Assembly: GCF_032884065.1 (NCBI RefSeq)
Contig: NC_088873.1
Location: 38,489,823 to 38,553,822, forward strand
DNA length: 64,000 nucleotides
From: Artemia franciscana
Lineage: Eukaryota; Arthropoda; Branchiopoda; Anostraca; Artemiidae
Direction of reading: 5' to 3'
The number at the start of each line of letters is the position of its first letter. Position 1 is the stretch's first letter. The notes under the pieces are model-generated. The model worked only from the letters and a program-made list of their open reading frames with translations, did not search any database and was not told the origin of the DNA. Of the stretch, positions 1-64,000 are shown piece after piece. The position numbers and the translations under genes are program-made.

Positions 1-2050
1 GGCTAGCATCAATTGTAAGAGAGGAACTGGAAAGGATCACCAGAAAAAATTTGATCCTAAGCAAGTAGGCGCGTCTAATCGGGGAAGGATATTTTCATTT
101 AAAAATACTCTTTCTGGTATTTTCGCAAACAAAAAAATTGCTCCCCTTCCAGATTTGAAAATACACCCTGATCTTGAATTTTCGTGAAATGGAGTCCCTG
201 ACAGCAAGTCATCCAAAATTCATTAGGACCAGGTTTCTGACATAGGTATTGAGGTTACCACCTCTCACATACAGTATTAAGTTTTCATTTAACTATTTTT
301 ATCATATATATACAATTGTGGGCGTAACCAATCTCTAAGGTTACAAACAAAGTACTAATCCAAAGATTATAACTAACTTAAAATAATTGTAACTGTCACT
401 AAGGTCGGAAAAGAAATCATCATCTCCATCAAGTGTTAAGTTTTCTGACCTATTTTTTTTAATTCACAATTTTTTTTTTCTCCAAACACTTAGAACTACA
501 GTTAATTTGCCTTTCACAGTCGCTAAACTATAGTTGGTTTATTATTACGCCAAAAAAAGAAGTGCTAGATGGCATCGATGACAAGCGGCAATTTTTAGAA
601 TAGAAATTGCTTGTTTTTCATTTGATTCTAATATTTTATCCGCAAAATGTGAACTAACTTTGAATACTGTGATTGCGTCACAACAAATATTTCATGGTAT
701 AATTTGGTCGAAAAACCGACAAAGCGTTGCCAACGCTGCTGATCAATCAAAATTTATTCACAACAAGATTGGAAACAAAGCAAATGAATAAAATTTTCAT
801 TCTTTAATGAAATTGTTTTTAGTTTATTAATTGATCAATATTTTCTATTATTTTTTATTTATGACTTATATTGTTTAGTTATCATTAATTGTTTTAATTA
901 TTATTGTTTTATGTTTATTTTTTTTAGGTCATTTTTATTTTTAACTATTTAGTAAGTTATTAAGTATTTAATAAAATGAAATTGAAAAGATTAAATAAAT
1001 GATTAAAGCCATTTAATTACTTATCGGAATTCTTTGTCTCAAAAATTTCTGCGACCGGGGCAAGTACCCCCTCTGCCTCTTCCCTAAGTCCACGAGCAGT
1101 GGTGATCTCCACATTCTTTCTATAACGGTATTCCTAATGACGTACTCTGGAGAAGTTTCTTCAGGTTGAAAATGACGGGAAAACGGGGATTTCTTGATGA
1201 TACTTACAGTATATTCACAGGAAAGAATAATCGAAATATTTCATTCAAATTACTTCCCATACATTTTAACCTGGATAGCAATAAGGAAAAAGTTATTAAA
1301 TACACCTTTTCTGATACCAGGTTTCATTCACTATTCTCCTTAATTCAGCGGTGCCAATTCATGTTGGAGGTGGTGGGGGGCAAAAGTATATATATAACTC
1401 TAGGAGGGCAAAAGTTTTTCTCCATTGAAATTACCAAAAAGTAATTATTTCAGAATTTAGGGGGGAGGGGGAAGAATATCCCCCGCACCCCCAATTGACG
1501 TACACCTGCTGAGTAACCAATTTAGTGCACCATTCATACTATTTTGGTCTCTCAATTCTTTAACAGATGGACAAAAAGTATCATTTAGCTCAAGAAAGCT
1601 TTTGGTGGGAGTGTAATACAGATTTTTAATGAAAAGTAGAATATCTCTTTTACTACTACTATATAGAGTATTGTATTCCCTGGTAGATGTAGGTGTTCTA
1701 AATGTCAGAAGTAAATCTTTGGGAAATCTAAATGTAACTGCGAAATTTACCATCTACATGAGAACGCCTTTATTAGATTCAGAATATGTTCAGAACAGTA
1801 CTGTTCTAAATGTCGAACGTAAATCTTTGGGTAATCTATTTGTAACTACGAAATTTAGTAAATCTACATCTACAAGGCATATTTACAGGGGATATTATAT
1901 TCTAATATAGTATTGGTGACTGGAATATAATAATTCCGTTTTAAAACTGCAGCGAAAAAATTCAACCCTAAGTGCGGAAATGCTTATGCTTATTTGTGCT
2001 TCTTGAGCCATTGTAGCCATGGCGTTGGGCTAGAAAATAAACTCAAAGGA
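1..2050. other. 3' flank of the LRP2-like gene, no recognised gene
   Basis: AT-rich sequence downstream of the LRP2 polyadenylation region. Several short open frames occur (for example 1166-1444 plus), but none has a recognisable domain, splice context or start context, and I do not call them. The stretch 1040-1110 and 1370-1500 contains G/C runs like those seen in the short dispersed elements elsewhere in the window. Confidence 0.5.
1694..1858. repeat. Two-copy direct repeat, period 109
   Basis: A segment of about 56 bases starting GTTCTAAATGTC at 1694 recurs at 1803 with few differences; both end in CGAAATTTA. This explains the small open frame that crosses the region, which is therefore not treated as a gene. 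Confidence 0.7.
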
Positions 2051-2073
2051 AAAGAATATTAGTTAAACAATAA

Positions 2074-2079
2074 TTTATT
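2074..2079 (-). terminator. Candidate polyadenylation signal of the LRP2-like gene
   Basis: The plus strand reads TTTATT, that is AATAAA on the minus strand, about 200 bases past the LRP2 stop codon at 2279-2281. It is the only canonical hexamer I see between the stop and that point. Cleavage would be expected 10-30 bases further, near 2045-2065. Confidence 0.45.
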
Positions 2080-2278
2080 AATCTTCGTTCGCATAAAATA
2101 ACAAATTCCTATTTACAATCTGTTCAACAGTAAAAACCTTCATAATTTAAAACAACATTTATCTGTTAGGAATCTGGACGGATGGATTCAGTTGACAGCC
2201 CAAACAGAAGGCACAATTACATAGGCCTATCATATAATAATTGATTATTATGGCATTCCATAAGTCAGGCAAGTCCAG

Positions 2279-3402
2279 TTAACACTCTGAAAACTCTTCC
2301 TCTACCACAAGTTGTTGGGTATCTTTTCCTGTATCAACTTCATTAACATCTAGCTCTCTTCGTTTTAAGTTGATTCGCGGGGATGATTTGTGTACCACGC
2401 TAGATGGCGTCAGTACAGCAGTTTCAATAACCGGGTTTACACTACCTGCTGGTATATCTTGCATCGCTTCATAAACTGGGTTGGTAAAATCTCTTGGTTT
2501 ATCTACTTCTGTAGCAGCGTCAGGGCTTTGAGGCGCGGTCGGACCGAACTCAACATTTGTGCCCTGTCGGAAGGCAACGCTCGGGCTACTGAGAGGACCG
2601 AAAGAGCTGCCCTTTCCCCTATATCTTTTCACATATATAAAACCACCAGCAACTCCAAGAGCTAATAGAATTATGACCAGAACAATTGGTATTGCAATAG
2701 CAGCACTGTTAGTGGACTCTTCTGGCACAAGTCTCTTCTGGACAAAAAATTCGCAGTATCTACCCTGGAAGTCAGTTGGACATTTGCACATCATGTTGCC
2801 GTTCTCATCTACATCACAAGTGCCACCGTTTTGACAGGCACAGCGGAAAGGCAGAGCTTTCGCTTTCTCGTATGGTGCATCACATAATACTTCACTCGCC
2901 ATCTGTGTTCCAGTACTGTCTGGACATACACATTTATGTCCACCGGGTACAAGCAAACACAAATGAGAACACTGGGCGTTTAAGCATGCATTGCTTAAGG
3001 TAGTGTTGTATCTGAAGTCTGTAAATATTTTCACAGAGCTGGGTGATGTTATATCTTTAGCCAGACGGACGTAAACTCCTCTTCCAAACTTATCTTGCTT
3101 TCTCAGTTCCCCTTTGTCACGAGTCACCCAGAATACAGATGATTCATACACATCTAAAGCAATTGGATGATCTAAATAGTCACCTCGAAGTACGACAGTT
3201 CTGCCACTACCATCTGGTCTCATACTCTCAATAATGTTGAGCTTAGCATCTGCCCAGTAGACATTGCCACCCATGCTATGATCAACGGTGAGACCAGTTG
3301 GGTGGCCAAGACGATCTGAGACAAGAACACGTCGCTTACTTCCGTCCATCCAAGAAGACTCAATACGAGGAGCAGTACCAGCATCAGCCCAGAACATTGT
3401 TC
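2279..3402 (-). CDS. LRP2: LRP2-like last exon: propeller end, EGF x2, TM, NPxY tail
   Basis: The acceptor is TTTTTTCAG before 3402; the exon starts with two bases completing a Gly codon and ends at the TAA at 2279-2281 (373 full codons plus stop). It encodes propeller blades with MFWADAG, VYWADAK and VFWVT, then an EGF module (about 2986-2882) and a second one (about 2842-2753). A hydrophobic helix of about 24 residues (2701-2630) is followed by the stop-transfer KRYRGK. The roughly 115-residue tail carries FTNPVY (2482-2471 for NPVY), the internalisation signal bound by PTB adaptors. A second site reads NPVI and lacks the tyrosine. The acidic end EEEFSEC precedes the stop. Confidence 0.93.
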
Positions 3403-6400
3403 CTGAAAAAATATATATATTATATGACTGAGTATTTTTGTTATACAAATTTAATATTATAATTGAATACTTCAACGACATTTTGTATTTTAATATTTAA
3501 GTATATTTATAAAAATCGTTATTGCTGATTATTGCCAGTTAAATAAAACCCGCTCCTTTGTCTCTTTCTGTATCTTCTCTCTCTTTAACTTTTGAAATGC
3601 GCAATTTCTGTAATTTAAGTATGTATGAGCATATTTTGGGCCATGTCAATTTTGACTAACAGCAAAATGGTAGTCAATTTTTCCTCAAAATACATCAAGC
3701 TATCAAGCCACTCAGAATAAAAGCAATAAATCATATTTAATTTAAATATAAAATTTAGTGTCAGTCGATTTAATTAACAAATTACAAGAAAAAGGCGATA
3801 ATAATAATTGAAAATTTAAGGTGTCTAAATCCTTAGTCCTTCACTAGCCGAGTTGTTGGCACGCTAGACTTGAAATTTTTAGTCCGCTAGGACGGGGGTT
3901 CAAATCTAGGAGTGGGGTCACTATTATTTAGTTTGGAACAGGAGTCACTGAATTGAATCCACAAGCTTCGCCAGAGTCAACCTCGCTCTGAATAGGTATC
4001 CGGACAAAATCTGGGGAAATTGAACAGCGGGATTGTGCACAAGTACAGGATGGTTGGCCGAAGGGCCAACCATCACAACCCCTACTGTATTTCCTGGCCG
4101 AAGGGCCTTAAAATGAAAATCAACACTGTAAATACGGACTGTGAAGTCTAATGCCATGCTCTTCACCTTCCGAAGCTTAAAACGAAAATCAACACTGTTA
4201 ATACGGACTGTGAAGTCTAATGCCATGCTCTTCACCTTCCGAAGCTTAAAACGAAAATCAACACTGTAAATACGGTCTGTGAAGTCTAATGCCATGCTCT
4301 TCACCTTCCGAAGCTTAAAACGAAAATCAACACTGTTAATACGGACTGTGAAGTCTAATGCCATGCTCTTCACCTTCCGAAGCTTAAAACGAAAATCAAC
4401 ACTGTTAAAACGGACTGTGAAGTCTAATGCCATGCTCTTCACCTTCCGAAGCTTAAAACGAAAATCAACACTGTAAATACGGTCTGTGAAGTCTAATGCC
4501 ATGCTCTTCACCTTCCGAAGCTTAAAACGAAAATCAACACTGTAAATACGGTCTGTGAAGTCTAATGCCATGCTCTTCACCTTCCGAAGCTTAAAACGAA
4601 AATCAACACTGTAAATACGGACTGTGAAGTCTAATGCCATGCTCTTCACCTTCCGAAGCTTAAAACGAAAATCAACACTGTAAATACGGTCTGTGAAGTC
4701 TAATGCCATGCTCTTCACCTTCCGAAGCTTAAAACGAAAATCAACACTGTAAATACGGTCTGTGAAGTCTAATGCCATGCTCTTCACCTTCCGAAGCTTA
4801 AAACGAAAATCAACACTGTTAATACGGACTGTGAAGTCTAATGCCATGCTCTTCACCTTCCGAAGCTTAAAACGAAAATCAACACTGTAAATACGGTCTG
4901 TGAAGTCTAATGCCATGCTCTTCACCTTCCGAAGCTTAAAACGAAAATCAACACTGTTAATACGGACTGTGAAGTCTAATGCCATGCTCTTCACCTTCCG
5001 AAGCTTAAAACGAAAATCAACACTGTAAATACGGTCTGTGAAGTCTAATGCCACACTCTTCACCTTCCGAAGCTTAAAACGAAAATCAACACTGTTAATA
5101 CGGACTGTGAAGTCTAATGCCATGCTCTTCACCTTCCGAAGCTTAAAACGAAAATCAACACTGTAAATACGGTCTGTGAAGTCTAATGCCATGCTCTTCA
5201 CCTTCCGAAGCTTAAAACGAAAATCAACACTGTTAATACGGACTGTGAAGTCTAATGCCATGCTCTTCACCTTCCGAAGCTTAAAACGAAAATCAACACT
5301 GTAAATACGGTCTGTGAAGTCTAATGCCATGCTCTTCACCTTCCGAAGCTTAAAACGAAAATCAACACTGTTAATACGGACTGTGAAGTCTAATGCCATG
5401 CTCTTCACCTTCCGAAGCTACAACGGTCGTTAGGACCTTTATTTATTAGTCAATATAAATAAGAATTGACGCAACAATGGATTGACAAACCATTTTAAGT
5501 AGCTAGTAGCAGGCCAGTAAGACAATAGCCATAGGAAAGAAAAAAATTATACTCTCTTGTAAGAACCAGAAGCTTTCTAACTCTGACTGTACAATACTCG
5601 GTTCAGATAGCGATCGCCCAAAATGTCAATGATTTTTTTTTTCTTTCATCGGATTAATGATCGGTAAAGAGTTAATGACATTTATACATGTAGTAAGTTC
5701 AACTTGATCTAAGGTTTTCACAATATTCTTCTATGTGAGAACGAGCAAACCCCGTTCTTTAAGATTTCTTAAAGATTTTGAAAAGAAACTTTTTTTGTGT
5801 TTTCTTAAAAAAACCCATAGAATTCAAAAATACCATTATTAATATTCAATAAAAAATCAAAAACCAAAAGAAAAATCATTTTGGCTACACAAAATAGAAA
5901 TGCAAAATAGTAGTTTTGAGAAAAAAAGCCCTAATTACCAAACCTCAGACCATAAAATTTGTGTTATACAAACTATATCAAAGAGCTATTAGTAGACACC
6001 AGGCGCGCACCCAATGTATGGTCTAAATGGGCTTTAGCCCCCCTCCTCTCAAGAAAAAAAATTTCATTCTGTTTTTAAAACTATTTTAATGTGCTCGATT
6101 TTATCATTCATTCCCTAGTACCTACTCAAAACTTACATTCAAAGAGCTAAAATAAACTTGAAATAATGCCTTAAAATACATTTTTTCTAAGGAATAGTCA
6201 AAATTTTCTGTTGGTTGGCCGAGGGACCCCCAATGAGACCACACATAAATATTTTCTGAGTGCACCACTGGTAAATATAAAAGCATAAAGTAACAATAGT
6301 TTTTTTTCTATGAGTTACTATCAATATTAAAAGGTTTAGTGGGTTTTTTTCCTTTGGTTTGTCGGTTTAGATCAACCTCTTTTTATAAGGTTTAGATTTT

Positions 6401-7833
6401 CAATGAATTTATTTTCTTTTCAGACTCTGTTATTTGAACTTGTTCAGTTTAATAAGGCCATGCTGAGACCGAGTTCGTCCTGTCTAAGTGGAAAATTTGG
6501 TCAAAGTGATGATAAAAGACTAAAAAGCCTAATTAGAGTAATTCCAAGACAGATAGTCTCTGTGAGAGGTGAAGCTAGCATAGCTTTTTCGTCATATTTT
6601 CAATTGATTTTTTCATGGCATTAATATATATATATATATAATTATTTAATGTGAACAAATCCATATGCTTCAATATTTTTTCTCAATTTTATATAGTTGT
6701 TCATTTTGTTGTAATGGTGGTTAAGTTATTCTTATATTGTTAATTTTTTTTTGTCATGTGTTTTTTTCTGTTTTTACCTTTATTCTCTTATAATAATTTA
6801 TTTGTGACCCACTTGAAGCAGCGGAGTATAAAACGAACACACACACACAAAAAAAAACTTCTGATAACACATTAAATTACTATAGAAAACATTTTAGAAT
6901 ACAACAAAAATTGGAGGAAACGAAAACAAGATGACTTGAGAGCCTTTAAATATTTTCTTTTTAAAACAGGATACAATCCAGAAAGATATAAAACCGAGTG
7001 ATCACAAAAGCAAGAATAAATTTGTGAAAGGGCTTTGCGGTTGTATTTCCCCCTGTTCACAACAATTTTAGAATAACCCACTTGAAGTTTAACCTTAGCA
7101 TCAGAAACAATTTTATTACTAAAAGAGACTAAATTGTTAGCAAAGGTAATGCCCAACTACCTTAAAGAAGTCACGCACGGAATGCTAAAGTCAAAACAAT
7201 TATGTCTAGAAGATTGGTTAGGAGCTAGCATAGCTTTTTCGTCATATTTTCAATTGATTTTTTCATGGTATTCCACTTCTACTTTCTCACTTTATCATTA
7301 CTTCCACTCCCAATACTTTCCAACATTACTCTTATTTTACTTTTCTTAATTCTCAGTTTCTTAATCCACTCCAATTTTTTAAGTGGGTTATGAGACAAAA
7401 TATATATATTTGATCATTTTCACACTTAATTATTTTCAATAGAAAAATATAATGAATAAAGTAAATATATTATATTTAATATATTTATACACTTTAAATA
7501 CTTATATTCTAAATAATATACAATATTTTTATATACAATAATATCTATATACATTAAATTTTAAATACACTATGAATATAGTGGAGCGTTATAATATATG
7601 GATAGTTCTGAAAAAAAAACAGTCTCTTGAGTTTAGCTTAAGATTAACTTATAGAACTACTGGTAATATATTGAAGTTTCTCCATTGATATTTCATAGTC
7701 ACATATTTTCTAAGTTTATTTTTATTATATTTATTATATATGTTTTATTTATTTAATTTTATCTTATGCATTTTTTTTATTTATATTTTTTTAATATCTA
7801 TTTCATTTATCTATTAATTTATTTTTATTTTTT

Positions 7834-7903
<70 letters not shown>

Positions 7904-10900
7904 ATTATATTTTCAAGTTTATTCTTCGTAATTGACATAATTCCAAATTCTTTTTAGCTTTCGAGAACGTTCCTGTGGCACAACCTTCTCCACACAAAAC
8001 TGCTTGAGTATTGAAAACGATTGAAATGGATTTAAATATACAATTAAACTAAATAACAGTTCAAATAGGGATAAATCCTTTTATTAGAAAGTGAAAAAGT
8101 AATAAAAAAAATACTAGATATTTTGATCACATACACTGTGACCTTCATCAATAGAAGTCATCAAATGTCCACCATCATCAGTATATATGTTGATGACAGT
8201 CACTTGTATATGTGATCAAAACATACAGCATTTTTTTTTATTGTTTTTTTTTTTCACTGTCTAATAAAATGATTTATCCCTATTTGAAAACTGTTATTCA
8301 ACGTCATGGAAAGGCAGTGTGGTCTTCGAAAATACCTATATACAGTTAGGCTAAAGATATCTCAGAAAATTCTTAAAAAAAAATTAACAACTATAATAAA
8401 ATCCAAATATACAGTTAAATTGCTCATACCCAAAACCCATAATTTTTGACATATTTGATACTTGTAAGCTCCACTGTCTAAATCCTAACTTATCAATAAA
8501 GTAAGTTGAGCTTAAAACTAGAGGCCCCCAAAAATCGCAAAATAATTCTGACCCATGCCATTGGTCTTAAAATGTTTTACAATTTTTTTCTATAGCATAT
8601 TGTATTTTGACACAATTTGTTCTTTTTTCGAGTTTATTGAAGTTAGTTTTTCTCGTGTTTGTTCCAAAGGACTATATTTGGTCTGTATTAGGCCGTCTAT
8701 TATATAGGCTAGTATATAGCTGAACTACATGTTTTTCTCTTTGGGCAAAAGTAAAGAATGATTGAGACAAATAGAATATATTATATTATATAGAAGTATA
8801 TCTTTTTCAGTTTTTGCCATTATTCTTATAGTTTTGCTGGATCACGTTATATGATGTAGGCTACGTCATATAGTGCTCTATTCTAAATGTCGATCTTTGG
8901 TCCAAGCCCTTCAGAGTAGAACTCCTAACCCTACTTTTGTTACTCCCAAAAACTTCCCTTAGGCACCAATTCTTGGGGCACCTTCTTTATTTTTATATTT
9001 CTTAAATAAAAGATGAAAATCCTTACGTCTTGTCCTAAGACTACTACACGTCCATCAGATTACCAAGAAATGACATAGTCAGCTGAAAGTTGACATTTTC
9101 TTTAACCCCTTACTCCCCTCATCCTGAACACTCGACCATAGCTACATTTATGATCTAAGACGCTAATCCTTAAACTTCAATATAAGCTACACCTATAGAT
9201 ACTGGAAAGAAGCTGCGTAAAGAGTCAAGGACTCGGACTCACTTTTAATTGCTCTCGAAAGCATACTTTGCAACTAATTCGGCGGCACCTTGCTTAGCTT
9301 TCTATTTTTATGTAATTTTCCACCCCTTGTTTTGGATTCTTGCCAAAGATTCTGAGCCTCCTCAAATTATTTCCAAAAATATTTTGATGTCCATTTAGAA
9401 GCACCTTATTTTTTCTTTTTTTTTTTTTAATGTTTTTGCGACTTCTCAAATAAAAAACAGTTAAGCATAAAAGAAATTTTTAAGTTTAATATGGTAGCAG
9501 TTTTAAACTTCATAAACTGAGGGGGGGGGGACAAGATATACAACAAATACAATTGTGATAATAAGTTAATTAATTACCTTAATAGGAGTGGAAAAATATA
9601 AATAAAAGAAATTTAATGTTTACCATTGTAGTGCAGAAAAACAGGGAGGGGGGGGACATTTGCACTGTCCAGAAATAGAGCCACCACTACTCTAATCCTT
9701 AAGCTACAGGCACATACCAAACCATCACATACAGTTAAGAAACGGCATAATGTGTTGAAAGTTCGGGTTTTCTCTAAATCCCCCCTCATCCTCAAGCACC
9801 TTAATAGGAGTTTAAAAATTAAAAAGACAATAGAAATTTAGTGTTCACCATTGTAGTGCAGAAAAACAGGGAGGGGGGGACATTTGCACTGTCCAGAAAT
9901 AGAGCCACCACTACTCTAATCCTTAAGCTACAGGCACATACCAAACCATCACATACAGTTAAGAAACGGCATAATGTGTTGAAAGTTCGGGTTTTCTCTA
10001 AATCCCCCCTCATCCTCAAGCACCTTAATAGGAGTTTAAAAATTAAAAAAACAATAGAAATTTAGTGTTCACCATTGTAGTGCAGAAAAACAGGGAGGGG
10101 GGGACATTTGCACTGTCCAGAAATAGAGCCACCACTACTCTAATCCTTAAGCTACAGGCACATACCAAACCATCACATACAGTTAAGAAACGGCATAATG
10201 TGCTGAAAGTTTGTATTTCCCCTAAATCCCCCCTCAGCCTCAAATTCCACCTATTACTGAATTTACGATCTAAGCCTCAGAAGTCAGAACTAGGTTCACC
10301 TATGAATGTTGATAAGAAAAGGAAAATGCACTTGTAGCTGGATTCAGTTATAATTCCTCCCAAAAAACATACTTTCAGGGGCACCTGTAGTATTTTAACT
10401 TCATGTATTTTTGCATTTTTTAAACTTTGCGATGTTAAAGTATATTTATATAATAAAAATTTAATGGAAACTAAAAACAGTAAATTATCATTTTTTATGG
10501 TTACACTACTACTCCCATCTCAACTAATTAAGGAGCGACATAGTTTTCTAAAACTTAATTGTTGCCAAAACTATCCAACTCCCTCCCCTCCTCCTCAAAA
10601 ATCAACTATGAGTAGATTCATGATATCAGTCTCAAAGGCCAGTACTAGATAGACATGTAGATGTAGGTAAGGAAAAGGACAAGTAAGTTTATAAGAGAAA
10701 AATAGGTCATTGGGAAGAAGAAGATAATGAAAGGAAATCGACAAAAAGAGAAATGAAAAATGATTATTGGTAAGATGAAGAGAAAAGAATATTACCTGTA
10801 GCTGGATTAAGAGCCAAAGATGTTGGGTTCTCCAGCGCCCCTGTAACAACTGATCTTTTATATCTGCCATCTAGAGTTGTAGCCACAATTCTTGTTTTTC

Positions 10901-13900
10901 CTTTGGCTCCTTGTTTATCAGCCTCGATGAAATATAGGACTTCCGAAACCCAATCTACAGATATAGATGTTGGTCTGGCGCTATCCCCAATCGGTATATT
11001 CAAATTTTGTGCATGGCCAATTTGTACATCAGACCCATCTGGGATGAAAGAGCGTTTAATTACGCGGTCAGCGCCATCAGCCCAATAAACAATTCTGCTG
11101 TTTATGTCGTAATCAAGGCTGTCAATACGACGCTCTCTACGAACGACCTGGGAAGGTGAAAGGCTCTCATTAGTTATCTAAAATATGTAATTCGCCTAAA
11201 TAATGAGTTAACCTAGTTAGTTAATAAAAATATATAAATAAAACTTTCTTATATATTGATAATTGAAAACTAAATAAGGGATTTAAAATTTACGTTAATA
11301 CAAATTTTAATTCTTATAGATTTACCAGCTTTTCCAAACGATACGGCATATTTTATTCCAATAAATCAAACACGACTAAGATAATTTTGATACTTATAAT
11401 TATTTTACGTTATTATCTTAATTGATTATTCTAATTATAACTTTTATTATTTCAATCATTTATTTTAATATTATCAGACAAACTGAAAATGATTCTGTAA
11501 CTCATCTGACAATCACTCTTGACATCTTAACAATTAGCCATCTGCTTTGTCACAATTTTTTTTACAAATTAAAATACTAAACGACACATAGATTAATGAT
11601 ACAATTAATAATAAAAGGCTTGCTTTATTCCTTCTTCCAGTACGAGACTAATAAAGTAATTAACCCATATTAATTATTTTAAATTAATCGTAATAAATGT
11701 CTGATTAACTATTTATTTTAATTATTTCACATCCAAGAAGTTAACAATGACCTATCTGTCAATCACACTTGACATCTTGACAGTGACTCATCTAGTATCT
11801 TACGATTTTTTTTTCCTTATTCAAAAATAAAAAAAATATATATCACTTTATTCCTGAACCAAATGCTTGTACATGATCCCATTATGTATATAAAACCACC
11901 AATATTCCATTTAATGATAATTCTACTGATTTCTTCTAAGACAACCAAAAAAGTTGAACAAGAAACAAAAAATATAACCCTTTTCTCTTTCCTTTTCATC
12001 ATTCTGAACCCATAATCTGAAACCCAAACTATCATAAAAAAAACCCTCAAAACACTGAAAACCAGCCCCTATCACCAAACAAAATTCAAATTTCTTCCCT
12101 TCAAAAATACACACTTAGGCTCCTAGAACATATTGACAGAAAAAAAAGAGAATAAAAAGAAGGAAAATAAAGTTAAGCAAAATTTCATCTTTGATTCTCT
12201 TTCTTTTCTAAGCTAGCCAAAATCTTAAATCTTGTACTTATTTTTAGATTTAGTTTGAAGTTATCCTAGATTTTCTTTCAAATATCTCTGGGTCAAGATG
12301 GGTGGACTAAACGGAAAACGGCATATAATAAAACCTCAAAAATGGAATAAAGGCGTAAAATTGTAGTGGAACTACTGTAGCATAAAAAAATTACAAAAAA
12401 GACCATTAATAAGGAAAAAACGGTAGAAACACGAGAAAGTAGGAGACCTGCCACAAATTTCATATTGGATGTTGAAAACACTCTCCTTCGGCCCTCCCAC
12501 CCCAAACAGAGAATCCGTGGAAAAATTTGGACGACCAAACTAAAAAAGTATGCTCAACAGTAGCTGGACAAAAAGTGTATTTCCCAATATTGCTTTCTAG
12601 AGCTATAATGCGAGAAAGGTTGAGATGGTTAGAGCACGTTCTGCAGATGAAGAACAACTCTTCCCAGTTTGGGGTGGGAAGATGTTGTGAGGGAAATGGG
12701 AACTTCCTGGGTAGGGTGTAAAGAGGTTTTTTTCAATAGGTCGCGACGGAGAAGGAGCGTGCGTAGCTGTTTTGGCCTCTGGCGGCTTGGTGCTGCAGTG
12801 AGTTGTTAGTAGAAGTAGTAGAAATAAAAGAATATAAATTACCTCCACTTGATGATTTCTTCCAGTTACATTGACAGCTGTTATGTCATCACCAGACGCT
12901 ATGAGCACCACCAAAGGTGAATCAGCCTTGCATATGCTTCTTTGAGGATCAACTGGTGTGAATCCTTCAAGACAACTGCACATATAAGAGCCTTTAAGGT
13001 TAGTACACACTTGAGAACAATTATGACCAAAGGTTGCACATTCATCAATATCATCACAGATTTTGGGATTGCTTCTCGATATGATGTACCCTTTATTGCA
13101 AACACATATGTAACCTCCTCCAGTGACATTGTGACAGCTGTGTTCACATCCACCGTTATCTTCCACAGAGCAAGATTTTGCCTTATGACAGCCTCTTTCG
13201 TCACTTTCATCACCGCAGTCATCCTTTAAGTCACATAACATTGACCTAATAATTAAAGAATTTAAAAGTATGATTTGATCATTTACACAAATGCATCATA
13301 AGCATAAACCACAATAAATTATTCTAGAAAGTGAATTAAAATTCTAAGATATCTCTTTTAATTCTTTTAAAACTAGCAGAAAACATGTTAGTAGGGCAAG
13401 AATTAGCTTATCTTCCTTTACATTACACAAAAAAGCTAATAATTTAGACATCTACCGTGACTTTTCTATGAGAAGAAAACTTAGATAGCAGTAGGTATCT
13501 AGGAAATGCTTAAATCGTTTATACATGTTTAGCATATTCTCCATCTGCACGGTTAAAGCAGCTACCTCACCTGGCAAGTCCTCGTTACGAAATATCTATT
13601 CCTTTTTATTGGGGAATAAGGACTAAAACATCTTAAAAAGAGGGATGCTAAATAAACCCTTTCTTCTACTTCATTTATGGGATATTTTCACTTTCTTCGT
13701 ATGGTCGATATTAAGTCCTGAGCCTTGATATTGGCTATTCCATCTAGTCCTCTAAAAACTATACATCCGTAAGTATTGTTTTTCAGATTTTACGAAGAAA
13801 AGCGGTAAAACTTACTTATCAATGCGTATTTTACAGAACTTTTCGATTTTACGAGTTTCATAATGAAAACACGATTTATCAACTACGAACTGTTCACGAT

Positions 13901-16900
13901 TTTACTACTTACACGATTATAGAACTATAAGGCTTATAACGAAACTGTTAAGCCTTACTTGTCAATGTGGTAGTGACTTACGCAATGGAATTATGGGGTA
14001 AAGTCAAATTCCCTGTACTTGAGGCCCAGGGAACCTTGAGATGAGTCATTCCACTTGGACCTCTACGAACTATATAATTTTACCAAATTTTTCAATTTTA
14101 CAAATTACGAATTATAAAATAGAATTTACGAAATACAAATTATTTATGATTTTACGAGTTATACGATTATACGATTTATGAAAAAAAGTGGTGAAACTTA
14201 TTCGTCAATACAGTTGTGATGAGAACGTTCGAATTCAGTGGTAAAGGTCACATTCTCTGTGTTTGAGGTACAGAGAGCCTTAAGGTGGGCCACCCCACCT
14301 GCACCTCTACGAATTATTTGATTTTAATCAAATTATTCGATTTCGCAAATTGAGAATACGAATTATTTACGCTTTGGTAAACTATGTAATCAAATTATTT
14401 ATGAATAAAAGTAGTAAGATTTACTTGTCAATACAGTTGTGATTTGTGCATTGGAATTCTGTAGCAGAGTCACATTCTCTGCGTTTCTAGCATAGTGGAT
14501 CTTAAGATGGGCCATTCCACCTGGCCCTCTATGAATTATACAATTTTACCCAATTTTCCGATTTTACGAGTTACGAATTAAAAAACACGATTTATAAATT
14601 ACGAATTATTCACGATTTAAAAGAATTATGCAAATACACAGTTACACAGTTTATGAACTAAAGTGCTAAGACTTACTTGTCAATACAGTTGTGATTTGCG
14701 CATTGGAATTCTGTAGCAAAGTCACATTCTCAGGCCCTCTATGAATTATACGATTTTACCAAATTTTACGATTTTACCGAATTTTCCGATTTTACGAGTT
14801 ACGAACTAAAAAACACCATTTATAAATTGCGAATTATTCACGACTTGAAAAAATTATGCAAATAGACAATTACACAGTTTATCAGCTAAAGTGCTAAGAC
14901 TACTTGTCAATACAGTTGTGATTTGCACATTGAAATTCTGTGGTGAAGTCATATTGTCGGTGTTTGAGGTAAAGGGGACTTTAAGATGGGTCATTCCACC
15001 TGATCCTCTATGAATTTCAGGATTTTTCTGAATTTTCGGATTTTACAAGTTATGAATTAAAAAACACGATTTATAAATTACAAATTATTCACGACTTAAA
15101 AGAATTATGCGATTACAAAGTTACACAGTTTATGAACTAAAGTGCTAAGACTTACTTGTCAATACAGTTGTGATTTGCGCATTGGAATTCTGTGGTGAAG
15201 TCACATTCTCTGTGCTTAAGGCACATTGTTATATTATTCTCATCAGAACCATCACTACAATTATCAACACCATCACAGGTCTGCCATTGTGGAATGCATC
15301 TGCAATGTGTACATATTCTCAGTCAGTTGTAATAACCCCAACTATGAATAACTATAACTCCAACTATGAATAACTATAACCCCAACTATGAATCCCCAAC
15401 TGTGAATAACTATAACTATAACCCCAATTATGAATAACTATAACTATAACCCAACTATAAATCCCCAACTATGAACAACTATTAATATACCCCAACTATA
15501 AATAACAATAACTATATTAGTTGTTATTATTTTTAACATTATTTAATGTAATTTAATTAATTAATTTAATTAATTAATTAAATTAGTAATTTTTCCTGTT
15601 ATACGATTTTCCCTGATTACGATTTTTACTGATTTCTATTAGTTAAACATTATCCTAAAGACTCTAGGACCTATCCCGCTGCACAGAATTGTACGACTTG
15701 TATAGAAATACCTATTGTATTAGAAAATTTGAATTTTTATATATTTGCTGCATTGTTAACTAGGATTTCTATTAAATTTTTAGTTCTGTTTCAGGAATAT
15801 CAAGTCTGCTTGTATAAAACAGAATTAAGGTACCATTTTTGTCGTCAGGACCAGATAAAGGGCGATTAGACCCATTTGGACCCTGCAAAAAAATCTAATT
15901 GAGCCCCAAACCTATTGAATTCGATTCTTTTTATCCTGGCCTCTTCTGAATGGAACATTATAAATTCTTACTTTACACTTTAATAAAATTAATTTTAATA
16001 AAATTTGAATTTCAATAAATTTATTGCTTTACTCCATGCAGAGAATTGAATTTAACAGAGTCTTAACTAACAATTAATTAAGATAAATTAAACGCTTCCT
16101 GACTTGTAAGTTCCTTGCGTCAGACCTTCAGCGTGTTTGCCACAGCGGGTTTGAACTCTGGGCCCCGTCTTACCAAGCTGAGATCAAACCCACTCCGACA
16201 TCACAGAGCTATTTTAGTTTTAGTTTTCAGCGTTTCCCTATTTTTAATGTTATTTTTTCTATTTATTTATTTTTCATTTATTTTTTATTTATTTATTTAT
16301 TTTCTATTTATTTTTTTATTTTTTAACTATTTTTCTTCAGCAAAGATTCGCAAATACTTGTTTCAAAGATTATAGAATTAAAAAAAAGGCTTTTCTGCTA
16401 TAGATTCAGTCAAGCCCAGAAGGGACTATTTTTTTTATTGAATATTTGAATTTACCGATATTCCAAATTCAAGTACATGCAAAAAAGATTAAAACGATTC
16501 AAAAATATAGTGGATAAGACGTAAATTGAAGTGGAGCGACACAGAAAATCTGAATAGCAGAAATTTTTTATAAATAAGAATTTTGTTATTACAATGTTTC
16601 CTCATAAGAGGCCACAGAGAAGGATGATACCCAGAATCAAAAAACAAGAAGCTATAAAATTTTTGTGATAACTAAGGAACAGAAAGTAAAGAAAAAAGAA
16701 AAAAATAGGAAAAAATGTGCAAGCTAAAACTAAAAACGGCGAACTAAATAATAATTTCGCTAAATCTCTGTTCCTACAAAATGAATAATAACGAAGGTTG
16801 GATGAGTTTTAATAGCCAAAAGGGAAAAAACAAGAAAAGGAAGATTGGTTGTTCTAATAAAAAATGAGTTAAATGAAAGAAAAAATGCACAACAAATTGA

Positions 16901-19900
16901 AAACTTAAAATTTAAAACAAATTTGTTTTTGTCTCGTACTTAAAAAAGCATTTAAAGCCAAGTTGCGAGTGTTTTGTTTTAGAAAGAAAGTTGGAAACTA
17001 AATAATAATTTCTCTAAATCTCTGTTCCTGCAAAATTAATAATAACGAAGGCTGGATGAGTTTTAATAGCCAAAGGGAAAAAACAAGAAAAGGAAGATTG
17101 GGTGTTCGAATGAAAAACTTTATTAAATGAAAGAAAAATTGTAAAGAAAAGATAGCGTAACGCAAATAAATAGTAGAAGCACAAATAATAAAATATATCA
17201 TTAATACATAGTTGGAAAGAATCTACACCCCCTTTCCTACAAAAAAATCGTTGTTATTCTTATCCCATTGCTTCCATAGCAACACTCGTAGCTCCAGGGA
17301 GGGAGGTAATTCTCAATTTTTCTTCCAAGTCTACACCTCTTCATCCAGATTTGCAACCCCCTTTAGTATACGAATTATAAGGAACTTACGATTAGGGTTA
17401 AAATACTACTTTATTACTGACCCATATTAAACAGACTATTTGTAATACTTTTAAAATTTATTCTTGAAAAACATTTTTTAGGAGCCTAGCGGTACATGGT
17501 CTCCTAGGTGGGAGTTCCGTCTAAAAGGAGAGCATGAATACACTTGAACAATAAGGGATAGGGGGATAAAGCATCTCAAAAGCACGTGAGACTGGCAAGA
17601 GTCTTGAAGCCTAGACATGTCCATAAAATTTAATGGCACTCCCTTTGCCCCCTGCCCGTACTAATTAAAAATTTTACACTTAAGTTATTTTGTAAAGCAC
17701 AAAAAATCTACACACCTTCCATTGTTGCATCTGAATCTGCCCAGACCAGTGCACAAGCTCTGGCACATGTCTGTGCTTTCATCACTTCCATCACCACAGT
17801 CATCGCTACCGTCACATTTATCTTCTTCGTCGACACAAACATGGTTCTTACATTCAAATCGGTCTTCTGGACAAAACCTATGGAATAGATGGATAAAAGT
17901 TTATTTGCAAACAAAAAACTTGCCAAAAAATAGGCATCCACATAAGTGCTTATCCCCTCCCATCTTTTGAATAAAAAAAAATTAGAGAAGCACAATATTC
18001 AGTAATATCAGGAACCTCATATCAGTAAGATCATAAGCTCAGTAATAAGAGTAATATCAGGAGCTTCAGTAACGTCAGGAACTTCATATCAGTAAGATCA
18101 TAAATTCAGTAATAAGAGTAATATCAGGAGCTTCAGTAACATCAGGAACTTCATATCAGTAAGATCATAAACTCAGTAATGAGAGTAATATCAGGAGCTT
18201 CAGTAACATCAGGAACTTCATATCAGTAAGATCATAAACTCAGTAATGAGAGTAATATCAGGAGCTTCAGTAACACCAGGAGCTTAATATCAGTAAGATC
18301 ATAAACTCAGTAATAAGAGTAATATCAGGAGCTTCAGTAACATCAGGAACTTCATATCAGTAAGATCATAAATTCAGTAATAAGAGTAATATCAGGAGCT
18401 TCAGTAACATCAGGAACTTCATATCAGTAAGATCATAAACTCAGTAATGAGAGTAATATCAGGAGCTTCAGTAACATCAGGAACTTCATATCAGTAAGAT
18501 CATAAATTCAGTAATAAGAGTAATATCAGGAGCTTCAGTAACATCAGGAACTTCATATCAGTAAGATCATAAACTCAGTAATAAGAGTAATATCAGGAGC
18601 TTCAGTAACATCAGGAACTTCATATCAGTAAGATCATAAATTCAGTAATAAGAGTAATATCAGGAGCTTCAGTAACATCAGGAACTTCATATCAGTAAGA
18701 TCATAAACTCAGTAATGAGAGTAATATCAGGAGCTTCAGTAACATCAGGAGCTTAATATCAGTAAGATCATAAACTCAGTAATAAGAGTAATATCAGGAG
18801 CTTCAGTAACATCAGGAGCTTAATATCAATAAGATCATAAACTCAGTAATAAGAATAATATCAGGAGCTTCAGTAATAACAGGAACTATCCCGTCAATAT
18901 ACCATTAGCAAACCTTTAACCCTCCCCTCTCCTTGTAAAACCTTGCATATATTAGATTCATAGTTAATTTTACATTTAATAAATCAAACACAAAGCTACA
19001 AGTTTAACACAAATTCTATTTAATATAAAGACCATTATTATTAGACAACCTGTGATAGCAGTGGGTTCACACTCTGATTGGCAATATGAGGCCCAAGAAT
19101 CGATACCCCCTTTAACAAAGATTGGCGGTAAGCTTGCTTCTTGTCCCTGTAAAAAGACTCAGCAACTGAAAGGTTAATTTGACGCCCTCAGCCGACACAA
19201 GGGCTCTGGAAGATTTTTATACTCAATCTTTTATTATTAGGTTTTTTCTTGAAATTACATTTTTTTTTTTTAGTATTGTTTAATATCTAGTGGTGTAATT
19301 ATTATTTTGTCTATCATTTTCTCTCAATTATACTTTGTTTTACAATTCTACACTTACGTTTACACTTTTTAACCTCCATTATACCTGGTCTCAAATGCAC
19401 TTTTACTGTTTTGAGTGTATACCAGATACCTGTTCAACAGAAGGTTAAATGGGATGTCATGAATAAATCTAATTTAAAAAATAAAAACAATTAAAGAAGT
19501 CAAACATCCCTGGAGTGAAATAAATATGGCTTTTATTTATGAATTAATGGTTATTTATGGTTATTTACCATAAATAATTATTTATTATTTATAATTAATA
19601 ATAATTATATATATTATTTATGGTTATAATTTCATAACTTTTAGTTTTTCACTTATTGGCTTACGATTTTATTCAAAAGAGCCAAAATGGTTTTGAGCAG
19701 CACCGTATTAAACAAATTCATTGGGTACAAGTTCCTAGCTTAATAAGGTTTTAAACCAATTAGGTTTTAACAAGGAGGAGTCAATCACTCTTTCCTGAAG
19801 GAGTAACTCCTCTTTAGCTTAAACTTCAAAACTGCTCCTCTGAGTTTATAACTCTATATTATAGTTATAATTTCACAACTTTTAGTTTTTCACTAATTGG

Positions 19901-22900
19901 CTTAAGATTTTATTCAAAAGGGCCAAAATGGTTTTGAGCAACACCGTATTAAACAAATTCATTGGGTACAAGTTCCTAGCTTAATAAGGTTTTAAACCAA
20001 TTAGGTTTTAACAAGGAGTCAATCACTCTCTCCTGAAGGAGTAACTCCTCTTTAGCTTAAACTTCAAAACTGCTCCTCTGAGTTTGTCTTACGAACCGTC
20101 AATAGGATAAACTTTGAACTTTGGAAATTCCCTTATTTAAAATGCTTAACTCGGTTTTTCACAATAATACTAAATAAAATAAAATAAATAATAACCCTCA
20201 TTAAAGTGTATTAGAAAGTAATTATAACGATTATTACAAAAATAATCATCCTTTTCCATCAATTTTAAATAGCAGAATACAAACTTGAAATTTTCTTTAT
20301 TATTTAATTTAAATGTAAAATTTAAGAAATAAAATAAAACGAAATCTTTTTTTTTAAGTTCTGATTGAAAAAAATATTTTAAGTCAATGAAGACGATAAA
20401 ATAAAGACACTTCACTATATGCTAAAAATTAAAATGTAGAGTGGGGGAGGATTCAATTTTGAAATGAAAATTTTCTATTTTTTAAATGGAAATACAAAAA
20501 AAATGCAAAATCTAGGAGAGGGAATTTGAGGTGAAATTTTTGGAAATTTTTCAATGAAAACTCCAAAAAAGGGATTTTCAAATATAGAGGGCAATGCCCT
20601 GCCCCTCTTGGTACCCCTGTATTCCATTAATTAAACATCGCAATCTGAGGGGAAAACCTTCGATTTTTACTAGGGAGCTCACAAATAAACAAAACTAACA
20701 TTTTTTTTTATAACTCTAATAATTTCTTTCGCAAAAAAAAAATTCTACTTCCAAACAGCCACGAAAGTAAATTGACCATGGTCAATACTATTCAAGAATG
20801 AAGTCGTCTAAAACACTGTAACTTGAATATAATGAATTTAAATATGGTAATGATCAAATCTATATTCGTTTTCTTACACCATAGGCTGTACCCTAGAGAG
20901 GGAGAAGGGGCATCCTGCCTCCCATAATCTGGAACAAGACGAAGAATAGTACATTTTTTGGCTACTGGGGGACAAAAAAAGGAGATATATCACTGATAAC
21001 CACGCAAAAAAAAAAACTTTACTTGATTTTTAAGACTGAGTTGTTTTTTTTAATTTGTTTCTGCAATAAAACTTTCCTATTAAAATAAATGTATATAGGT
21101 ATCTTTTCTTAATCACCTTTAAATGAAAAAAATGTCACAAAACATGTTCTTAACTGTCAGTTACTATAGACTGTATTTCGTCCTTTATTAGGTTGCCACT
21201 CCTAATCTAAACTTGGTTTGACTAGTAATTATTATCCTCAAACAGTTGAAAATGAAGAAGTCATTGGAGGGATTCCGACAGAGAAGGGGGGGCAGCTGTT
21301 CATCTCCTACTTACCCTTTCATGAGTGCATGAATGATGAAAGCAATAGGGACTCACCTTCCATTTGGAAATCGGGGGGCACATCCTTCCTCATCAGTTCC
21401 GTCTCTGCAGTCCCGCTCTCCGTCACATCTGAATTGTTGAGCAATACAATGACCAGATTTACATTGGAATGTGTTATTAGGACAAACCATGGTATTGCAG
21501 TTCATTTCATCAGACTGATCTCTGCAGTCATAGTCGTGGTCGCATCGATATCGCCCTAAGTTGGAAAATATCATTTAAAACTTCATTATTTTTTTTGTTA
21601 GCGCATCATTTACCTGTCATATACCGTCATATACCTATGTACCTTATATAAATTCTAGAACTGGAACTTCAGCATCAGGTTATAAGAATATCATTGGAAC
21701 GTCACTGGAACGTCACTTACCTATCATATATCGTGATATACCTAAGTACCTTATACAAATTCTGGAACTGGAACGTCAGCATCAGGCTATAAGAACATCA
21801 TTGGAACTTCATTTACCACCCATATACCATGTACCTTACACAAATTCTGGAACCAAAACGTCCGTACCAGGTTATAAGAACGTCACTGGAATGTCATTAT
21901 ACAAATACCTTATACAAATTCTGGAACTGGAACGTCAGCATCAGGTTATACATAAGAAGCTAAGATTAAACTACTTTATCAAAATTAAATTATTAAGATT
22001 GTTATTGAGCTTTAAGATGAGATTAAATAAGATCGCACTTGAAACTTGTGCTTTTAAGCTGTTAATACTTTTTGCCAATGTGACTTTATTTGCCAATTTG
22101 ACATGCCAATACCATAATTCTTCATGGACTTATTTAATGGTTCCGACCTTTTTTTTCAGGAAACTAATTTTAAGATATTCGTACTTATTTGTACAATTTC
22201 CACGCTCTGATCAAGGGGTCAATACTGAGAACATTATTCCATGATTCACTACAAAATCCAGTTGCCTTTAAATCTAGTTGGAAATTCCCTCCTCCCCTGA
22301 GCCAGGTCAAAAGAACCCTGCCCCCTCAAAAATAGAAAAAAACAGTGGGTGCAAAATGCACTCTTTTCCGAATAAATTTCAGGAGTATAACATTTCTCCG
22401 GAAAGAGAGCATACACTCAAGGTTCGAAAAATAATTTTTCTCAAGGAAATCCTTCAAAAATAGGTTTTACAAATCCCCCTTTTCCTTAAAAATATTCTTC
22501 AGTCTAGCCTAGATTGTCAGAGTAATCATACTTATATGGCACGTTTTTAAACAATCCAAGGTTTTGCAACCTAACACAACCCTAAAACATCTAAAGATAG
22601 AGCCTTAGTCAGTACCACAAGCCCACAATAGTCATTTGTGCGTATTTTTTTTTTTTAATCGGCCTAAGTTCCATACCTTAAAATAGCCCCAATTGCTTGC
22701 ACCTCATTCTTCATCACAAAGGCGTAATAGATATTCATGTGTAAGTTTTGCGTAACTAGCCAAGGTTCTGCACGCTAAGAAGGCTCCAGCTACTTTATAC
22801 TGTAGAGAAAATACCAAAACATTGGCCGCAAGGGAACTATTGGCATATCTTTGTTAATTTTTCCTCATTTATCTCAGGTGTTACACCTAAACGTAGCCTA

Positions 22901-23391
22901 CTACTTCATTGTAAATAGAAAGTGCCACATTCTGTGTCACAAGGGCCAAATAGGTATGTGTACAGTCAGTGGGGTGCTCAATTTCTATTAAACTCAAGTT
23001 AAAGCACTCGAGTTTTATCTCAGATCAAAGTACTCAAGTTTCATGGCCTCTGTCTGCTACAATAATTATAATGTCATGTCAAAGACCAGAAGGCACATCT
23101 CTCTTCTTTTTCTTGCGATTTTAAAAGTTGTTCTGAATCAGTAAGTCAGTGGTTTGTATATCTGCCTGAATAATAAATGTTTTCCTAAAAATGCTCAAAT
23201 TTTTTATTTGAACGTTTCTTAACACAAAACTTAAAAATCAAATATTGGATGAATTATATCAATCAGAAAGATGAATAAGAAAAAGTGGTACTTGCCTGGT
23301 ATGCATTTACCATCAGCACATTGAAATTCGCTGGATGAGCAGTTTCTATACTGATCTAAACAAAGTCCTTCATCTTCATCAGAGCCGTCAG
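2279..23391 (-). CDS. LRP2: Megalin/LRP2-like endocytic receptor gene, 3' part (7 exons; 5' end lost at gap)
   Basis: Join, in transcript order: 23391-23296 (cut by the gap), 21555-21357, 17877-17716, 15299-15156, 13245-12843, 11147-10796, 3402-2279. Every junction keeps frame. The product is the membrane-proximal part (about 825 residues) of a giant clathrin-coated-pit receptor for lipoproteins, vitamin carriers and other ligands. Order seen: LDLa repeats (CxxGxCIP...CDG..DC.D.SDE), an EGF module, a calcium-binding EGF (IDEC), a YWTD propeller, two EGF modules, one transmembrane helix, and a tail with FTNPVY. The single-propeller end alone would also fit LDLR/VLDLR. The tail motif VAFRQG..V.FGP, the KGE(L)RKQDKFG segment in the last propeller blade and the two EGF modules after the propeller are LRP2-like by family knowledge. 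A full LRP2 is about 4,600 residues, so most of the gene is missing. Confidence 0.88.
3838..3920 (+). repeat. tRNA-Ser-like SINE head
   Basis: The segment has an A box-like AGCCGAGTTGTTGG (from 3847), an anticodon-loop-like GACTTGAAAT and a B box-like GGGTTCAAATC (3896-3906), in the order and spacing of a tRNA-Ser(UGA). The stems pair poorly and the 3' side runs straight into other sequence, so a tRNA-derived SINE head is more likely than a working tRNA. The downstream 3920-4100 could be its body. Confidence 0.5.
4050..4073. repeat. Perfect 10-bp hairpin with GAAG loop
   Basis: ATGGTTGGCC, GAAG, then the exact reverse complement GGCCAACCAT. A shortened version of the same core (GGCCGAAGGGCC) recurs at about 4096-4107, right at the start of the 69-bp array. 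Confidence 0.75.
4108..5419. repeat. 69-bp minisatellite, about 19 copies
   Basis: About 19 head-to-tail units of 69 bp (unit core GCCATGCTCTTCACCTTCC) make 1.31 kb. Because 69 is a multiple of three, one minus-strand frame stays open throughout (repeat [14 protein letters not shown]...), but there is no splice context, signal peptide or known domain, so I treat the open frame as a by-product. Units come in two main forms, TTAATACGGACTG and TAAATACGGTCTG, that alternate for the first ten units on the high-coordinate side, giving a 138-bp higher-order repeat. Confidence 0.9.
6573..7268. repeat. 46-bp direct repeats bracketing about 600 bp
   Basis: AGCTAGCATAGC...TTTTTCATGG occurs identically at 6573-6618 and 7223-7268. 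The two copies diverge abruptly on both sides. Confidence 0.75.
7835..7902. repeat. (TA)n microsatellite
   Basis: About 33 uninterrupted TA dinucleotides. Confidence 0.95.
8056..8294. mobile_element. Mariner-like foldback MITE with TA target duplication
   Basis: Long imperfect terminal inverted repeats of about 85-100 bp: the left arm starts ACAGTTCAAATAGGG and the right arm ends CCCTATTTGAAAACTGT. Both ends are flanked by TA (8054-8055 and 8295-8296), the target of Tc1/mariner elements. The 239-bp element has no coding capacity. Confidence 0.7.
8300..9576. other. Intron sequence, nothing recognised
   Basis: AT-rich with a poly-T tract near 9412 and a G run near 9522. No exon, RNA gene or clear repeat found. 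Confidence 0.4.
9577..10246. repeat. 224-bp tandem repeat, three copies
   Basis: Units begin CCTTAATAGGAGT at 9577, 9799 and 10023 (periods 222 and 224). Copies 2 and 3 are nearly identical; the third ends by losing identity near 10240. Short open frames inside are shadows of the repeat. Confidence 0.9.
10250..10790. other. Intron sequence before the LRP2 donor
   Basis: Purine/pyrimidine-biased sequence with no gene; it ends at the donor of exon 10796-11147. Confidence 0.4.
10796..11147 (-). CDS. LRP2: LRP2-like exon: YWTD propeller blades
   Basis: Acceptor TTCACCTTCCCAG before 11147 and donor ACAG/GTAATA at 10795. The 352 bases begin in phase 0 and leave one base, which joins the next exon to give NPATGTMFWAD. 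It shows [12 protein letters not shown], then [10 protein letters not shown], a degenerate YWTD whose tryptophan is replaced, and [12 protein letters not shown], all typical of class B LDLR repeats. Confidence 0.92.
11148..12587. other. LRP2 intron sequence, nothing recognised
   Basis: AT-rich. It contains two related lines, GACATCTTAACA near 11520 and GACATCTTGACA near 11770, each preceded by a TGACAATCAC-like stretch, suggesting an old duplication. No exon seen. Confidence 0.4.
12588..12821 (+). mobile_element. LINE 3'-end relic, internally deleted
   Basis: It matches the C-terminal part and 3' tail of the LINE at 59140-60677 ([12 protein letters not shown], then CTTGGTGCTGCAGTGAGTTG and a TAG-rich tail), but in the opposite orientation and with the segment between missing. 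The tail stops about 20 bases from the splice donor of the LRP2 exon at 12843. Confidence 0.8.
12843..13245 (-). CDS. LRP2: LRP2-like exon: LDLa end, EGF, Ca-binding EGF
   Basis: Acceptor ATTATTAG before 13245; donor GGAG/GTAATT at 12842. The 403 bases begin with one base completing a Lys codon and end in phase 0. It encodes the second half of an LDLa repeat ([18 protein letters not shown]), an EGF module ([13 protein letters not shown]...), a calcium-binding EGF ([12 protein letters not shown]...) and the start of the propeller. The same order precedes the last propeller of LRP2. Confidence 0.93.
13246..13699. other. LRP2 intron sequence, nothing recognised
   Basis: Ordinary AT-rich intron between the exon acceptor and the exon-derived array. 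Confidence 0.4.
13700..15150 (-). repeat. Tandem array of decayed partial copies of the LRP2 exon 15156-15299
   Basis: Units of about 223-252 bp. Each carries the last about 65 bases of the neighbouring LDLa exon plus its donor: the donor-side signature (CTTACTTGTCAATACAGTTG or variants) lies at 13954, 14197, 14420, 14672, 14900 and, in the real exon, 15151. A further partial is at 13811. Copies keep TGTGACTTCACC...CAACTGTATTGAC to varying degree, and some retain a usable GT donor. The first half of the exon is missing or unrecognisable in them. Confidence 0.85.
15156..15299 (-). CDS. LRP2: LRP2-like exon: LDLa repeats
   Basis: Acceptor ACACATTGCAG before 15299; donor ACAA/GTAAGT at 15155. 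The 144 bases begin with one base (completing Arg) and end with two. They encode [20 protein letters not shown], the calcium-binding end of one LDLa, then [17 protein letters not shown], the start of the next. This is the only intact member of the exon-like array at 13700-15150. Confidence 0.92.
15323..15520. repeat. Short tandem repeat, CCCAACTATGAATAACTATAA-like
   Basis: Irregular units of about 16-22 bases, lying just upstream (in transcript sense) of the acceptor of exon 15156-15299. Confidence 0.85.
15521..17715. other. LRP2 intron sequence
   Basis: No exon found. It includes (TTTA)n-like sequence near 16250-16330 and two related blocks, about 16740-16870 and 17000-17130 (AACTAAATAATAATTTC...GGATGAGTTTTAATAGCC), a diverged direct repeat of about 120 bp with a spacing of about 255. 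Confidence 0.5.
17716..17877 (-). CDS. LRP2: LRP2-like exon: LDLa repeats
   Basis: Acceptor TTCCATAG before 17877; donor GAAG/GTGTGT at 17715. 162 bases, one base completing a codon at the start and two left at the end. It encodes [15 protein letters not shown], then the calcium-binding [14 protein letters not shown], then the start of the next repeat, RFRCNNG. Confidence 0.92.
17995..18890. repeat. 67-bp minisatellite, about 13 copies
   Basis: Head-to-tail units of 67 bp containing CAGTAAGATCATAAA and GTAATATCAGGAGCTTCAG. Variants (AACTC/AATTC, AATAAG/AATGAG) are intermixed. Lies in the LRP2 intron just upstream of exon 17716-17877. There are no unique spacers, so it is not CRISPR-like. Confidence 0.93.
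19622..20083. repeat. About 230-bp direct duplication
   Basis: Copy 1 is 19622-19853 and copy 2 is 19863-20083 (GTTATAATTTCA...GCTCCTCTGAGTTT), with about 95% identity by eye and a small deletion in copy 2. Confidence 0.85.
20084..21356. other. LRP2 intron sequence, nothing recognised
   Basis: AT-rich; a G-rich piece ending in a C-rich piece at about 20435-20620 resembles the short dispersed elements but I could not define its ends. Confidence 0.4.
21357..21555 (-). CDS. LRP2: LRP2-like exon: LDLa repeats
   Basis: Acceptor CCAACTTAG before 21555; donor GAAG/GTGAGT at 21356. The 199 bases start with two bases completing Gly and end with two bases of Arg. They encode [18 protein letters not shown], the end of one LDLa, then a complete LDLa ([13 protein letters not shown]...[16 protein letters not shown]). 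Confidence 0.92.
21610..21955. repeat. About 90-bp degenerate tandem repeat, 4 copies
   Basis: Units contain ACCTTATACAAATTCTGGAAC and AGGTTATAAGAAC; they are diverged, with small indels. They lie in the LRP2 intron just upstream of exon 21357-21555. Confidence 0.8.
21956..23295. other. LRP2 intron sequence, nothing recognised
   Basis: No exon, RNA gene or clear repeat. The open frame that crosses 21801-22244 starts inside the tandem repeat and is not supported. Confidence 0.4.
23296..23391 (-). CDS. LRP2: LRP2-like exon, partial: LDLa repeats, cut by gap
   Basis: 96 visible bases encode [10 protein letters not shown], the end of an LDLa, and the start of the next ([16 protein letters not shown]). 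The 3' boundary that fits the phase of the next exon is CCAG/GCAAGT, a GC donor; the nearby GT (GGCAA/GTACCA) would shift the frame. The 5' side runs into the N gap. Confidence 0.85.
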
Positions 23392-23491
23392 NNNNNNNNN
23401 NNNNNNNNNNNNNNNNNNNNNNNNNNNNNNNNNNNNNNNNNNNNNNNNNNNNNNNNNNNNNNNNNNNNNNNNNNNNNNNNNNNNNNNNNNN
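23392..23491. other. 100-N assembly gap
   Basis: Exactly 100 Ns, the usual placeholder for a gap of unknown size. It falls inside an LRP2 coding exon. Confidence 0.98.
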
Positions 23492-24460
23492 AACCCAAAA
23501 AATTCACTATATATGTTCAATATTTTATTAAGATATACCCATAAAGTAGTTTATCTCAATTTGACTAGGCTAATTGACTCAGAATGTAGAGAGAAAAACC
23601 GGTTTTACCGGTTTTCTAGGGGAACAAAGAGGATAGAAAACTTACTGAGAAATATTTAAACAAATATGCATTATTTGCTTTTAAACTGAAAGAGGCACAT
23701 AATATTATCAATCTACCATCGATTTCACACATGGATTTTCATGGCTTTGAGTTACACTTTTGACAAAAATAAGACATATGTTCTTTCTGAATGCGGAAGC
23801 AGACAAGCTATGTTAAAACACCAGGAACAATAGAGGTCACTAAATACTTTAGCGTAAAGAGCGAGGTATTAGGATATGCGTAATAATTTCTGTTCGTTTT
23901 AAGTTTCAATGCTGCTCCTTACTTCCAGCTGAAAAAACTTCTTCATATTTATTTTTCTTTGTCTTTTTTTTAGTAATGCTAGTAAATTCTGCGCTCCCTT
24001 CATGGAAATTTTCTTCCCCATGACAAATAATTTTTTTAACTGAAAGTAAGGAACGACATTAAAACTTAAAACGAACAGAAATTACTTCGTATATGAAAGG
24101 GGCTGCTTCCTCATCAACGCCCCGCTCTTTACGCTAAAGTTTTTTTTTTTTTTTTTATTTTTTTTTTTTTGGCTAAATGGCTTTCTCATAATTTTGATCG
24201 AATGGTTTTGAGAAAAAAAGAGCGGGAGAGGAAGCCTAGTTGCCTTCCAATTTTTTGGTTAATTAAAAGAGGCAACTAGAACTTTTAATTTTTTATGAAT
24301 CTTTTTATTAGTAAAAGATATACGTAACTTATAAACTAGCTTACGTAAAGAACTTTTGTATAGTCATGTTTTTATTACATATATGAGGGGGTTCGCCCCC
24401 TCGTCAGTACCTCGCTTTTTACACTAAATCTTAAATTTTGTCCCAATTCTTTGAGAATAC

Positions 24461-25218
24461 TACTACTACTACTACTACTAATAACTCACTGCAGCACCAA
24501 GCCGCCTGAGGCCAACACAGCTACGCACGCTCCTCCTCCAACCTAATCTATTTAAAGCCTCCCTCTTTACACCCTCCCAGGAAGTTCCCATTTCCTTTAA
24601 ATCCTTATTTATGACATCCTCCCAACCCAGACAAGGACGACCTGCTTTCCGTGTAGCCCCAGACGGTTGGCCAAAAAGGACAATCTTCGGTAATCTGTCA
24701 TCCTTCATCCGTAGAACGTGGCCTAGCCATCTCAACCTTTCTTTCATTACAGCCCCAGAAAGCGGGATTGAACCACACTTTTCGTACAACCTACTGTTTG
24801 AAATACGGTCAGTCAGCCGGGTACCCAGAACAATCCGTAGGCAATTTCTCTGGAAAACATCTAGTAAATTTTCATCTGCTTTTCGGAGTGTCCATGCTTC
24901 AGAGCCATATTTGACCACTGTCATCACTGTAGCTTCCAATATTCTAATCTTGGTTTGTAGGCTTATCTTTCTATTCTTCCAAACTTTTTTTAACTGTGAA
25001 AAAACACCCTGAGCTTTAGCTATTCTACTTTTAACATCTTCACTGCTCCCACCATCTTTACTAATAATACTACCAAGGTAACTGAAGCTCCCAACTTGAT
25101 CAATCTTTTCGTTACCTAAGGTCACCTGTTCATCTTCACTTATTCCTAACCTTAGTGACTTAGTCTTCTTAACATTAATTTTCAAGCCTATTTTAGCACC
25201 CTGAACTCGTAAAACCTC
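24461..25218 (-). mobile_element. 5'-truncated LINE, nested in repeat R1
   Basis: Matches 59140-59911 of the larger LINE at about 95%. It has the same (TAG)n 3' tail and an open frame of 235 codons (24478-25185) covering the end of the reverse transcriptase ORF (RKAGRPCLGWEDVI..., ending GAAVSY). The uninterrupted target is preserved at about 44104-44135, which defines both ends. Confidence 0.88.
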
Positions 25219-25861
25219 CCCCCTGAATCACAAAAGCCGTAGAATAAATAGTTGAAATTACTAAAAAATACTTTAGCGTAAAGAGAGAGGTATCAGGAGG
25301 AGGTGAGCCCCTCATATGGGTAATAATTTCTGTTCGTTTTAATTTTTAATGCTGTTTCTTACTTCCCGCTGAAATAAACTTTTTCATATTTATTTTTTCA
25401 TTGTTTTTTTTTTTAGTAATGCTAGTAAATTATGCGCTCCCTTCATGGAAACTTTCTTCCCCCATGACAAATTCCTCGATGGAAAGTCCCCCCAGCATAT
25501 CTCCCTCTTCTCAACCCCCCCCCCCCCCCCAACCGAAAAATCCTTCTGAAAACGCCTGTACCCTTCCCAATAACCATTACTATATGTAAGCACTGGTGAA
25601 AGTTTGTAACTCGTAGCCCCTCCCACGGGGGCTGTGGGGGAGTAAGTCGTCCCCAAAGACATACTTATAAGGTTTTTTGACTACGCTAAACAAAATGGCT
25701 ATCTCAGAATATTGATCCGTTGACTTTGGGAAAATAATTAGCTTGGGAGGGGGCCTAGGTGCCCTCGAATTTTTTTGGTCGCTTAAAAAGGGCACTAGAA
25801 CTTTTCATTTCTGTTAGAATGATCCCTCTCGCAACATTTTAGGACAACTGGGTCGATACGA

Positions 25862-25912
25862 TCACCCCTGGAAAAAAAAACAACAAAAAACAAACAAACG
25901 AACAAACAAACA
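25862..25912. repeat. A-rich (AAAC)n-like tract in R1
   Basis: Runs of A with CAAACAAACGAACAAAC; the equivalent in the copy at 43440-43476 is a pure T tract. Confidence 0.6.
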
Positions 25913-26689
25913 CGCATCCGTGATCTGCCTTCTGGCAAAAAATACAAAATTCCACATTTTTGTAGATAGGAGCTTGAAACTTCTACAGTAGGGTTAACTG
26001 ATACGCTGGATCTGATGGTGTGATTTTGTTAAGATTCTATGACTTTTAGGGGGTGTTTCCCCCTATTTTCTAAAATAACGCAAATTTTCTCAGGCTCGTA
26101 CCTTTTGATGCGTAAGACTAAACTTGATGAAACTTATATATTTAAAATCAGCATTAAAATGCGATTCTTTTGATGTAGCTATTGGTATCAAAATTCCATT
26201 TTTTAGAGTTTTGGTTACTATTGAGCCGGGTCGCTCTTTACTACAGTTCGTTTCTGACTTTTAGTTTATTATTTCATTCAGTCCTTAGTCTGGATTACAA
26301 TCACAAAATGGTTCTTGTAATCTGCCATGAAGACCAAACTTGGCTTTTAAAAAGTAATTATGGCTGGAATTTTTTTTTAGAAGGCCCTTAAGAATTTCTG
26401 AAGAATGAAAAAGGGCATGTTCATCATTAGCTTTCATAAACCCTTCAGTAGGGAACTTTCATTATTTCAATAGCTGCTATAGAGAACCCCATTGTCTATT
26501 TTTCAATTAAATTCCGGTCAAACTTTTGTTCAGTTTTTGGTCATGAGATTCCGAAAGTTTTATTAAAGATAATTCCAAGACACCTTGTTTAACATAAAAT
26601 AACCTTCAAAAGGATAATCAGGAAAAGCAAAAGTTGAATAACCATTGCTTGCTTGGGGGTTTTATTGGGAAATAGTAAAGAGTCAAGCT

Positions 26690-26791
26690 CTTAATAGTTG
26701 GTAGTGAAGGAAGAGCGTGTGCAGCTCTGTTGTACACTGGTGGCTCAGTGCTGCGAAGAGCTGCAAACATTAGCAGTAATTAGCAGTAGTA
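26690..26791 (+). mobile_element. Short LINE 3'-end relic
   Basis: AATAGTTGGTAGTGAAGGAAG...GGCTCAGTGCTGCGAAGAGCTG followed by TAGCAGTAATTAGCAGTAGTA resembles the last 80 bases and TAG tail of the LINE family seen at 12588-12821 and 59140-60677. Confidence 0.6.
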
Positions 26792-26887
26792 CATTTCGTA
26801 CACATTCCATGTCGTAGTTGTATTTAGATCTGATGAACATGGACAGGGCTGCCAACTAGAACTTTTCCTCTAATGCCGCCTGAAAGA

Positions 26888-26973
26888 TCTAGCGGTATAT
26901 TTTTCATCCCTGTTGGGATTCTTTTCTTGAGAGGCATTTTTTCCTCAAATACCTCGTGCTCCGGTCAAGACTC

Positions 26974-27023
<50 letters not shown>

Positions 27024-27215
27024 CTTTACCCAACTACTATCATGGATATTAACATTGCCAACTCTAGCGATATCTTTTTCATCCTTGTTGGGATTCTTTT
27101 CTTGAGAGGCATTTTTTTCTCAAATACCTCTTGCTCCGGTCAAGACTCCAGATTTTTTTTTTTTTTTTTTTAAGTTTTACCCAACTACCATCATGGATAT
27201 TAACATTGTCAACTA
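26888..27215. repeat. Two-copy tandem duplication with long T tracts
   Basis: About 175-bp units (TTTTTCATCC...GTTGGGATTCTTTTC, then TCCGGTCAAGACTCCAG, a poly-T tract, and ACCCAACTAC.ATCATGG) at 26888 and 27066. The poly-T is about 44 long in the first and about 20 in the second. Confidence 0.85.
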
Positions 27216-27712
27216 AAAAATCTTGAATCTGAAACCTGAACAATGTTATAATTTCTAATCAATTGTACAATTCCTAATTCTTTGTTAACCCGTTGTGACT
27301 TTTTTCCCTCTGGATTCTGAACATCTGAATTTACTCACAAATCTTCTTTCATTCAATCTTTTCCTTTTCGCCATCAGTGCCATTTTTCTTTCTTTCCATT
27401 TCTACTTCCATACCTAGCTTCTTCTTCGTCTCTTCAAATATTCTTCTCTTTGGTGTACAAAGATTTTTTCTTCAAAATATTCATCTCTTGGAGCATAAAT
27501 GGCATTACGTCTTAAAAAAGAAGATGGAAGCATAAAAATATAAAAAGCATAAAATATAAAATATAAAAAGCATAAAATCATAAAATATAAAAAAAAAGAA
27601 GATGGAAGCATAAATCAAACATTTATATCGTCGCTGTTGCATCTTAAGGTCTTATTTAACATTTTTGAAATTCTGAAAAAAAAATAATCAAAAATGTTTG
27701 CTGACATGTATT

Positions 27713-27742
27713 CAAAGCGAGAACCTGCAGGTTCTCGCTTTG
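27713..27742. repeat. 30-bp perfect palindrome
   Basis: CAAAGCGAGAACCTG followed by its exact reverse complement with no loop. Directly after it GTGCGTAACA is repeated four times (27742-27785). Confidence 0.85.
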
Positions 27743-28784
27743 TGCGTAACAGTGCGTAACAGTGCGTAACATGTGCGTAACAGTGTCAATTGCAGTTTGC
27801 TTTCGATCACACTTCGATCCTTCTGGTTTACATTACCCTTTGAGAACAGCCTAACAAAAGGTTTTTTCAGTTGCCTCTGGCTTGTCAAAATGTCAGAATC
27901 AATCAAGAGGCGTAAAAAACGATGTATATACTCACTTTTTGGTTTTCAGTTAGTGTCAATGTAAAAGAGAAAACAATCCCTATCTTTTATTTCTGTTGAT
28001 AAAACAGCATTTTGTAACGCGTATTAAACAAATGAATAGTTTATTAATAAATATTTATTTAAAAAAAAATCTATGCGATCATGTCCACTAAATTAAGAAC
28101 GTGACAGGATTGGTTAATTTAATGGAAAAACCAGATTGGCTTTTTTTGGCTAGATTTCTAATGTTTGGCAGCGAAGCATCCATGTTACAACGAAGCGTCC
28201 ATGTTCGGCAAGTTTTACGCTAATGCTTGACCTTTACGAGTCTGTGAGATCTTTCTGGAACTAGAGTCCACTCAGATAAAGTAAAGCAGTTATCACAAGT
28301 CATTTGCTGACACGTGTTGGTTGAGGAGGGGGGGGGGGGGCTAAAAAAAATTTATGTCTGACCCTCCTAAAGGTTCGTAAGTAAAGCGGGAAAACCAAAT
28401 GGACACATTTTTAGCTTTGACGTTTTTCCGACATCTTTTGGTGTGCTATTAAAAAAGTCCTATTGTGAGGTTGTTGGAAACCCTGGTTGCAGCTGACGTC
28501 TGTTCTACGTTGTTCACCAAAGATAATACCCTGATTTGCTCCATAGGATAAAAGGTTATGTGATAAGATGGTAGAGCGCAGACAACATTACCAAACGTCT
28601 GTTACCTACTTCACACATTAAGTTTAAGACACACTTAAATACCAAAACCATTGAAGAAAATAAGAGTCCCCTCCCCCTCTTCTGTGCAAGTAAGCTTATG
28701 AGTGTAATCTTCTATTTTACACTCAAATTCTTTATGGTGTTAATACAGGAGCTGTCACGTGCTTAGCAAGTAAAGGGGTACCAT

Positions 28785-29440
28785 TTAACAAAAAAATGAG
28801 GGCAGGATGACATTTCTTTTCTAAATTTAAAAATGAAGATTTAAGAGCAAAGGAATTATCCAAAGCTTAGGTTAGGTAGCAAACCTACTTTGATCGATTC
28901 TTTCAATGAAAATACCCCGCAAAATTTATTTTCCAAAGTAAAGGGGTTGGGGTAATGTGATCTGAGGTGTGGGGGACAATGGCCATTCAAAATTGGCGCC
29001 CTGGGCGTGTAAGCCCTTTTTCTCAAATTTGTTCCTTTAAATGTAGGTAGGTTAAATGTCTAATGAAAGTGAATACCGTACCCAATGGCCTGGATTCTGC
29101 AGTAAAAGGGGAACTGCCCCTTGCTTAGAAATTGCAGGGGTGCCAATTCATAAAAATATGGGGGGAGGATAAAGGATTTTTTGATTTTCTAAATGAAGAT
29201 ATAAGAGCAAAGATATTTTTCAAATCTTGGGAGGAGGGCCATTCAGCTTTTTTCGATTTTTTTATTGATAATATCCCGCAAAAAGTATCCTTCAAAATTA
29301 AGAGGGGAGGATCAATTAGATCTAAGGGGTAGGGAACAGTTGTCCTCTTTTCAAAACTGGTGCCCCTGAGTTTGTGAGCCATTTGTTCAAATATATTTCT
29401 TTAATTGAAGGGAGGTTGCATGTCTAATGAAAACAGGGGT
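28785..29440. repeat. Diverged direct duplication, about 310-bp units
   Basis: Unit 1 about 28785-29060 and unit 2 about 29135-29415 share the order: GGAGGATAAAGG/GGCAGGATGACA, GAAGATATAAGAGCAAAG, CCCGCAAAA, a G-rich stretch, TGTCTAATGAAA. Identity is roughly 70% by eye. Confidence 0.65.
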
Positions 29441-30332
29441 ATAGCTCCAACATTTTTATTGGGAAGCAAGAGGGGCCTTTATGTGGAGATTTTAGTGGCA
29501 TGGGCTATATAATAATTTTTTCTCCAAATTATTGGGTAGGAGCAACTGCCCCTTGCCCCCCCCCCCCGAAACAACGCCTCTGAATGAAAATGAGCACCGA
29601 AACCAATGGCTTGGATACCCACCACCCGTGACACATACTTGCGTGTCTAATCTTATAATCCCGCCAACTAAGATCTGTAAGGGAAAGACGTCGTTATGGA
29701 GAACTCGTGAGGTGTCTCTAATTGTGGAATGCCTTAACTAATCAATTAAAAATGCATTCATCAATCAATCTGAATTTCGAAGGTTTTCATGGATAATTAT
29801 GTTTCTTCTTACAATACTGATAGGTGTGCCTATAGGCTATATGAAAAGGTTTGATTGTACTTTCATATTACTCGTAGATGGGATCGTTGAACCTATAATA
29901 AAACTCAAAGTGACGCCTTATTTTTTATTCTACTTTTTCCATTATGGCCGCCATCACTAAAAAAAAGGAGTTGTGAACTCTCCGTTACTGGTGTAAATGC
30001 CTTTGTGCCTTCATCGGGGGTTGCCAGTAACAATTTGCCAATGTTAGAAGTACTAATTGGGAAAACCCCCAGGATCGGAAAAAAATTATTAGGTAATAAT
30101 AACATGTACTTAATAAATTATGTACAAAAAATAATAAATTATTATAATAAATTATGTACAAAAAGGTTGTAAAAATATGGACCCCCCACCTTCTCATGGC
30201 AAATTGCCTTTTGGACAAAAGAGACAATCCTCTAAACAATTTGGGGTGTAAACTTTACCGTTACTATGATCAATTTTGTTATTGCATTCTTTTAAATAGA
30301 ATTAAAATTTATATTTTCTTTCTGTGTTTCAG

Positions 30333-30591
30333 GTATGATTCCTTGACCGGGATACCAAGTGCACAAAGAACAGTGGCTTTCGAAAAAGCTTGTGTTCTAT
30401 TTAATTTGGGGGCACTTCATACACAGATTGGCGTTCGACAAGACCGGCGAACTGGACCGGGTTTGGATGCAGCGGCAGATAGCTTTTTGCGGGCAGCTGC
30501 CATTTTTAAATACGTATTGGAAAACTTTACCAATGCTCCGAGCATGGACCTTGCAGCCGAAATGCTTGAAGCCCTTGTCCTACTGATGCTA
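30333..30591 (+). CDS. Rhp: Rhophilin exon: BRO1 domain core
   Basis: Acceptor TGTGTTTCAG at 30332, donor CTA/GTAAGT after 30591; 259 bases, first base completes Trp, end in phase 0. Encodes YDSLTGIPSAQRTVAFEKAC, FNLGALHTQIGVRQDR, then ALVLLML, the conserved BRO1 helices. Upstream intron sequence continues to the N gap. Confidence 0.93.
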
Positions 30592-33500
30592 GTAAGTATT
30601 GATTTAAAAAAAATTAAGAAACAAACTTTTTATTAAACTCTTCAAAAATAACAAAGTTAAAAATAAGTTTTATTCTTAGTGTATAATTAACGTCCTGTGC
30701 CTCGGTATCTAGCGCTATACTGTACTTGTCGGAGACTTGGCCATCGACTGATACACAGACGATAAAGGTTGATGTTGACGATACGCCTCCGTGAAATAGA
30801 ACGCGTCAGATTGTTTGACAGGATACGAAATTCAGAGATCCCTCAAATTGTTACCCCTATCTGAGCTGCTCGAGTTTCGATTTTTGTGTTAGTATGTTCT
30901 CATACTCCGCCTACCCTCTCAAACACCCACCCTTCTCATTTTCAACTTTGACTGAGCTGGAAAAGCCCTAGAGGTAGCCTACGCACTAGTTGGACGCACG
31001 CCACGCACGGTCGACTTTTTTCTCCGAGTATTGACTCCAGCGAAAGTCAAATCATCGCCCAGGACAGACTGCTCTAGAGCAGACTAACGGAACTGATGTT
31101 TGGTTTTCATTGGCTGGTGACGCTGCTGATCTGGAGTTTTTTTCTGCTTGCTCAGGCCTTCAGTTCTAGTTTGTATACATACATGTGAAAGATGTACATC
31201 TAACGGCTTCTACAGCCCTGCTCAATCTGGTCTTTTCAAAACCTGAATGTGACCCATTGCCGAGTCCTGGATAACCCCTGTATGCTGGTGCCACAAAGCG
31301 CTTCTGGCACCACTTCAGGAGATCCGGAATAAGGAATAAAGAGCGAGTTGTACTTCTGAATTTTGCCAGAGTTTAAGTGAAAAGTTAGATGCAGCTTGGA
31401 TGAATATTTTCTACTAATGCATGAACTCAACTTCTTCCAGAAAGCTTTATTGTACTGTGCTTCTTTGTCCAACCAGTTGGACAGAAACTTGGAGACACAG
31501 CTTAGTCCAAGTATCTTTTCTCCAGCTGTGGGTTCAATTTTTAGCTCAGTTCTGCTTGCCGAATACGAACTGAAGGATTGCTTCTTTCAAATGATTTAAG
31601 TTTTTTCATTGTTTGTTTAAGTAGAGACTCGCACGCTGGTGTTACAGGCCATGTAAACACCAGTTAACACCATGTTTACACCAGTAAAAATCAATGTATT
31701 GAAATGTAAATCAGCAATGAACCTTTTTCTTTCTGGTGCAACGGCACATTCGGCACAATTTCAGGAACGCCTTTTTATTGTGGATTTTTTTGTTAATTAT
31801 CGTTTTCAGAGAAATTTCACTATACTCCTGTCAGAGGCGTTTTAGGAGAGGGAAAAAGGGGGCACTTGCCCTGGGTGCAGAAGCTTTAGTTGTTCAAAAT
31901 TTCAAACAAACCGCCTATCGGTTATAATCGTTTTGTAATTTTAGATTTTTTTTTTTTTTAATAAAGTAGAGGGCCCAGTCAATAAACGAGAATAAAAAAT
32001 AAAGTATTAATTAATTACTAAAATGAAAAATTAAATAAATCATTAATAAATCAATAGATTGAAAATAATTTTTTAATAAATGAAAAATCTGTTAAAATTT
32101 GGTCTGAAAATTCTGTGGGAAACAGGGTGAGGGGTGGTAATCAATATTTCTCCCCGGGTGTAAGAGAGGCCGGAACTGCCACAGACTCCTGTTGCATCGT
32201 AAATTAATCATGTCAAATAGTCAGTTTTCTTTGAAATTACCTGATTTAGGCACAATTTCGCCAGACGTTATAGTAAAGTAGCGCTTATCATTCTTAATAC
32301 CCATTCTATTGTGCCGAAGATCCGGCGCTTATGGGCCTCCCATTTTTTTCATTCAGCCTTTTTAAGCATCCCATTCTCTTGGTAAGTTTGTCGAAAGACC
32401 TTCCTAGTTATTTGCGTCGAACTGTCGTGTCAGTTCTCTGTTGCATTGGTATGACCGTCTAAAACAGGAAATTATTTAACAAATCAATTGTACTCTTTTC
32501 TTCCATGAAGAGGAAGTACAATTTGTTTCACGGTTGAAACAATCGCTGGGATTATGAATATATTGTGGTGTATATTCTATTGTGCAATTTAATTGACAGG
32601 AACATTCTTCTTAAAACCTTTCAGAGACTTGCCAAGTATTTAGGGTATGGTGCAATCTTTTTATTTTATTTATTTTCAACTTGTATTGTACAGACTAAAA
32701 TTTTGCAGTGACTACAGACATAAATAGGGGGACAGAAGAAATATTCTCCCGTCTAGTGCCTTCAGAAAAATTGTAAAGAATTTTGATAGGATTTTTTTAT
32801 ATTTATTTTTTGTTACTTCCTCTATGTGGTTGATTTCTGTTGCCCAAGTTGTAATTGCGTGTTATATGATTTATTACACATCATGGCACTTTGCTCTGTC
32901 TTGTCTTAGGGGGCCAGTCTGCGAAGGGTGACTCTTTCACTTTCCTATTTTGTGTGTGTTTTTTCCATTTCTTGCTCTTCTGTTTGTTATTCATTCTCTG
33001 TGCATTCCTGGCCATTAGAACTTGTGAAGGGTATATGATGATCAACGCCGTATTTATGGAAGGAGGGCTTGGGCTTTTTAAACCCTCCCCCACCATTTTC
33101 CCTCCGACTCGTAAAAACATAACAAAATGCATATAAATAAATCTTTGATATGCTCTCAAAGTTTGCTTGTAACCCGCTCCCTCCACCCCCAAAAATAGCC
33201 ACCCCTAAATAAAAATCCCGGCTTCTGCCTTGATGATGATGATGACGATGCTTCTATTATTTGCTGTTGCTTAGGAATAAATATCTATCTATCTATCATA
33301 GAACTTCCAAAGGAAGTTCCGTGGTATAATTGATAAAGCACATCCTATGAATCCCAGGAGCCTTATCGCTAAGACGGTAAATCATATACACTCTCCCCTG
33401 CTGCTCTAAATGTTAGACCGATTAGTATCTATGGCTATAGCTATTTCCGATTAAAGGTTGTTGGGTGTATGAGGGGTGTTCAATCTTTTACGTAATTGGA

Positions 33501-36500
33501 ATTTTTTATTTTGAAATCTATTTCAAGCACCCTTAAACTTAAAAACCTTTACAATGAATTTAAATGTTTAAAATATGTTTTTTCTTCTTCCCATTCCTTT
33601 AAAACTTAAAAAGTCACTTTAATGTTTATATATGATCGTGGATCATGGCTCATCCAGATCATGGCTTCTCAAGCATTGAGCACAACTCAATTAAGCATCT
33701 CCTAACTGAATGTCAGAGACAGCGGCGTCAATTTCTGGAAATTAGGGGGAGGGACAAAAATACATTTTCCAGAATCTAGGTGGGGAGGGGGGACAATTTT
33801 GTTGCCTTTCCGGTTTTTTCAATGACAGTACCAAAAAAACCATTATCCGTGAAAATGCCGAAAAAGTTATCATAAAAAGTCTAGGGGGACGTGAAAATAC
33901 TCAGGGATTCAAATGCTCCCCTCTCCAAGATTATGCCACTGGTGAGAGGCAATAAAATCTTGGCAAAATTGTTGAAATGTTTTGGAATTGGTGGGAAAAT
34001 CAGAAAATGGAATTCTTGTTTCTCCTGGAGATCTGTTTTAGGGAATCCTCTACTCTCTGCGCATGATTATGTGAGTAAAAGTAGGTTGAAAATTGCTACT
34101 CTTGTATGAAGGAGAATTTTACTTGTATAGATTTCAAAATTCCGAAGGATATCATAATTCCGAGCTCGTTGTTTTCTGTGTTTTATCAGTGTCTTAAGTG
34201 TTATGAACAACTCTTTGGTACATTTTTTAAGTTTAATTTACCCCCCACCGAACAAAAATACTGGCCTTTGCACCTTCTCCTGATCTTTTAGGACATTTAG
34301 TTCGATTCGATCCGCCGCGGAAAAAACAAACAAAAACATTGGAAACTTGTAGAAATGTTTTTATTGGGAGAGAGGAGCCCGAAAAAAACTTGCGAACGGG
34401 AGGAGGCTAAGGCTTGAAACAGAACATTAAAAAATTCGTGATAAAGACTACTTTTGTGTGTAACGTAATTACTCTTGGGGATGAAATTTTCAGGTTAATA
34501 AATTTACAATTTCTTTTTCCTTGACGGGAAAGTTAAATTTCTTTTCTGATGCGAGTTGTAACCGAGGCTTTTGATTGATTGATCGATCAATCATATTTAG
34601 CTTGACGAATTTTGTTGATCATTTTCTAAACGCAGTACAATTGTCCTGAGTTACAGATAAGTTTTAGAGAATTAGCTTTTTAATAACTTTCTGACATCTT
34701 TCAACATAATAACAGGTTCGACTTCTGGGGATTGCCCTAGAATATATCTTGGGGTGGCTGAACCCTTTGAAAAACAACCCTTTGCCGAATTTTTCTTTTC
34801 TGTTTCAAGTATATAATTACATGCTTTTGAGTATGTGATGGCTAAAAAGATCCTTCCGATTCTTAGACCCCCCCCCCTACCGACCAGTCTGCTAGAGCCT
34901 CCGCAAATCAAACACTTTTCTAAGATTCCCCCCATCATTGTCTAAATTTAAGCTATTTTATAAAATTCACCAGTTTCCTTGCATTCCCAAACATCTTTGC
35001 GCTTGTTATTTATATAAACCATTTAATTTTTTTATTCTTATTGTTTTAAATCCTTGTTGGTATTTGAAACGAAAGGTGAGTGATTCAGAGCAAGTAATTT
35101 ATGGTTATGGCTACAACGGTTTACTTAGTTGTTTTATTTTTCTTTTTTTTTATCCCATCCGATTTTGCGGTTTTTGCTTTAGGAAGTTGTTTCAACAGCT
35201 TTAGTCACGAAGTAAACTCGGATTGTTTTTGTTTTTTTTTTTAGTTTTTGGTATGTATTTACTATTATCATTTTTTTTTTACCTAATGCCAGTGTACTGA
35301 GATGAAAGCAGGGAATTACTTAACAACTTCAAAAAGAATTTTCGCATACCGATCACGGAGCGGAGAGTACGTGTACAGCATACACGTAGCGCAGGCACCA
35401 ATCTCCCGACTCTCTCCCTTCGGCCTGGAGTGTAATGCATGGTTCGAATCATATCACCTCATGCTTTCCATGTTTTTGCCCCAGATGTCTTAAAACAACT
35501 AGTTCGGTGAATTATTGTTTTAGATGTTCACAACAGAACCATTTACCTTGTTTAGGAAATAATAAGAATTCCTTACCTAATGGAGCTGGGGAATATCATC
35601 ATTTTTCTACTCATTTGCGCTTCTTTGATGTGTTTTTTTACCCCTTCCCCAGAGGGAGAAATTATGCGTAGATCCTCACGTTTCTTAGATATCACTTCCT
35701 TGCAGTGACGCCCATAAGGGGGAAAGGAGTTAGATGAATTTGCTCCCCTTGATTTTTGTCCTCCTCCTAGATTTTGGAACATACCTTTTTCTGTATTTCT
35801 TTTGTTGTCATTTGAAAAGATCGAAAAGAAAAACCAAATTGCTTCCCTGTATTTAAAATAATTCGTAAAATACTTATTATCTCCCCCTTAAAATTCTTGA
35901 ATAGGAATCACTGCTTCCATACATGACAAATGGACAACAAAGGGCAACATTTTGGCCCCGTATAGTTAGATTTCATAGTCTTTGTTAATAAAGGAAAAGA
36001 AAAAATGGAAACAAATCTTTAGGCTTAACCCTATAAGAACCTCTAGTTTTAAAAATGATTTTCAATCCCTGATTTCAGTAAATCTTTAAATTCTAAAATG
36101 CATAGCCGAAATGGCACAACGGAGAAACTAAATTTTCGTTCTGAATAATTTACTGTAATTTTGGATAAATCCATTCATAAATGAATTCTTTAAATCACTC
36201 TCTTTGGCACAGGGTATGGGTTAAAGAGCTTGCATGTTAATGACAATGTGATACTTATTTAAATTAAAAATTAAAAATTCAAGTCCCTTTCTTCCTAATT
36301 CTCAGGCTAAAGGAAGGGAGTGCCTGTTTGTGAAATTGTCTGTATATGGAGCTAATAGTAACATAACACTTAATACATACAGTTAAAGAGAAAGAAAAAA
36401 TAGAGGAATGAGAGAGTACAGTGTTGACAGATCTGAAACAAATGACGATTTCCTTATTAGTGACACTTAAGGACTGTCTTTATATTTAAGGACACTAACG

Positions 36501-39500
36501 GACTGGAAACAAAAAAAACGGACTGGAAAGAGAACTTCGTTCTCTTTTGTTTGAATGAATTTATATTCTCACTTCATTCTTTTTGTCAGTCCTGGTTGAA
36601 CTTCGTTGAAGTAAGGATGCTAGGGCTGTTTTTAAAAAAAGTTTTTAAAAAACATTATTTAGTTTTAATTCTCACATTTAATGTAAGTTTATTTATATAT
36701 CCATATTTTCTCTCTTGTTCTCATATTGTGCTGAAGACGGCCCATGGAAATAGGGCCGAAATATTCACAGAACTGATTTCCCCTGTCTTGAAAAGATTTT
36801 CCCTATTGTTTCTACTTTGTATTTGTTTGTTACTTTCTTTAACAGATAACATTAATGACAATATGATACTTATTTAAGTTCCAACATTTTAAATTCAAGC
36901 CTGTTTTCAGAACATCGTAAATACATGTGACAGTTCTGAAACAAATGACAATTTCCTTATTAATGACACTTAAGCACTGTCTTTATATTTAAGGACACTT
37001 ACGGACTGGGAAGAAACGACTTTCTTTAATGGATAACATTAATGACAATATGATACTTATTTAAATTCCAACATTTTAAATTACAGCCTGTTTTCAATAT
37101 ATTGTAAATAAATGTGACAGTTCGGAAACAAATGACGATTTCCTTAACAATGATACTTAAGGACTTTATATTTAAGGACACTTACGGACTGGAGAGTAAG
37201 TAATGACTTTCTTTAATGGATAATATTAATGATAATATGATATTTATTTAATTCCAATATTTTAAATTCAAGTCCGATTTAATGCATTGGAAATACATGT
37301 CAAATTTCTGAAACAAAGGACGATTTTTTTTTATTAATGATACTTAAGGCCTTACTTTATATTTAAGGACGCTTACGGACTGGAAAGTAATTACTTTCTT
37401 TAATCGATAATATTAATGACAATATGATACTTATTTAAATTTCAATATTTTAAATTCAAGTCCGTTTTTAATACTTTAGAAATATATGTCACATTTCTGA
37501 AACAAATGACGAGTTCCTTAATAATGATACTTAAGGACTTACTTTATATTTAAGGACACTTAGTAAAAGATAAGGACTAGAAAGAAATGACTCTTTCCTA
37601 CACAATATTAATGAAAATTTGATACTTATTTAAATTCCAACATTTTAAATTCAATTCCATTTTTTTATTCTCAGGCTCAAGCAAGGGAGTGTCTGTTTGA
37701 GAAATTGTCCCTATATGGAGCTAACAACAATGCGAATACACCTGATAGATCTAGAAAAAGAGAAAGAAGAAACAGAGGAATGACGGAATACAGTGTTGAC
37801 AGGTCGGAAACAAATGACGATTTCCTGAATAATGACGAGGATGATTTTGTTGCCTCATTTGAAAGTGCCCAAGAAGCTGCTGAGGTAAGCCTTTTTTTTT
37901 ATTTTTAATCACGAATGTATCGCGGTATTATGTATCGTGTGATACACGACAGCATCACGAAATGCATTTCATAGTGTTGTTTTCTAGTCAAATCAGACAC
38001 TTTATAGAGACATTCATTTTAAGGTAATTAAAATTAAACTTATTTATAAAATAGTAACCAATTGGAAGTTCGTTAAAGTCTTCATATGTCTTCGAAGGGG
38101 GGGGGGGCAAGTTTGGAAGTTCCCCTTTCTATCTCGTCTATTCCATCTCGTCTTTCCATCTTACCTTTCTATTTCAGCCTTATCTAAAGACGAAACCAAA
38201 ACTTTAATTATGGGGATAATGTAGTATACTAAAAATAGAGTAACGAGACCTCTTTGTAATGTTTCTATTTTTATTACAGCTTATTATTATCTCTCTTGAA
38301 TTTAGCCAGATAATAGAGAGCGTTTTTTTTTTTTTTTTAATATTCTTTCGTAACACCTTTCTCTTCTTCTTGAAATCAGAATCTTACATTTTTCCTATCA
38401 AAAACTTGGCAGTCGTAGCAGAAACGAAAGTGTATGCAGAACAATTCACAATAGACAGATGCAATTCCAGTTTATTATACTAGCTGATTCACCTGTTTAT
38501 TGAGTGAGCTAAAAGTACACAGCTCATATTTCAATTACACCTCAAAAGAAACAACTAAAGATACTGCAAGTTGATTCAAAGTGCCAAGACAGTGAAGATA
38601 AAATATGATTGTACTGATCAAGGACGTATCCGGGGGGGGGGGGGGGGCTGAGCCCCATTGTAAAAACATAGCAAAACCGTATAACAACAACTTGTTGATG
38701 TGTTTTCAACAGTTTTTTTTTGTATAACCTGTCCCCTTCCCCCCACGAAAAATACTCCTCCACCCGTAAAAAATCCTAGATACGGCCCTGGTACTGATTA
38801 ATAAGTAAGTTAAGCAACCATGTACGTCCTGGGGCGAATACACAATTAAAAGTTGTTTTTTTTTGGGGGGGGTAGTATAAAAAAATGGGTTTCCTCATTG
38901 CAATATTTGAGCCATCCGACCCTGTAATTAGCATAATTTTTATCTTCTGGGTGGGCATCTGCCCCCTAAAACCACACTCTGAACCCATGTGCAGCTAAGC
39001 AGCGGCGTGGCGAGTGTAGTAGTGGTGGATCCCCAATTGAAAATAGTCATGGGTGAAAAATCAGCAGAAAAAAGTTACAAATACCAAAAATTCAAAATGT
39101 TTTGATTTGGATGTCCTTGGTAATTTTAAAAATGACTTGGAAAATATATAGTGCTGCTATCTTTGAAAATTGGTGTCAATTTACGAAAATATTGGGGTGG
39201 GGGCAAAATGTATTTTTCAAAAATCAGGGTAGGGGCAAATTTGTCGTTTTTTCAACTTTTTCCAACTAAAACAACGAAAAAGGCATTTTTTGAAAGAAAA
39301 TTTCCACAGAACCATATTTTCAAAATATAAGGAAGTGCAAAAAGTCTGGGGGCACGTGCCGCCTCCCCTCCCCTAATTGACGCCACTTTCTCTGAAAATA
39401 AACTAATATTTTACTACCTTTTTTCGCTTGTAATTACTTCGCTATACGATAGATTCGAAGGACCTGGGAACTTAATTGAAAACAAAGTATTATTCATTTG

Positions 39501-42133
39501 ATTAATATACAACAATCAAGTATAAATTGAAAATAATTAAATTTATAAACTGAACTTTAAGTGTTCATTTTTGGGGCACTAGGCCCCCTATTATTGAGTG
39601 CGCTAACCCATAAATCATGTTTAAATACACGTGAATTCCGGGAAAAACTTCTTTAATTTTTTTTTAAAATATCAATTGTATGCCCTCACTATTTATGGAA
39701 TAAACACACAGACAATAAGCACAATAAAAGAATCTTGGGTACCGCCAGGGAAGGGCTAGTGGGTGATGCTCCACTACTCCTAGAAATTAAGAAGGCATTT
39801 AACAAATGGGGAAGGTGAGAATTCTCCCATTCAGATTCTCAAAACAAAGCTCATTGTCAAGACCGTATCCAGGACGGGGGGGGGAGGAATGGAGTTAAAT
39901 TTTCTGAGGACACTTTCGATGGGTGTACATAGGAATGTTCATTTAGGTACAAAAAAGCTAACACACTACTGATATTTCTAATACACTTTAAAAACAATCT
40001 AAAAACTACATTTAAAATGCGAATTAAAGTGAATTATATAAAATGTAGTCAAGGCCGTGTAGGAGGCTAAGGGATTTTACCCTACCCTTCAATGTATGTT
40101 CGACTCCTGAAAACGTAACAAAATGCAGACAAATAGGTTTTTGATGCATTTTTATGTAAATACCCCCCTGCTCCAAACAAAAATCTAGGATACGATTTTG
40201 AATGTAGTTAGTTTCATCAAATTTTGGATGACTAATTTTTTCAATAGCGACATTATAAAAGGTGTCAGTTCTCTTTCATAGATCTAAGAACTAATAATGG
40301 TGATGGTGATTTAAAGTGCCAACGACAGTGGAAATGAAGTCTTGATTTTTAAGTGGTTGACCGGGAATTGCACAACCATATACGTGTTTAAAAATTAGGA
40401 AACATTGTGAACTCAGTTTTTAAGCAAAAAATTTTCATGTGAAGCTATGCAGTGTTTAGAAGTTATGCTGGCTTCAAATACAAAAGAAGATGCATGGCTG
40501 AAAAATCAGCGAAAAATGAGCTAAAAATATTTGAGCCGAATCAGCTTAAAAAGGTTTAGCTTTAGTTTAAAGGCTTGGTCATCTTTGGGAGAATCAGTAG
40601 ATTGGTAATATTTGAAATTTTACAGAAAAAAAGGGTTTTCAAAAATAACTAATTTAACGAAAATAATTAACAATTAGAATTTGTTTCTGTCTAGTTTAAT
40701 ATCGCTCTTTACTTTTCTGGAAAACTTCTTTTTCGGAAAGTTCCTTTCAATTAGTAAGAAACAGCAATCTGGAATATACATATAATGACAATGTAACGAT
40801 CACGATAGTTAATGGAAAGAACCTCTATCAGCAATTTTATTTACGGAAGCTGATCTTGAAGGATTTCCAAATAGAAACCCTATTTGAACTCATTTCCTTG
40901 TTTCAAAAGAAACCTCAAAATTTCATAAAAATCTTATTATCATACCTTGACGTGAACTTTCAAGGAAATATTAAAGTGAATTAATGTTCGATTTTATATG
41001 TAATTATTGTAACACCTGTAGTGTCTGGTATTTAATACGCAATTCTAAGTGACAAGGTCACCAAGCTTTAAAAAATAGTAGATAGTTTAGATATTTTATT
41101 CATGGTTTAAGAAGAAAGTTTGACAACACTTTTTTTCTGTAATCAAGGCCATTTACAGGATTTTGTCCAGGGGTCGGGGGTATTGTTTTTTTTTGGGGGG
41201 GGGGGAGTACCCAAAAACTTTGTCGGAAAAAGTTTCCAGGGGATGGGGATTAACTAGAAAGTCAGTGGCATAAACAAGACTAAACTATAAATCAGTACTT
41301 CTGTTGTCGAATCAAATAGTTCGTGTTAACGAATTGTAAGTAAGGAGCAACATGGCTCAACGGTAACTGAAACTCTAAAAAACGGAATTTTGATAAAAGT
41401 AAATATACCAAAATAATCGGCTTATTTTGCCGAATATTTGTCTGAGAAAATTTGCCTGATTTTCGAAAAAAGGGTGAAACACTCCCTAAAAGCCAAAGGA
41501 GCTTAATGGAAATCACACCATCAAATTCAGCGTATCATAAAACCCTACTGTAGAGGTTTTCAGCTCTTATCTGCAAAAATGTGGAATTTTGTATTCTTTT
41601 TTTGTCAGATGAAAGGTCATGGGTGCGTGCTTATTTGCTTTTTTCTAGGGGTGATTGTATCGAACCAGTGGTCCTAGAATATCGGAACAGGATTCATTTG
41701 AACAGAAATTAAACGTTATAGTCGCTCTTTTAAGTAAAGCAAAGATTGGAGGGTAACTAGCCCTCCTCCCCTGCCCCTTTTTCCCCAAAATCGCCTGACT
41801 AAAATTTTATGAACCATTTTGCTCAGCATAGTTGAATAAGTCCCAACACTATGCCCTTGGATATAATATGATCAGGGGGGTTCAAACCTAGAACCCTCTT
41901 CCCTCCTACATGCGGCCTAGGGTTTTGCTCTTGTGTTGGTTCGGTTTTTCAAAACTTGAAAATATGCTTAATTCAAATTTAGTTTTGAGTTCATTGGATT
42001 AGATTAAAACAAGCTAGTTTAATCAACTGCCATTTTTTTGTGGAATGGGACGATTAATGCTTGTTCAAAAGTTTCTTCGAACATAAACAGCAAATAACCA
42101 AACGACATGCTCGAAGTGGATAATTTTTCGGGC

Positions 42134-42185
<52 letters not shown>

Positions 42186-45100
42186 CATTAATCCTTATTT
42201 TAGGGAAGTTTCTAATCAACTTTTTAAGTTGGGAGTCATTCAAATGATTTAACATCAAAATCAAAAAAGTAGAGTCAACGTAATTTTAGAAAGGAGATTC
42301 AGGCTTATCCCCTTCCCTTGCTTCTCCTAATTCCAAGAACTTCACGATCTCGCCTATAATTTTAGGGTTGCCAATCGGGGCGGGGGCAATTGTGTCCCCT
42401 AGACTTAGCCAATAATATGGTTATTTTCATTAAAAATTGTCTTTTTTTGGTATTTTCATTGGAAAGAATCGAAAAATAACAAAATTGTCTACTAGATTTT
42501 GAAAAATACACCATGCTCCACCTCCCCCCCCCAAACAAACAAATATTATCGTGAAATGACACCCGTGCATAATACCCGATGTTTTTCATAGAATTCACTT
42601 GCATGTTGCCTTTTTACGTAATTAGTTCTCTTAGAATGGTGGCAAATCTCAATATGACTTCCCACATTTATGGATGGCGTGGGGGGGGGGTGTAATCGAT
42701 TTGGCTTCTAAACATACCCAATAGATAATTGTATCAATCTCAATGGGTTATTGTCTATCAATCGTCGGAAAGAATTCATCCATATAACCGAGTGTCACGG
42801 AAGTAGTTTTCAAGTAAATTATATATTTGTAGCATTTATTGCATGTTTTTATTTCTGATTGACAAAAACCGTTGAACCTAAACGTCAACACATCATAAGG
42901 TTTATTATTTTCGACGTTCAAACGTTGATTGTTTTCTGCAATTTATCTTTAACACAGTATGCATACTCATGTATAAGGGATATTAAACAATTCTTTTGTT
43001 TCCACCACATAATTGGAAAATCACGACCCAGGGGTCCCGACACTACGCCACCTGATGTACATCTTAAAGCACCACATATCAAACAGTTCGTGGTAACGAA
43101 CTGTAGTAAGGAGCGACCCGGCTCAATAGTAACCAAAACTCTAAAAAATGGAATTTTGATACCAATAGCTATATCAAAAGAATCGCATTTTAATGCTGGT
43201 TTTAAATATATAAGTTTCATCAAGTTTAGTCTTACCCATCAAAAGTTACGAGCCTGAGAAAATTTGCGTTATTTTAGAAAATAGGGGGAAACACCCCCTA
43301 AAAGTCATAGAATCTTAACGAAAATCACACCATCAGATTCAGCGTATCAGAGAACCCTATTGTAGAAGTTTCGAGCTCCTATCTACAAAAATGTGGAATT
43401 CTGCATTTTTTGCCAGAAGGCAGATCACGGATGCGTGTTTATTTGTTTATTTGTTTTTTTTTTTTTTTTTTTTTTTCCAGGGGTGATCGTATCGACCCAG
43501 TTGTCCTTGAATGTTGCAAGAGGGCTCATTCTAACGGAAATGAAAAGTTCTAGTGCCCTTTTTAAGTGACCAAAAAAATTGGAGGGCACCTAGGCCCCCT
43601 CCCACGCTAATTATTTTCCCAAAGTCAACGGATCAAAATTCTGAGATAGCCATTTTATTCAGCGTAGTCGAAAAACCTTATAGCTATGTCTTTGGGGACG
43701 ACTTACTCCCCCACAGTCCCCGTGGGAGGGGCAACAAGTTACAAACTTTGACCTGTGCTTACATATAGTAATGGTTATTGGGAAGTATACAGGCGTTTTC
43801 AGGAGGATTTTTTTGGTTGGGGGGGGGGGTTGAGAAGAGTGGGATATGCTGGGGGAACTTTCCATTGAGAATTTGTCATGGGAGAAGAAAACTTCCATGA
43901 AGGGAGAGCAGGATTTACTAGCATTATTTAAAAAAAAATTAAAAAATAAATGTGAAAAAGCTTTTTCAGCTGGAAGTAAGGAACAGCAATAAAACTTAAA
44001 ACAAACAGAAATTATTACCCATATAAGGGGCTCACCTCCTTATGATACCTAGCTCTTTACGCTAAAGTATTTTTAGTAATTTCAACTATTTATTCTACGG
44101 CTTTTGTGATTCAGGGGTCATTCTTAATGAATTGGGATAAAATTTAAGCTTTAGTGTAAAGAGCGAGGTACTGACGATGGGGCGAATCCCCTCATATATG
44201 TAATAAAAACATGAGAATACAAAATTTCTTTACGTAAGCTAATTTATAAGTTACGTAAATCTTTTACCAATAAAAAGATTCGTAAAAAATTAAAAGTTCT
44301 AGTTGCCTTTTTAATTAACCAAAAAATCGGAGGGCAACTAGGCTTCGCCCCCGCTCTTTTTTTCTCAAAATCATTCGATCAAAATTATGAGAAAGCCATT
44401 TAGCCCCCCAAAAAAATATGCAAATTTCGTTTTGATTATTCCTTTGTGGAGAGCCAAAATCAAAACATGCATTGATTCAAAAACGTTCAGAAATTAAATA
44501 AAAAAAAACGAGTTTTTTTAACTGAAAGTAAGGAGCGACATTAAAACTTAAAACGAACAGAAATTACTTCGTATATGAAAGAGGCTGCTTCCTCATCAAT
44601 GCCCCGCTCTTTACGCTAAAGTTTTTTACTGTTTTAAAAAGAAGAATTGAGAGAAAGAGTCAAACTTTAGCGTAAAGAGCGGGGCGTTGATGAGGAAGCA
44701 GCCTCTTTCATATACGAAGTAATTTCTGTTCGTTTTAAGTTTTAATGTCGCTCCTTACTTTCAGTTAAAAAAACTCGTTTTTTTTTAATTAATTCGCACC
44801 AGGCGTGAAAAGCTTCTCCCACATATGGTGCCGCAATTTTTTTAAACGATTACCCCTTGACAGGCACGTACGCAGGAATTTTTTTTCGGGGGGGGGCAAA
44901 ACCTTCGAAACAGCAGATATAAAGTAGTACTTTTTTATTTAGTAATGCAAAAAGCAGGTATATCGGAAAATGCAGATTAACTTTAATCTCTAGTATCGTA
45001 GCAGATGGGGGGGGGGAGAAGACTGAAGCCTCAAAAGTATTGGATTCTGTGGGGGGTAGTTCTTTTATTGCAAAAACGTAGATTTTAATGAAAAATTATA

Positions 45101-48100
45101 TTTTCCAAAATTGATCCATTAAAAGCTGTACTTTATCCTGAAAGGGGGGGGGGGGGTAAACGCCCTAATATCAAGGATAATTCTATTTTGCTGTGGAAAG
45201 CAAACTCTCTTAAAAAAAAAATAACAGCACAATTGCTAATTACTTCAAAGAGGGTAAAAAGTTAGACAGAAAATGGGCTAATAATTGGGCAGTGACTTGA
45301 CCGGATAATGGCACGCTGTAAAATCCCCCAAAAAAGGCTTCACACATGTATCTAGATTCTTAATAAATGTCCTACTTTTGCCAGAAATCCCAAGAAACCA
45401 TGGGGAAATTAAACATTTCACAAAGTTTCGGGGGGGGCCCGAAGCCCCTCCCCCCTGCGTACGTGCCAGCCCCTTGATTATAAAATCCACTAATACGCCT
45501 TCTTTATAAGTTTTCTTTGATGTTTATTCTATGGTTAATTGGTTATAGCAACTCACATATAGATCTACCAAATTGGGTTCCATATGTCTTTGTTTTCATC
45601 ACAATGAAACAGAGAGTCTACTTGTAAACAATCTTGCGACTCAAAAACTTTTTGTTTTTACTTTTTGCTGGTTTAAAGTTTTACACAGGAGGTTTTGAAA
45701 TCGATCATTCTTTAAAAAGATGGTATCTGTCTCCCCAGAAATAAGAAACAATACGAAGAAACTTACAATAACTTACCACGAACTTACGATAAACTTACCA
45801 AATTACGTCATAGAGGCAAACCAGTGAAGTAAAAGCATCTTTTAAATCGACAATCAGCTCCTTTTTGGTTTAAACCCCTTCAAAAAGTGAGGTTCTGCCT
45901 ATTACGAACCTTTTTTGTTGATGTTTTCCCTTATTTTAGAATATTGAATTCAGGCTGTCTCGGCAGTTGACTTATTCTAGAATATGATTTATCATAGAAA
46001 ATAATAGTAAATCAGATTTGAATGTTTTTATTTTTAAACTGTTACTGTTAAACCCTAAGGTAATATCTTATATTTCCACACCTCTAAGATAGCACCCAGA
46101 AACGTTCCGAGGTGATCTCAAAGAGAGAATAAGCAGGGGAAAGTATGTTCAACTATAGTTCTTCATACCTACATTTTCCTGTGGATCCTCCCTCTCAAAA
46201 CAGCTTTGAGAAATAATGGTTCTCAACTCTTTCTTTTATACCAACAACATACCTAGCGGTCAGTTTAAAGGAGTCAGAGACCTGGTTAAATTTAAAACAA
46301 TTTTTTTGGTAATACCTGAGAAGTCCTAGGTAGTATTGTAAACTTTTGAATGCAATCTAGGTACTAAAAATGCTATGTATTTAAATGTAATTGAGGTCAA
46401 GATGTCTTTGTAGAACACTGGGCTCTAGGATTCTAAGTAGAACGCTAAGGTTTGTAGAATTTATGATGTTTGTCTTCTGTAAAGAAAAGTAGGATATTGG
46501 GTTTATTACCAAAAAGGTAAAATATTTCAAAGGGCCAAAGTTCTAGCAAAATATAGACAAACATGTTTCTCAGGGTCAAGTTCTAAAGACCTTAAGAACC
46601 ATTCATAAGTGGATGGATATTCAGTTTCTATTCGTGAATGAAACAAGATCATTTCCTGAATGGAACAGGATCAGTCCCTGAATGGTATATTCAGTTTCTC
46701 TTTAGACTTAATTGAGTCAAGTTATGTTGTACCTCCTCCAACGAGAACCCTAAGCTCTGAACGATTCGGTTACTTGCTTGCCATTACTAGATACTTATTA
46801 AAGTAAACTCACGACATCACCAAAAGGTTTACAGTAAATAGTTGTCAACTGCTTTTGTGGCACTACTCAGACCACTCATAGACACGGAACAAATTACTCA
46901 TCATCATTACCATCGTTTTATAAATAAATTATCACAAATAACTGGCCAGAGCCCAGAAAAAGACAGGGTAAAAATCAAGAAAAACGAAAAAGAAACAACA
47001 AAAATAAAAAGATATTTTGACAACTACTAGTAAGGGACAAACAGAAATAACTGAAGATGGGAAGACTTCTGGCATTCAGTAGAAAACTCACGAATGCGCT
47101 CCTCAATAAACCCAACCGGGTTTACCAGTTGTTACTTTCTTTGCAGAAAAGGGTCACTTGTCCAAGTTGGAAGTTCTATTAAATCCTTCGCCAATTTAAA
47201 ATAAGAATCAATTAAAATAAAGCAATTTAAATTCGCTTTCTCTTGAAAATACCAAACAGGAGCAAGGGTAAGTAAGTGAGGAATTGTTAGGCTATTATAT
47301 AATTGAGAACGGTGATTGAAGGTAGTTTCAAATTGATTTGAACCTACTTTATTAACGATGTTATAAACGTAACTAGGGAGAGGCTCGCCATCCTGCAATC
47401 CCCCTCCCTGAAATCCCAAATGTTCGCTAATGTAGGGCACTTTTTATGTAAGTTATAAAATAAAAAGTGTTTTTTTGTCATTAGAATCTCCAGAAGAAAA
47501 AAACTGTGTCCATGTCAGAAGGAGATAGCTATTTTTTGTGCGCTATATTTATTATTTAATAATTTCTTATTTAAATGATTCATTGTAAAGTTAAAATAAT
47601 ATTTTTTCAAATAACTATTAATTTGACTGACTTATTTGACAAAATAAATTAGAAGCTGCTTGAGCGTTAAACCACGAAATATTCGTATATTCGTAATGCG
47701 GCAATTCGTAGTTGTTGCGACAAAAGTTCGGCTGGGGTAGTTTGTTTTTTAAACAGATTGATGACTTAATATAGGTTTTGTTTATGCAATTAAAAATGAA
47801 CCACAAATTCACTTCGAATGCCAAAACCGCAAAATATTATGTTTCTAATTTTAATTTTCTTAAAGGAGTTAACGAACTTAAATATAGTATGTGCTTTCTC
47901 GTATTAATATCTCCAGAACCTTGCCCATAACCCAGCAATAAAATTATTTTTTTAAGTTAGACTAAGGCCTATGACTTTATGTTCAGAAAATGGTATGTGA
48001 ACATGGGCATACGCATTAGACGATGAAAAAAAGATATAAACAAAGATAAACAAATGTTTAGATGGACCAAATCATGTTGAGTCACACCTTTTGGCCTAAT

Positions 48101-51100
48101 TTGATGACTGTTCAACCCATCACTTAAATCAGTTGATAACCAACAACAATTGTCAGCTATTTTTCCAACAGCTCAACTTACATTTTGTTGCAGGTTGTGG
48201 TCAGAAACGCCAAAAATTATTTGTCAGATCTTTTTGTCTAAGGCTTTTGGTGAGGTCTCTCTCTAGTAGACTAATATAGCTTCTGGGAGGAGGTTGGCCC
48301 CCACTTTTTTTTCTTTTGTGCAGGTTAGAATATACTTTTATCGTTTATTTGTATATAAATTGTCATATTATCTGTCTTTTTTCGGTGTTGGTTAATTTTA
48401 ATAATACTTTGGTAATAATTTGGCCATAAACTTGGTAATTTTTTACAGGTATCCGACAGTTATGACAGAGTGAGTCAAGCTTTTGACGTGGATTTAATTA
48501 AAGAATATGTCCCTGCACCTTGGCTGACCCTTGTTCGGGTAAGTTCTTTATTCGCTACATTCAGGTGCCACTACGACCATTGCCGCTGCAAGCTTTCTTC
48601 AGCCTGAAAGTTTGGCAAACTGATAAATCAGGTCGCTTTAGCAATTTAACATTTGTTTAATGCGAATTAAATATAATATTTCAATTAGTAATTTAATAAT
48701 TAAAAACTGCAAGAGCCATTGACTATAGAGCGTTGCTAAGCAAAATTTGAAATTTCAAAACAAGTCTGATTACAAGCTATCTTTTCGATTTCAAGTAAAA
48801 ACCGTAATTGGATCCAACGAAAGTCACTCTAAAAAAAGACCGATTTTACGGTTAGAGGAATTTCTAATTAATTCGATGATAAGACGGACCAGATTAGTAT
48901 ACGAATAAGAAAAGAATTCACAGAGAGTTCAAAAAAAGCACAAATGAAACTACTGAACATTTTGATGAAAAAATATCTTTTGTTATTAGCCCAATTTGAA
49001 ATAAAATAGAAAACGAGAAAATGTACAATTAATGTTTTATGTTTCGTGGTTTCACTGGGAAGTGGTGAATAACTACAAAAAATAACTAGGGGGAAGTGTC
49101 CCCCTCCACTCATACATGACACCCCTTTATGCAAGTACTTCCAAATTCCCTCGTTAAGAAAGAAACGTTAAAAGGCATTACTTAGGTTGAGTTCCAATCA
49201 AACAAATTAATTTTATTCGGTCATTTAGTTAATTCAATAAAAGTCTTAAGAATGTATTCAAGTATTAAGTTAAACATAGAAATTCAAATACAAAGTCAAA
49301 CATAGTTTCCTCTCAAAGAGTCGGGAGCAACCCTTTAGATTTGTAATTTAGTTCTTTGCGTAAGCGAAAGTTTATTAATCAGTACACAGTCAACTGTATA
49401 GCATTAGTATTAGGGGTTGGGTTAAGCCCAGGCATGGGAAAAGTTCCCTTACATATAAAATATTTTTATATGTAAAAATGGTATTTCAGACAAAATCTAC
49501 CAACAACTTTCACAGGGCATGAAAACTGCCAAGTAGCATTGGTACTATGCTACCCCACCTTTGCACTTCGGGTTAAGCCTTTTATCTCAATATCTATATT
49601 TGGTCAGAAACTTGCAAAGAAGAGGAGTTTCGGGCCCATGCCCCTCCCCTCCAGAATATTCAGATGTTTATAATTGGTCCTTTTTTTTATGTAATTTGGT
49701 TGTTTTTCACTTTTGTTTTATTTATTTTTTTGTTTTATACTTTTGTTTTAAAAAGTATTTCTTCTGCTAAAAAGTGTTCCTTTGTAAATTATAAAAGACC
49801 TACATTTTATGATCACATTTTATATTAAAATGATCACATTTGATCACACTGATCACACTTTTATGATCACACAATGATCACATCACCAAATGATCACATT
49901 TTATATTAGGTCAAAAGTGAACACTACCGCGCCCTTGCCCACAGTCAAACTGGAAAAACCCTTCTTCTATATAAGGGTGAACTGGGACCACTGGTGAAAG
50001 AAACATTGGGCTATATGTATGCAGGAAGTCCAACTGAATTCACAACTGTTGATATCCGAATACCAAAGAATTTTGAGGAAAAAAGAATTTTAGGTAAGTT
50101 GTGCTATTGGTTAATTAACAAGTATTTCTAATCCTCGTTGCAAGAGACAAAAGGTCAAAGGAGGAAGGGACAACGAAAAGGCAAAAGAGTAAAATGAGAA
50201 CCACTTAATGAACATTCCTAGGAACAAAGAATTTCTGAAAAAAAAAAGAACTAAACAAGACCAAATTTAAAAATAAAAAAACTAAAAATACTTGGGAGTC
50301 ACTGAAAGGTGGTATGCTGGCCCAGGTCACTTGTAGGCTTTTTTTTAATGAAAACCTTTTTTATTTATGGATACATGTTTTAGCTTTCAGTATCACAGCA
50401 CCGGTCTTTTCTAATTATTTTTCTTATCCTGATAAAAGAAATTGAATCTTACTGTCGTGATTTTCCTCTTCATTAAAAACAGAAAACAATAATTACTAAT
50501 AAAATTAATCCATATTTTCATAAAGTATAAGCTCTCTTCATTTCCATGGCTATAAACGACACAACTGTACTATTATAAACCTCATATTCTGACAACTAGT
50601 TCTCCGAGTAGGAATTCCGAGGGTTGGAGGCCTTGTGCCATGACGAATCCTTAGGGGGAGCTAGGGGTTTTGAACCCGAATCCTCCGAAATATTTGTCTG
50701 ACTCGTTAAAACGTATTAACACATTTAAGATTTCTTTTTGAAGTTTTTTGTACCCCCCCCCCCAAAAAAAAAATACTACCCCTCCTGAACAGCAATCCCA
50801 AATACGCCCTTGCCCTAACACATAAATGTTCCCAAAGATAAACCTGGGTCTTGACAGGAGACGGATTTCGCTTTGATTGGCAAATTTCTTTTCGCTCAAT
50901 AAAAGGAGTCTTAATGTAGGCAAATATTTGGTTCGTTTTTTGGGGGGATAAAAGTTGAAAAAAGTACCTGATTTTGGTCGGTAATTTTATGCCTGAAATA
51001 AAAGCTTCTTAATGTATTGGTAAAAATATAATATTAAAAAACTGGGTTCTGACAGAAGTCAAATTTTGTATTGACAGGATAATTTTGTTTTGACAGGCAG

Positions 51101-54100
51101 ATTCCACGTTTTTCGAAAAAAATAGTTATTAAAATTTTTAAAAATATTTACGAAAACTACCATATTTTACCGAACAAGATTTAAATTGAACGTTTTCGCT
51201 TGATGGTTTTAGGGTATTAAAAAGTAGAGTTGTGACAAAGAGTCAAACTTTAGCGTGAAGAGCAAGGTGATGAAGAGGGGACAACTCCTTTACTATACGG
51301 AATAATTTCTGTTCGTTTTAAGTTTTAATGTCGCTCCTTACTGACCCAGAAGACGGGTGCAGTTCGAGGGCATCATAAATGCCACTCCTTCCATTTCAAC
51401 GAGTCAAAATTTACCGTAGCTTTTAAATCTATTAATATACGAGGTATCAAAATAGTCTCTAAAATATATTCTCTGGTACACAGTGAAGGTCCGGTTTTTT
51501 ACTCTTGTCGTAAATGCAGAATAGATGGAATGTGGAAGTACGACTTTGGTGAATTTAAAAGTGGATAATCGTCCTTTGGCAGGTGTATCTGATCGGTTGG
51601 AAGGTCACAACGCTGTTTTTTTCTTTGAGCGTTATGACCGTCGTATCAGAGGTGGAGTTGATTAAAACATATCTTCTGGAGGAAGTAATAGATTTTTACC
51701 TGATTAGATACCATATAAAATAGAAAAATAGAATGTGGCAGCCAGGGCCTTATCCAGGATTTATGTCCGGGGGAGGTTTATTTTCGGGGGAGGGGACGTT
51801 TACAAGAAAACTTAAAATAGAGTATCAAAATTATCAGAGAAATATTTGGGAGGGAGGGTCAAAGCCTCCAGCCCCCCCGGATGCGGCTTTGGTGGAAGCA
51901 GTTAAACAGCTACCAAGTACCCCGTGGTGCTTTTGGGGGAATATATGTTTCAGTTTTTAAATTAGAGATGCAGCATAATTTTTTTCCAGATCTAGAGGGA
52001 TTATAACCCCCATTCCCCAATTAGTGCACCCTGTAGTCATCTAACAAAGATATTCAGAAATAAGTAGTATGTCCCTATCAGTGGAATAGGACCAACACAA
52101 AACTCTAAAATTCTTAGGGGAACGAATATGCATGAAAAGAAGCACGAAAGCAAAGAAGAAAAAAAAAGAAAAAAAAGCAAAAAAAGCAAAAAAAAGCAAA
52201 AAAAGCAAAAAAAAAAGCAAAGAAAGCAAAAATATATCATATGCTGCTTGCAAGTGTTGCGATTATCACTGTTATAGCTTAGTTAATTGACGAAACATGA
52301 AATAATGAACGATTCAGAATTAAAATCTGATCCGAAAAATATATGTAACTCGATTTACTATTTTGGTCATTGTCCCTGTTTCACTGATGGGACGATATGT
52401 GGTAGTATAACTAGCAATCAAAGGGTAGGTTATAGTGTGTTAAATCGCCTTCTGGTACTGTTTTTTCGACCTCCCTCATTCTGTTCTACCCGCAAATAAT
52501 CGAGAAACTGTGATCTCAAACTGCGTTTTCTTATCATCTAACCCAGCTGCAAAGGAAAAAACTTGGGATTCATCCTTCCCTAAGGGTTGGGCCATAGGTG
52601 TTGAGCCGGGTTTCACCAGGGGGACTTCCACTACAGATCAGACCAGAATTCTAGTTCTTATGGAGGGATGAGTCACGCCTAAGCAGAGCCGTTCCTAGGG
52701 TTGGTGCTACCCAGGATAAGATTAATTACAGCACCCCCTCCCCAATTATAAGCCAGTTGCCACAACTCAAATATAAGGATATATAATATGAGCTAATATA
52801 AGTGGACAGAGTGAAAAAATTGAATCAAAGTGGGCAATTCCCAAGCTGCGGTAATCCCAAGCAACGGTGTCTGGTGCAACTACCCTGATCCCCCCTGGAA
52901 ACTGTAATGCAACTAGAATACGCTCGAGAGGGGTCATAGCCCCTGTACTCTTAGCGTCTGGGAGGTCCTGCTAGTTAGTATGTATGTTTTATTTTTATTT
53001 TTGTGGAACACAAATAAAGGTATAACCAAAACAAAGCCCTGGTCTTCTGCTTATCGCTGCATTGTTCATTAAGTCTTTTTCAAAACAATATTTAGATAAA
53101 ACATCAATGGAATTTTAAACATACACAACTCTGATTCTTGGCGAGGAAGGGGAGGCTAAATAATTTTCCTAAGAAGTAGGGGAAAACATTAAAAGATACA
53201 TTTTCAGGCCGCGATTTTCATCTGGGAAGAAGACCCTCCGCCCCCTGTATTCGTGTATGAGGGAAACGCTCTAGAAAAAAAAATTACAAATAACAGTTTG
53301 TGTTAAAACCGAATCCAGCATAAAAGGCTGTATCTAGAGGGGGGATTGAGCGTGACAAAAATGAATATCAACAAATTTAATGCATTTTTCAAGTTTTTTG
53401 TAACCCCCCCCCCCCCAAAAAAAAAAAGAAAATTCCCCCCATGAACAAAAAATCCTGTTTAAGGCCTTGCCAACATGAAGGTTTTTTTTATTCTAAATAT
53501 AAAAGGTTAAATTCTTGTTTTCAAAGATGCGTCCGTTGCAAACCAGCTCAACCCAAATGGATTACGTTCAAATTCAAAGCGATTGGTTGGTGTCTCGGCC
53601 GGGGATATACGCAAAATAAATATGGACCCATGCAATCCAATTATTGTTTATCCCTTTCCGTTATCATTGGAAATAGGGGGATATTTTAAGTACCTTTCTA
53701 GTGAAGGATGAGTTTTGTTTGATTACAAGAATGCCACTTCCGATGATTAAAATTTTTTATGTATTGGGGTACGTTGTTCGAAAAACTAATCTGTATTCAT
53801 AGATGACCGTTTGTGACAGGCACGTAAGCAATATTTTTAATGGAGGACACTGAAAAAGTATTAAATATGTAAATTATTATAAAATGTAGGATACTAAGGA
53901 AGAAATAATAAAACAAATTTTTACGGGGTTACGGGGTCCTTACTTTAGTGAGCAAAGAGCTATGGGTGAGTCACTTTCACTGTAAACTTTGAGTTTATCG
54001 TCTGAGAACTGTGTACAATAGTCTAAAATACGTAGAGGTAAAACGAGTAACAGACAGGGTTGCCACCCGATGAAAAAAATCACTAGATTTTAGTATTTTT

Positions 54101-57100
54101 TGTTAATAATTTTCTTCGACAATCTAGTGATTTTGGTACTGATTTAGTGGTTTATTTTCTTTAGGCAATATAACAAATCACTAGAAATAGTGTTAAATCA
54201 CTAGGGGTGCAACCCCTAGTTTCGAGTATAGTTTCTAGTAGGGGTGCAACCATACGTAAAAACACACATAGAAAAACCCACCGTATTAAATTACCTTGAA
54301 ACCCATCACATAAATGTTCTATTGCTGACGGTCGCATAAAATCCGGTGAGATTAGTCGCCCAATAAAAAAATCAAAAATGTCACGAATCTACAGACCAGC
54401 ACCTTCAAAAACCATCTCCTCCTTCAGCTACTAAAATCACCACACAAGTTAACAGGGGTCCTATAAAAGCAGCCCTACGTCCGAGTTGAGTGTGCCAACT
54501 CACGAAAACGCAGGGGAGGATTATTTTTTACTGCATTTTTTAAATGTAAATACCAAAAAGGTATTTTCTACCCGTCTGTACTAACAGATGGGGGTTTTCA
54601 GGTTTTCAAGTCTGTTGCAACATTCTCCCAACAGATGGGTCTTCATCAGAGGCGGTTTCAGAGGGGGCAAAGGGTGTTACATGCCCCGGGCGCAGAAATT
54701 TTAGGGGCACAAAATTTCAAATAAATAATCTAACGCTTATAACCAGTTTGCAATTCTTATATATATATTTTTTTTAATAAAACAAAGTAGAGGGCACAGC
54801 TGGCATCAAGGGAAAGGAAATTGAATCCAGAATTTTCGTTTTTCCTATATCTTCATCACCATTACTTGAAAATAAAAGTATTTAGACTGAATTTAATTGA
54901 GTTTTTCTTTTTAGGATTAATTGTGTGATACGGAGGTAAAGGGCTCTTTGCAAATGTAAGAGTCGCCTGTCAAATATTATTAGCAACTGCAGTGTTGGTA
55001 GCCAGAATGAGCAGTTGTTTAGGAAACTTACATAGATATCAACGTACCTCAGATCGACTATGGGCCAGGAGCGACTAAATGATTTAGCGTTAATAAGCAT
55101 AGAACGCGAAGAATTAGAAGCAATCATTTGGGTTGAGGCAATTAATAATTTTGCCAGGGCTAAAATAAAAAAAAAGCCAGATTTAAGTAAACGCAAAATT
55201 TAGTTAATAAATGAACGTCTTGTTAATAAATGAAATTTTTGTTAAAATATGGCATGAAAATTTTCGAGGCATGGTGGGGTTAATCAAGATATTGCCCCAG
55301 GATAAGAGAGGACAGAACGACAGCTGGCCATCATGGATAAACTCCTTAGGGGGGCCACTCCAAATGGAGGTGCAGCGGCTAATAAAGCTATTCTTCAATT
55401 ACTCACTGTCTATAGGTAATCTGACTGAACCGTATTTTGGCGTGTTTGTCCCATTCTCCCGATCTCAACGACATTTTAAAACATTTAGTCATGAAAAGCC
55501 TCTGAAGCACGCAAAGAAAGTCTAAGATTGCAAAGGATGTGGTACGAGCTGTGGCACCGCAAAAATAAAAATAATCCCTTCATTTTTAAAGCACTGTATC
55601 GTTTTCCTTGAAACCCAGTGAAGATTTCGAGTTATTTTTAGCCGTTTAACCGCAAAATGGTTCGTGTTTTATATGTGTTTATTTCCCTTTGGGGGGGGGG
55701 GGAAGGTTGAGCTTGGACTCAGAAACGCCCTTACTGGGTTAGGTATTGAAGGGATATTAACCAAAAAGTTTTAAACTAATATTATGATTCTTTTTTAAAG
55801 CACTAGCATATTTGCGGAAAGCCTCAGAAACACAAGAGGAAATCCAAAGATTGCAGAGGATGTGGCACGAGCTGTGGCACCACGAAAAACAATAATCTTT
55901 CATTTCTAAACCATTATATCGTTTTCTATGAAAGTCAATGAAGATTTTAAGTTATTATTAGCCCTTTAACTGCAAAACGAATTTTATTTTAATATTTGTT
56001 TATTTTTCTTGGGGGGGGGGGCTGAGCTAGGACTCAGAAACATCCTTTCCTGGGTAAGGTCTAGAAGGGATATTAATCAAAAAATTTAAGAACTAAAATC
56101 AAGATTCTTTTTACAGCACTAGCACATTTGCGGAAAGCCTCGGAAACACACGAGGAAAGCCAAAGATTACAGCGGATGTGCCGCGAGCTGAGGAGGCGAG
56201 AACAACTTGCTTTGATCCTTCGGAATGTTTACCTTGAAGCTATGGACACTTTAGCGGATGCCCAAGAAGTAGCAGAACCTTTAGATATTGACCTAGACCC
56301 ACCATCAATTATGCGTAAGGGCTATATTATTTGAATTTTAAATTTATTTGCTCCTATTAAATTTCTTGTAGCCAAATTTAGGACGGTGTCAATAATACTA
56401 TAAATTAGATAGTTTTGTTAATAAGAACCTCCTCTCCCTCGTGCTTTATGTTCATGGTTGAGGAAATATAAATGTACTGTAATTTAAATCCTTGATTTAT
56501 GTCAAAAGAGGGATGGCTTTTATCAAGTTCATCCTTAATCATCTAAGACCAAAGTTATATTACTTCTTCAGCACAGCAAGTGAGTTAGGCCAGAATTCTG
56601 GCCGTATTTTGCGACCGAACTATGGATCACATAATAAATTATAAGTTCATAAATTTTTTGCCTATTTTCTGAATTTTGCATTTGATCAAGTCCTATTTGT
56701 GATCAGATCTTGAATCCAGAGTTTTATCCGTTTTTTTTGGGGGGAGGGGGGTACAAAAACACTTTAAAAAATGCGTCAAAAGTATTTATATTTATTCTTG
56801 TTACGCTTTTATGAGTCAAAAACAAATTTTGGGGGAGGAGGGAGGTTGTTTGATCCCTCTGACCCCCTGGATACGGCCTTGCTTGAATCCCACAATTTTT
56901 TACACTTTCCGTGTATTTTTCAGCTGTTTTTACGTTGTTTTTTTTTTTTTTTTTTTAGCTGCGCCAACCTAAAAAAATTCATAATACTCAGTTGCTCTGT
57001 TTAGTTAAAATTAATACAGCATAAAATATCTCAAGTTTTTGAGTCCCCTTATTATGTTTCCAAAAATGAGGCCGGGATCCTACCACTGCAATGGTAGTCG

Positions 57101-60100
57101 AATTTTATAATAAAGAAGCTAAAGTTCTGGACGAGTGACTATATATGCTGAGGGGTTAAAGTTTTATATCTTTGAAAGTAGTTGAATTGGAAGAATAAAA
57201 CTTTCAGAGCGAAATCAAAGCCTAAACTAAGACCTAAAAAGGGATTGTAAAATCCTTTTTTCCTGAAGGTGTCAGCTCTCTCCGTATTTCTAAGACTTTG
57301 GACCTGTCTTACCTCCGGAAAAATTGTCCTTTTCTTTAGTTTTGGTTTGAGTCTTTTCTTTGACTTCATTTCTTCTTTCTTTATTTCTTTCTATCTTCAC
57401 TATTTCATTCAATCTTCAAATCTTCTTGTTTAAATTTAAGACACGTCTTTATAATTTGCTTAAAATCCATATCATAATTTTTAGCAAGGAGGTATTTTTA
57501 AGCTCCATTACATTCAAATTTTGCAGAAAGGTAACACTAGGGAATTAAAGCTCTTCTGAAAGAAAAATGCTAATAAAATAAAAGTAAATGTCAACATAAT
57601 AAATAAAGATGTTAACAAAATAAATAAAATCCCTTTTTTGCGTTCTTTTTCATGGAATAGTAGCTATTGTCGAACATATACTACTACCACTATTAATAAC
57701 AACTCACTGCATTACCAAACCGCCTGAGGCCAACACAACTTCGGAGGCTTTCCTTCTATCCCAATCTTTTCAAAGCCTCCCTCTTTAGACCGTTCCGAAA
57801 AGTTCAAACTTCTATTAAATTCTTCCTTCGATCTTTTCCCACCCCGTTCGAGGGCGACCCGCTTTTCCTTTAGCCCTAGATGGTCGGCCAAAAGACTATA
57901 TTTGGCAATCTGTCATCCTTCATTTGCAGAATGTGTCTTAGCCATTTCAACCTTTATCTCATTATAGCCCTAGAAAGCATGATTGAACCATATTTTTTTG
58001 TACTGCTCATTATTTGAAATACGGTCAGTCATTCGGCAATCAAAAGAATCTGTATACCGTTTCTCTGGAAAATATCTAAAAAATCCTCCTCCGCCTCTGG
58101 AGTGCCCAAGTTTCAGAACCATACGTGATCACTGTCATCGTTGTATCTTCCAATATTCTAATCCTGGTTTGCGCAGTTTTCTTCTTTCTATTTGATTTCA
58201 TGCTCTCCCATACCCTTTGCCATGTTTTTTAGAGTGAAGTCCGTTAAAATGATTTGTATATATAGGGATGGAACGCAACCCTGCTAACTCCTATCTCATT
58301 GCAAAACCAGCTGCTAACCTCATTTCCTACATTAACAGCATTAATGTTATTGTCATACATAGCACTAATCGCTGTAATGTATTTATCTGGTATACCATAT
58401 ATGTATAGGACCTTCAGTAAAGCTCTTCTACAGATTGAACGCTTACTCATGATCTATAAAACTGAGGATTAAAGGGATCTAAGGACTTAGGCATTCCTCA
58501 TTATTAATATAAGGGTGAAAACTTGGACGACACATGCTTTTCTCTTTCTAAAGTTTGAAACAAAAGCGTTTTTGGCCAGAAAGGTTAATACCAAGAACTG
58601 GGATTAGATAAACAATATTTCTGATTTTACAGGGGCAGATACAGAATTAATGTTTGGACTGGGCCCCTTCGAGGGTTGCACTCCTGACCTCCTGAGGTGC
58701 CCCTAAAACAGCCCTGGATCCACCTGTGCTGGTGTTTTAGCAGTAATAAACGGAGAAGAATACTGTATAAAATAAAGGTAGTCTTCTGGGTCTGAAACCA
58801 AAAAAATGATTTTCAGATGTGTTCCTATTTAAACTTGCTTGGGTCTGTCATGACAAAAATATCTAGGTAATGCTTAAAAGTTGCTGCAAAGCATCCAGTT
58901 CTTGAGTCTAGAAATCTGTGTCTAGGCTTTCATATTCTACCAATTAGGTTGCCTCTTTTACAATATATACGTCATTGGTGCTTTAAGTGTGGTTTTCACA
59001 TATATGCCTTGCTGAACTTCCATACTTAAGTAAGAGTATGGGTGGAAATGCTTGTCCAGGCATGGAATGCTGCTTCCAGCTCTGGTGAAGTTCCTGTCTT
59101 TGTGCTATCCAAAATTCCATAATGGGTTACTTTTCAATATACTACTACTACTACTACTAATAACTCACTGCAGCACCAATCCGCCTGAGGCCAACAGAGC
59201 TACGCACGCTCCTCCTCCAACCTAATCTATTTAAAGCCTCCCTCTTTATATTCTCCCAAGAAGTTCCCGTTTCCTTTAAATCTTTATTTATGACATCCTT
59301 CCAACCCAGACAAGGACGACCTGCTTTCCGTGTAGCCCCAGATGGTTGGCCAAAAAGGACAATCTTCGGTAATCTGTCATCCTTCATCCATAGAACGTGG
59401 CCTTGCCATCTCAACCTCTCTTTCATTATAGCCCCAGGAAGCGGGATTGAACCACACTTTTCGTACAACCAACTGTTTGAAATACGGTCAGTCACCCGGG
59501 TACCCAGAACAATCCGTAGGCAATTTCTTTGGAAAACATCTAGTAAATTTTCATCTGCTTTTCGGAGTGCCCATGCTTCAGAGACATATTTGACCACTGT
59601 CATCACTGTAGCTTCCAATATTCTAATCTTGGTTTGTAGACTTATCTTTCTATTCTTCCAAACTTTTTTTGACTGTGAAAAAACACCCTGAGCTTTAGCT
59701 ATTCTACTTTTAACATCTTTACTGCTCCCACCATCTTTACTAATAATACTACCAAGGTAACTGAAGCTCCCAACCTGATCAATCTTTTCGTTACCTAATG
59801 TTACTTGTTCATCTTCACTTATTCCTAGCCTTAGTGACTTAGTCTTCTTAACATTAATTTTCAAGCCTATTTTAGCACCCTGAACTCGTAAAACCTCTAA
59901 AAATTCATTCATTTTGCTCACACTTTCATCTAATATGCTTAAATCATCAGCATAATCCAAGTCCAGGAGCGTCCTTCCTCCCCATTTGATTCCATGGTCT
60001 CCAATTGCCTTTCCTGTGCTCCTTAAGACGAAGTCCATCAAAATGATCCATATAAAGGGGGATAGAACACAACCCTGCTTAACTCCTGATTTAATACAAA

Positions 60101-61361
60101 ACCAGTTGCTAACCTCATTTCCTACCTTAACCGCAGCAGTATTATTCTCGTACATAGCGCAAATCACTTTAATGTATTTTTCTGGTATACCATATAACGA
60201 TACGACCTTTGTTAACGCTGTTCTATCAACAGAATCGAAAGCTTGCTCATAATCCATAAAACTAAGGACCAAAGGTGTTTGACAACGAAGGGACTTCTCA
60301 ATTATTAACCTAAGAGTGAAAACATGGTCGACACATCCTCTACCTTTTCTAAAACCGCATTGTTCTTCCCTTAAAACTTTGTCTACAGCATGTCTCAGTC
60401 TAAAAAGTATCATATTACTCAGTAATTTGCTACCTACAGAGACCAGACTAATGCCTCGATAATTACGACACTCAGTCTTGTCACCTTTCTTGTACAGTGG
60501 TTTAATTAAGGTTTTACTAAAATCATTGGGTACTTCCCCTTTTTCAAAAATCATGTTCATAATTTTTTCAATATAAAAGCTACAAATTCTTTGAAGTGCC
60601 AAAGCTGTAACTCCATCTGATAAAGACCTATGCCCAAATATTTTTTTTAATGAGTATGTTTTCCCGAGAAAAAGCAAGAAAAAGTGTCTAGTAATAGTAA
60701 GAAATTGGGAATACTTTCACAATTTTTTGAAATATATCTCAAATATGGCTGAGAATACCTCATCCCCCCCAAAAAAAACCAGTATTTATAACAGCTTTAT
60801 GCAAAACCAGCTAACAGCATATGAAAATATTTATATACTAAATATAAATACTCCGAGCATAGAGAGTGTAATAGCGAGGGGCCCCATGCATAAGGTTATT
60901 TAGAAAGACCCAACTCTCGAAAACATTATGTCTTCAAAAAGGGACTTGTTTCATCCCCCCTTCCTATGAAACGTATGCTACTCCCTCATTAAATCTTCGG
61001 TGCGAGAAGATTGGACCTCTGTGCATATTAGGAAACAGAGCTTGTAACGATGAAAAACCAAATATCATAAACTTTAGACTGCTCCACAGCTGTAACTGAA
61101 TTAAACTATATTTTCAAATGAATTTTTCTTTCAGCTGCCACAAAATTTCAACTAACCCTGGCGCCACCTGACTTTGCTCAATACCCAGTGTCTGACCTGT
61201 TTCGGCGACTGGGACCTGTTTCGCTTTTCTCTGCCAGACATCGATGGTCAAAGCCAAAACTTTGCAAACTGAATAAGTTGTCGGATCAAGGTTTTGGTTT
61301 TAGTGTTAAGGGAGAAGGCCCCGTAGTCATTGCCGGGGTCGATGGGGGATCCCTAGCCGAC
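30333..61361 (+). CDS. Rhp: Rhophilin gene, middle part (6 exons; both ends outside visible sequence)
   Basis: Join 30333-30591, 37675-37884, 48449-48538, 49910-50093, 56117-56314, 61135-61361. All junctions have canonical GT-AG sites and keep frame, giving about 390 residues. Rhophilins are Rho-GTPase effectors: HR1 domain (Rho binding), BRO1 domain and PDZ domain, acting at the actin cytoskeleton and endosomal membranes. Seen here: BRO1 from YDSLTGIPSAQRTVAFEK to the helical end (LRRREQLALILRNVY), then the linker with DLFRRLGPVSLFSARHRW, a rhophilin signature, and the first PDZ strands (GFGFSVKGEGPVVIAGVDGGS). The PDZ separates it from Alix, Brox and HD-PTP. The HR1 domain and about 200 N-terminal residues are missing to the left, and the PDZ end lies to the right. 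Confidence 0.9.
30592..31831. other. Rhophilin intron, nothing recognised
   Basis: No repeat or gene could be defined; ordinary composition with several short open frames lacking any support. Confidence 0.4.
31832..32184 (+). mobile_element. 353-bp non-autonomous hAT element
   Basis: Starts CAGAGGCGTTTTAGG and ends GGCCGGAACTGCCACAG, flanked by an exact 8-bp duplication ACTCCTGT (31824-31831 and 32185-32192). Its two ends match the ends of the 680-bp hAT copy at 54647-55326; the transposase part is gone. Confidence 0.8.
32185..33042. other. Rhophilin intron, nothing recognised
   Basis: No gene or defined repeat. Confidence 0.4.
33043..33232. mobile_element. hAT-type MITE (family M1)
   Basis: CAACGCCGTATTT at the left, CCCGGCTTCTGCCTTG at the right, flanked by ATGATGAT on both sides (the right copy lies in a GAT run). 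It has the G-rich then C-rich interior common to this family. 190 bp. Confidence 0.65.
33233..36239. other. Rhophilin intron with short dispersed elements
   Basis: About 33722-33950 has hAT-like ends (CAGCGGCGTC and rc CAGTGGCATA) with imperfect 8-bp flanks GTCAGAGA/GTGAGAGG. 34570-34592 is a small palindromic GATT/AATC run. No exon was found. Confidence 0.5.
36240..37674 (+). repeat. Tandem array of decayed partial copies of the rhophilin exon 37675-37884
   Basis: The first unit has an acceptor-like TTCTCAG at 36296-36302 and about 160 bases matching the exon from its first base (GCTAAAGGAAGGGAGTGCC vs GCTCAAGCAAGGGAGTGTC). Later units of about 185-189 bp keep only GAAACAAATGACGATTTCC and flanks (36938, 37125, 37310, 37499), with the shared intron piece AATGACAATATGATACTTA. 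Frames are broken (for example TAA after ACATACAGT in the first copy). About 300 bp of unrelated sequence (36535-36830) splits units 1 and 2. Confidence 0.85.
37675..37884 (+). CDS. Rhp: Rhophilin exon: BRO1 domain with charged insert
   Basis: Acceptor TTATTCTCAG, donor GAG/GTAAGC; 210 bases, phase 0 to phase 0. Starts AQARECLFEKLSLYG, the conserved BRO1 helix, and ends FVASFESAQEAAE. In between lies a hydrophilic segment of about 40 residues (basic RSRKRERRNR, then acidic DDFLNNDEDD) that vertebrate rhophilins, as I recall them, largely lack. Confidence 0.92.
37885..38618. other. Rhophilin intron, nothing recognised
   Basis: No gene; contains a G run near 38098-38107. Confidence 0.4.
38619..38790. 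mobile_element. hAT-type MITE (family M1)
   Basis: Ends CAAGGACGTATCCGG and CTAGATACGGCCCTG are inverted repeats (11-12 of 15 match), flanked by an exact 8-bp duplication GTACTGAT (38611-38618, 38791-38798). Interior: G13 run, then GTAAAAACATAGCAAAA, then C-rich. Confidence 0.85.
38800..40049. other. Rhophilin intron with fragments of short elements
   Basis: 39160-39390 ends in CTAATTGACGCCACTTTC and resembles 33722-33950. At 39858 a family M1 left end (CAAGACCGTATCCAGG) has no matching right end. No gene. Confidence 0.45.
40050..40200. mobile_element. hAT-type MITE (family M1)
   Basis: 151 bp, ends CAAGGCCGTGTAGG and CTAGGATACGATTTTG, flanked by an exact 8-bp duplication AATGTAGT (40042-40049, 40201-40208). 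Confidence 0.85.
40209..41309. other. Rhophilin intron, nothing recognised
   Basis: AT-rich, a T8G10 run near 41190. No gene. Confidence 0.4.
41310..41905 (+). mobile_element. Old copy of repeat family R1
   Basis: About 75-80% similar to 43080-43700 in the same orientation (AGTTCGTGTTAACGAATTG, AATTTTGATAAAAGTA, GGGGTGATTGTATCGAACC). It ends before the part shared with 43700-44500. Confidence 0.75.
42136..42185. repeat. Poly-T tract of about 50
   Basis: Uninterrupted T run in the intron; likely length-variable and assembly-sensitive. Confidence 0.9.
42186..43074. other. Rhophilin intron, nothing recognised
   Basis: No gene. A G/C-rich piece at 42365-42540 resembles the short dispersed elements but no ends could be set. 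Confidence 0.4.
43075..44500 (+). mobile_element. Repeat family R1, best uninterrupted copy
   Basis: Starts with a short palindrome (CAGTTCGTGGTAACGAACTG, 43084-43103). It carries the sequence found reversed at 23840-26250. At 44104-44135 it gives the empty site of the LINE inserted at 24461. No open frame of useful length; class unknown. Confidence 0.75.
44503..44786. repeat. Near-perfect palindrome, arms about 120 bp
   Basis: Left arm 44503-44626 and right arm 44661-44786 are almost exact reverse complements (AAAAAACGAGTTTTTTTAAC...CTTTACGCTAAAG), with a loop of about 34 bases. The same arm occurs singly at 24030-24145, 51245-51345 and in diverged form at 43970-44075. Confidence 0.9.
44861..45469. 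mobile_element. 609-bp hAT-like element
   Basis: Ends CAGGCACGTACGCAGG and CCCTGCGTACGTGCCAG are inverted repeats (15 of 16), flanked by an exact 8-bp duplication CCCCTTGA (44853-44860, 45470-45477). No transposase frame; several G runs. A second left end of the family (CAGGCACGTAAGC) lies at 53818. Confidence 0.85.
45478..48448. other. Rhophilin intron
   Basis: No rhophilin exon. A minus-strand open frame of 102 codons at 47132-47440 looks protein-like in composition (YNSLTIPHLLTLAPVWYF) and may be a retroelement fragment, but I do not recognise it. Confidence 0.4.
48449..48538 (+). CDS. Rhp: Rhophilin exon: BRO1 domain
   Basis: Acceptor TTTTTTACAG, donor CGG/GTAAGT. Ninety bases, phase 0 at both ends, encode VSDSYDRVSQAFDVDLIKEY then VPAPWLTLVR, matching the conserved Y.PxxWxxLV segment of rhophilin BRO1 domains. 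Confidence 0.92.
48539..49802. other. Rhophilin intron, nothing recognised
   Basis: No gene or defined repeat. Confidence 0.4.
49803..49909. repeat. TGATCACA-rich short repeat ending in the splice acceptor
   Basis: Repeated TGATCACA/TGATCACATT units. The piece TGATCACATTTTATATTA occurs at about 49809 and again at 49891-49908, where the last copy supplies the AG acceptor of exon 49910. Confidence 0.8.
49910..50093 (+). CDS. Rhp: Rhophilin exon: BRO1 domain
   Basis: Acceptor TATATTAG, donor TTAG/GTAAGT; 184 bases, phase 0 to one base over. Encodes VKSEHYRALAHSQTGKTLLL and, after a variable stretch, the tail IRIPKNFEEKRIL. VKxExYRxLAH is the conserved helix that follows the W..LV segment. Confidence 0.92.
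50094..51229. other. Rhophilin intron with a probable damaged M1 element
   Basis: About 50650-50815 has the C-run and a right end (CAAATACGCCCTTG) like family M1, but no matching left end. No gene. Confidence 0.45.
51245..51345 (-). mobile_element. Solo arm of the R1 palindrome
   Basis: TCAAACTTTAGCGTGAAGAGC...CTGTTCGTTTTAAG, TTTTAATGTCGCTCCTTAC matches the right arm of 44661-44760. Confidence 0.8.
51743..51891. mobile_element. hAT-type MITE (family M1)
   Basis: Ends CAGGGCCTTATCCAGG and CCGGATGCGGCTTTG, flanked by GTGGCAGC (51735-51742) and GTGGAAGC (51892-51899), 7 of 8 identical. 149 bp. Confidence 0.8.
51900..53322. other. Rhophilin intron, nothing recognised
   Basis: Contains an (AAAAAAGC)n microsatellite at 52145-52235. 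No gene. Confidence 0.45.
53323..53469. mobile_element. hAT-type MITE (family M1)
   Basis: Ends AAAGGCTGTATCTAGAGG and TCCTGTTTAAGGCCTTG; flanks CCAGCATA and CCAACATG agree at 6 of 8 positions. G-run then C-run interior as in other members. Confidence 0.6.
53470..54646. other. Rhophilin intron, mostly unrecognised
   Basis: A lone 609-bp-family left end (CAGGCACGTAAGC) at 53818. No gene. Confidence 0.4.
54647..55326 (+). mobile_element. 680-bp hAT element relic carrying the transposase C-terminus
   Basis: Starts CAGAGGCGGTTTCAGAGG and ends near GACAGAACGACAGCTG; flanks GTCTTCAT and GCCATCAT agree at 6 of 8. Its outer parts match the 353-bp element at 31832-32184. The middle holds the transposase fragment listed separately. 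Confidence 0.75.
54930..55203 (+). pseudogene. hAT transposase C-terminal (dimerisation) fragment, frameshifted
   Basis: A frame with LFANVRVACQILL is followed, after a frame change, by YLRSTMGQERLNDLALISIE and FARAKIKKKPDLSKRKI with a TAG stop at about 55201-55203. LRSTMGQERL...LALxSIE is the hallmark of the hAT C-terminal dimerisation domain. The rest of the transposase is absent and the frames do not join, so it is dead. Confidence 0.8.
55480..56116 (+). repeat. Two decayed upstream copies of rhophilin exon 56117-56314 with flanking intron
   Basis: Tandem units of about 316-320 bp. The copy at 55801 starts CACTAGCATATTTGCGGAAAG, right after an acceptor-like TTTTTTAAAG, stays open about 32 codons and then hits TAA. 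The older copy starts near 55480 (ACATTTAGTCATGAAAAGCC). Both share the exon's first about 75 bases, then a G-run and GACTCAGAAAC.CC.TT.CTGGGT in the intron part. Neither contains the second half of the exon. Confidence 0.88.
56117..56314 (+). CDS. Rhp: Rhophilin exon: end of BRO1 domain
   Basis: Acceptor TTTTTACAG, donor ATGC/GTAAGG; 198 bases, two bases complete Ala and one is left over. Encodes ALAHLRKASETHEESQRLQR, then MCRELRRREQLALILRNVYL, a coiled helical region, and the acidic linker PLDIDLDPPSIM. Confidence 0.93.
56717..56881. mobile_element. hAT-type MITE (family M1)
   Basis: Ends CAGAGTTTTATCC and GGATACGGCCTTG, flanked by an exact 8-bp duplication CTTGAATC (56709-56716, 56882-56889). 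165 bp, only about 400 bases from a rhophilin exon. Confidence 0.88.
56890..57678. other. Rhophilin intron, nothing recognised
   Basis: Includes a T20 run near 56937. No gene. Confidence 0.4.
57679..58550 (-). mobile_element. Old LINE copy with internal deletion
   Basis: Aligns to 59140-60350 of the larger LINE at about 75-80%, but about 340 bases (around 58180-58210) are deleted and frames are broken. Its tail is TACTACTACCACTATTAATAAC. Confidence 0.85.
58551..59138. other. Rhophilin intron between two LINE copies
   Basis: 58631-58735 has hAT-like ends (CAGGGGCAGATACAG and rc CACAGGTGGATCCAGGG), but no clear target duplication. Confidence 0.4.
59140..60677 (-). mobile_element. 5'-truncated LINE (non-LTR retrotransposon)
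   Basis: The 3' end is a (TAG)n tail at 59140-59159 on the minus strand. The copy starts around the beginning of the reverse transcriptase domain, so the endonuclease part is missing. It lies antisense in the last visible rhophilin intron. A LINE clade is not assigned. Confidence 0.9.
59157..60677 (-). CDS. LINE reverse transcriptase ORF, 506 codons, intact but N-truncated
   Basis: RNA-directed DNA polymerase for target-primed reverse transcription. Visible motifs: IKPLYKKGDKTECRNYRGIS (residues 58-77), CGFRKGRG (107-114), MDYEQAFDSVDR (141-152, first catalytic Asp), SGVKQGCVLSP (197-207), DYADD (241-245, the two catalytic Asp) and the C-terminal RWQGHVLWM...RKAGRPCLGW. There is no stop in the frame, which suggests a young copy, but no apurinic endonuclease domain, so it cannot act alone. 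The start codon shown is just the first Met; the true ORF began further upstream. Confidence 0.88.
   Translation of the reverse strand: MLFLGKTYSLKKIFGHRSLSDGVTALALQRICSFYIEKIMNMIFEKGEVPNDFSKTLIKPLYKKGDKTECRNYRGISLVSVGSKLLSNMILFRLRHAVDKVLREEQCGFRKGRGCVDHVFTLRLIIEKSLRCQTPLVLSFMDYEQAFDSVDRTALTKVVSLYGIPEKYIKVICAMYENNTAAVKVGNEVSNWFCIKSGVKQGCVLSPFIWIILMDFVLRSTGKAIGDHGIKWGGRTLLDLDYADDLSILDESVSKMNEFLEVLRVQGAKIGLKINVKKTKSLRLGISEDEQVTLGNEKIDQVGSFSYLGSIISKDGGSSKDVKSRIAKAQGVFSQSKKVWKNRKISLQTKIRILEATVMTVVKYVSEAWALRKADENLLDVFQRNCLRIVLGTRVTDRISNSWLYEKCGSIPLPGAIMKERLRWQGHVLWMKDDRLPKIVLFGQPSGATRKAGRPCLGWKDVINKDLKETGTSWENIKREALNRLGWRRSVRSSVGLRRIGAAVSY
60678..61134. other. Rhophilin intron, nothing recognised
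   Basis: No gene. Confidence 0.4.
61135..61361 (+). CDS. Rhp: Rhophilin exon: linker and first half of PDZ
   Basis: Acceptor TTTCTTTCAG, donor GAC/GTGAGT; 227 bases, two bases complete Pro, end in phase 0. Encodes TLAPPDFAQYPVSDLFRRLG, then FSARHRWSKPK and KLNKLSDQGFGFSVKGEG. The carboxylate-binding loop of the PDZ is GFGF. The remaining PDZ strands must be in a later exon beyond this window. Confidence 0.93.
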
Positions 61362-61996
61362 GTGAGTAGTATTTATATCTATAATCAGGATCATGATTAT
61401 TTTTTATTTTATTTTAGTATAGCTATATCGCTGAAATTTAGTATGATATATGTTACGCTAAGTTAAGTCATATAATATTGATATTTAGTTTACATTTTTT
61501 ACACCTAAATATTTTTTAGATTATGGTTGTATTTGAATTATTTCTTCTTCTGTTTTACTATAGTTATATCATTTGAATCTAGCATAATTTATGTTAGACT
61601 AAGTTACATTTCGTAACATTTACGTTGACTTTACATATTATACGTGTAGATATTTTTTTTGATTATTGTTGTATTTTAATTATGTTTTTTTTCTGTTTTA
61701 ATATAGCTATATCACTTAAATTTAGCATAATTTACATTTTACCAAGTTAAATTATATAATATTTAAGTTTAATGTACATGTTTCACATGGAAAAATTTTT
61801 CAGGTGCTATCATAGTCGTATTTATTTTGCTAAACTAAATTTTTAATTAATAATTTGTTGTTATTTATTTACTATTTTACTATTTCAGCTACCAGTATCT
61901 TTTATTTCATACTATTTCTTCAACAAGACTGGGGCTAAGATTTCTTAATTAGAAAGATTTCTAAAACATAGATATGAGTCTTTGTCTTATTTTATA
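61362..61996. other. Rhophilin intron, AT-rich
   Basis: Three diverged repeats of about 160 bp (TTTTAGTATAGCTATATC..TGAAATTTAGTATGAT) at about 61410, 61553 and 61697 form a weak tandem series. No gene. Confidence 0.55.
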
Positions 61997-62110
61997 CTAG
62001 CTGCTGGTGTGGCGCTTCGCGCCCCCCAATCCCCCCCGCGCATAAGTCGTTACGTGCCGTATTAATTACGCGCCATTGTAGTTGTGTCCCTGTGTCCCAC
62101 CTGTGAATAT

Positions 62111-62240
<130 letters not shown>

Positions 62241-62397
62241 TAGCTGTTGGGGTGGCGCTTCGCGCCACCCCAACACCTAGTTGGTGGGGGCGCTTCGCGC
62301 CCCCCCCCAAGCCCCCCCGCGCGCGTAAGTCGTTACGCGCCATAATAGTTACGCGCCATTGTAGTTGTGTCCCTATGTCCCACCTGTGAATATAGAT

Positions 62398-62539
<142 letters not shown>

Positions 62540-62541
62540 TT

Positions 62542-62728
62542 TTAACTACGTAAAACTTGCGAATATACAACATTCTTTGCTGTCCCATTGTCTTTGCATA
62601 TAAATAGATTGTCAGGTTTACCGACTCTTGAACATGCAACATATAATGGTCCATGGGAAAACAATCTGTATTCAGATCTATACCTCATGATTCTAATGAT
62701 TGCCCTTGAGCTTTGTTGATGGTGATTG
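62542..62728 (-). pseudogene. Helitron Pif1-type helicase C-terminus, broken
   Basis: Reads AITINKAQGQSLES, an in-frame [12 protein letters not shown], then a frameshift, then [15 protein letters not shown] and [10 protein letters not shown] with TAA at 62544-62542. TINKAQGQS and YVACSRV are the conserved last motifs of Pif1 helicases in Helitrons. Confidence 0.8.
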
Positions 62729-62749
62729 CTAATCGACCATTCCCTGTCC

Positions 62750-63275
62750 CGGTGTCCCGGTCGTCATTTACATCCCCCTGTTTCCCCCGGTGTCCCTGTT
62801 GTAGTTGTGTCCCTGTGTCCCGGTCGTCATTTATATTCCCTGTGTCCCGGTCGTCATTTGTATCCCGGTGTCCCGGTCTGTATATACATTCGTTTTTTAG
62901 TTTTGTTTTTCTCCTTTATTTTTTTCCTTTTTTTTTCTTTTTTAGCTTATTTAGATTTTTAGATTTTTTAGTTTTTTTATTAGTTTTTAGTTTTTTTTTC
63001 TTTTTAGTTTTTTTGTCCCGGTCGTCATTTATATCCCCCTGTTTCTCCCGGTGTCCCCGTTGTAGTTGTGTCCCTGTGTCCCGGTCGTCATTTATATTCC
63101 CTGTGTCCCGGTCGTCATTTGTATCCCGGTGTACCGGTCTGTATATACATTCGTTTTTTAGTTTTGTTTTTCTCCTTTATTTTTTTCCTTTTTTTTTCTT
63201 TTTTAGTTTATTTAGATTTTTAGATTTTTTAGTTTTTTTATTAGTTTTTAGTTTTTTTTTCTTTTTAGTTTTTTT
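62750..63275. repeat. About 260-bp tandem duplication rich in GTCCCGGTCGTCATTT
   Basis: Two units, 62750-63012 and 63013-63275. Within each, TGTGTCCCGGTCGTCATTT recurs three times, then a T/TTTAG-rich block. A plus-strand open frame through both is low-complexity and not a gene. Confidence 0.85.
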
Positions 63276-63925
63276 GTAGTTTTTACCTTCTTTTTAGTTT
63301 TGTTAATTTTTTTTTTTACTTAGTTTTTTTTTAGTTTTTTAGATGAAAATTTTTTTTAGTTTTTTCCTTTTTTTCTTTTTAGTTTTTTATTGGTTTTTAC
63401 CTTTATGTTAGCTTATTTTTCAGTTTTTTCCTTTTTTTTTAGTTTTTTTTTATTTTTTATTTTTTTTAGTTTTTTACCTTTTTTTAGTTTTTTTAGTTTT
63501 TTTAGTTTTTTAGCTTTTTTACTTTTTTTATTAGTTTTTAGTTTTTTTGTAGTTTTTGCCTTTTTTTAGTTTTTTCAGTTTTTTTTTTAGTTTTTTATTG
63601 GTTTTTACCTTTATTTTAGCTTATTTTTCAGTTTTTTCCTTTTTTTTAGTTTTTTTTAGTTTTTAGTTTTTTTAGTTTTTTACCTTTTTTTAGTTTTTTT
63701 AGTTTTTTTAGTTTTTTAGCTTTTTTATTTTTTTATTAGTTTTTAGTTTTTTTTGTAGTTTTTGCCTTTTTTTTAGTTTTTTTAGTTTTTTAGCTTTTTT
63801 ATTAGTTTTTAGTTTTTTTTGTAGTTTTTGCCTTTTTTTAGTTTTTTTAGTTTTTTAGCTTTTTTATTTTTTTTATTAGTTTTTAGTTTTTTTTGTAGTT
63901 TTTGCCTTTTTTTAGTTTTTTCAGT
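63276..63925. repeat. T-rich (TTTTTAG)n-like low-complexity block
   Basis: About 650 bp of T runs separated by AG, with local higher-order units containing GTAGTTTTTGCC. Confidence 0.85.
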
Positions 63926-63928
63926 TTT

Positions 63929-63963
63929 GACGTCACCTGATCCAGTTTTTTCAGGTGACGTCA
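63929..63963. repeat. 12-bp inverted repeat GACGTCACCTGA
   Basis: GACGTCACCTGA, 11 bases, then its exact reverse complement TCAGGTGACGTC. The right arm overlaps a second direct GACGTCACCTGATCCA copy. Confidence 0.75.
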
Positions 63964-64000
63964 CCTGATCCACGATCCACAGATCCACAGACAACTTATT

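Follow-up and report, generated by a model that had tools for sequence, protein, structure and literature searches.

The partial exon copies that lie beside exons of two genes in the 64,000-nt window (the whole stretch of DNA analysed) are very probably relics of ordinary local tandem duplication, which is frequent in the parts of the genome examined and blind to exons. The duplicated segment crosses an intron-exon boundary; the array ends at the intact exon, which is complete, and its partial copies lie in the intron. In all ten cases identified here and elsewhere in the genome, the partial copies come from one exon edge. We suggest that this edge pattern is explained by a selection filter acting on blind duplication, and that an exon-targeting mechanism is not needed.

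The locus and its genes

Unprefixed coordinates are positions in the window, and C11 and C5362 are contigs. The features are listed in Table 1. Twelve exons were definable in the window, rather than the 13 visible exons of the original prediction. Of the two genes with exon-edge arrays, the one on the minus strand is LRP2-like and the one on the plus strand rhophilin-like; arrays A, B and C are all in the sequence, and each recurs where the locus is assembled a second time. The local matches of exon copies in the window had E-values of 5e-8 to 5e-39, and a match was obtained in 1 of 104 tiles in the shuffled-flank control.

The intact exon adjoining array A comprises parts of two LDL-receptor class A modules (Ldl_recept_a match). 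In the rhophilin region, Pfam scans yielded one BRO1 exon and otherwise weak matches only, with no Pfam match for the PDZ-like part of the gene. We take this gene to be rhophilin-like from the BRO1 match and the general features of the family, by which a further exon would be expected between 37884 and 49912; no rhophilin exon was found in this interval with simple patterns.

Table 1. Position and main features of the exons, arrays and scaffold join.
Feature	Position	Strand	Remarks
Array A, five partial copies	13871-14974	-	Each with the final 56-71 bp of the exon, a donor (intact or changed) and the start of the intron
Array A, units	14974-14748, 14747-14496, 14495-14273, 14272-14030, 14029-13871	-	Lengths 159-252 bp
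Intact LRP2-like exon adjoining array A, 144 nt	15156-15299	-	Open frame; acceptor TGCAG, donor GTAAGT
LRP2-like exon 3' part and intron, single-copy state	23101-23391	-	Exon end placed at 23296, GC donor
Scaffold join, 100 N	23392-23491	.	Separates two nearly identical locus copies (mostly 95-98%)
Fuller copy of the 5' part of exon B	36237-36513	+	Intron tail, CAG acceptor, exon positions 1-162
Array B, four units of 187-195 bp	36852-37607	+	About exon positions 113-162 remain
Intact rhophilin-like exon adjoining array B, 210 nt	37675-37884	+	Open frame; acceptor CTCAG, donor GTAAGC
Array C, two partial copies	55495-56116	+	Exon positions 18-77 at 55495; 1-77 at 55801
Intact rhophilin-like exon adjoining array C, 198 nt	56117-56314	+	Open frame; acceptor TACAG, donor GTAAGG
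Array D, five 117-bp copies, right assembled copy	C11:38590110-38590697		Opposite the scaffold join
Array E	C11:38640169-38640387		Three GTAAGT donors

Recurrence and shape of the partial copies

Five further cases beyond A, B and C were found in the wider locus, giving 8 of the 35 exons of the two genes, the boundaries of the 24 right-hand exons being approximate. The raw matches numbered 10 of 35; rightL16 and rightL17 were dropped because their only matches, between paralogous LDL-receptor modules, are to one another, and the window exon at 23295-23391, which has no local copy, was replaced in this set by its right-copy counterpart with array D. Among kinase exons sampled on other contigs of the 1.27 Gb genome, and searched over flanks of 1-1.1 kb only, 2 of 18 had local partial copies, one exon each in genes that we take from the translated sequences to be ROCK-like and CDK5-like.

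Adjacent head-to-tail units characterize A, B, C, D, E and the ROCK-like exon, and rightL04 and the CDK5-like exon have a single separated copy. An entire exon, with both of its splice sites and its frame open, was duplicated in 0 of the 10 cases. The edge is sometimes missing from an individual copy: it was deleted from the short B units, and the first C copy starts at exon position 18. Seven of the ten cases are at exon 3' edges (P = 0.34). The copies had been described as always on the low-coordinate side of the intact exon; this holds for A, B and C, and overall for 8 of 10 (P = 0.11), with rightL10 and the L030 kinase exon having theirs on the high side.

Exons and surrounding DNA

Direct local copies were found for 3 of the 12 exons of the window versus 94 of 286 non-exon tiles, for 8/35 exons versus 146/429 tiles in the two genes, and for 2/18 exons versus 22/152 tiles in the kinase loci; individual tile sets also included 52/143 and 22/92, the latter upstream of the locus. 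The pooled comparison, made without the upstream set, was 10/53 exons versus 168/581 tiles (Fisher P = 0.15; the tile count with that set would be 190/673), and such Fisher tests are rough because the tiles are correlated and include mobile-element copies and arrays A, B and C. Edge-centred windows contained a local copy in 26 of 70 instances, no different from tiles. Random placement in the window of its 15 local arrays, which were listed by hand, gave a mean of 2.8 exon matches (P(>=3) = 0.55), falling to 1.4 when only edge-straddling placements were counted (P = 0.17) and to 1.35 with unit-length placement (P = 0.15). Arrays of any period lay within 50 bp of 6 of the 22 exon edges (4.7 expected) and within 300 bp of 10 of the 22 (8.0 expected). 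There may be a modest bias toward exon 3' edges, the low-coordinate side or edge nearness.

A specific process that captures exon edges, for example by breaks or template switching at splice sites or transcribed exons, would duplicate boundaries above other DNA. It is consistent with the recurrence of the copies in four genes (LRP2-like, rhophilin-like, ROCK-like and CDK5-like), with the position of every case at an exon edge and most of them at 3' edges, and with the slightly greater nearness of arrays to edges. However, exons and edge-centred windows were no richer in local copies than the tiles and the edge pattern follows from the selection filter, so exon-edge targeting was rejected as unlikely. 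The recurrence that had been predicted stood, with exon-edge copies in unlinked genes, but the supposedly unusual rate of capture of coding edges did not, since sampled exons matched no more often than the surrounding DNA, where tile rates were similar or higher. The suggestion that such arrays are a source of satellite DNA also lacked support: among the best candidates scored in whole-genome searches, part of A (13700-14700), C and the B units matched only this locus and its further copies, on which ground a satellite or mobile unit was rejected for A, B and C.

Decay of the copies in arrays A, B and C

The copies of array A decay like intron sequence, the exon part having diverged about as much as the intron part. 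The five partial copies have a mean identity to one another of 0.73 over their exon part and 0.70 over their intron part (averaged by hand from the table of identities), and the intact exon is 0.78-0.86 identical to its copies. The donor is weak or gone in some of them. The second assembled copy of the locus also has five partial copies in array A. A sixth fragment was noticed by eye near 13820; alignment of the tail beyond 13871 was no better than that of shuffles.

The four units of array B share an internal deletion of ~110-120 bp that comprises the acceptor and exon positions 1 to about 112, and the left assembled copy has five short units instead of four, one of them split by a 1.9-kb insertion. 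The fuller B copy at 36237-36513, which did not figure in the original prediction, is 80% identical to the exon and lacks its 3' edge. Array C has a period of about 316, and each exon fragment is followed by ~240 bp of upstream-intron sequence. Extension of the array upstream of 55495 is ambiguous. Exon C and two partial copies are also present in the left assembled copy.

The copies might instead be functional, serving under selection as alternative or decoy splice sites or as alternative exon ends. Strong splice sites are kept in A3 (GTAAGT), A6 (GTAAGG), array E (three GTAAGT donors), array D (five GCAAGT donors) and the fuller B copy (CAG acceptor), and the frame is open across the whole of array D (five 39-codon units). 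However, the exon parts of array A are conserved no better among themselves than the intron parts, the donor of A5 is lost, the fuller B copy carries a 3-nt deletion and one in-frame stop codon, the acceptor is gone from the short B units, and both exon edges are found in none of the copies examined. Functional alternative exons were rejected on the decay of array A and the damage to the B copies, and selection on the copies appears very unlikely. To judge from the sequence, the copied splice sites would mostly be unused decoys.

Copy number in arrays D and E

Array D looks newly born, with five copies in one assembled copy of the locus and one in the other. Its copies differ at 0-2 of 117 bases (1 = 3 and 2 = 4), and copy 5 is identical over 117 bp to the single-copy allele of the window. 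GAT is present at both breakpoints of this allele; a microhomology of 3 bp can arise by chance. The window allele at D may be an assembly collapse, because the contig ends there and only 35 bp of it precede the duplicated segment. Array E contains an inserted filler with an inverted repeat, and the copies in both D and E are identical or nearly so.

An origin of the arrays in long-read or scaffolding errors would fit the scaffold join and the duplicate locus copies in the window, the near-identity of the D and E copies and the position of D opposite the join, but the units of A, B and C, when aligned, show differences of roughly 10-40%, and the second assembled copy has these arrays in the same layout (C5362 also carries part of A), so that simple assembly duplication was rejected for A, B and C, and error as the source of the arrays is highly improbable, the least probable of the explanations weighed here.

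Duplication and selection

The segment repeated in tandem crosses one exon edge, so that the unit is made of intron end and exon start, or of exon end and intron start. The first step may be a microhomology-mediated duplication, to which the GAT of array D and the filler of array E point, and later steps would involve unequal exchange or slippage by whole units or unit pairs, as suggested by the pairs of identical copies in D and by the four versus five units of B. Purifying selection would probably remove duplications within exons or of whole exons, and those of a single edge would survive because they leave one exon intact and place the additional copy in the intron. The eight cases of the locus are all single-edge, a result with P = 0.016 in the absence of such a filter (unit lengths estimated).

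Relation to known duplications

Of the published accounts cited here, the closest precedent is the potato RdRp gene, in which a tandem duplication crosses an intron-exon boundary, as in our cases, and the parental intron supplies the splice signals (Ma, Lan and Niu 2016, PMC4974935); this gene also has a separate 83-bp tandem duplication within an intron (PMC4974935). However, in potato one duplication gave rise to a new intron whose splicing is supported by RNA (PMC4974935), whereas the arrays described here are mostly multi-copy and mostly decayed, lie at many exons and are known from the DNA sequence. The model of Rogers (1989) and the experiment of Hellsten (2011) concern introns gained when an AGGT-containing segment of an exon is duplicated in tandem (as described in PMC4974935; also PMC3443670). 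There, as in our cases, local tandem duplication within coding genes provides sequence for splice sites, but the segment lies inside the exon, and 0 of our 10 cases lies wholly within an exon.

Small tandem duplications arising from breaks with 3' overhangs and fill-in by Pol alpha-primase (Schimmel 2021, PMC8355091) would be a general, exon-independent source, although in our data the indications of mechanism are a single filler and a single microhomology of 3 bp. Small segmental duplications in Drosophila, 83.4% of which are under 500 bp, arise often and are mostly removed by selection (Li 2019, PMC6380325), a picture of frequent duplication and purging similar to that proposed here; the Drosophila study used polymorphism data, whereas ours compares a single locus in its two assembled copies and samples few exons.

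The edge pattern is what selection would be expected to leave of blind duplication, which should serve as the null model for similar reports. Tandem duplication could, we tentatively propose, be so frequent that about one exon in 4 to 9 carries its own partial copies in the next intron, usually with a splice site and some of them younger than the divergence of the assembled copies, which would keep decoy splice sites, in-frame exon extensions and candidate new introns in constant supply across the genome. If this is true, the birth, spread and decay of exon-edge copies can be watched. The genome offers such duplications at several ages, including the single-copy and five-copy states of D, and the arrays allow RNA sequencing to probe the choice that the spliceosome makes between identical splice sites in tandem, and the frequency with which duplications turn into introns or extend exons. 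Two short-period arrays also differ between the assembled copies, with 19 versus 6 and 13.3 versus 18.2 copies.

Structure of the locus and its arrays

The window lies at C11:38489823-38553822 of the 1.27-Gb assembly. Region C11:38399823-38663822 contains the locus twice, end to end, as copies with mostly 95-98% identity and an offset of about 76 kb; a gap joins them, window positions 1-23391 and 23492-64000 being parts of two different near-identical copies. These correspond either to a pair of alleles retained in one scaffold by mistake or to a recent tandem duplication. The short contig C5362 provides a further copy of window positions 8605-16508 (98.4-99.6%). In each locus copy, a rhophilin-like gene (plus strand) faces an LRP2-like gene (minus strand), so the window's order of genes across the gap is probably not real. 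The window carries the 3' part of the latter, with LDL-receptor A, LDL-receptor B and EGF modules, and LRP2 was the best solved relative of one of its exons (E=2.3e-33). Part of the plus-strand gene lies within the window and has a BRO1 match, from which we infer that it is rhophilin-like. The window also contains copies of a non-LTR retrotransposon reverse transcriptase (Table).

Arrays A, B and C, the tandem partial copies of adjoining exons on which the original prediction was based, were all shown to be real by Tandem Repeats Finder, self-BLAST, exon-against-region BLAST and unit alignments. In each, the exon itself is whole and its copies flank the edge that was duplicated, the layout necessarily produced when a tandem duplication crosses a single edge. 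The unit of array A consists of the last 56-71 bp of the exon and 87-180 bp of intron, with 5 further repeats downstream. In array B, the intact exon stands at the array end, a fuller copy includes the acceptor and exon positions 1-162, and one internal deletion is common to all four shorter units, so this deletion presumably preceded amplification. Array C has two copies of the exon start, covering positions 1-77 and 18-77, together with intron sequence from upstream of the exon.

About 200 kb around the window was retrieved to extend the exon survey, yielding 24 further LRP2-like exons with approximate boundaries. Direct local copies were found for 10/35 exons of the locus; two of these, each matching only the other, were excluded and 8 were kept. 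Recurrence was thus borne out beyond the window, by five of these 8 cases, which lie in the wider locus, and by two of the 18 kinase exons sampled elsewhere.

Table. Exon-edge cases and other features of the locus (window positions unless C11 is stated)
Feature	Position	Description
Array A	exon 15156-15299 (-)	beside LRP2-like exon
Array B	exon 37675-37884 (+)	beside rhophilin-like exon
Array C	exon 56117-56314 (+)	beside rhophilin-like exon
D	right assembled copy	five 117-bp copies
E	C11:38640169-38640387	2.7 copies of 80 bp, 100% match
F	rightL11	~150-bp units, decayed
rightL04	C11:38650842-38651482	one separated exon-edge copy; apparent fragment (by eye) of the 59157-60716 element between exon and partial copy
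rightL10		5'-edge copy set
ROCK-like exon	outside C11	four further copies of 3' edge
CDK5-like exon	outside C11	one local partial copy
Gap	23392-23491	100 N, join of the two locus copies
Apparent GC donor	23294-23296	LRP2-like exon beside the gap
Reverse transcriptase	59157-60716	open over 519 codons
Reverse transcriptase	24478-25227	
69-bp array	4107-5419	19 copies at 97%; 6 in second assembled copy
224-bp array	9576-10243	three copies

Exons and surrounding DNA

The relevant control for the rate of exon copying is the surrounding DNA. The 3-kb flanks of every exon and of every 200-bp tile of non-exon sequence were searched for direct copies of the exon or tile in question. In the window, direct local copies were found for 3/12 exons and 94/286 non-exon tiles, and 1/104 tiles had a copy in the shuffled-flank control. 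Tiles with such copies amounted to 52/143 around the wider locus and 22/92 upstream of it, and edge-centred windows to 26/70. The kinase sample comprised 18 exon-like places outside contig C11, hand-chosen for short open frames from 135 kinase matches; 2/18 had local partial copies, versus 22/152 tiles searched in the same short loci, and the duplication process is therefore not confined to the window locus. With pooled values of 10/53 exons versus 168/581 tiles (P=0.15), the special capture of coding edges at an unusual rate, as originally proposed, is unsupported, and in these samples the process is not aimed at exons.

When the window's 15 listed local arrays were placed at random, at least three exon matches were obtained with P values of 0.55 (whole spans), 0.17 (edge-straddling only) and 0.15 (single units). 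Exon edges in the window were slightly closer to arrays of any period than random positions were, 6/22 edges having an array within 50 bp (4.7 expected) and 10/22 within 300 bp (8.0 expected).

In all ten cases, the copies derive from a single exon edge. At the locus, where eight of the cases lie, this outcome had a probability of 0.016 under random placement of units of roughly the observed lengths, some of them estimated. A duplication confined to an exon or spanning one entirely alters the protein and would presumably be removed, and a single-edge duplication spares an intact exon; the single-edge pattern presumably reflects such selective loss.

Precedents appear in published studies: a tandem duplication crossing an intron-exon boundary gave a new intron in a potato gene (PMC4974935), tandem duplication of exon segments is given as one route of intron gain (PMC3443670), fill-in of break ends yields small tandem duplications (PMC8355091), and small duplications are common in Drosophila, most being eliminated (PMC6380325). 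No paper on genome-wide exon-edge arrays was found in searches of an open-access library, judged mostly by listings.

Proposed birth and decay of the arrays

Array D comprises five copies in the right assembled locus copy and a single copy in the window. Across 117 bp, copy 5 matches the window allele exactly; copy 1 is identical to copy 3, and copy 2 to copy 4, as if a unit pair had been added in one step. The single-copy allele has GAT at both breakpoints; caution is required, as this window allele starts at a contig end, with only 35 bp preceding the duplicated segment. The apparent GC donor of the exon beside the gap (CCAG/GCAAGT, judged by the frame into the next exon) is present in five copies in array D. 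In array E, the unit contains 23 bases, with an inverted repeat, that the intron following the last copy lacks (read by eye). The 34 bases between its exon-edge copies run GTAAGT...TTTTTTAG and thus resemble a very small intron created by duplication, probably too short for splicing. The GAT breakpoints of D and the 23-base insert of E are suggestive of microhomology-based end-joining or template switching, with unequal exchange thereafter; two junctions make this a lead rather than proof.

In array A, the mean mutual identity of the partial copies was 0.73 for the exon part and 0.70 for the intron part (means taken by hand), and the intact exon had values of 0.78-0.86 with its copies. On these values, the copies are drifting and the intact exon is not. 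Between the two assembled locus copies, arrays A and C do not differ in copy number; in the left one, array B contains an additional short unit as well as an insertion of 1.9 kb.

Two short-period arrays differ more strongly in copy number between the assembled copies (19 vs 6 and 13.3 vs 18.2). The 69-bp array lies inside an LRP2-like intron, within a 490-codon open frame on the minus strand; a unit divisible by three easily preserves an open frame. The copy number of the 224-bp array probably varies, since contig C5362, from match coordinates, lacks 227 bp of this interval, or about one unit.
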